DNA of 64,000 bases from contig NW_026111769.1 in the NCBI RefSeq assembly GCF_024679095.1, positions 126,501-190,500 of the forward strand, written 5' to 3'. Of this stretch, positions 1 to 64,000 are shown one piece after another. The DNA comes from Eriocheir sinensis. Taxonomy: Eukaryota > Arthropoda > Malacostraca > Decapoda > Varunidae. The stretch's first letter is position 1; each line of letters opens with the position of its first letter. A model generated the notes under the pieces. It had not been told where the DNA came from and searched no databases. It was given only the letters and a program-made list of their open reading frames with translations. Both the position numbers and the translations under genes were made by a program.

Positions 1-1595
1 TTTTCTACACAATTTCTAATTACTTCTAATATTATTTTGTATATAGTTTTATATAAATTTACGTTATTTTGTATATTTTGTATATCTTATATTTATACAA
101 ATTACTATTCTTTTATTTTTATTTTGTTTACTTATTTTGATACGAATTTACATTATTTTTTATGTGTATTTTGTATACATTTTTTATACGTATTTACTTC
201 ACATTTGCTGCATGTATTTTGTATATATATATTTTTTTAGAAATCTATTATTTTATGCTGTATTCGTATATATATTTTAAAACAAATTTACATTGTTTTA
301 TATGTATTTTTGGTATTATCTATTTCAATACAATTGCACCTTTTATTGTATGTGTTTTTGTATATTATTTTAATAGGCAAATTTAATTTTTGATGTGTAT
401 TTTAGTATATATTTTTATAAATAAAAAAATGCGTTATTTTATGGGTATTTTGCCTCTTTATTTTCATACAAATTTACATTATTTTATTAATATTCTGTGT
501 ATTTATTTTCATACATTGATTTACATTACTCTATTTCCGTGTAAGCTTTGTACATATTTTTTTATACAAATTTACGTTATTTTAAGTAATATTTGTTTCA
601 TGTATTTCTTCATTCAATTTTACATTATTTTTATGTGTATTTTGTGTATGTATTTCAATGCAAATTTACTCTAATTTTTATGTGTATTTTGTATATTTAT
701 TTTCATACAAATTTAAAATATTTTTATGTATTTTGTATATAGTTTGATGGCTGAAATTTAGGTTATTTTATGTGTATTTTGTATATCTGTTTTATTACAA
801 ATACACATTCTTTTTATTGATATTTTGTTTATTTATTTTGACGCGAAATTTATATTATTTAATGTGTATTTTCTATATATATATTTTTATAACATATTTA
901 CATCATTTCATGTGTATTTTGTATAGTTTTAAACAAATTTATATATTTAATGTGTATTTTGTATATATATATTATACAAATACACATTCTTTTATTGGTA
1001 TTTTGTTTTACGTGTTATTTTGATACTAATTTACATGTATTTTATGTGTATTTTAATATACATATTTATATACGTATTTACTTAATTTTATGTGTATTTT
1101 CTACATATATTTTTATAGAAATTCCACTTTATTTCATGTGTGTATTCGTATATATATTTTGAAACAAATTTACATTGTTTATATGTATTTTTGTATACAT
1201 ATATTTATACTCATTTGCATTATGTAATGTGTGTTTTGTATATATTTTTTAATGCAAATTTATTTTATGTGCATTTTTGTACATATATTTTTATAGAAAT
1301 TTATTTATTTTATGTGTATTTTGTATATGTTTTCTCATAAAAATTTACATTATTTTATTGGTATTTTGTTTATTTATTTTGATACGAATTACATGATTAT
1401 ATGTGTATTTTGTATATATTTTTATTTTATGTATTTTGTACATATATTTCAATTCAAATTAAGCTTATTTTGTGTGTATTTTGTATATCTATTTTCATAC
1501 AAATTTAATTACTTTTGTGTATCTTTGTATATTGTTTTATATAAATTTACCTTATTGTATGTGCATTTTGTATATTTATATTTATACAAATACAC
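1..1595 (+). repeat. Forward-oriented block, diverged units
   Basis: Units read forward but are more degenerate than elsewhere. Odd segments are TTTGCTGCATG near 206, TTTCCGTGTAAGCTTTG near 535 and TTTGATGGCTG near 741. The first ~760 bases follow the same order of variants as 19,570-20,340, including the shared piece TTTTATGGGTATTTTGCCTC. Bases 1,141-1,595 follow 27,870-28,260, with some units missing. Nothing gene-like is seen. Confidence 0.85.
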
Positions 1596-1785
1596 ATAAA
1601 ATAAAGTAAATTTCCATAAAAATAAATATACAAAACACACACTAAATAATGTAAATGCGTATAAAAATATACAAAATACCTATCTAAATTCGTATCGAAT
1701 TAAACTAACAAAATACCAATAAAATAATGTAATTTTTGATGAAAATATATATAAAAAATACACATAAAATAACCTAAATACAAAT
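1596..1785 (-). repeat. Short inverted patch of ~4 units
   Basis: About 190 bases read as ACACATAAAATAA and AAAATACC, the reverse complement of the surrounding orientation. The order of variants, including CGTATCGAATTAA and AAAATAACCTAAATAC, matches the reverse complement of about 27,640-27,850. It looks like a small inversion or an inverted insertion within a forward block. Confidence 0.8.
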
Positions 1786-3068
1786 ACATATTTTGATACG
1801 ATTTGACATTATTCTATGTGTATTTTGTATATATTTTTCATACAAATTTACGTTATTTTATGTGTATTTGTTTATATATTTTGACACAAATTTACAATAT
1901 TTTATGAGTAATTTGTATATATATTTCAAAAGAAATTTACCTAGTTTTATGTGTATTTTGAATATCTATTTTCATACAAACTCAAATTATTTATATGTAT
2001 TTTTGTATATATTTCAATACAAATTTTAGTTAGGTTATGTGTATTTTGTAAATCTATTTTCATTCAAATATATATTTTTTTATTGGTATTTTGTTGATTT
2101 ATATTGATACGAATTTACATTATTTTATATGTACTTTTTATATATATTTTTATACGCATTTACATTATTTAATATTTATTTTGAATATATAATTTTATAC
2201 AAATTCATGGTATTTTATGTGTATTTGTATATATATTTTCATATAAATTTACATTATTTTGTGTATTTTGTACATATATTTCATTACAAATTTACCTTAT
2301 TTTATGTTTATTTTGTATGTGTATTCGGTACATTTATATTTATACACGTTTACTCATACAAATTTATATTATTTTATTGGTATTTTGTTTATTTATTTTG
2401 ATACAAATTTAAATATTTTATGTGTATTTTCGTATATATATTTTTATAAGAAATGCGCTATTTGATTGGAATTTTGCATCTTTATTTTCATACAAATTTA
2501 CATTATTTTATTAATATTCGGTGTATTTATTTTGATACGATTTTACATTATTCTATTTGTTTTTTGTATATATATATTTTTTATACATATTTACATTATT
2601 TAATGTGTATCTTGCATATATATTTCATACAAATTTATTATCTATTATTTATTTTCATACAAATACACATTCTTTTTATTATATTTTGTTTATTTATTTT
2701 GAATTTACATTACTTAATATGTATTTTATATATATATTTTTATACGTATTTACATAATTTCACGTGTAATTTGTAAATATATTTCTATAGAAATCTACGT
2801 TATTTTATGTGTATTCGTATATATATTTTGAAACAAATTTACACTGTTTTATTTGTATTTTGCGTTTTTTTTTCAATACAAATTAACCTTATTGTATGTG
2901 TGCATTTTGTATATTAATTTTAATACAAATTTAATTATTCTATGTGTATTTTTGTATATGTATTTTTATAAAAATATGCTTTATTTTATGTGTTATTTTC
3001 ATACAAATTTAAATTATTTTATTGATATTCTGTGTACTTATTTTGATACGATTTTACATTATTCTATG
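1786..3068 (+). repeat. Forward-oriented block
   Basis: About 28 forward units. It carries the variant series seen in other forward blocks: AGAAATGCGCTATTTGATTGG near 2448, TTGCATCTTTATTTTC, and TATTCGGTGTATTTATTTTG near 2515. It ends abruptly at TATTCTATGTATAACAAAAA near 3,060, where the orientation flips. Confidence 0.85.
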
Positions 3069-4915
<1,847 letters not shown>

Positions 4916-5638
4916 TATATTATATATATTTTTATTGATATTTGTTATTTATGTGTATTTTGTATATGTTTTCTCATAGAAATTTACATTATTTTATTGT
5001 ATTATGTCTATTTATTTTGATACGAATTAAATGATTATTTGTGTATTTTGTACATTTTTTATACGTATTTACATTATTTAATGTGTATTTTGTTTATTTA
5101 TTTTATACAAATTTACGTTATTATATGTGTATTTGTATAAGTATTTTGATCAAATTTACATTATTTATGTATTTTGTTTATATTTTTTAATTCATATTTA
5201 GATTATTTTTTGTGTATTTTGTATATCTATTTATTTTAATACAATATCAAATATTGTATATTTTTTCGTATATTTATTTTTATATAAAATGCGTTATTTT
5301 ATGGGTTTTTTTCATCTTAATTTTCATACAAATTTACATTATTTTATTAATATTTCTGTATTTATTTTTGATACGATTTTACATTATTTTATTTGTGTTT
5401 TGCATATACTTTTATACATATTTACATTATTTAATGTGTTTTGTATATATATTTGATACTAAATTACGTTATTTTAAGTCTATATGTTTATATATTTTCA
5501 TTCAAATTTATATTATTTTTTGTTTATTTTTTATATGTATTTCATTAAAATTTTTACAATTTTTATATGTTTTTGTATTTTATTTTCATACAAGTTTAAA
5601 TTTTTTCTGTATTTTGTTTATAGTTTTATACAAATTTA

Positions 5639-8600
5639 GGTTATTTTAAGTGTATTTTGTATATCTATTTTCATACAAATACACATTCTTTTCATGATAT
5701 TTTGTTTATTTATTTTGACACGAATTAACATTATTTAATGTGTATTTTGTATATATATTTTTATACGTATTTACATTATTTCAAGTGTATTTTGTATATA
5801 TATTTCTATATAAATCTGCGTTATTTTATGTGTATTCGTATATATATTTTGAAAAAAATTTACATTGTTTATGTGTATTTTGCATATTTTTCAATACAAA
5901 TTTACCTTATTGTATGTGCATTTGTATATTAATTTTAATACAAATTTGATTAATCTATGTGTATTTTTGTATATGTATTTTATAAAATATTCTTTATTTT
6001 ATGGGTATTTTGCATCTTTATTTTCATACAAATTTACATTATTTTATTGATATTCTGTGTATTTATTTTGATATGATTTTACGTTATTCTATGTGTATTT
6101 TGTATATATATTTCATATAAAATGTATTTGTTTTCATTTCATACAAATCTACATTATTTTATGTGTTTTTGGTACATGTATTTAAATACAAATTGAACTA
6201 GTTATATGTGTATTTTGTATATCTATTTTGTATGTATATTTTCATAGAAATTTACTCTATTTTATGAGTATTCGTATTTATATTTTGATACAAATTTACA
6301 TTATTGATGTGTATTTTGCATATCTATTTCAATACAAATTTACTTTATTGTACGTGCATTTTGTATATTTATTTTAATACAAATTTAATTATTTTATATG
6401 TATTTTTGTATATATATTTTTATGCAAATATGCGTTATTATATGGATATTTTGCATCTTTATTTTCATACAAATTTACATTATTTTATTGATATTCTCTT
6501 TATTTATTTTGATACGATTTAACATTATTCTATGTGTTTTTTTATATATATATATTTTTTATACATATTTACATTATTTAATGTTTATTTTGTATATATA
6601 TTTTATCCAAATTTACATTATTTTATGTGTATTTGTTTATATATTTTCATTTATATTTACATTATTTTAAGTGTTTTTTATATATATTTTCTACGTATTT
6701 AAATTATTTTATGTATTTTGTATATACATTTTCATAAAAATTACGTTATTTTTGTGTATAAGTATATATTTTGATACAAATTTTATACAAATTCATGTTA
6801 TTTAATGTGTATTTGTATATATTTTCCTTATATTATTTATGTGTATTTTTCATATAAATTTACCTTATTTTATGTTTATTTTGTATTTTTATTTCATTCA
6901 ATTTTAAATTATTTTATGTATATTTGTATTTGTATTTATGTTATTTTATGTCTATTTTGTATATATATTTTCATACAAATTAAATTATCATTTTGGTATT
7001 TTAATTTAATTCGATACGAATTGGAATTATTTCATAGGTATTTTGTATACATATTTTTATACTCATATACATTATCTAATGTTTGTTATTTATATATATA
7101 TTTTTTATACCAAATTTATTTAATGTTCATTTTATATTTTGTAGAAATTACGTTATTTTATGTATATAGTTTTATATAAATTTACGTTATTTTATGTGCA
7201 TTTTGTATATTTATATTTATACAAATACATTCTTTTATTTGTATATTGTTTATTTATTTTTATACGAATTAAAATTAATTTATGTGTATTTTTCCTTCAT
7301 TTTTTTTATACGTATTTAATTAATTTTATGAGTATTTTGTATATGTATTTTTATAGAAATCTACGTTATTTTATGTGTATTCGTATATATATTTTGAAAC
7401 AAATTTACATTATTTTATATGTATTTTGAATATCTATTTCAATACAAATTTACCTTATTGTATGTGCATTTTGTATATTTATTTTAATACAAGTTCAAAT
7501 ATTTTATGTGTATTTTTATCAATAATTTATAAAAAATGCGTTATTTTATGAGTATTTTGCATCTTTATTTTCATTTATATGTTTACTGTATATATATTTT
7601 ATACGCTTTATTTTAATATTTATTTTGAATATATATTTTATACAAATTTAATTATTTATTTGTGTTTTGTATATATATTTTTATAAAATTTACATTATTT
7701 TATGTGTATTTGTTTATTTATTTTAATTCAATTTACATTATTTTATGTGTATTTTGTATACATTTTTTTATACGTATTTACTTAATTTTATGTGTATTTT
7801 GTATATATATTTTTATAGAAATCTACGTTTTTTTATTTGTATTCGTATATATATTTTAAAACAAATTTACATTGTTTTATATGTATTTTTGTATATCTCT
7901 TTCTATACAAATTTACCTTATTGTATGTGCATTTTGTATATTTATTTCAATACAAATTGAAATATTTTATGTGTATTTTGGTATATATATTTTTTTAAGA
8001 AATGCGCTATTTTATGGGAATTTTGCATCTTTATTTTCATACAAATTTACATTATTTTATTAATATTCGGTGTATTTATTTTGATACGATTTTACATTAT
8101 TCTATTTGTTTTTTGTATATATTTTTTTTATACATATCTACATTATTTAATGTGTATCTTGCATAAATATTTTATATAAATTTATTATCTATTATCTATT
8201 TTCATACAAATACACATTCTTTTCATGATATTTTGTTTATTTATTTTGACACGAATTTACATTATTTGATGTGTATTTTGTATATGTATTTTTATACGTA
8301 TTTACATAATTTCATATGTATTTTGTATATATATTTCTATAGAAATCTACTTTATTTTATGTGTATTCGTATATATATTTTGAAACAAATTAACATTGTT
8401 TTATATGTGTTTTTGAATATCTCTTTCAATACAAATTTACCTTACTGTATATGCATTTTGTATATTTATTTCAATACAAATTTAAATATTTTATGTGTAT
8501 ATATATATTTTTATAAAAAATGCGATAATTTTTGGGAATTTTGCATCTTTATTTTCATACAAATTTACATTATTTTATTGATATTCTGTGTATTTATTTT

Positions 8601-9320
8601 GATAAGATTTTACATTATTCTATTTGTTTTTTGTATATATTTTTTTATACACATATACATTATTTAATGTGTATCTTGTATATATATTTTATACAAATTT
8701 ACGTTATTTTAAGGGTATTTGTTTATATATTTTCATTCAAATTTACATTATTTGATGTGTATTTTGTATATGTATTTCAATACAAATTTACCTAATTTTA
8801 TGTGTATATTGAATATTTCTTTTCAAACAAATTTAAATTATTTATGTGTATTTTTGTATATAGTTTTATACAAATTTAGGTTATTTTATGTACACATTTA
8901 CATTATTTAGTGTGTGTTTTGTATATATATTTTTGTGCAAATTTACTTTATTTTATGTACATATATTTTTATATAAATTTGCGTTATTTGTATATGTTTT
9001 CTCATACAAATTTACATTATTTTATTGCTGTTTTGTTTATTTATTTTGATACGAATTACATGATTATATGTGTATTTTGTACATATTTTTTTATACGTAT
9101 TTACATTACTTAATGTGTATTTTGTTTATATATTTTTAAACAAATCTACGTTATTATATGTATTTGTATAAATATTTTGATACAGATTTACATTATTTTA
9201 TGTATTTTGTATGTACATTTCAATTCAAATTTAGCTTATTTTAGCTGTATTTTGTATATATATTTTCATACAAATTTAATAACTTATGTGTATTTTCGTA
9301 TATAGTTTTATACAAATTTA
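5639..9320 (+). repeat. 3.7 kb tandem duplication, copy 1
   Basis: Begins with TTATTTTAAGTGTATTTTG, followed by ACACATTCTTTTCATGATA and TTTTGACACGAATTAACATT. The same series restarts at 9,323. The offset to copy 2 is about 3,682 near 5,640 and about 3,838 near 8,100, so indels of ~150 bp separate the copies. That difference includes a stretch present near 11,300-11,560 that is shortened near 7,570-7,750. Confidence 0.85.
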
Positions 9321-12300
9321 GGTTATTTTAAGTGTATTTTGTATATCTATTTTCATACAAATACACATTCTTTTCATGATATTTTGTTTATTTATTTTGA
9401 CACGAATTAACATTATTTAATGTGTATTTTCTATATATATTTTTATACGTATTTACATTATTTCAAGTGTATTTTGTATATATATTTCTATAGAAATCTG
9501 CGTTATTTTATGTGTATTCGTATATATATTTTGAAACAAATTTACATTATTTAATGTGTATTTTGCATATTTTTTCAATACAAATTTACCTAATTGTATG
9601 TGCATTTTGTATATTAATTTTAATACAAATTTGATTAATCTATGTGTATTTTTGTATATGTATTTTTATAAAAATATGCTTTATTTTATGGGTATTTTGC
9701 ATCTTTATTTTCATACAAATTGACATTATTTTATTGATATTCTGTGTTTTTTTTTATATGAATATACATTATTCTATGGGTATTTTGTATATATATTTAT
9801 ATAAAATGTATTTGTTTTCATTTCATACAAATCTACATTATTTTATGTGTTTTTTGTACATGTATTTAGATACAAATTTAACTAGTTATATGTGTATTTT
9901 GTATATCTATTTTGTATGTATATTTTCATAGAAATTTACTCTATTTTATGAGTATTCGTATATATATTTTGATACAAATTTACATTATTAATGTGTATTT
10001 TGCATATCTATTTCAATACAAATTTACTTTATTGTACGTGCATTTTGTATAGTTATTTTAATACAAATATAATTATTTTATATGTATTTTGTATATATTT
10101 TTTTATGCAAATATGCGTTATTATATGGATATTTTGCATGTTTATTTTCATACAAATTTACATTATTTTATTGATATTCTCTTTATATATTTTGATTCGA
10201 TTTAACATTATTCTATGTGAATTTTGTATATATTTTTTTATACATATTTACATTATTTAATGTTCATTTTGTATATATATTTTATCCAAATTTACTTTAT
10301 TTTATGTGTATTTGTTTATATATTTTCATACATATTTACATTATTTTAAGTGTTTTTTGTATATATATTTTTCTACGTATTTAAATTATTTTATGTGTAT
10401 TTTGTATAAAATTTTTATAAAAAATTACGTTACTTTATTGTGTGTATAAGTATATATTTTGATACAAATTTTTTACAAATTCATGTTATTTAATGTGTAT
10501 TTGTATATATATTTTCATACAAATTTATATTATTTTATGTGTATTTTTTCATATATTTCATTACAAATTTACCTTATTTTATGTTTATTTTGTATTTTTA
10601 TTTCATTCAATTTTAAATTATTTTATGTGTATATTTGTATTTGTATTTATGTTATTTTATGTCTATTTTGTATATATATTTTCATCCAAAACTACATTAT
10701 TTTATTGGTATTTTTAATTTAATTCGATACTAATTTAGATTATATCATAGGTATTTTGTATACATATTTTTATACTCATTTACATTATCTAATGTGTGTT
10801 TTGTATATATATTTTTATGCAAATTTATTTAATGTTCATTTTTGTACATATATTTTTGTAGAAATTTACGATATTTTATGTATATAGTTTTATATAAATT
10901 TACGTTATTTTATGTGCATTTTGTATATTTATATTTATACAAATACACATTCTTTTATTGGTATATTGTTTATTTACATTTATACGAATTAACATTATTT
11001 TATGTGTATTTTTCCTTCATTTTTTTTATACGTATTTACCTAATTTTATGTGTATTTTGTATATGTATTTTTATAGAAATCTACGCTATTTTATGTGTAT
11101 TCGTATATATATTTTGAAACAAATTTACATTATTTTATATGTATTTTGAATATCTATTTCAATACAAATTTACCTTATTGTATGTGCATTTTGTATATTT
11201 ATTTTAATACAAGTTCAAATATTTTATGTGTATTTTGGTATCAATAATTTTATAAAAAATGCGTTATTTAAAGGTATTTTGCATCTTAATTTTCATTTTA
11301 TATGTACTTTGTATATATATTTTTATACGCTTTTACATTATTTAATATTTATTTTGAATATATATTTTTATACAAATTCATGGTATTTTATGTGTATTTG
11401 TATACATATTTTCATATAAATTTACGTTATTTTATGTGTATTTTGAACATGTATTTTATTACAAATCTACCTTATTTTATGTTTATTTTGTATGTGTATT
11501 TTGTATATTTATATTTATCCAAATACACATTCTTTTATTGGTATTTTGTTTATTTATTTTAATTCGAATTTACATTATCTTATGTGTATTTTCTATACAT
11601 TTCTTTTATACGTATTTACTTAATTTTATGTGTATTTTGTATATATGTTTTTATAGAAATCTACGTTATTTTATTTGTATTCGTATATATATTTTGAAAC
11701 AAATTTACATTGTTTTATATGTATTTTTGCATATCTCTTTCAATACAAATTTACCTTATTGTATGTGCATTTTGTATATTTATTTCAATACAAATTTAAA
11801 TATTTTATGTGTATTTTGGTATATATATTTTTATAAGAAATGCGCTATTTTATGGGAATTTTGCATCTTTATTTTCATACAAATTTACATTATTTTATTA
11901 ATATTCGGTGTATTTATTTTGATACGATTTTACATTATTCTATTTGTTTTTTGTATATATTTTTTTTATACATATCTACATTATTTAATGTGTATCTTGC
12001 ATAAATATTTTATATAAATTTATTATCTATTATCTATTTTCATACAAATACACATTCTTTTCATGATATTTTGTTTATTTATTTTGACACGAATTTACAT
12101 TATTTGATGTGTATTTTGTATATGTATTTTTATACGTATTTACATAATTTCATATGTATTTTGTATATATATTTCTATAGAAATCTACTTTATTTTATGT
12201 GTATTCGTATATATATTTTGAAACAAATTAACATTGTTTTATATGTGTTTTTGAATATCTCTTTCAATACAAATTTACCTTACTGTATATGCATTTTGTA

Positions 12301-13163
12301 TATTTATTTCAATACAAATTTAAATATTTTATGTGTATTTTGGTATATATATTTTTATAAAAAATGCGATAATTTTTGGGAATTTTGCATCTTTATTTTC
12401 ATACAAATTTACATTATTTTATTGATATTCTGTGTATTTATTTTGATAAGATTTTACATTATTCTATTTGTTTTGTATATATTTTTTATACATATACATT
12501 ATTTAATGTGTATCTTGTATATATATTTTATACAACTTTACGTTATTTTAAGTGTATTTGTTTATATATTTTCACTCAAATTTACATTATTTGATGAGTA
12601 TTTTGTATATGTATTTCAATATAAATTTACCTAATTTTATGTGTATTTTGTATATTTCTTTTCAAACAAATTTAAATTATTTATGTGTATTTTTGTATAT
12701 AGTTTTATACAAATTTAGGTTATTTTATGTACACATTTACATTATTTAGTGTGTGTTTTGTATATATATTTTTATGCAAATTTACTTTATTTTATGTGCA
12801 TTTTTGTACATATATTTTTATATAAATTTGCGTTATTTGTATATGTTTTCATACAAATTTACATTATTTTATTGCTGTTTTGTTTATTTATTTTGATACA
12901 ATTACATGATTATATGTGTATTTTGTACATATTTTTTATACGTATTTACATTACTTAATGTGTATTTTGTTTATATATTTTTAAACAAATCTACGTTATT
13001 ATATGTATTTGTATAAATATTTTGATACAGATTTACATTATTTTATGTATTTTGTATGTACATTTCAATTCAAATTTAGCTTATTTTAGCTGTATTTTGT
13101 ATATATATTTTCATACAAATTTAATAACTTCTGTGTATTTTCGTATATAGTTTTATACAAATT
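9321..13163 (+). repeat. 3.8 kb tandem duplication, copy 2
   Basis: Repeats the variant order of 5,639-9,320. Diagnostic shared pieces are TTTACTTTATTGTACGTGC (6,344 and 10,025), the near-identical run 8,101-8,230 and 11,939-12,068, and TTTTAGCTGTATTTTG (9,240 and 13,084). It ends where GTATATAGTTTTATAC is followed by TTTACGATATTTTATG instead of TTTAGGTTATTTTAAG. Confidence 0.85.
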
Positions 13164-13722
13164 TACGATATTTTATGTGTATTTTGTATATTTATATTTA
13201 TACAAATACACTTTCTTTTACTGGTATTTTGTTTATTTATTTTGATACGATTTTTATGTGTATTTTGTATTAATTTTTTTATACGTATTTACTTCATTTT
13301 ATGTGTATTTTTATAGAAATCAACGTTATTTTATGTGTATTCGTATATATATTTTGAAACAAATTTACATTGTTTTATATGTATTTTGCATATCTATTTC
13401 AATACAAATTTACCTTATAGTATGTGCATTTTTTTATATTTATTTTAATACAAATTTTAATATTTTATGTGTATTTTGGTATATATATTTTTATAAAAAA
13501 TGCGTTATTTTATGGCTATTTTGCATCTTTATTTTCATACAAATTTACATTATTTTGTTAATATTTTGTGTATTTATTTTTGATACGATTTTACATTATT
13601 CTATTTGTGTTTTGTATATATTTTTTATACATATTTTCATTATTTAAAGTGTATTTTGTATATATTTGATACAAATTTACGTTATTTTAAGTGTATATGT
13701 TTATATATTATCATTCAAATTT

Positions 13723-14369
13723 CCATTATTTTATGTGTATTTTGTATATGTATTTCAATACAAATTTACCTAATTTTATGTGTATTTTGTATATTTATTT
13801 TCATGAAAATTTAAATTATTTTTGTGTATTTTTGTATATAGTTTTATACAAACTTAGGTTATTTTATGAGTATTTTGTATATCTATTTTCATACAAATAC
13901 ACCTTCTTTTATTGATATTTTGTTTATTTATTTTGACGAGAATTTAAATTATTTAATGTGTATTTTGTATATATATATTTTTATACGTATTTACATCATT
14001 TCATGTGTATTTTGTATATATATTTCTATAGAAATCTACGTTATTTTATGTGTAGTCTTACATATATTTTATTACAAATTTACCTTTTTTTTTGTTTATT
14101 CTGTATATTTATTTCATTCAATTTTAAATTATTTAATGTGTATTTTTGTATTTGTATTTAGGTTATCTTAGGTTATCTTTAGGTTACCTTATTTTATGTT
14201 TATTTTGTATATTTATTTCATTCAATTTTAAATTCTTTTATGTGTATATTTGTATTTGTATTTAGGTTATTTTATGTGTATTTTGTATATATATTTTCAT
14301 TTAAAAATTACAATATTTTATTGGTATTTTCTTAATTTAATTCGATACGAATTTAAATTATTTCATAGT
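13723..14369 (+). repeat. 0.64 kb tandem duplication, copy 1
   Basis: Starts CCATTATTTTATGTG and includes TTTTCATGAAAATTTAAATT and a triple GGTTATCTT-type run at 14,161. The same series begins again at 14,370. The offset is 647 at the start and 640 at the triple run. Confidence 0.88.
14161..14190 (+). repeat. Micro-triplication GGTTATCTTA
   Basis: GGTTATCTTA, GGTTATCTTT, AGGTTACCTT lie end to end. Ordinary units have a single TTTAGGTTATTTTATG here. The same triplet is present at 14,801 and 57,255, which marks those three loci as relatives. Confidence 0.9.
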
Positions 14370-15007
14370 CCATTATTTTATGTGTATTTTGTATATGTAT
14401 TTCAATACAAATTTACCTAATTTTATGTGTATTTTGTATATTTATTTTCATGAAAATTTAAATTATTTTTGTGTATTTTTGTATATAGTTTTATACAAAC
14501 TTAGGTTATTTTATGAGTATTTTGTATATCTATTTTCATACAAATACACCTTCTTTTATTGATATTTTGTTTATTTATTTTGACGAATTTAAATTATTTA
14601 ATGTATTTTGTATATATATTTTTATACGTATTTACATCATTTCATGTGTATTTTGTATATATATTTCTATAGAAATCTACGTTATTTTATGTGTAGTCTT
14701 ACATATATTTTATTACAAATTTACCTTATTTTATGTTTATTTTGTATATTTATTTCATTCAATTTTAAATTATTTAATGTGTATTTTGTATTTGTATTTA
14801 GGTTATCTTAGGTTATCTTTAGGTTACCTTATTTTATGTTTATCTTGAATTTTTATTTCATACAAATTAAACATCTTTTATGTGTATATTTGTATTTGTA
14901 TTTACTTTATTTTATGTGTATTTTGTATATATGTTTTCATTAAAAATTACATTATTTTACTGGTATTTTATTAATTTATTTTGATACGAATTTATATTAT
15001 TTCATAG
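14370..15007 (+). repeat. 0.64 kb tandem duplication, copy 2
   Basis: Near-identical to copy 1 until about 14,830, then more diverged (TTTATCTTGAATTTTTATTTC against TTTATTTTGTATATTTATTTC in copy 1). Both copies end at ATTATTTCATAG. The 57,217 segment aligns by offset with this copy, but its downstream bases resemble copy 1 more closely. Confidence 0.85.
14801..14830 (+). repeat. Micro-triplication GGTTATCTTA, second locus
   Basis: Same three-part run as at 14,161, carried along by the 0.64 kb duplication. Confidence 0.9.
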
Positions 15008-16813
15008 GTATTTTGTATACATATTTTTATACTCATTTACATTATCTAAAGTGTGTTTTGTATATATATTTTATGCAAATTTATTTTACGTTCATTTTGT
15101 ACATATATTTTATAGAAATTTGCGTTATTTTATGTATATAGTTTTATATAAATTTACGTTATTTTATGTGCATTTTGTATATTTATATTTATACAAATAC
15201 ACATTCTTTTATTGGTATATTGTTTATTTACATTTATACGAATTTACATTATTTTATGTGTATTTTGTATACATTTTTTTATTCGTATTTACTTAATATT
15301 GTGTATTTTGTATATGTATTTTTTTAGAAATCTACGTTATTTTATGTGTATTCGTATATATATTTTGAAACAAATTTACATTATTTTATATGTATTTTGC
15401 ATATCTATTTCAATACAAATTTACCTTATTGTATGTGCATTTTGTATATTTATTTTAATACAAATTCAAATATTTTATGTGTATTTTGGTATCAATAAAT
15501 TTTTAAAAAAATGCGTTATTTTATATGTATTTTGCATCTTAATTTTCATACAAATTTACATTATTTTATTAATATTCTGTGATACGATTTTACATTATTC
15601 TATTTGTCTTTTGTATATATTTTTTCATACATATTTACATTATTTAATGTGCATTTTCAATATATATTTCATACAAATTTACGTTATTATATGTGTATTT
15701 GTTTATATATTTTCTTTCAAATTAACATTATTTTATGTGTATTTTGTATATTTCTTTTCATACAAATTTAAATTATTTTTGTGTATTTATATATAGTTTT
15801 ATACAAATTTAGGTTATTTTATGTACGCATTTACATTATTTAATGTGTGTTTTGTATATATATTTTTATCCAAAGTTACTTTATTTTACGTTCATTTTTG
15901 GACATGTATTTTAATAGAAATTAGCGTTATTTTATATGTATTTGTATATGTTTTCTCATACAAATTTACATTATTTTATTGATATTTTGTTTATTTAGTT
16001 TGATACGAATTACATGATTATATGTGTATTTTGAACATATTTTTTATACGTATTTACATTACTTAATCTGTATTTTGTTTATATATTTTTAAACAAATTT
16101 ACGTTATTATATGTATTTTTATAAATATTTTGATACAAATTTACATTATTTTATGTATTTTGTATATACATTTATATTCAAATTCAGCTTATTTTATCTG
16201 TATTTTGTATATCTATTTTCATACGAATTTAATTACTTCTGTGTATTTTTGTATATAGTTTTATACAAATTTACGTTATTTTATGTGTATTTTGTATATT
16301 TATTTTTATACAAATACTCTTTCTTTTATTATTTTGTTTATTTATTTTGATACGAATTTACATTATTTTATGTGTATTTTGTATACATTTTCTTTTACGT
16401 ATTTACTTCATTTTATGTGTATTTTGTATATATATTTTTATACAGATCTACGTTATTTTATGTGTATTCGTATATTAATTTTGAAACAAATTTACATTGT
16501 TTTATATGTATTTTGCATATCTATTTTAATACAGATTTACCTTATTGTATGTGTATTTTGTATATTTATTTTAATACAAATTAATTTTTTCATGTGTATT
16601 TTGGTATATATATTTTTATAAAAATGCGTTATTTAATGGGTATTTTGCATCTTTATTTTCATACAAATTTACATTGTTTTATTAATATTCTGTGTATTAA
16701 TTATGATACGATTTTACATTATTCTATTTGTGTTTTGTATATATTTTTTTATACATATTTACATTATTTAATGTGTATTTTGTATATTTTAAAACAAATT
16801 TACGTTATTTTTT

Positions 16814-16823
16814 GCGCAGCTGC
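16814..16823. other. GC-rich decamer in an otherwise AT array
   Basis: GCGCAGCTGC is the only run like this I noticed in the window. The corresponding place in the copy at about 59,490 reads ATGCGCATCTCTT, so the decamer is private to this locus. No gene or known site can be tied to it. Confidence 0.7.
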
Positions 16824-16925
16824 TAAAACATTTTGATACAAATTTACATTATTTTATGTATTTTGTATATATATTTCAATACAAATTTAGTTTATTTTAT
16901 GTATATTTTGTATATCTATTTTCAT

Positions 16926-19409
16926 TCGTATCAAAATGAATAAACAAAATAGCAATAAAATAATGTAAATTTGTATGAGAAAACATATACAAATACACAT
17001 AAAATAACGCAAATTTCTAAAAAAATATATGTACAAAAATGCACATAAAATAAAGTAAATTTGCATAAAAATATATATACAAAACACACATTAAATAATG
17101 TAAATGCGTACATAAAATAACCTAGATTTGTATAAAACTATATATAAAATTCACAAAAATATTTAAAATCTGTATGAAAAGAAATATACAAAATACTCAT
17201 AAAATTAGGTAAATTTGTATTGAAATACATATACAAAATACACATAAAATAATGTTAATTTGAATGAAAATATATAAACAAATACCCTTAAAATAACGTA
17301 AATTTGTATAAAATATATATGCAAGATACACATTAAATAATGTAAATGTGTATAAAAAAATATATACAAAAATGAAATAGAATAATGTAAAATCCTATCA
17401 ATATAAATACACAGAATATCAATAAAATAATGTAAATTTGTATGAAAAGAAAGATGCAAAACTCCCATAAAATAGCGCATTTTTTATAAAAATATATATA
17501 CCAAAATACACATAAAATATTTAAATTTGTATTGAATTAAATATACAAAATGCATATACAGTAAGGTAAATATGTATTGAGATATTCAAAAATACATATA
17601 AAACAAAGTAAATTTGTTTCAAAATATATATACGAATACACATAAAATAAGGTAGATTTCTATAGAAATATATATACAAAAAATACATGAAATTATGTAA
17701 ATACGTATAAAAATATATACAAAATACATATCTAGGTAAATTCGTGTCAAAATAAATAAACAAAATATCATGAAAAGAATGTGTATTTGTATGAAAATAA
17801 ATAATAGATAATAAATTTGTATGAAATATATATGCAAGATACACATTAAATAATGTAAATATGTATAAAAAAAATATATACAAAAAACAAATAGAATAAT
17901 GTGAAATCGTATCAAAATAAATACACCGAATATTAATAAAATAATGTAAATTTGTATTAAAATAAAGATGCAAAATTCCCATTAAATAGCGCATTTCTTA
18001 TAAAAATATATATACCAAAATACACATAAAATATTTAAATTTGTATTGAAATAAATATACAAAATGCACATACAATAAGGTAAACTTGTATTGAAAGAGA
18101 TATGCAAAAAAACATTTAAAACAATATAAATTTGTTTCAAAATATATATACGAGTACACATAAAATAACGTAGATTTCTATAAAAATATATATACAAAAT
18201 ACACATAAAATTAAGTAAATACGTATAAAAATAGATATACAAAATACACATAGAATAATGTAAAATTGTTCCAAAAAAAAAATATATATATATAAATAAA
18301 ATAATGTAAACTTGTATGAAAATAAAAATGCAAAATACCCATAAAATAAAGCATATTTTTATAAAAATACATATACAAAAATACATATAGCATAATTAAA
18401 TTTGTATTAAAATTAATATACAAAATGCATATACAATAAGGTGAATTTGTATTGAAAAAATATGCAAAATACACATAAAACAGTGTAAATTTATTTCAAA
18501 ATCTATATAGGAATACTCATAAGTCAACGTAGATTTCTATAGAAATATATATACAAAATACACATCAAATGATGTAAACACGTATAAAAATATATATATA
18601 TAAAATACACATTATATAATGTAAATTCGCGTCAAAATAAATAAACAAAATATCAATAAAAGAATGTTTATTTGTATGAAAATAGATATACAATATACAC
18701 ATAAAATCACCTAAATTTGTATAAAACTATATACAAAAATACACAAAAATAATGTAAATTTGAATGAAAATATATAAACAAATACACTTAAAATAACGTA
18801 AATTTGTATAAAATATATATACAAAATACACATTAAATAATGTAAATATGTATAAAAAATATATATACAAAACACAAATAGAATAATATAAAATCGTATC
18901 AAAATAAATACACAGAATATTAATAAAATAATGTAAATTTGTATGAAAATTAAGATGCAAAATACCCATAAAATAACGCATTTTTTATAAAAATATATAT
19001 ACCAAGACACACATAAAATATTTGAATTTGTATTAAAATAAATATACAAAATGCACATACAATAAGGTAAATTTGTATTGAAATAGATATGCAAAATACA
19101 AATAAAACCATGTAAATTTTTTTCAAAATATATATACGAATACACATAAAATAACGTAGATTTCTATGAAAATAAATATACAAAACACACATAAAATGAA
19201 GTAAATACGTATAAAAAAAGGTATACAAAATACACATAAAATAATGTAAACTCGTATGAAAATAAATAAAGAAAATACTAATAAAAGAATGTGTATTGAA
19301 TAAATATAAATATACAAAATACAAATAAAATAACGTAAATTTATATAAAACTATATGCAAAAATACACAAAACTAATTAAATTTGTGTGAAAATAGATAT
19401 ACAAAATAC
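16926..19409 (-). repeat. Reverse block
   Basis: Begins right after TTTTCATTCGTATCAAAAT and continues with AACAAAATAGCAATAAAATA. The block is collinear with 59,604-62,107. It includes a run of nine A followed by TATATATATA near 18,273-18,292, which the other copy has as TTTAAAAAAAAATAAACAG. Confidence 0.88.
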
Positions 19410-19426
19410 ATGTGTATTTTGTATAT
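19397..19426. repeat. Stem-loop at orientation switch
   Basis: ATATACAAAATAC and GTATTTTGTATAT are perfect 13 bp inverted arms around the spacer ATGT. The switch from reverse to forward units falls in this spacer. An identical structure lies at 62,095-62,124. Confidence 0.92.
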
Positions 19427-20439
19427 TTATTTTCATACAAATTGAAATTATTTTTGTTTATTTTTTTATATATTTTCATACAAATTTTCGTTATCTTATG
19501 TGTATTTTGTATATTTATTTTTTCTACAAATATACGTTCTTTTATCTGAATTTTTTTTATTGAGTTTGAAACGAATTTACCTTATTTTGCATATCTATTT
19601 TCATACAAATTAAAATACTTCTGTGTATTTTTGTATATAGTTTTATATAAATTTACGTTATTTTATGTGTATTTTGTATATTTATATTTATAAATACACA
19701 TTCTTTTATTATTTTTTATTTATTTTGATACGATTTACATTATTTTATGTGTATTTTGTATACATTTTTTATACGTATTTACTTCATTTTATGTGTATTT
19801 TGTATATATTTTTTTATACAAATCTACGTTATTTTATGTGTATTCGTATATATGTTTTGAAACAAATTTACATTGTTTTATATGTATTTTGCATATCTAT
19901 TTCAATACAAATTTACCTTATTGTATGTGTTTTTTATATATTTATTTTAATACGAATTTAATTTTTTTGTGTATTTTGGTATATATATTTTTATAAATAA
20001 AAAGAATGCGTTATTTTATGGGTATTTTGCCTCTTTATTTCCATACAAATTTACATTATTTTATTAATATTCTGTGTATTTATTTTGATGCGATTTTACA
20101 TTATTCTATTTGTGTTTTGTACATATTTTTTTATACAAATTTACGTTATTTTAAGTGTATTTGTTAATGTATTTTCATTCAAATTTACATTATTTTATGT
20201 GTATTTTGAATATGTATTTCAATACAAATTTAACTAATTTTATGATTATTATGTATATTTATTTTCATACAAATTTAAAATATTTTTTTGTATTTTTTTA
20301 TATAGTTTGATTCAAATTTAGGTATTTTGTATATTTATTTTGATACTAATTTACATTATTATATGTATATTTTGTATACATTTTTTATACGTAATAACTT
20401 AATTTTATGTGTATATTCTATATATATTTTATAGAAATC
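19410..20439 (+). repeat. Forward block
   Basis: About 23 forward units. The part 19,570-20,340 follows the same variant order as the first 760 bases of the window. It ends at TTTATAGAAATCATACATAG, where reverse units resume. Confidence 0.87.
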
Positions 20440-23400
20440 ATACATAGAATAATGTAAAATCGTATGAAAATAAGTACACAGAATATCAATAAAATAATTT
20501 AAATTTGTATGAAAATAAAGATGCAAAATACCCATAAGATAAAGCATTATTTTTTTAAATACATATACAAAAATACAAATGGAATAATTAAATTTGTATT
20601 AAAATTAATATACAAAATGCACACATACAATAAGGTAAATTTGTATTGAAAAAAAACGCAAAATACAAATAAAACAGTGTAAATTTGTTTCAAAATATAT
20701 ATACGAATACACATAATATAACGTAGATTTCTATAGAAATATATATACAAAATACACATGAAATTATGTAAATACGTATAAAAATATATATATAAAATAC
20801 ATATTAAGTAATGTAAATTCGTGTCAAAATAAATAAGCAAAATATCATGAGAAGAATGTGTATTTGTATGAAAATAAATAATAGATAATAAATTTGTATG
20901 AAATATATATGCAAGATACACATTAAATAATGTAAATATGTATAAAAAGAAATATATACAAAAAACAATTAGAATAATGTAAAATCGAATCAAAATAAAT
21001 ACAATGAATATTAATAAATAATGTAAATTTGTATGAAAATAAAGATGCAAAATTCCCATCAAATAACGCATTTCTTATAAAAATATATATACCAAAATAC
21101 ACTTAAAATACTTAAATTTGTATTGAAATAAATATACAAAATGCACATACAATATGGTAAACTTCTATTGAAAGAGACATAAAACTAGGTAAATTTCTTT
21201 TGAAATATTAATACAAAATACCCATAAAATATTGTAAATTTGTGTCAAAATATATAAACAAATACACATAAAATAACGTAAATTTGTAAGAAAAATATAT
21301 ACAAAATACACATAGAATAATGTCAAATCGTATCAAAATGAATGAGCAGAATATCAATAAAATAACGTAAATTTGTATGAAAATAAAGATGCAAAATACC
21401 CATAAAATAAAGCATATTTTAAAAAAAATTCATATACAAAAATACACATAGAATAATTAAATTTGTATTAAAATTAATATACAAAATGCATATACAATAA
21501 GGTAAATTTGTATTGAAAAAATATGCAAAATACACATAAAAGTGTAAATTTGTTTAAAAATCTATATACCAATACACATAATATAACGTAGATTTCTATA
21601 GAAATATATATACAAAATACACATGAAATGATGTAAATACGTATAAAAATATATATACAAAATACACATTAAATAATTTAAATTCTCGTTAAGATAAATA
21701 AACAAAATATCAATAAAAGAATGTGTATTTGTATGAAAATAGATATACAAAATACTCATAAAATAACCTAAGTTTGTATAAAACTATATACAAAAATACA
21801 CAAAAATAATTTAAATTTGTATGAAAATAAATATACAAAATACACATAAAATTAGGTAAATTTGTATTGAAATACATATAAAAAATACACATAAAATAAT
21901 GGAAGTTTGAATGAAAATATATAAACATATACACTTAAAATAACGTAAATTTGTATCAAATATATATACAAAATACTAATTAAATAATGTAAATATGTAT
22001 AAAAAATATATATATACAAAACACAAATAGAATAATGTAAAATCGTATCAAAATAAATACACAGAATATTAATAAAATAATGTAAATTTGTATGAAAATA
22101 GAGATGCAAAATAGACATAAAATAACGCATTTTTTATAAAAATATATATACCAAAATACACATAAAATATTAAAATTTGTATTAAAATAAATATAAAAAT
22201 GCACATACTAAAAGGTAAATTTGTATTGAAATAGATATGCAAAATACATATAAAACAATGTAAATTTGTTTCAAAATATATATACGTATACACATAAAAT
22301 AACGTTGATTTCTATAAAAATATACAAAATACATAAAATGAAGTGAATACGTATAAAAAAATGAATACAAAATACACATAAAAATCGTATCAAAATAAAT
22401 AAACAAAATACCAGTAAAAGAAAGTGTATTTGTATAAATATAAATATACAAAATACACATAAAATATCGTAAATTTGTATAAAACTATATACAAAAATAC
22501 ACAGAAGTTATTAAATTTGTATGAAAATATATACAGCTAAAATAAGCTAAATTTGAATTGAAACGTACATACAAAATACATAAAATAATGTAAATCTGTA
22601 TTAAAATATTTATACAAATACATATAATAACGTAGATTTGTTTAAAAATATTTAAACAAAATACACATTAAGTAATGTAAATACGTATAAAAAATATGTA
22701 CAAAATACATATATAATCATGTAACTTATCAAAATAAATAAACAAAATAGCAATAAAATAATGTAAATTTGTATGAGAAAACATATACAAATAACGCAGA
22801 TTTCTATAAAATATATGTACAAAATGCACAGAAAATAAAGTAAATTAGCATAAAAATATATATACAAAACACACACTAAATAATGTAAATGCGTACATAA
22901 AATAACCTAAATTTGTATAAAACTATATACAAAAATACACAAAAATAATTTAAATTTGTTTGAAAAGAAATATACAAAATACACATAAAATTAGGTAAAT
23001 TTGTATAGAAATACATATACAAAATACACATCAAATAATGTAAATTTGAATAAAAATATATAAACAAATACACTTAAAATAACGTAAATTTGTATAAAAT
23101 ATATATGCAAGATACACATTAAATAATGTAAATGTGTATAAAATATATATATACAAAAAACAAATAGAATAATGTAAAATTGTATCAAAATAAATACACA
23201 GAATATCAATAAAATAATGTAAATTTGTATGAAAATAAAGATGCAAAATTCCCAAAAATTATCGCATTTTTTATAAAAATATATTTATCAAAATACACAT
23301 AAAATATTTAAATTTTTATTGAAATAAATATACAAAATGCATATACAGTAAGGTAAATTTGTATTGAAAGAGATATTCAAAAATACATATAAAACAATGT

Positions 23401-26400
23401 AAATTTGTTTCAAAATATATATACGAATACACATAAAATAAAGTAGATTTCTATAGAAATATATATACAAAATACATATGAAATTATGTAAATACGTATA
23501 AAAATATATATACAAAATACATATCAAATAATGTAAATTCGTGTCAAAATAAATAAACAAAATATCATGAAAAGAATGTGTATTTGTATGAAAATAGACA
23601 ATAGAAAATAAATTTGTATAAAATATATATGCAAGATACACATTAAATAATGTAAATATGTATAAAAAAGTATATACAAAAAACAAATAGAATAATGTAA
23701 CATCGTATCAAAATAAATACACCGAATGTTAATAAAATAATGTAAATTTGTATGAAAATAAAGATGCAAAATTCCCATAAAATAGCGCATTTTTTATAAA
23801 AATATATATACCAAAATACACATAAAATATTTAAATTTTGGCTTGAAATAAATATACAAAATGCACATACAATAAGGTAAATTTGTATTGAAAGAGATAT
23901 GCAAAAATACATATAAAACAATGTAAATTTGTTTCAAAATATATATACGAATACAAATAAAAAAACGTAGATTTCTATAAAAAAAATATATACAAAATAC
24001 ACATAAAATTAAGTAAATACGTATAAAAAAATGTATACAAAATACACATAAAATAATGTAAATTCGAATTAAAATAAATAAACAAAATACTAATAAAAGG
24101 ATGTGTATTTGGATAAATATAAATATACAAAATACACATACAAAATAAACATAAAATAAGGTAGATTTGTAATAAAATATATGTACAAAATACACATACA
24201 ATAATGTAAATTTATATGAAAATATATATACAAATACACATAAAATACCATGAATTTGTATAAAATATATATTCAAAATAAATATTAAATAATGTAAGAG
24301 CGTATAAAAATATATATACAAAGTATATATAAAATGAAAATTAAGATGCAAAATACCTATAAAATAACGCATTTTTTTAAAATTATTGATACCAAAATAC
24401 ACATAAAATATTTGAACTTGTATTAAAATAAATATACAAAATGCACATACAATAAGGTAAATTTGTATTGAAATAGATATGCAAAATACATATAAAATAA
24501 TGTAAATTTGTTTCAAAATATATATACGAATACACATAAAATAACGTAGATTTCTATAAAAATACATATACAAAATACACATAAAATTAAGTAAATACGT
24601 ATAAAAAAATGTATACAAAATACACTTAAAATAATGTAAATTCGTATAAGTGTAAATAAACAATATACCAATAAAAGAATGTGTATTTGTATGAATATAA
24701 ATATACAAACTGCACATAAAATAACGTAAATTTATATAAAACTATATACATAAAATAACGCAAATTTCTATAAATATATATGTACAAAAATGAACATTAA
24801 ATAAATTTGCATAAAAATATATATACAAAACACACATCAGATAATGTAAATGAGTATAAAAATATGTATACAAAATACCTATGAAATAATCTAAATTCGT
24901 ATCGAATTAAATTAAGAAATACCAATCAAACAATGTAATTTTGGATGAAAATATATATACAATATACACATAAAATAACCTAAATACAAATACAAATATA
25001 CACATAAAATAATTTAAAATTGAATGAAATAAATATACAAAATAAACATAAAATAAGGTAAATTTATAATGAAATATATTAAAAAAATATATATACAAAT
25101 ACACATTAAATAACATGAATTTGTATAAAATTTGTATCAAAATATATACTTATACACACAATAAAATAACGTAATTTTTTATGAAAATGTATATATAAAA
25201 TACAAATAAAGTAATTTAAATACGTAGAAAAATATATATACAAAAAACACATAAAATAATGTAAATATGTATGAAAATATATAAAAAATACACATAAAAT
25301 AATGTAAATTTGGATAAAATATATATACAAAATGAACATTAAATAATGTAAATATGTATAAAAAGAATATATACAAAAAACACATAGAATAATGTTAAAT
25401 CGTATCAAAATAAATAGAGAATATCAATAAAATAATGTAAATTTGTATGAAAATAAAGATGCAAAATATCCATATAATAACGCATATTTGCATAAAAATA
25501 TATATACAAAAATACATATAAAATAATTAAATTTGTATTAAAATAAATATACAAAATGCACGTACAATAAAGTAAATTTGTATTGAAATAGATATGCAAA
25601 ATACACATTACTAATGTAAATTTGTATCAAAATATATATACGAATACTCATAAAATAGAGTAAACTTCTATGAAAATATACATACAAAATAGATATAGAA
25701 AATACACATATAACTCGTTAAATTTGTATTTAAATACATGTACAAAAAACACATAAAATAATGTAGATTTGTATGAAATGAAAACAAATACATTTTATAT
25801 AAAATACATATACAAAATACACATAGAATAATGTAAAATCATATCAAAATAAATACACAGAATATCAATAAAATAATGTAAATTTTTTGAAAATAAAGAT
25901 GCAAAATACCCATAAAATAAAGCATATTTTTATAAAAAATACATATACAAAAATACACATAGATTAATCAAATTTGTATTAAAATAATATACAAAATGCA
26001 CATACAATAAGGTAAATTTGTATTGAAAAAATATGCAAAATACACATAAAACAATGTAAATTTGTTTCAAAATATATATACGAATACACATAAAATAACG
26101 CAGATTTCTTTCGAAATATATATACAAAATACACTTGAAATAATGTAAATACGTATAAAAATATATATACAAAATACACATTAAATAATGTTAATTCGTG
26201 TCAAAATAAATAAACAAAATATCATGAAAAGAATGTGTATTTGTATGAAAATAGATATACAAAATACATATAAAATAACCTAAATTTGTATAAAACTATA
26301 AACAAAAATACACAAAAATAATTTAAACTTGTATGAAAATAAATATACAAAAAACATATAAAATTAGGTAAATTTGTATTGAAATACATATACAAAATAC

Positions 26401-27013
26401 ACATAAATAATGTAAATTTGAATCAAAATATATAAACATATAGACTTAAAATAACGTAAATTTGTATCAAATATATATACAAAAAACACATTAAATAATG
26501 TAAATATGTATAAAAAAATATATACAAAACACAAATAAAATAATGTAAAATCGTATCAAAATAAATACAGAAAATATTAATAAAATAATGTAAATTTGTA
26601 TGAAAATTAAGATGCAAAATACCCATAAAATAACGCATTTTTTATAAAAAATATATATACGAGAAAATATAAAATATTTGATTTTGTATTAAAATAAATA
26701 GATATACAAAATACACATAAAATAAGCTAAATTTGAATTGAAATATAAATACAAAATACATAAAATAATGTAAATTTGTATCAAAATACTTATACAAATA
26801 CACATATAATAACGTAAATTTGTATAAAAATATATAAACACAATACACATTAAATAATGTAAATACGTATAAAAAAAATGTACAAAATACACAAATAATC
26901 ATGTAATTCGTATCAAAATAAATAGACAAAATACCAATAAAATAATGTAAATTTCTATGAGAAAACATATACAAAATACACATAAATAACGCAAATATCA
27001 ATAAAAATATATA
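20440..27013 (-). repeat. Reverse block, 6.6 kb
   Basis: About 146 reverse units. The order parallels the reverse part of each 7.17 kb repeat (31,404-36,677 and its copies) but is more diverged. It carries only one copy of the ~1.03 kb stretch (about 23,031-24,080) that is doubled in those repeats. It is also the reverse complement of the 4.9-14 kb region. Confidence 0.88.
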
Positions 27014-28750
27014 TAATATAATATATTTTTATACATATTTAAAATATTTAATGTATATTTTGTATATATATTATCAAATTTACGTTATTCTATATGTATT
27101 GTTATATATTTTCATACAAATTTACATTATTTTATGTGAGTTTTGTATATATTTCAATACAAATTTGCCTAACTTTATGTGTATTTTGCATATCTATTTT
27201 CAAACAAAATTAAATTATTTTGTGTTTTTTGTATATATTTTAATACAAATTTTAGTTATTTATTTGTTTTTGTATATGTATTTTCTACAAATATACAATC
27301 TTTTATTGGAATTTTGTGTATTTAATTTTTACAATTTACATTATTTTATGTGTATTTTGTATATATTTTCTACGTATTTAAATTATTTTATGTGTATTTA
27401 TATATACATTTTCATAAAATTTACGTTATTTTATTGTGTGTATTCGTATATATTTTGAAACAAATTTTATACAAATTCATGTTATTTTATGTGTATTTGT
27501 ATATATATTTTCATACAAATTGGTATTATTTATGTGTATTCTTATATATTTTATTACAAATTTACCTTATTTTATGTTTATTTTGAATATTTATTTCATT
27601 CAATTTTAAATTATTTAATGTGTATATTTGTATTTGTATTTAGGTTATTTTATGTGTGTTTTCTATATATATTTTCATCCAAAATTACATTATTTTATTG
27701 TTATTTTCTTAATTTAACTCGATACGAATTTAGATTATTTCATAGGTATTTTGTATACATATTTTTATACTCATTTACATTATCTAATGTGTGTTTTGTA
27801 TATATTTTTTAATGCAAACTAATTTTATGTGCATTTTTGTACATATATTTTTATTGAAATTTATAACGTTATTTTATGTGTATTTTGTATATGTTTTCTC
27901 ATACAAATTTACATTATTTAATTAGTTTTTTGTTTATTTATTTTGATACGAATGACTTGATTATTTGTGTATTTTGTAAATATTTTTTTAATACGTATTT
28001 ACATTACTTAATGTGTATTTTGTTTATATTTTTTTACAAATTTACGTTATTATATGTGTATTTGTTAAAAATATTTTGAAACGAACTTACTTTATTTTAT
28101 GTATTTTGTATATATATTTCAATTCAAATTTAGCTTATTTTGTGTGTATTTTGTATATCTATTTTCATACAAATTTAATTACTTCTGTGTATTTTTGTAT
28201 ATAGTTTTATACAAATTTACGTTATTTTATGTGCATTTTGTATATTTATATTTATACAAATACACACTCTCCTATTGGTATTTTGTTTATTTATATTTAT
28301 ACGAATTTACATTATTTTATGTGTATTTTGTATACATTTTTGATTCGTATTTACTTAATTTTATTTGTATTTTGTATATATATATTTATAGAAATCTACG
28401 TTATTTTATGTGCATTCGTATATATATTTTGAAACAAATTTACATTGTTTTATATTTATTTTGCATATCTATTACAATACAAATTTATTGTATTTGCATT
28501 TTGTATATTTATTTTAATACAAATTCAAATATTTTATGTGTATTTTGGTATATATAATTTTATAAAAAATGCGTTATTTTATAAGTATTTTGCATCTTAG
28601 TTTTCATACAAATGTACATTATTTTATTAATATTCTGTGTATATATTTTGATACGATTTTATATTATACTATTAGTGTTTTGTATATATTTTTTAAACAT
28701 ATGTTCATTATTTAATGTATTGTTTATATTTTATACAAATTAACGTTATT
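22500..28750 (-). repeat. Right arm of ~6.2 kb inverted repeat
   Basis: Reverse complement of 3,070-9,322. The hinge at 27,001-27,032 pairs with its mirror at about 4,905-4,935. Because the left side was tandemly duplicated afterwards, 21,560-26,280 also pairs with 9,320-14,050. Confidence 0.8.
27001..27032. repeat. Hinge stem-loop, 12 bp arms
   Basis: ATAAAAATATAT and ATATATTTTTAT are perfect inverted arms around the 8-base spacer ATAATATA. Reverse units lie to the left and forward units to the right. The same or a slightly shortened hinge recurs near 29,511, 36,678, 43,834 and 51,018, and in mirror image near 4,905-4,935. Confidence 0.9.
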
Positions 28751-28892
28751 TTAAGTGTATTTGTTTATATAATTTCATTCAAATTTACATTATTTTAAAG
28801 TATTTTGTATATGTATTTCAAAACAAATTTACCTAATTTTATGTATATTTATTTTCATACAAATTCAAATTATTTTTGTGTTTTTGTATAAA
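27014..28892 (+). repeat. Forward block of the collapsed copy
   Basis: Collinear with 29,511-31,404. It shares markers such as TTTAACTCGATACGAATTTA near 27,713 and AATGACTTGATTATTTG near 27,951. It ends just before the AT tract. Confidence 0.88.
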
Positions 28893-28908
28893 CATATAAG
28901 TAAATTTC

Positions 28909-29510
<602 letters not shown>

Positions 29511-31404
29511 TAATATAATATATTTTTATACATATTTAAAATATTTAATGTATATTTTGTATATATATTTTATCCAGATTTACGTTATTTTATATGTATT
29601 TGTTTATATATTTTCATACAAATGTACATTATTTTATGTGAGTTTTGTATATGTATTTCAATACAAATTTGCCTAACTTTATTTGTATTTTGCATATCTA
29701 TTTTCAAACAAATTTAAATTATTTTTGTGTATTTTGTATATATTTTATGCAAATTTAGTTATTTTATTTGTTTTTGTATATATTTTCCTACAAATATACA
29801 TTCATTTATTGGAATTTTGTGTATTTAATTTTACGAATTTACATTATTTATGTATTTTGAATATATATTTTTCTACGTATTTAAATTATTTTATGTGTAT
29901 TTTATATATACATTTTCATAAAAATTTGCGTTATTTTATTGTGTGTATTCGTATATATTTTGAAACAAATTTTATACAAATTCATGTTATTTTATTTGTA
30001 TTTGTATACATATTTTCATACAAATTGATATTATTTTATGTGTATTCTTACATATATTTTATTACAATTTTACCTTATTTTATGTTTATTTTGTATATTT
30101 ATTTCATTCAATTTTAAATTATTTAATGTGTATATTTGTATTTGTATTTAGGTTATTTTATGTGTTTTTCTATATATATTTCATCCAAAATTACATTATT
30201 TTATTGTTATTTTCTTAATTTAACTCGATGAATTTAGATTATTTCATAGGTATTTTGTATACATATTTTTATACTCATTTACATTATCTAATGTGTTTTG
30301 TATATATTTTTTATGCAAACTAATTTTATGTGCATTTTGTACATATATTTTATAGAAACTTAAAACGTTATTTTATGTATTTTGTATATGTTTTCTAATA
30401 CAAATTTACATTATTTAATTAGTTTTTGTTTATTTATTTTGATACGAATGACTTGATTATTTGTGTATTTTGTAAATATTTTTTTATACGTATTTACTTT
30501 AGTTAATGTGTATTTTGTTTATATTTTTTTAAAAATTTACGTTATTATATGTGTATTTGTAAAAATATTTTGAAACGAACTTACTTTATTTTATGTATTT
30601 TGTATATATATTTCAATTCAAATTTAGCTTATTTTGTGTGTATTTTGTATATCTATTTTCATACAAATTTAATTACTTCTGTGTATTTTTGTATATAGTT
30701 TTATACAAATTTACGTTATTTTATGTGCATTTTGTATATTTATATTTATACAAATACACTCTCCTATTTGTATTTTGTTTATTTATATATATACGAATTT
30801 ACATTATTTTATGTGTTTTTGTATACATTTTTGATTCGTATTTACTTAATTTTATTTGTATTTTGTATATATATATTTATAGAAATCTACGTTATTTTAT
30901 GTGCATTCGTATATATATTTTGAAACAAATTTACATTGTTTTATATGTATTTTGCATATCTATTACAATACAAATTTACCTTATTGTATTTGCATTTTGT
31001 ATATTTATTTTAATACAAATTCAAATATTTTATGTGTATTTTGGTATATATAATTTTATAAAAAATGCGTTATTTTATAGGTATTTTGCATCTTAGTTTT
31101 CATACAAATGTACATTATTTTATTAATATTCTGTGTATATATTTTGATACGATTTTATATTATACTATTTGTGTTTTGTATATATTTTTTAAACATATTT
31201 TCATTATTTAATGTGTATTTTTTATATATATTTTATACAAATTACCGTTATTTTAAGTGTATTTGTTTATATAATTTCATTCAAATTTACATTATTTTAA
31301 GTGTATTTTGTATATGTATTTCAATACAAATTTACCTAATTTTATGTGTATTTTGTATATTTATTTTCATACAAATTTAAATTATTTTTGTGTTTTTTTG
31401 TATA
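29511..31404 (+). repeat. Forward part of copy 1
   Basis: Same order as 36,678-38,584, with a run of short deletions between about 29,800 and 30,600 (for example TTTTTGTTTATT against TTTTTTGTTTATT, and ACACTCTCC against ACACACTCTC). Confidence 0.9.
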
Positions 31405-33528
31405 ACATATAGAGTAAATTTCTATGATAATATATATTCAAAATACATATAAAATTATGTAAATAAGTATAAATATATATATATCAAATACACCTAAAAA
31501 AAATAAAATTCGTATCAAAATAAATAAACAAAATTCCGATAAAAGAACGTATATTTGTAGGAAAATAAATATACAAAATACACATAAAATTACGAAAATT
31601 TGAATAAAATTATATACAAAAAAACAAAAAAATAAATTTCAATTTGTATGAAAATAGATATACAAAATACACATATAATTAGTTAAATTTGTATTTACAT
31701 ACATGTACAAAATACACATAAAATAATGTAAATTTGTGAAATGAAAATTCACATAAAATAACGTACATTTATATAAAATAGATATACAAAATATACATAG
31801 AATAATGTAAAAATCGTATCAAAATAAATACACAGAATATCAATAAAATAATGTAATTTTGTATGAAAATACCCATAAAATAAAGCATATTTTTTTAAAA
31901 ATAAATATACAAAAATACACATAGAATAATTAAATGTGTATTAAAATTAATATACAAAATGCACGTACAATAAGGTAAATTTGTATTGAAAAAATATACA
32001 AAATGCACAAAAAAGTGTAAATTTGTTTAAAAATCTATATACGAATACACATAAAATAACGTAGATTTCTATAAAATATATACTAAATACACATGAAATG
32101 ATGTAAATACATATAAAAATATATATATACAAAATACACATTAAATAATTTAAATTCACCTCAAAATAGATAAACAAAATATCAATAAAAGAATGCGTAT
32201 TTGTATGAAAATAGATATACAAAATACTCATAAAATAACCTAAGTTTGAATAAAACTATATACAAAAATACACAAAAATAAATTAAATTTGTATGAAAAT
32301 AAATATACAAAATACACAAAAAATTAGGTAAATTTGTATTGAAATACATATACAAAATACACATAAAATAATGGAAATTTGATTGAAAATATATAAACAT
32401 ATACACTTAAAATAACGTAAATTTGTATCAAATATATATACAAAATACACCTTAAATAATGTAAATATGTATAAAAAAATATATACAAAACACAAATAGA
32501 ATAATGTAAAATCGTATCAACAATAAATACACAGAATATTAATAAAATAATGTAGATTTGTATATAAAAAAAAGATGCAAAATAGCCATAAAATAACGCA
32601 TTTTTTATAAAAATATATATAACAAAATACACATAAAATATTAAAATTTGTATTAAAATAAATATAAAAAATGCACATACTATAAGGTAAATTTGTATTG
32701 AAATAAATATGCAAAATACATATAAAACAATGTAAAATTGTTTCAAAATATATATACGAATACACATAAAATAACGTAGATCTCTATAAAAATATATACA
32801 AAATACACATAAAATGAAGTAAATACGTATAAAAAAATGAATACAAAATATACATAAAAATCGTATCAAGATAAATAAACAAAATACCAGTAAAAGAATG
32901 TGTATTTGTATAAATATAAATATACAAAATACACATAAAATATCGTAAATTTGTATAAAACTATATACAAAAATACACAGAAGTAATTAAATTTGTATGA
33001 AAATATATATACAAAATACAGCTAAAATAAGCTAAATTTGAATTGAAATGTACGTACAAAATACATAAAATAATGTAAATCTGTATCAAAATATTTATAC
33101 AAATACATATAATAACGTAGAGTTGTTTAAAAATATATAAACAAAATACACATTAAGTAATGTAAATACGTATAAAAAATATGTACAAAATACACATATA
33201 ATCATGTAATTCGTATCAAAATAAATAAACAAAATAGCAATAAAATAATGTAAGTTTGTATGAGAAAACATATACAAATAACGCAAATTTCTATAAAAAT
33301 ATATGTACAAAAATGCACATAAAATAAAGTAAATTTACAAAAAAATATATATACAAAACACACACTAAATAATGTAAATGCGTACATAAAATAACCTAAA
33401 TTTGTATAAAACTATATACAAAAATACTCAAAAATAATTTAAATTTGTTTGAAAAGAAATATACAAAATACATAAAATTAGGTAAATTTGTTGAAATACA
33501 TATACAAAATACACATCAAATAATGTAA

Positions 33529-34560
33529 ATTTGGATGAAATATATAAACAAAGACACTTAAAATAACGTAAATTTGTATAAAATATATATGCAATTACAT
33601 TAAATAATGTAAATGTGTATAAAAAATATATATACAAAAAACAAATAGAATAATGTAAAATCGTATCAAAATAAATACACAGAATATCAATAAAATAATG
33701 TAAATTTGTATGAAAATAAAGATGCAAAATTACCAAAAAATTTTCGCATTTTTTTTAAAAATATATTTACCAAAATACTCATAAAATATTTAAATTTGTA
33801 TTGAAATAAATATACAAAATGCATATACAGTAAGGTAAATTTGTATTGAAAGAGATATTCAAAAATACATATAAAACAATGTAAATTTGTTTCAAAATAT
33901 ATATACGAATACACATAAAATAAAGTAGATTTCTATAGAAATATATATACAAAATACATATGAAATTATGTAAATACGTATAAAAATATATATGCAAAAT
34001 ACATATCAAATAATGTAAATTCCTGTCAAAATAAATAAACAAAATATCATGAAAAGAATGTGTATTTGTATGAAAATAGATAATAGATAATAAATTTGTA
34101 TAAAATATATATGCAAGATACACATTAAATAATGTAAATATGTATAAAAAAGTATATACAAAAAACAAATAGAATAATGTAACATCGTATCAAAATAAAT
34201 ACACCGAATATTAATAAAATAATGTAAATTTGTATGAAAATAAAGATGCAAAATTCCCATAAAATAGCGCATTTTTTATAAAAATATATATACCAAAATA
34301 CACATAAAATATTTAAATTTGAATTGAAATAAATATACAAAATGCACATACAATAAGGTAAATTTGTATTGAAAGAGATATGCAAAAATATATATAAAAC
34401 AATGTAAATTTGTTTCAAAATATATATACGAATACAAAAAAAAACGTAGATTTCTATAAAAATATATATACAAAATACACATAAAATTAAGTAAATACGT
34501 ATAAAAAAATGTATACAAAATACACATAAAATAATGTAATTTCGAATTAAAATAAATGTA
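33529..34560 (-). repeat. 1.03 kb internal tandem duplication, first copy
   Basis: The series from AATTTGGATGAAATATATAAA through GCATATACAGTAAGG (33,822) to the region before 34,561 restarts at 34,561 as AATTTGAATGAAAATATATA. The offset is ~1,032, close to 23 units of 45. It is present in all three full 7.17 kb copies (also 40,674/41,711 and 47,875/48,899), so it predates their amplification. Confidence 0.85.
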
Positions 34561-35590
34561 AATTTGAATGAAAATATATAAACAAATACACTTAAAATAA
34601 CGTAAATTTGTATAAAATATATATGCAAGATACACATTAAATAATGTAAATGTGTATAAAAAATTATACAAAAACAAATAGAATAATGTAAAATCGTATC
34701 AAAATAAATACACAGAATATCAATAAAATAATGTAAATTTGTATGAAAATAAAGATGCAAAAAAACCATAAATTATCGGATTTTTTATAAAAAAAAATAT
34801 ACAAAAATACACATAAAATAAATAAATTTGAATTGAAATAAATATACAAAATGCATATACAGTAAGGTAAATTTGTATTAAAAGATATTCAAAAATACAT
34901 ATAAAACAATGTAAATTTGTTTCAAAATATATATACGAATACACTTAAAATAAAGTAGATTTCTAGAGAAATATATATACAAAATACATATGAAATTATG
35001 TAAATACGTATAATAATATATATACAAAATACATATCAAATAATGTAAATTCATGTCAAAATAAATAAACAAAATATCATGAAAAGAATGTGTATTTGTA
35101 TGAAAATAGATAATAGATAATAAATTTGTATAAAATATATATGCAAGATACATATTAAATAATGTAAATATGTATAAAAAAGTATATACAAAAAACATAT
35201 AGAATAATGTAAAATCGTATCAAAATAAATACACCTAATATTAATAAAATAATGTAAATTTGTATGAAAATAAAGATGCAAAATTCCCATAAAATAGCGC
35301 ATTTCTTATAAAAATATATATACCAAAATACACATAAAATATTTAAATTTGTATTAAAATAAATATACAAAATGCACATACAATAAGGTAAATTTGTATT
35401 GAAAGAGATATGCAAAAATACATATAAAACAATATAAATTTGTTTCAAAATATATAAACGAATACAAATAGAAAAACGTAGATTTCTATAAAAATATATA
35501 TACAAAATACACATAAAATTAAGTAAATACGTATAAAAAAATGTATACAAAATACACATAAAATAATGTAAACTCGATTTAAAATAAATA
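34561..35590 (-). repeat. 1.03 kb internal tandem duplication, second copy
   Basis: Repeats the order of 33,529-34,560, including GATGCAAAATTCCCATAAAA (34,246 and 35,276). It ends where AACTCGATTTAAAATAAAT continues into AACAAAATACC rather than into another restart. Confidence 0.85.
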
Positions 35591-36677
35591 AACAAAATAC
35601 CAATAAAAGAATGTGTATTTGGATAAATATAAATATACAAAATACATATACAAAATAAACATAAAATAAGGTAGATTTATAATAAAATATATGTACAAAA
35701 TACACATAAAATAATGTAAATTTATATGAAAATATATATACAAATACACATAAAATACCATGAATTTGTATAAAAATATATATTCAAAATAAATATTAAA
35801 TAATGTAAAAGCGTATAAAAATATATATACAAAGTACATATAAAATAATGTTAATTCGTAACAATATAAATCAACAAAACACCAAGAAAATAATATATAT
35901 TTGAATGAAAATAAATTTACAAAATACACATAACATAACTAAAATTTGTATTAAAATATATACAAAAATACATATAAATAATTTGAGTTTGTATGAAAAT
36001 AGATATTCAAAACACACATAAAACTAGGTAAATTTCTTTTGAAATATATATACAAAATACCCATAAAATATTGTAAATTTGTGTCAAAATATATAAACAA
36101 ATACACATAAAATAACTTAAAATAACGTAAATATGTATCAAATATATATACAAAAAGCACATTAAATAATGTAAATATGTATAAAAAATTATATACAAAA
36201 AACAAATGAAATAATGTAAAATCGTATCAATATAAATACAGAAAATATTAATAAAATAATGTAAATTTGTATGAAAATTAAGATGCAAAATACCCATAAA
36301 ATAACGCATTTTTAATAAAAATATATATACGAAAAAATATAAAATATTTGATTTTGTATTAAAATAAATAGATATACAAAATACATAAAATAAGCTAAAT
36401 TTGAATTGAAATATAAATACAAAATACATAAAATAATGTAAATTTGTATCAAAATACTTATACAAATACACATATAATAACGTAAATTTGTATAAAAATA
36501 TAAACATAATACACATTAAATAATGTAAATACGTATAAAAAAATGTACAAAATACACAAATAATCATGTAATTCGTATCAAAATAAATAGCCAAAATACC
36601 AATAAAATAATGTAAATTTCTATGAGAAAACATATACAAATACACATAAATAACGCAAATATCAATAAAAATATATA

Positions 36678-38584
36678 TAATATAATATATTTTATACATA
36701 TTTAAAATATTTAATGTATATTTTGTATATATATTTATCCAGATTTACGTTATTTTATATGTATTTGTTTATATATTTTCATACAAATTTACATTATTTT
36801 ATGTGAGTTTTGTGTATGTATTTCAATGCAAATTTGCCTAACTTTATGTGTATTTTGCATATCTATTTTCAAACAAATTTAAATTATTTTTGTGTATTTT
36901 TGTATATATTTTTATGCAAATTTTAGTTATTTTATTTGTTTTTTGTATATATATTTTCCTACAAATATACATTCATTTATTGGAATTTTGTGTATTTAAT
37001 TTTTACAATTTACATTATTTTATGTGTATTTTGTATATATTTTTCTACGTATTTAAATTATTTCATGTGTATTTTATATATACATTTTCATAAAAATTTG
37101 CGTTATTTTATTGTGTGTATTCGTATATATTTTGAAACAAATTTTATACAAATTCATGTTATTTTATTTGTATTTGTATACATATTTTCATACAAATTGA
37201 TATTATTTTATGTGTATTCTTACATATATTTTATTACAATTTTACCTTATTTTATGTTTATTTTGTATATTTATTTCATTCAATTTTAAATTATTTAATG
37301 TGTATATTTGTATTTGTATTTAGGTTATTTTATGTGTGTTTTCTATATATTTTCATCCAAAATTACATTATTTTATTGTTATTTTCTTAATTTAACTCGA
37401 TACGAATTTAGATTATTTCATAGGTATTTTGTATACATATTTTTATACTCATTTACATTATCTAATGTGTGTTTTGTATATATTTTTTTTATGCAAACTA
37501 ATTTTATGTGCATTTTTGTACATATATTTTTATAGAAACTTAAAACGTTATTTTATGTGTATTTTGTATATGTTTTCTCATACAAATTTACATTATTTAA
37601 TTAGTTTTTTGTTTATTTATTTTGATACGAATGACTTGATTATTTGTGTATTTTGTAAATATTTTTTTTATACGTATTTACATTACTTAATGTGTATTTT
37701 GTTTATATTTTTTTACAAATTTACGTTATTATATGTGTATTTGTAAAAATATTTTGAAACGAACTTACTTTATTTTATGTATTTTGTATATATATTTCAA
37801 TTCAAATTTAGCTTATTTTGTGTGTATTTTGTATATCTATTTTCATACAAATTTAATTACTTCTGTGTATTTTTGTATATAGTTTTATACAAATTTACGT
37901 TATTTTATGTGCATTTTGTATATTTATATTTATACAAATACACACTCTCTTATTGGTATTTTGTTTATTTATATTTATACGAATTTACATTATTTTATGT
38001 GTATTTTGTATACATTTTTGATTCGTATTTACTTAGTTTTATTTGTATTTTGTATATATATTTATAGAAATCTACGTTATTTTATGTGCATTCGTATATA
38101 TATTTTGAAACAAATTTACATTGTTTTATATGTATTTTGCATATCTATTACAATACAAATTTACCTTATTGTATTTGCATTTTGTATATTTATTTTAATA
38201 CAAATTCAAATATTTTATGTGTATTTTGGTATATATAATTTTATAAAAAATGCGTTATTTTATAGGTATTTTGCATCTTAGTTTTCATACAAATGTACAT
38301 TATTTTATTAATATTCTGTGTATATATTTTGATACGATTTTATATTATACTATTTGTGTTTTGTATATATTTTTAAACATATTTTCATTATTTAATGTAT
38401 TTTTATATATATTTTATACAAATTACCGTTATTTTAAGTGTATTTGTTTATATAATTTCATTCAAATTTACATTATTTTAATGTATTTTGTATATATTTC
38501 AATACAAATTTACCTAATTTTATGTGTATTTTGTATATTTATTTTCATACAAATTTAAATTATTTTTGTGTTTTTTTGTATAAC
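36678..38584 (+). repeat. Forward part of copy 2
   Basis: Collinear with copies 1 and 3. The switch to reverse falls in TTTTTTTGTATAACATATAG, as in the others. Confidence 0.9.
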
Positions 38585-41500
38585 ATATAGAGTAAATTTC
38601 TATGATAATATATATTCAAAATACATATAAAATTATGTAAATAAGTATAAATATATATATCAAATACACCTAAAAAAATAAAATTCGTATCAAAATAAAT
38701 AAACAAAATTCCGATAAAAGAACGTATATTTGTAGGAAAATAAATATACAAAATACACATAAAATTACGAAAATTTGAATAAAAATATATACAAAAAAAC
38801 AAAAATAAATTTCAATATGTATGAAAATAGATATACAAAATACACATATAATTAGTTAAATTTGTATTTTAATACATGTACAAAATTCACATAAAATAAC
38901 GTACATTTATATAAAATAGATATACAAAATATACATAGAATAATGTAAAAATCGTATCAAAATAAATACACAGAATATCAATAAAATAATGTAATTTTGT
39001 ATGAAAATACCCATAAAATAAAGCATATTTTTTTAAAAATAAATATACAAAAATACACATAGAATAATTAAATGTGTATTAAAATTAATATACAAAATGC
39101 ACGTACAATAAGGTAAATTTGTATTGAAAAAATATACAAAATGCACAAAAAAGTGTAAATTTGTTTAAAAATCTATATACGAATACACATAAAATAACGT
39201 AGATTTCTATAGAAAAATATATACAAAATACACATGAAATGATGTAAATACATATAAAAATATATATATACAAAATACACATTAAATAATTTAAATTCAC
39301 CTCAAAATAGATAAACAAAATATCAATAAAAGAATGCGTATTTGTATGAAAATAGATATACAAAATACTCATAAAATAACCTAAGTTTGAATAAAACTAT
39401 ATACAAAAATACACAAAAATAAATTAAATTTGTATGAAAATAAATATACAAAATACACAAAAAATTAGGTAAATTTGTATTGAAATACATATACAAAATA
39501 CACATAAAATAATGGAAATTTGATTGAAAATATATAAACATATACACTTAAAATAACGTAAATTTGTATCAAATATATATACAAAATACACCTTAAATAA
39601 TGTAAATATGTATAAAAAAATATATACAAAACACAAATAGAATAATGTAAAATCGTATCAACAATAAATACACAGAATATTAATAAAATAATGTAGATTT
39701 GTATATAAAAAAAAAGATGCAAAATAGCCATAAAATAACGCATTTTTTATAAAAATATATATAACAAAATACACATAAAATATTAAAATTTGTATTAAAA
39801 TAAATATAAAAAATGCACATACTATAAGGTAAATTTGTATTGAAATAAATATGCAAAATACATATAAAACAATGTAAAATTGTTTCAAAATATATATACG
39901 AATACACATAAAATAACGTAGATCTCTATAAAAATATATACAAAATACACATAAAATGAAGTAAATACGTATAAAAAAATGAATACAAAATATACATAAA
40001 AATCGTATCAAGATAAATAAACAAAATACCAGTAAAAGAATGTGTATTTGTATAAATATAAATATACAAAATACACATAAAATATCGTAAATTTGTATAA
40101 AACTATATACAAAAATACACAGAAGTAATTAAATTTGTATGAAAATATATATACAAAATACAGCTAAAATAAGCTAAATTTGAATTGAAATGTACGTACA
40201 AAATACATAAAATAATGTAAATCTGTATCAAAATATTTATACAAATACATATAATAACGTAGAGTTGTTTAAAAATATATAAACAAAATACACATTAAGT
40301 AATGTAAATACGTATAAAAAATATGTACAAAATACACATATAATCATGTAATTCGTATCAAAATAAATAAACAAAATAGCAATAAAATAATGTAAGTTTG
40401 TATGAGAAAACATATACAAATAACGCAAATTTCTATAAAAATATATGTACAAAAATGCACATAAAATAAAGTAAATTTACAAAAAAATATATATACAAAA
40501 CACACACTAAATAATGTAAATGCGTGCATAAAATAACCTAAATTTGTATAAAACTATATACAAAAATACTCAAAAATAATTTAAATTTGTTTGAAAAGAA
40601 ATATACAAAATACACATAAAATTAGGTAAATTTGTATTGAAATACATATACAAAATACACATCAAATAATGTAAATTTGGATGAAAATATATAAACAAAT
40701 ACACTTAAAATAACGTAAATTTGTATAAAATATATATGCAAGATACACATTAAATAATGTAAATGTGTATAAAAAATATATGTACAAAAAACAAATAGAA
40801 TAATGTAAAATCGTATCAAAATAAATACACAGAATATCAATAAAATAATGTAAATTTGTATGAAAATAAAGATGCAAAATTCCCAAAAATTTTCGCATTT
40901 TTTTTTAATATATATACCAAAATACACATAAAATATTTAAATTTGTATTGAAATAAATATACAAAATGCATATACAGTAAGGTAAATTTGTATTGAAAGA
41001 GATATTCAAAAATACATATAAAACAATGTAAATTTGTTTCAAAATATATATACGAATACACATAAAATAAAGTAGATTTCTATAGAAATATATATACAAA
41101 ATACATATGAAATTATGTAAATACGTATAAAAATATATATGCAAAATACATATCAAATAATGTAAATTCCTGTCAAAATAAATAAACAAAATATCATGAA
41201 AAGAATGTGTATTTGTATGAAAATAGATAATAGATAATAAATTTGTATAAAATATATATGCAAGATACACATTAAATAATGTAAATATGTATAAAAAAGT
41301 ATATACAAAAAACATATAGAATAATGTAACATCGTATCAAAATAAATACACCGAATATTAATAAAATAATGTAAATTTGTATGAAAATAAAGATGCAAAA
41401 TTCCCATAAAATAGCGCATTTTTTTATAAAAATATATATACCAAAATACACATAAAATATTTAAATTTGAATTGAAATAAATATACAAAATGCACATACA

Positions 41501-43833
41501 ATAAGGTAAATTTGTATTGAAAGAGATATGCAAAAATACATATAAAACAATGTAAATTTGTTTCAAAATATATATACGAATACAAATAAAAAAACGTAGA
41601 TTTCTATAAAAATATATATACAAAATACACATAAAATTAAGTAAATACGTATAAAAAAATGTATACAAAATACACATAAAATAATGTAACTTCGAATTAA
41701 AATAAATGTAAATTTGAATGAAAATATATAAACAAATACACTTAAAATAACGTAAATTTGTATAAAATATATATGCAAGATACACATTAAATAATGTAAA
41801 TGTGTATAAAAAAATATATACAAAAAACAAATAGAATAATGTAAAATCTTATCAAAATAAATACACAGAATATCAATAAAATAATGTAAATTTGTATGAA
41901 AATAAAGATGCAAAATTCCCATAAATTATCGCATTTTTTATAAAAAAATATATACCAAAATACACATAAAATATTTAAATTTGTATTGAAATAAATATAC
42001 AAAATGCATATACAGTAAGGTAAATTTGTATTAAAAGAGATATTCAAAAATACATATAAAACAATGTAAATTTGTTTCAAAATATATATACGAATACACT
42101 TAAAATAAAGTAGATTTCTAGAGAAATATATATACAAAATACATATGAAATTATGTAAATACGTATAATAATATATATACAAAATACATATCAAATAATG
42201 TAAATTCATGTCAAAATAAATAAACAAAATATCATGAAAAGAATGTGTATTTGTATGAAAATAGATAATAGATAATAAATTTGTATAAAATATATATGCA
42301 AGATACATATTAAATAATGTAAATATGTATAAAAAAGTATATACAAAAAACATATAGAATAATGTAAAATCGTATCAAAATAAATACACCTAATATTAAT
42401 AAAATAATGTAAATTTGTATGAAAATAAAGATGCAAAATTCCCATAAAATAGCGCATTTCTTATAAAAATATATATACCAAAATACACATAAAATATTTA
42501 AATTTGTATTAAAATAAATATACAAAATGCACATACAATAAGGTAAATTTGTATTGAAAGAGATATGCAAAAATACATATAAAACAATATAAATTTGTTT
42601 CAAAATATATAAACGAATACAAATAGAAAAACGTAGATTTCTATAAAAATATATATACAAAATACACATAAAATTAAGTAAATACGTATAAAAATGTATA
42701 CAAAATACACATAAAATAATGTAAACTCGATTTAAAATAAATAAACAAAATACCAATAAAAGAATGTGTATTTGGATAAATATAAATATACAAAATACAT
42801 ATACAAAATAAACATAAAATAAGGTAGATTTATAATAAAATATATGTACAAAATACACATAAAATAATGTAAATTTATATGAAAATATATATACAAATAC
42901 ACATAAAAAACCATGAATTTGTATAAAAATATATATTCAAAATAAATATTAAATAATGTAAAAGCGTATAAAAATATATATACAAAGTACATATAAAATA
43001 ATGTTAATTCGTAACAATATAAATCAACAAAACACCAAGAAAATAATATATATTTGAATGAAAATAAATTTACAAAATACACATAACATAACTAAAATTT
43101 TTATTAAAATATATACAAAAATACATATAAATAATTTGAGTTTGTATGAAAATAGATATTCAAAACACACATAAAACTAGGTAAATTTCTTTTGAAATAT
43201 ATATACAAAATACCCATAAAATATTGTAAATTTGTGTCAAAATATATAAACAAATACACATAAAATAACTTAAAATAACGTAAATATGTATCAAATATAT
43301 ATACAAAAAACACATTAAATAATGTAAATATGTATAAAAAATTATATACAAAAAACAAATGAAATAATGTAAAATCGTATCAATATAAATACAGAAAATA
43401 TTAATAAAATAATGTAAATTTGTATGAAAATTAAGATGCAAAATACCCATAAAATAACGCATTTTTAATAAAAATATATACGAAAAAATATAAAATATTT
43501 GATTTTGTATTAAAATAAATAGATATACAAAATACACATAAAATAAGCTAAATTTGAATTGAAATATAAATACAAAATACATAAAATAATGTAAATTTGT
43601 ATCAAAATACTTATACAAATACACATATAATAACGTAAATTTGTATAAAAATATATAAACATAATACACATTAAATAATGTAAATACGTATAAAAAAATG
43701 TACAAAATACACAAATAATCATGTAATTCGTATCAAAATAAATAGACAAAATACCAATAAAATAATGTAAATTTCTATGAGAAAACATATACAAAATACA
43801 CATAAATAACGCAAATATCGATAAAAATATATA
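38585..43833 (-). repeat. Reverse part of copy 2
   Basis: Near 38,860-38,895 it lacks about 50-60 bases (one unit, ACATGTACAAAATACACATA to AATTCACATAAAATAACG) that copies 1 and 3 have near 31,700-31,755 and 46,040-46,095. The deletion joins ACATGTACAAAATTCACAT directly. Confidence 0.88.
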
Positions 43834-45749
43834 TAATATAATATATTTTTATACATATTTAAAATATTTAATGTATATTTTGTATATATATTTTATCCAG
43901 ATTTACGTTATTTTATATGTATTTGTTTATATATTTTCATACAAATTTACATTATTTTATGTGAGTTTTGTATATGTATTTCAATACAAATTTGCCTAAC
44001 TTTATGTGTATTTTGCATATCTATTTTCAAACAAATTTAAATTATTTTTGTGTATTTTTGTATATATTTTTATGCAAATTTTAGTTATTTTATTTGTTTT
44101 TTGTATATATATTTTCCTACAAATATACATTCATTTATTGGAATTTTGTGTATTTAATTTTTTACGAATTTACATTATTTTATGTGTATTTTGAATATAT
44201 ATTTTTCTACGTATTTAAATTATTTCATGTGTATTTTATATATACATTTTCATAAAAATTTGCGTTATTTTATTGTGTGTATTCGTATATATTTTGAAAC
44301 AAATTTTATACAAATTCATGTTATTTTATTTGTATTTGTATACATATTTTCATACAAATTGATATTATTTTATGTGTATTCTTACATATATTTTATTACA
44401 ATTTTACCTTATTTTATGTTTATTTTGTATATTTATTTCATTCAATTTTAAATTATTTAATGTGTATATTTGTATTTGTATTTAGGTTATTTTATGTGTG
44501 TTTTCTATATATATTTTCATCCAAAATTACATTATTTTATTGTTATTTTCTTAATTTAACTCGATACGAATTTAGATTATTTCATAGGTATTTTGTATAC
44601 ATATTTTTATACTCATTTACATTATCTAATGTTTTGTATATTTTTTTTATGCAAACTAATTTTATGTGCATTTTTGTACATATATTTTTATAGAAACTTA
44701 AAACGTTATTTTATGTGTATTTTGTATATGTTTTCTCATACAAATTTACATTATTTAATTAGTTTTTTGTTTATTTATTTTGATACGAATGACTTGATTA
44801 TTTGTGTATTTTGTAAATATTTTTTTATACGTATTTACATTACTTAATGTGTATTTTGTTTATATTTTTTTACAAATTTACGTTATTATATGTGTATTTG
44901 TTAAAAATATTTTGAAACGAACTTACTTTATTTTATGTATTTTGTATATATATTTCAATTCAAATTTAGCTTATTTTGTGTGTATTTTGTATATCTATTT
45001 TCATACAAATTTAATTACTTCTGTGTATTTTTGTATATAGTTTTATACAAATTTACGTTATTTTATGTGCATTTTGTATATTTATATTTATACAAATACA
45101 CACTCTCCTATTGGTATTTTGTTTATTTATATTTATACGAATTTACATTATTTTATGTGTTTTTTGTATACATTTTTGATTCGTATTTACTTAATTTTAT
45201 TTGTATTTTGTATATATATATTTATAGAAATCTACGTTATTTTATGTGCATTCGTATATATATTTTGAAACAAATTTACATTGTTTTATATGTATTTTGC
45301 ATATCTATTACAATACAAATTTACCTTATTGTATTTGCATTTTGTATATTTATTTTAATACAAATTCAAATATTTTATGTGTATTTTGGTATATATAATT
45401 TTATAAAAAATGCGTTATTTTATAGGTATTTTGCATCTTAGTTTTCATACAAATGTACATTATTTTATTAATATTCTGTGTATATATTTTGATACGATTT
45501 TATATTATACTATTTGTGTTTTGTATATATTTTTTAAACATATTTTCATTATTTAATGTGTATTTTTTATATATATTTTATACAAATTACCGTTATTTTA
45601 AGTGTATTTGTTTATATAATTTCATTCAAATTTACATTATGTTAAGTGTATTTTGTATATGTATTTCAATACAAATTTACCTAATTTTATGTGTATTTTG
45701 TATATTTATTTTCATACAAATTTAAATTATTTTTGTGTTTTTTTGTATA
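43834..45749 (+). repeat. Forward part of copy 3
   Basis: Same order as the other forward parts. Private differences include CTAATGTTTTGTATATTTTT near 44,627, where the others have CTAATGTGTGTTTTG. Confidence 0.9.
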
Positions 45750-48700
45750 ACATATAGAGTAAATTTCTATGATAATATATATTCAAAATACATATAAAAT
45801 TATGTAAATAAGTATAAATATATATATCAAATACACCTAAAAAAAATAAAATTCGTATCAAAATAAATAAACAAAATTCCGATAAAAGAACGTATATTTG
45901 TAGGAAAATAAATATACAAAATACACATAAAATTACGAAAATTTGAATAAAATTATATACAAAAAAACAAAAAAATAAATTTCAATTTGTATGAAAATAG
46001 ATATACAAAATACACATATAATTAGTTAAATTTGTATTTACATACATGTACAAAATACACATAAAATAATGTAAATTTGTATGAAATGAAAAATTCACAT
46101 AAAATAACGTACATTTATATAAAATAGATATACAAAATATACATAGAATAATGTAAAAATCGTATCAAAATAAATACACAGAATATCAATAAAATAATGT
46201 AATTTTGTATGAAAATACCCATAAAATAAAGCATATTTTTTTAAAAATAAATATACAAAAATACACATAGAATAATTAAATGTGTATTAAAATTAATATA
46301 CAAAATGCACGTACAATAAGGTAAATTTGTATTGAAAAAATATACAAAATGCACAAAAAAGTGTAAATTTGTTTAAAAATCTATATACGAATACACATAA
46401 AATAACGTAGATTTCTATAGAAAAATATATACAAAATACACATGAAATGATGTAAATACATATAAAAATATATATATACAAAATACACATTAAATAATTT
46501 AAATTCACCTCAAAATAGATAAACAAAATATCAATAAAAGAATGCGTATTTGTATGAAAATAGATATACAAAATACTCATAAAATAACCTAAGTTTGAAT
46601 AAAACTATATACAAAAATACACAAAAATAAATTAAATTTGTATGAAAATAAATATACAAAATACACAAAAAATTAGGTAAATTTGTATTGAAATACATAT
46701 ACAAAATACACATAAAATAATGGAAATTTGATTGAAAATATATAAACATATACACTTAAAATAACGTAAATTTGTATCAAATATATATACAAAATACACC
46801 TTAAATAATGTAAATATGTATAAAAAAATATATACAAAACACAAATAGAATAATGTAAAATCGTATCAACAATAAATACACAGAATATTAATAAAATAAT
46901 GTAGATTTGTATATAAAAAAAAAGATGCAAAATAGCCATAAAATAACGCATTTTTTATAAAAATATATATAACAAAATACACATAAAATATTAAAATTTG
47001 TATTAAAATAAATATAAAAAATGCACATACTATAAGGTAAATTTGTATTGAAATAAATATGCAAAATACATATAAAACAATGTAAATTTGTTTCAAAATA
47101 TATATACGAATACACATAAAATAACGTAGATTTCTATAAAAATATATACAAAATACACATAAAATGAAGTAAATACGTATAAAAAAATGAATACAAAATA
47201 TACATAAAATCGTATCAAGATAAATAAACAAAATACCAGTAAAAGAATGTATTTGTATAAATATAAATATACAAAATACACATAAAATATCGTAAATTTG
47301 TATAAAACTATATACAAAATACACAGAAGTAATTAAATTTATGAAAATATATATACAAAATACAGCTAAAATAAGCTAAATTTGAATTGAAATGTACGTA
47401 CAAAATACATAAAATAATGTAAATCTGTATCAAAATATTTATACAAATACATATAATAACGTAGAGTTGTTTAAAAATATATAAACAAAATACACATTAA
47501 GTAATGTAAATACGTATAAAAATATGTACAAAATACACATATAATCATGTAATTCGTATCAAAATAAATAAACAAAATAGCAATAAAATAATGTAAGTTT
47601 GTATGAGAAAACATATACAAATAACGCAAATTTCTATAAAAATATATGTACAAAAATGCACATAAAATAAAGTAAATTTGCAAAAATATATATATACAAA
47701 ACACACACTAAATAATGTAAATGCGTACATAAAATAACCTAAATTTGTATAAAACTATATACAAAAATACACAAAAATAATTTAAATTTGTTTGAAAAGA
47801 AATATACAAAATACACATAAAATTAGGTAAATTTGTATTGAAATACATATACAAAATACACATCAAATAATGTAAATTTGGATGAAAATATATAAACAAA
47901 TACACTTAAAATAACGTAAATTTGTATAAAATATATATGCAAGATACACATTAAATAATGTAAATGTGTATAAAAAATATATGTACAAAAAACAAATAGA
48001 ATAATGTAAAATCGTATCAAAATAAATACACAGAATATCAATAAAATAATGTAAATTTGTATGAAAATAAAGATGCAAAATTCCCAAAATTTTTCATTTT
48101 TATAAAATATATTTAACAAAATACACATAAAATATTTAAATTTGTATTGAAATAAATATACAAAATGCATATACAGTAAGATAAATTTGTATTGAAAGAG
48201 ATATTCAAAAATACATATAAAACAATGTAAATTTGTTTCAAAATATATATACGAATACACATATAATAAAGTAGATTTCTATAAAAATATATACAAAATA
48301 CATATGAAATTATGTAAATACGTATAAAATATATATGCAAAATAAATATCAAATAATGTAAATTCCTGTCAAAATAAATAAACAAAATATCATGAAAAGA
48401 ATGTGTATTTGTATGAAAATAGATAATAGATAATAAATTTGTATAAAATATATATGCAAGATACACATTAAATAATGTAAATATGTATAAAAAGTATATA
48501 CAAAAACAAATAGAATAATGTAACATCGTATCAAAATAAATACCGAATATTAATAAAATAATGTAAATTTGTATGAAAATAAAGATGCAAAATTCCCATA
48601 AAATAGCGCATTTTTTATAAAATATATATACCAAAATACATAAAATATTTAAATTTGAATTGAAATAAATATACAAAATGCACATACAATAAGGTAAATT

Positions 48701-51017
48701 TGTATTGAAAGAGATATGCAAAAATACATATAAAACAATGTAAATTTGTTTCAAAATATATAAACGAATACAAATAAAAAAACGTAGATTTCTATAAAAA
48801 TATATATACAAAATACACATAAAATTAAGTAAATACGTATAAAAAAATGTATACAAAATACACATAAAATAATGTAACTTCGAATTAAAATAAATGTAAA
48901 TTTGAATGAAAATATATAAACAAATACACTTAAAATAACGTAAATTTGTATAAAATATATATGCAAGATACACATTAAATAATGTAAATGTGTATAAAAA
49001 AATATATACAAAAAACAAATAGAATAATGTAAAATCGTATCAAAATAAATACACAGAATATCAATAAAATAATGTAAATTTGTATGAAAATAAAGATGCA
49101 AAATTCCCATAAATTATCGCATTTTTTATAAAAAAATATATACCAAAATACACATAAAATATTTAAATTTGTATTGAAATAAATATACAAAATGCATATA
49201 CAGTAAGGTAAATTTGTATTAAAAGAGATATTCAAAAATACATATAAAACAATGTAAATTTGTTTCAAAATATATATACGAATACACTTAAAATAAAGTA
49301 GATTTCTAGAGAAATATATATACAAAATACATATGAAATTATGTAAATACGTATAATAATATATATACAAAATACATATCAAATAATGTAAATTCATGTC
49401 AAAATAAATAAACAAAATATCATGAAAAGAATGTGTATTTGTATGAAAATAGATAATAGATAATAAATTTGTATAAAATATATATGCAAGATACATATTA
49501 AATAATGTAAATATGTATAAAAAAGTATATACAAAAAACATATAGAATAATGTAAAATCGTATCAAAATAAATACACCTAATATTAATAAAATAATGTAA
49601 ATTTGTATGAAAATAAAGATGCAAAATTCCCATAAAATAGCGCATTTCTTATAAAATATATACCAAAATACACATAAAATATTTAAATTTGTATTAAAAT
49701 AAATATACAAAATGCACATACAATAAGGTAAATTTGTATTGAAAGAGATATGCAAAAATACATATAAAACAATATAAATTTGTTTCAAAATATATAAACG
49801 AATACAAATAAAAAAACGTAGATTTCTATAAAAATATATACAAAATACACATAAAATTAAGTAAATACGTATAAAAAAATGTATACAAAATACACATAAA
49901 ATAATGTAAACTCGATTTAAAATAAATAAACAAAATACCAATAAAAGAATGTGTATTTGGATAAATATAAATATACAAAATACATATACAAAATAAACAT
50001 AAAATAAGGTAGATTTATAATAAAATATATGTACAAAATACACATAAAATAATGTAAATTTATATGAAAATATATATACAAATACACATAAAATACCATG
50101 AATTTGTATAAAAATATATATTCAAAATAAATATTAAATAATGTAAAAGCGTATAAAAATATATACAAAGTACATATAAAATAATGTTAATTCGTAACAA
50201 TATAAATCAACAAAACACCAAGAAAATAATATATATTTGAATGAAAATAAATTTACAAAATACACATAACATAACTAAAATTTGTATTAAAATATATACA
50301 AAAATACATATAAATAATTTGAGTTTGTATGAAAATAGATATTCAAAACACACATAAAACTAGGTAAATTTCTTTTGAAATATATATACAAAATACCCAT
50401 AAAATATTGTAAATTTGTGTCAAAATATATAAACAAATACACATAAAATAACTTAAAATAACGTAAATATGTATCAAATATATATACAAAAAGCACATTA
50501 AATAATGTAAATATGTATAAAAAATTATATACAAAAAACAAATGAAATAATGTAAAATCGTATCAATATAAATACAGAAAATATTAATAAAATAATGTAA
50601 ATTTGTATGAAAATTAAGATGCAAAATACCCATAAAATAACGCATTTTTAATAAAAATATATATACGAAAAAATATAAAATATTTGATTTTGTATTAAAA
50701 TAAATAGATATACAAAATACACATAAAATAAGCTAAATTTGAATTGAAATATAAATACAAAATACATAAAATAATGTAAATTTGTATCAAAATACTTATA
50801 CAAATACACATATAATAACGTAAATTTGTATAAAAATATATAAACATAATACACATTAAATAATGTAAATACGTATAAAAAAAATGTACAAAATACACAA
50901 ATAATCATGTAATTCGTATCAAAATAAATAGACAAAATACCAATAAAATAATGTAAATTTCTATGAGAAAACATATACAAAATACACATAAATAACGCAA
51001 ATATCGATAAAAATATA
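45750..51017 (-). repeat. Reverse part of copy 3
   Basis: Collinear with 31,405-36,677. Its first ~1.9 kb (to ~47,674) is the closest match to 52,900-54,826 in the following partial copy. Confidence 0.9.
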
Positions 51018-52899
51018 TAATATAATATATTTTATACATATTTAAAATATTTAATGTATATTTTGTATATATATTTATCAGATTTACGTTATTTTATATG
51101 TATTTTATATATTTTCATACAAATTTACATTATTTATGTGAGTTTTGTATATGTATTCAATACAAATTTGCCTAACTTTATGTGTATTTTGCATATCTAT
51201 TTTCAAACAAATTTAAATTATTTTTGTGTATTTTTGTATATATTTTTATGCAAATTTTAGTTATTTTATTTCTTTTTGTATATATATTTTCCTACAAATA
51301 TACATAAATTTATTGCAATTTTGTGTAATTAATTTTATACGAATTTACAATAATTTAAGTGAATTTTGAATATATATTTTTCTACGTATTTAAATTATTT
51401 CATGTGTATTTTATATATACATTTTCATAAAAATTTGCGTTATTTTATTGTGTGTATTCGTATATATTTTGAAACAAATTTTATACAAATTCATGTTATT
51501 TTATTTGTATTTGTATACATATTTTCATACAAATTGATATTATTTTATGTGTATTCTTATATATTTTATTAAAATTTTACCTTATTTTATGTTTATTTTG
51601 TATATTTATTTCATTCAATTTTAAATTATTTAATGTGTATATTTGTATTTGTATTTAGGTTATTTTATGTGTGTTTTCTATATATATTTTCATCCAAAAT
51701 TACATTATTTTATTGTTATTTTCTTAATTTAACTCGATACGAATTTAGATTATTTCATAGGTATTTTGTATACATATTTTTATACTCATTTACATTATCT
51801 AATGAGTGTTTTGTATATATTTTTTTATGTAAACTAATTTTATGTGCATTTTGTACATATATTTTTATAGAAACTTAAAAAGTTATTTTATGTGTATTTT
51901 GTATGTTTTCTCATACAAATTTACATTATTTAATTAGTTTTTTGTTTATTTATTTTGATACGAATGACTTGATTATTTGTGTATTTTGTAAATATTTTTT
52001 ATACGTATTTACATTACTTAATGTATTTTGTTTATATATTTTTAAAATTTACGTTATTATATGTGTATTTGTTAAAAATATTTTGAAACGAACTTACTTT
52101 ATTTTATGTATTTTGTATATATATTTCAATTCAAATTTAGCTTATTTGTGTATTTTGTATATCTATTTTCATACAAATTTAATTACTTGTGTATTTTGTA
52201 TATAGTTTTATACAAATTTACGTTATTTTATGTGCATTTTGTATATTTATATTTATACAAATACACACTCCTATTGGTATTTTGTTTATTTATATTTATA
52301 CGAATTTACATTATTTTATGTGTTTTGTATACATTTTGATTCGTATTTACTTAATTTTATTTGTATTTTGTATATATATTTATAGAAATCTACGTTATTT
52401 TATGTGCATTCGTATATATATTTTGAAACAAATTTACATTGTTTTATATGTATTTTGCATATCTATTACAATACAAATTTACCTTATTGTATTTGCATTT
52501 TGTATATTTATTTTAATACAAATTCAAATATTTTATGTGTATTTTGGTATATATAATTTTATAAAAAATGCGTTATTTTATAGGTATTTTGCATCTTAGT
52601 TTTCATACAAATGTACATTATTTTATTAATATTCTGTGTATATATTTTGATACGATTTTATATTATACTATTTGTTTTGTATATATTTTTAAACATATTT
52701 TCATTATTTAATGTGTATTTTTATATATTTTATACAAATTACCGTTATTTTAAGTGTATTTGTTTTATATAATTTCAAATTTACATTATTTTAAGTGTAT
52801 TTTGTATATGTATTTCAATACAAATTTACCTAATTTTATGTGTATTTTGTATATTTATTTTCATACAAATTTAAATTATTTTTGTGTTTTTTTGTATAA
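51018..52899 (+). repeat. Forward part of the fourth copy
   Basis: Collinear with 43,834-45,749, but with many short losses of GT, CT or T and a dense substitution patch at 51,300-51,367. These give it a visibly different mutation pattern from its neighbours. Confidence 0.88.
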
Positions 52900-53090
52900 C
52901 ATATAGAGTAAATTTCTATGATAATATATATTCAAAATACATATAAAATTATGTAAATAAGTATAAATATATATATATCAAATACACCTAAAAAAAATAA
53001 AATTCGTATCAAAATAAATAAACAAAATTCCGATAAAAGAACGTATATTTGTAGGAAAATAAATATACAAAATACACATAAAATTACGAA

Positions 53091-54826
53091 AATTTGAATA
53101 AAATTATATACAAAAAAACAAAAAAATAAATTTCAATTTGTATGAAAATAGATATACAAAATACACATATAATTAGTTAAATTTGTATTTACATACATGT
53201 ACAAAATACACATAAAATAATGTAAATTTGTATGAAATGAAAAATTCACATAAAATAACGTACATTTATATAAAATAGATATACAAAATATACATAGAAT
53301 AATGTAAAAATCGTATCAAAATAAATACACAGAATATCAATAAAATAATGTAATTTGTATGAAAATACCCATAAAATAAAGCATATTTTTTTAAAAATAA
53401 ATATACAAAAATACACATAGAATAATTAAATGTGTATTAAAATTAATATACAAAATGCACGTACAATAAGGTAAATTTGTATTGAAAAAATATACAAAAT
53501 GCACAAAAAAGTGTAAATTTGTTTAAAAATCTATATACGAATACACATAAAATAACGTAGATTTCTATAAAAATATATATACAAAATACACATGAAATGA
53601 TGTAAATACGTATAAAAATATATATACAAAATACACATTAAATAATTTAAATTCACCTCAAAATAGATAAACAAAATATCAATAAAAGAATGCGTATTTG
53701 TATGAAAATAGATATACAAAATACTCATAAAATAACCTAAGTTTGAATAAAACTATATACAAAAATACACAAAAATAAATTAAATTTGTATGAAAATAAA
53801 TATACAAAATACACAAAAAATTAGGTAAATTTGTATTGAAATACATATACAAAATACACATAAAATAATGGAAATTTGATTGAAAATATATAAACATATA
53901 CACTTAAAATAACGTAAATTTGTATCAAATATATATACAAAATACACCTTAAATAATGTAAATATGTATAAAAAAATATATACACAACACAAATAGAATA
54001 ATGTAAAATCGTATCAACAATAAATACACAGAATATTAATAAAATAATGTAGATTTGTATATAAAAAAAAAGATGCAAAATAGCCATAAAATAACGCATT
54101 TTTTTATAAAAATATATATAACAAAATACACATAAAATATTAAAATTTGTATTAAAATAAATATAAAAAATGCACATACTATAAGGTAAATTTGTATTGA
54201 AATAAATATGCAAAATACATATAAAACAATGTAAATTTGTTTCAAAATATATATACGAATACACATAAAATAACGTAGATTTCTATAAAAATATATACAA
54301 AATACACATAAAATGAAGTAAATAAGTATAAAAAAATGAATACAAAATATACATAAAAATCGTATCAAGATAAATAAACAAAGTACCAGTAAAAGAATGT
54401 GTATTTGTATAAATATAAATATACAAAATACACATAAAATATCGTAAATTTGTATAAAACTATATACAAAAATACACAGAAGTAATTAAATTTGTATGAA
54501 AATATATATACAAAATACAGCTAAAATAAGCTAAATTTGAATTGAAATGTACGTACAAAATACATAAAATAATGTAAATCTGTATCAAAATATTTATACA
54601 AATACATATAATAACGTAGAGTTGTTTAAAAATATATAAACAAAATACACATTAAGGAATGTAAATACGTATAAAAAATATGTACAAAATACACATATAA
54701 TCATGTAATTCGTATCAAAATAAATAAAAAAAATAGCAATAAAATAATGTAAGTTTGTATGAGAAAACATATACAAATAACGCAAATTTCTATAAAAATA
54801 TATGTACAAAAATGCACATAAAATAA
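53091..54826 (-). repeat. 1.74 kb tandem duplication, copy 1
   Basis: From AATTTGAATAAAATTATATA at 53,091 to just before the same string at 54,827. Offsets are 1,736 at the start and 1,739 at the AAAGAATGCGTATTTG marker (53,691/55,430), about 39 units. Confidence 0.92.
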
Positions 54827-56552
54827 AATTTGAATAAAATTATATACAAAAAAACAAAAAAATAAATTTCAATTTGTATGAAAATAGATATACAAAATAC
54901 ACATATAATTAGTTAAATTTGTATTTACATACATGTACAAAATACACATAAAATAATGTAAATTTGTATGAAATGAAAAATTCACATAAAATAACGTACA
55001 TTTATATAAAATAGATATACAAAATATACATAGAATAATGTAAAAATCGTATCAAAATAAATACACAGAATATCAATAAAATAATGTAATTTTGTATGAA
55101 AATACCCATAAAATAAAGCATATTTTTTTAAAAATAAATATACAAAAATACACATAGAATAATTAAATGTGTATTAAAATTAATATACAAAATGCACGTA
55201 CAATAAGGTAAATTTGTATTGAAAAAATATACAAAATGCACAAAAAAGTGTAAATTTGTTTAAAAATCTATATACGAATACACATAAAATAACGTAGATT
55301 TCTATAGAAAAATATATACAAAATACACATGAAATGATGTAAATACATATAAAAATATATATATACAAAATACACATTAAATAATTTAAATTCACCTCAA
55401 AATAGATAAACAAAATATCAATAAAAGAATGCGTATTTGTATGAAAATAGATATACAAAATACTCATAAAATAACCTAAGTTTGAATAAAACTATATACA
55501 AAAATACACAAAAATAAATTAAATTTGTATGAAAATAAATATACAAAATACACAAAAAATTAGGTAAATTTGTATTGAAATACATATACAAAATACACAT
55601 AAAATAATGGAAATTTGATTGAAAATATATAAACATATACACTTTAAATAACGTAAATTTGTATCAAATATATATACAAAATACACCTTAAATAATGTAA
55701 ATATGTATAAAAAAATATATACAAAACACAAATAGAATAATGTAAAATCGTATCAACAATAAATACACAGAATATTAATAAAATAATGTAGATTTGTATA
55801 TAAAAAAAGATGCAAAATAGCCATAAAATAACGCATTTTTTATAAAAATATATATAACAAAATACACATAAAATATTAAAATTTGTATTAAAATAAATAT
55901 AAAAAATGCACATACTATAAGGTAAATTTGTATTGAAATAAATATGCAAAATACATATAAAACAATGTAAATTTGTTTCAAAATATATATACGAATACAC
56001 ATAAAATAACGTAGATTTCTATAAAAATATATACAAAATACACATAAAATGAAGTAAATACGTATAAAAAATGAATACAAAATATACATAAAATCGTATC
56101 AAGATAAATAAACAAAATACCAGTAAAAGAATGTATTTGTATAAATATAAATATACAAAATACACATAAAATATCGTAAATTTGTATAAAACTATATACA
56201 AAATACACAGTAATTAAATTTGTATGAAAATATATATACAAAATACATCTAAAATAATCTAAATTTGAATTGAAATGTACGTACAAAATACATAAAATAA
56301 TGTAAATCTGTATCAAAATATTTATACAAATACATATAATAACGTAGAGTTGTTTAAAAATATATAAACAAAATACACATTAAGTAATGTAAATACGTAT
56401 AAAAAAATGTACAAAATACACATATAATCATGTAATTCGTATCAAAATAAATAAACAAAATAGCAATAAAATAATGTAAGTTTGTATGAGAAAACATATA
56501 CAAATAACGCAAATTTCTATAAAATATATGTACAAAATGCACATAAAATAAA
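54827..56552 (-). repeat. 1.74 kb tandem duplication, copy 2
   Basis: Near-identical to copy 1. The new joint reads CACATAAAATAAAATTTGAA at about 54,816-54,835, where units that normally continue AAAGTAAATTTGC jump to ATTTGAATAAAATT. Near its end it has small contractions. It continues past the old break with AAAGTAAATTTGCAAAAAT. Confidence 0.92.
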
Positions 56553-57209
56553 GTAAATTTGCAAAAATATATATACAAAACACACTAAATAATGTAAATG
56601 CGTACATAAAATAACCTAAATTTGTATAAAACTATATACAAAAATACTCAAAAATAATTTAAATTTGTTTGAAAAGAAATATACAAAATACACATAAAAT
56701 TAGGTAAATTTGTATTGAAATACATATACAAAATACACATCAAATAATGTAAATTTGGATGAAAATATATAAACAAATACACTTAAAATAACGTAAATTT
56801 GTATAAAATATATATGCAAGATACACATTAAATAATGTAAATGTGTATAAAAAATATATGTACAAAAAACAAATAGAATAATGTAAAATCGTATCAAAAT
56901 AAATACACAGAATATCAATAAAATAATGTAAATTTGTATGAAAATAAAGATGCAAAATTCCCAAAAATTTTCGCATTTTTTATAAAAATATATTTACCAA
57001 AATACACATAAAATATTTAAATTTGTATTGAAATAAATATACAAAATGCATATACAGTAAGGTAAATTTGTATTGAAAGAGATATTCAAAAATACATATA
57101 AAACAATGTAAATTTGTTTCAAAATATATATACGAATACACATAAAATAAAGTAGATTTCTATAGAAATATATATACAAAATACATATGAAATTATGTAA
57201 ATACGTATA

Positions 57210-57219
57210 AAAATATTTT
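57210..57219. repeat. Palindrome at segment boundary
   Basis: AAAATATTTT, a perfect 10 bp palindrome, marks the point where the reverse units of the fourth 7.17 kb copy give way to forward units related to 14,763 onward. Confidence 0.8.
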
Positions 57220-58262
57220 AAATTATTTAATGTGTATTTTTGTATTTGTATTTAGGTTATCTTAGGTTATCTTTAGGTTACCTTATTTTATGTTTATTTT
57301 GTATATTTATTTCATTCAATTTTAAACTATTTTATGTGTATATTTGTATTTGTATTTAGGTTATTTTATGTGTATTTTGTATATATATTTTCATCCAAAA
57401 TTACATTATTTTATTGGTATTTTCTTAATTTAATTCGATACGAATTTAGATTATTTCATAGGTATTTTGTATACATATTTTTATACTCGTTTACATTATC
57501 TAAAGTGTGTTTTGTATATATATTTTTATGCAAATTTATTTTAAGTTCATTTTTGTACATATATTTTTATAGAAATTTGCGTTATTTTATGTATATAGTT
57601 TTATATAAATTTACGTTATTTTATGAGCATTTTTTATATTTATATTTATACAAATACACATTCTTTTATTGGTATATTGTTTATTTATATTTATACGAAT
57701 TTACATTATTTTATGTGTATTTTGTATACATTTTTTATTCGTATTTACTTAATATTATGTGTATTTTGTATATGTATTTTTATAGAAATCTACGTTATTT
57801 TATGTGTATTCGTATATATATTTTGAAACAAATTTACATTATTTTATATGTATTTTGCATATCTATTTCAATACAAATTTACCTTATTGTATGTGCATTT
57901 TGTATATTTATTTTAATACAAATTCAAATATTTTATGTGTATTTTGGTATCAATAATTTTATAAAAAATGCGTTATTTTATAGGTATTTTGCATCTTAAT
58001 TTTCATACAAATTTACATTATTTTATTAATATTCTGTGTATATATTTTGATACTATTTTACATTATTCTATTTGTGTTTTGTATATATTTTTTTATACAT
58101 ATTTACATTATTTAATGTGTATTTTGAATATATATTTCATACAAATTTACGTTATTATATGTGTATTTGTTCATATATTTTCTTTCAAATTTACATTGTT
58201 ATATGTGTATTTTGTATATGTATATCAATACAAATTAACATAATTTTATGTGTATTTTGTAT
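57217..58262 (+). repeat. Forward block
   Basis: Related to 14,763-15,735. Carries the GGTTATCTTA triplet at 57,255-57,285 and ends in the palindrome TTTGTATATACAAA. Confidence 0.86.
57255..57285 (+). repeat. Micro-triplication GGTTATCTTA, third locus
   Basis: Same three-part run as at 14,161 and 14,801. By offset it corresponds to 14,801. Confidence 0.9.
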
Positions 58263-58269
58263 ATACAAA
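58256..58269. repeat. 14 bp palindrome at fold-back entry
   Basis: TTTGTATATACAAA is perfectly self-complementary and sits at the forward-to-reverse switch that begins the inverted insert. Confidence 0.88.
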
Positions 58270-58461
58270 TACATATAAAATAACGCTAATTTCTATAAAA
58301 ATATATGTCCAAAAATGAACGTAAAATAAAGTAACTTTGGATAAAAATATATATACAAAACACACATTAAATAATGTAAATGCGTACATAAAATAACCTA
58401 AATTTGTATAAAACTATATACAAAAATACATAAAAATAATTTAAATTTGTATGAAAAGAAA
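58263..58461 (-). repeat. Inverted insert (fold-back, left arm)
   Basis: Reverse complement of the segment represented at 15,738-15,950 (shared pieces AACTTTGGATAAAAATATAT and AATGCGTACATAAAATAACC). It is absent from that position in the 15 kb copy, which stays forward throughout, so it is an addition specific to this copy. Confidence 0.88.
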
Positions 58462-58485
58462 TTTCTTTTCATACAAATTTAAATT
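58438..58485. repeat. Perfect 48 bp palindrome
   Basis: Two 24-base arms meet with no spacer between 58,461 and 58,462 (centre AAGAAATTTCTT). Beyond the perfect part, the arms stay recognisably complementary for ~200 bases on the left and ~160 on the right, the right arm having lost several short stretches. Confidence 0.96.
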
Positions 58486-59603
58486 CTATTTTATATATAT
58501 TTTATACAAATTAGGTTATTTAATGTGAGCTTTTATATATTTTTATCCAAAGTTACTTTACGTTCATTTTTTGACATATCTTATTATAGAAATTAGCGTT
58601 ATTTTATGTATTTGTATATGTTTTCTCATACAAATTTACATTATTTTATTGATATTTTGTTTATTTAGTTTGATACGAATTACATGATTATATGTGTATT
58701 TTGTACATATTTTTTATACGTATTTACATTACTTAATCTGTATTTCGTTTATATATTTTTAAACAAATTTACGTTATTATATGTATTTTTATAAATATTT
58801 TGATACAAATTTACATTATTTTATGTATTTTGTATATACATTTCAATTCAGATTTAGCTTATTTTATCTGTATTTTGTATATCTATTTTCATACGAATTT
58901 AATTACTTCTGTGTATTTTTGTATATAGTTTTATACAAATTTACGTTATTTTATGTGTATTTTGTATATTTATATTTATACATATACTCATTCTTTTATT
59001 GGTATTTTGTTTATTTATTTTGATACGAATTTACATTATTTTATGTGTATTTTGTATACATTTTCTTATACGTATTCACTTCATTTTATGTGTATTTTGT
59101 ATATATATTTTTATACAAATATCCGTTATTTTATGTGTATTCGTATATATATTTTGAAACAAATTTACATTGTTTTATATGTATTTTGCATATCTATTTC
59201 AATACAGATTTACCTTATTGTATGTGTATTTTGTATATTTATTTTAATACAAATTATTTTTTTCATGTGTATTTTGGTATATATATTTTTATAAAAAATG
59301 CGTTATTTAATGGGTATTTTGCATCTTTATTTTCATACAAATTTACTTTGTTTTATTAATATTCTGTGTATTTATTTTGATACGATTTTACATTATTCTA
59401 TTTGTGTTTTGTATATATTTTTTTTTATACATATTTACATTATTTAATGTGTATTTTGTATATTTTAAAACAAATTTACGTTATTTTATGCGCATCTCTT
59501 AAAATATTTTGATACAAATTAACATTATTTTATGTATTTTGTATATATATTTCAATATAAATTTAGTTTATTTTATGTATACATTGTATATCTATTTTCA
59601 TTC
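58462..59603 (+). repeat. Forward block after fold-back
   Basis: The first ~160 bases are a shortened version of 15,738-15,950, with deletions such as GTGAGCTTTTATATATTTTT near 58,525. After that it follows 15,950-16,925 closely, with ATGCGCATCTCTT near 59,489 in place of the GC-rich decamer. Confidence 0.86.
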
Positions 59604-62107
59604 GTATCAAAATAAATAAACAAAATAGCAATAAAATAATGTAAATTTGTATGAGAAAACATATACAAATACACATAAAATAACGCAAATTTCGAAAAAT
59701 ATATATGTACAAAAATGCACATAAAATAAAGTAAATTTGCATAAAAATATATATACAAAACACACATTAAATAATGTAAATGCGTACATAAAATAACCTA
59801 AATTTGTATAAAACTATATACAAAATACACAAAAATATTTAAAATTTGTATGAAAAGAAATATACAAAATACTCATAAAATTAGGTAAATTTGTATTGAA
59901 ATACATATACAAAATACACATAAAATAATGTAAATTTGAATGAAAATATATAAACAAATACACTTAAAATAACGTAAATTCGTATAAAATATATATGCAA
60001 GATACACATTAAATAATGTAAATGTGTATAAAAAAATATATACAAAAAAGAAATAGAATAATGTAAAATCCTATCAATATAAATACACAGAATATCAATA
60101 AAATAATGTAAATTTGTATAAAAAAAAAGAAAGATGCAAAATTCCCATAAAATAGCGCATTTTTTATAAAAAATATATATATACCAAAATACACATAAAA
60201 TATTTAAATTTGTATTGAAATAAATATACAAAATGCATATACAGAAAGGTAAATATGTATTGAAAGAGATATTCAAAAATACATATAAAACAAAGTAAAT
60301 TTGTTTCAAAATATATATACGAATACACATAAAATAAGGTAGATTTCTATAGAAATATATATACAAAATACCCATGAAATTATGTAAATACGTATAAAAA
60401 TATATATACAAAATGCATATCTAGGTAAATTCGTGTCAAAATAAATAAACAAAATATCATGAAAAGAATGTGTATTTGTATGAAAATAAATAATAGATAA
60501 TAAATTTGTATGAAATATATATGCAAGATACACGTTAAATAATGTAGAAATGTATAAAAAAATATATATACAAAAAACTAATAGAATAATGTGAAATCGT
60601 ATAAAAAAAACACCGCATATTAATAAAATAATGTAAATTTGTATGAAAATAAAGATGCAAAATTCCCATTAAATAGCGCATTTCTTATAAAAATATATAT
60701 ACCAAAATACACATAAAATATTTAAATTTGTATTGAAATAAATATACAAAATGCACATACAATAAGGTAAACTTGTATTGAAAGAGATATGCAAAAATAC
60801 ATATAAAACAATGTAAATTTGTCTCAAAATATATATACGAATACACATAAAATAACGTAGATTTCTATATAAATATATATACAAAATACACATAAAATTA
60901 AGTAAATACGTATAAAAATAGATATACAAAATACACATAGAATAATGTAAAATTGTTTAAAAAAAAATAAACAGAATATAAATAAAATAATGTAAACTTG
61001 TATGAAAATAAAAATGCAAAATACCCATAAAATAAAGCATATTTTTATAAAAATACATATACAAAAAAACATATAGCATAATTTAATTTGTATTAAAATT
61101 AATATACAAAATGCATAAACAATAAGGTAAATTTGTATTGAAAAATATGCAAAATACACATAAAACAGTGTAAATTTATTTCAAAATCTATATACGAATA
61201 CTCATAAGTCAACGTAGATTTCTATAGAAATATATATACAAAATACACATCAAATGATGTAAACACGTATAAAAATATATTTATATAAAATACACATTAA
61301 ATAATGTAAATTCGCGTCAAAATAAATAAACAAAATATCAATAAAAGAATGTGTATTTGTATGAAAATAGATATACAATATACACATAAAATCACCTAAA
61401 TTTGTGTAAAACTATATACAAAAATACATTTACAAAATACACATAAAATAATGTAAATTTGAATGAAAATATATAAACAAATACACTTAAAATAACGTAA
61501 ATTTGTATTAAATATATATAAAAAATACACATTAAATAATGTAAATATGTATAAAAAAATATATACAAAACACAAATAGAATAATATAAAATCGTATCAA
61601 AATAAATACACAGAATATTAATAAAATAATGTAAATTTGTATGAAAATTAAGATGCAAAATACCCACAAAATAACTCATTTTTTATAAAAATATATATAC
61701 CAAGACACACATAAAATATTTGAATTTGTATTAAAATAAATATACAAAATGCACATACAATAAGGTAAATTTGTATTGAAATAGATATGCAAAATACATA
61801 TAAAACCATGTAAATTTTTTTCAAAATATATATACGAATACACATAAAATAACGTAGATTTCTATGAAAATAAATATACAAAACACACATAAAATTAAGT
61901 AAATACGTATAAAAAAAGGTATACAAAATACACATAAAATAATGTAAACTCGTATGAAAATAAATAAAGAAAATACTAATAAAAGAATGTGTATTGTATA
62001 AATATAAATATACAAAATACAAATAAAATAACGTAAATTTATATAAAACTATATGCAAAAATACACAAAAGTAATTAAATTTGTGTGAAAATAGATATAC
62101 AAAATAC
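59604..62107 (-). repeat. Reverse block
   Basis: Collinear with 16,926-19,409. Begins at TTCGTATCAAAATAAATAAAC and carries the same TATCTAGGTAAATTCGTGTC joint at 60,418 that is present near 17,730. Confidence 0.88.
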
Positions 62108-62124
62108 ATGTGTATTTTGTATAT
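62095..62124. repeat. Stem-loop at orientation switch, second copy
   Basis: Same 13 bp arms ATATACAAAATAC and GTATTTTGTATAT around ATGT as at 19,397-19,426. Confidence 0.92.
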
Positions 62125-62697
62125 TTATTTTCATACAAATTGAAATTATTTTTGTTTATTTTTTTATATATTTTCACACAAATTCTCGTTATCTTATGTG
62201 TATTTTGTATATTTATTTTTTCTACAAATATACGTTCTTATATCTGAATTTTGTTTATTGAGTTCGAAAACAATTTCCCTTCTTTTGTATATCTATTTTT
62301 ATACAAATTAAAATACTTCTGTGTATTTTTGTATATAGTTTTATATAAATTTACGTTATTTTATGTGTATTTTGTATAGTTATATTTATACAAATACACA
62401 TTCTTTTATTGGTATTTTTTTATTTATTTTGATACGAATTTACATTATTTTATGTGTATTTTGTATACATTTGTATACATTTGTATTTACTTCATTTTAT
62501 GTGAATTTTGTATATATATTTTTATAGAAATCTACGTTATTTTATATGTATTCGTATATATATTTTGAAACAAATTTACATTCTTTTATATGTATTTTGC
62601 ATATCTATTTCAATACAAATTTACCTTATTGTATGTGTTTTTTATATATTTATTTTAATACAAATTTAATTTTTTTATGTGTATTTTGGTTTATATG
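62108..62697 (+). repeat. Forward block
   Basis: About 13 forward units matching 19,410-19,985. Slightly diverged near 62,270 (GAGTTCGAAAACAATTTCCC against GAGTTTGAAACGAATTTACC). Ends abruptly after TTTTGGTTTATATGG. Confidence 0.85.
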
Positions 62698-64000
62698 GTA
62701 AGGTAAATTTGTATTGAAAGAGATATTCAAAAATACATATAAAACAATGTAAATTTGTTTCAAAATATATATACGAATACACATAAAATAACGTAGATAT
62801 CTATAAAAATATATTCAAAATACACATAAAATGAAGTAAATACGTATAAAAAAATGAATACAAAATACACATAAAAATCGTATCAAAATAAATAAACAAA
62901 ATACCAGTAAAAGAATGTGTATTTGTATAAATATAGATATACAAAATACACAGAAAATATCGTAAATTTGTATAAAACTATATACAAAAATACACAGAAG
63001 TAATTAAATTTGTATGAAAATATATATACAAAATACAGCTAAAATAAGCTAAATTTGAATTGAAATGTACATACAAAATACATAAAATAATGTAAATCTG
63101 TATCAAAATATTTATACAAATACATATAATAACGTAGATTTGTTTAAAATATATAAACAGAATACACATTAAGTAATGTAAATACGTATAAAAATATGTA
63201 CAATATACATATAATCATGTAATTCGTATCAAAATAAATAAACAAAATAGCAATAAAATAATGTAAATTTGTATGAGAAAACATATACAAATAACGCAAA
63301 TTTCTATAAAAATATATGTACAAAAATGCACATAAAATAAAGTAAATTTGCATAAAAATATATATACAAAACACACACTAAATAATGTAAATCCGTACAT
63401 AAAATAGCCTAAATTTGTATAAAACTATATACAAAAATACACAAAAATAATTTAAATTTGTTTGAAAAGAAATATACAAAATACACATAAAACTAGGTAA
63501 ATTTGTATTGAAATACATATACAAAATACACATCAAATAATGTAAATTTGAATGAAAATATATAAACAAAAACACTTAAAATAACGTAAATTTGTATAAA
63601 ATATATATGCAAGATACACATTAAATAATGTAAATGTGTATAAAAAAAATATATACAAAAAACAAATAGAATAATGTAAAATCGTATCAAAATAAATACA
63701 CAGAATATCAATAAAATATGTAAATTTGTATGAAAATAAAGATGCAAAATTCCCAAAATTTATTGCATTTTTAATAAAAATATATTTACCAAAATACACA
63801 TAAAATATTTAAATTTGTATTGAAATAAATATACAAAATGCATATACAGTAAGGTAAATTTGTATTGAAAGAGATATTAAAAAATACATATAAAACAATG
63901 TAATTTGTTTTAAAATATATATACGAATACACATAAAATAAAGTAGATTTCTATAGAAATATATATACAAAATACATATGAAATTATGTAAATACGTATA
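62698..64000 (-). repeat. Reverse block running off the window
   Basis: About 29 reverse units. The first unit resembles the TAAGGTAAATTTGTATTG series near 23,352, then the order follows about 22,260 to 23,490. This fits a second pass through the region that starts after 20,440, with about 2.3 kb (roughly 19,985-22,250) left out. Confidence 0.83.

What the first reader, a model, noticed from the sequence alone, without database searches (positions are those of the whole stretch)
1..64000. A 45 bp minisatellite nested in at least three larger repeat levels
The sequence shows units of about 45 bp; recurring ordered sets of variants about 0.45-1.15 kb apart (for example the ATGCGTTATTTTATGGG variant at 5,991, 6,430, 7,535, 8,002, 8,520, 9,676, 10,112); a 7.17 kb repeat; and probably a ~42 kb repeat. 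Nested higher-order repeats are established for centromeric satellites such as alphoid DNA. A 45 bp, ~13% GC unit with orientation changes inside the repeat is not a family I recognise.
Basis: partly seen in the sequence, partly recalled or inferred. Interest (0 to 1): 0.8.

Follow-up and report, generated by a model that had tools for sequence, protein, structure and literature searches.

The report
Nested AT-rich satellite with built-in inversions
The whole stretch is non-coding repeat DNA, probably from a crab, in which 45-letter units form ordered blocks inside larger blocks, some of them flipped, and the same flipped blocks recur on many chromosomes; it is a new satellite of a known general kind.

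Summary
The core observation is real. The 64 kb is one satellite of about 45 bp and 16% GC (1,514 pieces, 1,356 near full length). Unit variants follow a strict order (neighbour information 3.46 bits against 0.57 in shuffles), giving higher-order units of about 520, 715 and 1,140 bp. Above these lie 3.7-3.8 kb repeats, three complete 7.14-7.21 kb units (99.1-99.4%, gaps not counted), each containing an inversion, and one 4.1 kb pair 42.7 kb apart rather than a 42 kb period. Orientation switches 23 times. The host is a 1.77 Gb arthropod genome, probably a decapod, possibly Eriocheir sinensis (inferred). There the satellite is roughly 6% of the assembly (extrapolated from 44,867 exact hits of a 29-mer), and three inversion junctions recur 296, 358 and 1,573 times exactly on many scaffolds. 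It is non-coding. Higher-order repeats and recurrent inversion sites each have precedents (alphoid DNA; Tribolium). A (peri)centromeric role is plausible but unproven: of the 33 fully listed chromosome-size scaffolds 14 had no hit, and 11 of the 19 with hits carry more than one block.

The parts
1..64000 (.). 45 bp, 16% GC satellite array; T-rich consensus TTATTTTATGTGTATTTTGTATATATATTTTTATACAAATTTACA
   Evidence: circular-profile decoding, 1,514 pieces and 24 orientation blocks
4921..16924 (+). longest same-orientation block; contains two copies of a 3.7-3.8 kb repeat (5619-7711 with 9301-11443; 7709-9794 with 11545-13621)
   Evidence: 95.0% and 96.4% without gaps; 92.7% and 94.1% in BLAST
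31745..38882 (.). 7.1 kb composite higher-order unit, complete copy 1 (mainly an A-rich-strand block followed by a T-rich-strand block)
38883..46090 (.). 7.2 kb composite unit, complete copy 2 (99.37% to copy 1, gaps not counted)
46091..53241 (.). 7.15 kb composite unit, complete copy 3 (99.3% to copy 2, gaps not counted)
29193..31744 (.). partial 7.17 kb unit (tail)
   Evidence: 98.2-99.3% to the tails of copies 1-3
53242..54826 (.). partial 7.17 kb unit (head), first of two
   Evidence: 99.37% to the head of copy 2
54977..57216 (.). partial 7.17 kb unit (head), second of two
   Evidence: 99.42% to the head of copy 2
15857..19986 (.). segment duplicated 42.7 kb away
   Evidence: 97.13% to 58534-62696, gaps not counted
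58534..62696 (.). second copy of that segment
3565..7759 (.). arm of a large inverted repeat; partner 24138-28390
   Evidence: 92.4% over 4,297 columns, minus strand
10544..14054 (.). arm of a large inverted repeat; partner 21573-25086
   Evidence: 95.6% over 3,536 columns, minus strand
16865..16984 (.). inversion junction at 16924, also at 59600; the 120-mer consensus (one base off this copy) has 358 exact copies in the genome
19350..19469 (.). inversion junction at 19409, also at 62107; the 120-mer consensus (one base off this copy) has 296 exact copies in the genome
26982..27051 (.). inversion junction at 27016, also at 29513, 36679, 43836, 51019 and inverted at 4920; this 70-mer has 1,573 exact copies in the genome
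58438..58485 (.). perfect 24 bp palindrome at an orientation switch
3470..3578 (.). (TA)n tract inside the satellite
28909..29114 (.). (TA)n tract inside the satellite

Best explanation
A non-coding, very AT-rich satellite that builds heterochromatin, probably the (peri)centromeric kind, in a decapod crustacean. Shown: 45 bp units have diverged into types; ordered sets of types recur; larger blocks of 3.7-3.8 kb and 7.17 kb repeat these sets; inversions lie inside the repeated blocks and their junctions recur with them, in the window and on many chromosome-size scaffolds. Inferred: the larger levels are the younger ones (from their identity); the spread works by unequal exchange, gene conversion or replication-based copying between arrays, so that units holding both orientations are homogenised as wholes; and the arrays serve as heterochromatin that includes or flanks centromeres.
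For: Order of types far above shuffles. Neighbouring units are no more alike (77.7%) than random ones (78.5%), while copies of larger blocks are 95-99.4% alike without gaps, the signature of higher-order repeats. The same type order is seen on scaffolds C2, C7 and C23 and on several unplaced contigs. Three junctions recur exactly 296, 358 and 1,573 times in nearly equal orientation; the reversed-pattern control gives zero. Roughly 6% of the assembly, my extrapolation from window density. Hits cluster in blocks: on 11 of the 12 scaffolds hit by both 120-mers they come within 0.3 Mb of each other, 1.4 expected. Sampled blocks have ordinary DNA on at least one side.
Against: Among the fully listed scaffolds C1-C33, 14 have no hit in any call and 11 of the 19 with hits have blocks over 1 Mb apart, which one centromere per chromosome would not give; exact long patterns, gaps or mis-joins could explain part of it. 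Only 45 of 358 and 30 of 296 copies are on chromosome-size scaffolds. No chromatin or cytological data. Dyad symmetry in the unit is not above chance (P 0.11). I did not rank this satellite against other tandem repeats of the genome.
Confidence: 0.55

Rival explanations
1. Interstitial heterochromatic satellite without a centromere role: nested amplification and inversions are by-products of neutral exchange and template switching.
For: Two or more blocks on 11 of 19 hit scaffolds among C1-C33 and no hit on 14; no significant dyad; junction palindromes not above synthetic junctions as a set (Fisher P 0.095).
Against: Large amount and clustering in blocks; most studied animals and plants have megabase tandem repeats at centromeres (start of the abstract of PMC4053949, seen in a search listing).
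Confidence: 0.3
2. The inversion junctions are themselves functional (loop or boundary elements of a macro-dyad), kept by selection.
For: Three junctions recur hundreds to over a thousand times exactly; inversion sites in Tribolium madens are likewise very similar among copies and were proposed to matter (PMC13081366, parts of sections 7 and 10).
Against: Junctions are copied with their units, which explains their sameness without selection; no inverted match over 150 bp within 1.5 kb of a switch exceeds 92%, so long perfect hairpins are not available; only 5 of 13 independent junctions were seen on contigs other than the window's own.
Confidence: 0.08
3. Spread by extrachromosomal circles or a mobile element that carries satellite segments to new sites.
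For: Very similar units on many scaffolds.
Against: Not tested: I did not search segment boundaries for element ends or target-site duplications; ordinary exchange between arrays would suffice.
Confidence: 0.04
4. Assembly or read artefact (chimeric or fold-back reads).
For: One switch, 58461, has a perfect 24 bp palindrome; the assembly holds gaps and most copies are on unplaced contigs.
Against: Fold-back reads would give near-identical mirrored arms; the best inverted match over 150 bp within 1.5 kb of any of the 23 switches is 92%, and arms starting at the join (found at 20 of 23) are 72-87% alike in the rows printed; three junctions recur hundreds of times. Four switches (28887, 57216, 58260, 58461) found no second copy in 26 fetched loci and could still be local artefacts.
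Confidence: 0.02
5. A family of 15-residue protein repeats (45 bp = 15 codons; open frames up to 307 aa).
For: Long open frames on the T-rich strand; one predicted protein in a public collection matches (P0001).
Against: Many unit lengths are not multiples of three (833 of 1,514 pieces); substitutions fall 403/403/476 on the three codon positions and 381 of 401 indels are not multiples of three; shuffled unit order gives equally long frames.
Confidence: 0.01

Closest known systems
Alphoid (alpha-satellite) higher-order repeats (features recalled)
   Same: ordered sets of diverged monomers amplified as units with very similar copies
   Different: 45 bp not 171 bp, 16% GC, orientation changes inside the unit, same unit types on several scaffolds; no protein-binding box looked for
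Tribolium madens TmSat1/TmSat2 (PMC13081366; abstract and the first parts of sections 7 and 10 read)
   Same: abundant satellites with higher-order units, multi-kb inverted subarrays and highly similar inversion sites; putative (peri)centromeric
   Different: subunits of about 110 bp (59-113 bp in TmSat2) against 45 bp; no composite of the 7.17 kb kind is described in the parts I read; FISH exists there, none here
Freshwater crayfish satellites, e.g. PlSAT3-411 (PMC13130569, abstract and section 14 read)
   Same: decapod satDNA; minisatellites under 100 bp dominate, family mean lengths 35-47 bp, GC as low as 17.2%
   Different: PlSAT3-411 by its name is far longer; no sequence comparison was possible; higher-order nesting not mentioned in what I read
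Classical crab poly(dA-dT) light satellites (recalled, no paper seen; one search found none)
   Same: abundant AT-rich DNA in crabs
   Different: nearly pure alternating AT; here only two short (TA)n tracts in the 150 of 299 rows shown

Membership tests
Satellite DNA | long head-to-tail arrays of a non-coding unit, high genomic abundance | tested here: met
Higher-order repeat satellite | fixed order of diverged monomers repeated, copies of the set far more alike than neighbouring monomers | tested here: met
Alphoid DNA | 171 bp monomer | tested here: not met
   45 bp
Alphoid DNA | chromosome-specific higher-order units | tested here: inconclusive
   same types and five junctions on C2, C7, C23 or other contigs in the loci fetched, but no systematic comparison by chromosome
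Macro-dyad satellites (Tribolium type) | multi-kb subarrays of opposite orientation | tested here: met
   for other contigs
Macro-dyad satellites (Tribolium type) | inversion sites recurring through the genome | tested here: met
   296, 358 and 1,573 exact copies for three junctions; of 13 independent junctions 9 had a copy in the 26 fetched loci, 5 of them on contigs other than the window's own, 4 had none
Centromeric satellite | present at the centromere of every chromosome | tested here: inconclusive
   29 of 72 or 73 chromosome-size scaffolds hit; of C1-C33 19 hit and 14 not, with exact long patterns and one 601 bp probe
Centromeric satellite | bound by CENP-A | not testable with these tools
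   needs chromatin data

The most novel reading that the evidence does not exclude
A centromeric satellite whose unit of selection is a bidirectional higher-order repeat: the inversion junctions, not the 45 bp monomer, are the conserved functional element, maintained across the chromosomes of a many-chromosome crab as loop or boundary sites of (peri)centromeric chromatin.
Probability: 0.07. Interest if true: 0.75.

Novelty: new variant of a known kind. Interest (0 to 1): 0.45.

Why it matters
As far as I know, centromeres of decapods, which have very many chromosomes, are hardly described. This gives a concrete, abundant candidate with a readable history of nested amplification, and a second arthropod lineage in which inversion sites inside satellite arrays recur through the genome, so the idea that macro-dyads matter more than primary sequence can be tested outside Tribolium.

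Tried and rejected
Coding repeat: rejected. Palindromic junctions as a fold-back signature: against ordinary positions they looked strong, but against synthetic plus-minus joins of the same satellite the set is not significant (14 junctions, Fisher P 0.095; singly, uncorrected, only 58461 at 0.007 and 19409 at 0.022). Dyad symmetry of the 45 bp consensus (TTTGTATA...TATACAAA): permutation P 0.11. RNA families at the gathering threshold and tRNAs: none. Viral and prokaryote contigs: no match to one exact 37-mer, and no relative of P0001 in viral contigs. Meloidogyne holocentromere satellites were considered from memory; listing only, dropped because flanking DNA, TTAGG repeats and chromosome number fit a decapod better. 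The one-block-per-chromosome picture that searches suggested (19 of 25 hit scaffolds with a single site) was weakened. The first consensus of junction 27016 (120-mer) found only 12 exact copies, perhaps because it held a rare variant; the 70-mer core found 1,573. Of the loci typed three (L009, L017, L023) contain gaps or non-satellite DNA; L021 was left out as non-satellite.
Full report
WHAT IS THERE. The window has 16.4% GC and is covered by a 45 bp tandem repeat. A profile with both strands and a penalty for switching cut it into 1,514 pieces, 1,356 of them near full length, mode 45 bp with many of 44 and 43 bp, mean identity of the near-full units to the consensus 86.9%. The model decodes every base, including the (TA)n tracts; no piece longer than 26 bp scored below my cut-off of 10 bits. 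The orientation switches 23 times, giving 24 blocks. No tRNA and no RNA family at the gathering threshold was found.

HIGHER ORDER. Clustering the units and reading them along the T-rich strand shows a grammar, E-B-F-A-C-H-I-G-J-L-D-O-C-M-K-(N or T), in longer forms followed by an unassigned piece and P-Q-R-E-B-D-A-S-A-K-N before the next round; many copies are truncated. Neighbour information between types is 3.46 bits over 1,199 adjacent pairs, against a mean of 0.57 and a maximum of 0.64 in 200 shuffles. Neighbouring units are as different as random ones (77.7% and 78.5% identity). The anchor pair C-H occurs 63 times; its 45 same-strand spacings fall mostly at 360-361, 436-440, 509-524, 580, 626-638, 712-716 and 1,109-1,153 bp, with single values at 462, 1,022, 1,331, 2,011 and 2,491 (no shuffle control for the spacings).

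LARGER LEVELS. Identity over aligned columns, gaps not counted: 3.7-3.8 kb copies 95.0% and 96.4%; the 42.7 kb pair 97.1%; the three complete 7.14-7.21 kb units 99.1-99.4% (with 33-62 gap events per pair); partial units 98.2-99.4%. BLAST with gaps counted gives 92.7% and 94.1%, 95.8%, and 97.6-98.5% for long matches within the 7.17 kb array. Large inverted repeats link 3565-7759 with 24138-28390 (92.4%) and 10544-14054 with 21573-25086 (95.6%). The identities suggest, but do not prove, older small and younger large levels.

INVERSIONS. Each 7.17 kb unit contains a main block in each orientation (about 124 and 45 pieces), so the inversion is part of the repeat. Several switches in the window look like copies of one another: 27016, 29513, 36679, 43836 and 51019 (with 4920 inverted); 31404, 38582, 45749 and 52898; 16924 and 59600; 19409 and 62107. 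In 26 fetched loci (189,243 bases, L002-L026 and L037) 10 of 14 tested switches, or 9 of 13 if 4920 and 27016 count once, have a copy spanning the join at 88% or more; 4 (28887, 57216, 58260, 58461) have none. Five of the 13 (3072, 16924, 19409, 27016, 31404) were seen on contigs other than the window's own; the other four (1587, 1790, 20441, 62696) only on that contig. Of these loci L002-L008 had been picked by a probe about 1 kb from one junction, L009-L017 come from the window's contig, and L018-L026 and L037 from C2, C7 and C23. Arms that start at the join (found at 20 of 23 switches) are 72-87% alike in the rows printed, and no inverted match over 150 bp within 1.5 kb exceeds 92%, which speaks against fold-back read artefacts.

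GENOME. The window is part of contig C1543 (359 kb) of a 1.765 Gb genome in 2,158 contigs. All eight sampled stretches of that contig outside the window between 1 and 259 kb are satellite, apart from 2,500 N at its start; at 300-309 kb a non-satellite insert interrupts it. An exact 29-mer (27 in the window) occurs 22,329 times forward and 22,538 times reverse, with zero for the reversed control; scaled by window density this is about 106 Mb or 6%, a rough figure because the window may not be typical. Exact junction sequences: 19409 (120-mer), 155+141; 16924 (120-mer), 187+171; 27016 (70-mer), 767+806.

WHERE ON CHROMOSOMES. Listings are cut at 100 rows in contig order, so chromosome-size scaffolds are complete for the two 120-mers and complete to C33 for the 70-mer. 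Together, 29 of the 72 or 73 chromosome-size scaffolds are hit (C72 has 1.74 Mb and C74 0.14 Mb; C73 was not looked at). Among C1-C33, 19 are hit and 14 are not; exact long patterns can miss diverged arrays. Hits cluster: on 11 of 12 scaffolds hit by both 120-mers they come within 0.3 Mb, against 1.4 expected. But 11 of the 19 hit scaffolds have hits more than 1 Mb apart (C1, C2, C6, C7, C12, C13, C16, C20, C23, C26, C27). Of 20 stretches sampled on C2 one was satellite, two were all N and 17 were ordinary or part N. Six stretches each on C6, C13 and C18 gave 1, 1 and 2 satellite hits near the known hit, with ordinary DNA on both sides on C6 and C13 (one stretch N on C6) and on the left side on C18 (right side N). 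C34 begins within satellite. The starts of 20 other contigs held no satellite (19 readable, one all N).

SPECIES. Inferred only. One flank has 42.5% GC (L021); the arthropod telomere motif TTAGG is abundant (8,116 hits of a 30-mer; the 100 rows listed are all inside C1); nuclear COX1 copies with TGA read as tryptophan look crustacean to me from memory. The count of 72 or 73 large scaffolds and 1.765 Gb fits Eriocheir sinensis, with 73 chromosome pairs and 1.77 Gb by flow cytometry, though the assembly of that paper has 1.57 Gb (passages of PMC8062507). That paper's main text has no word beginning with 'satellite' or 'centromer'.

NOT CODING. Open frames of up to 307 aa arise because the T-rich strand lacks stops; unit-order shuffles give the same (maximum 315 codons against a mean of 284, 5-95% range 230-362). 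Of the pieces 833 of 1,514 have lengths that are not multiples of three. Among copies of seven such frames, substitutions fall 403/403/476 on the codon positions and 381 of 401 indels are not multiples of three. One unnamed protein of a public 11.8 kb contig, P0001, matches, so a related stretch of this satellite lies in another public record.

LITERATURE. Ten searches of the held library gave no paper that by its listing is on this satellite; three of them returned nothing at all. The search for 'Eriocheir' with 'satellite DNA' listed 9 papers, none on this subject by title; one of them, PMC10454600, I searched by terms. Most subscription journals are not held, and repeat databases were not searched. 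The closest precedents are the Tribolium satellites of PMC13081366 (abstract, first parts of sections 7 and 10) and crayfish minisatellites of PMC13130569 (abstract, section 14). PMC11708212 (Cancer borealis; passages) reports satellites as 0.01% of that genome.

VERDICT. A real, very regular nested satellite with inversions built into its units, some of which recur genome-wide. The kind is known; this combination with a 45 bp unit in a probable crab appears undescribed in what I could search. A (peri)centromeric role is the most likely function but remains open.

Noticed in passing
L017 3659-6008 (C1543:303658-306007): About 2.35 kb of non-satellite DNA sits inside the satellite, with ends beginning CCTCTTC in inverted form and an 8 bp repeat TTTCTTAA at the flanks; read by eye as a DNA transposon insertion.
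   Followed up: partly
window 3470-3578 and 28909-29114: (TA)n tracts of about 110 and 206 bp; the second lies just after the switch at 28887. Only 150 of 299 rows were shown, so there may be more.
   Followed up: no
window 14157-14202 and 14797-14842: Short TTAGGTTATC repeats that resemble the TTAGG telomere motif, but look by eye like variants of the unit's own TTTACATTATTTTATG.
   Followed up: partly
G000 C1 2.55-25.2 Mb: Interstitial runs of TTAGG: the 100 listed hits of the 30-mer are all inside C1 (8,116 hits in the genome).
   Followed up: no
G000 C18:1008262-1009822, C48, C98, C60, C70, C37, C24, C6, C26: Nuclear copies of mitochondrial COX1 (15 matches); the C18 locus L107 also carries sequence that reads to me, from memory, like COX2 and perhaps NAD2.
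   Followed up: partly
G000 C1 18.16-18.43 Mb: All 36 listed 29-mer hits here are in one orientation and sparse, unlike the mixed block at 12.94-13.11 Mb (the list ends at 18.43 Mb).
   Followed up: no
P0001: A predicted 201 aa protein in a public 11.8 kb contig is a translation of a relative of this satellite, i.e. a false gene call.
   Followed up: yes
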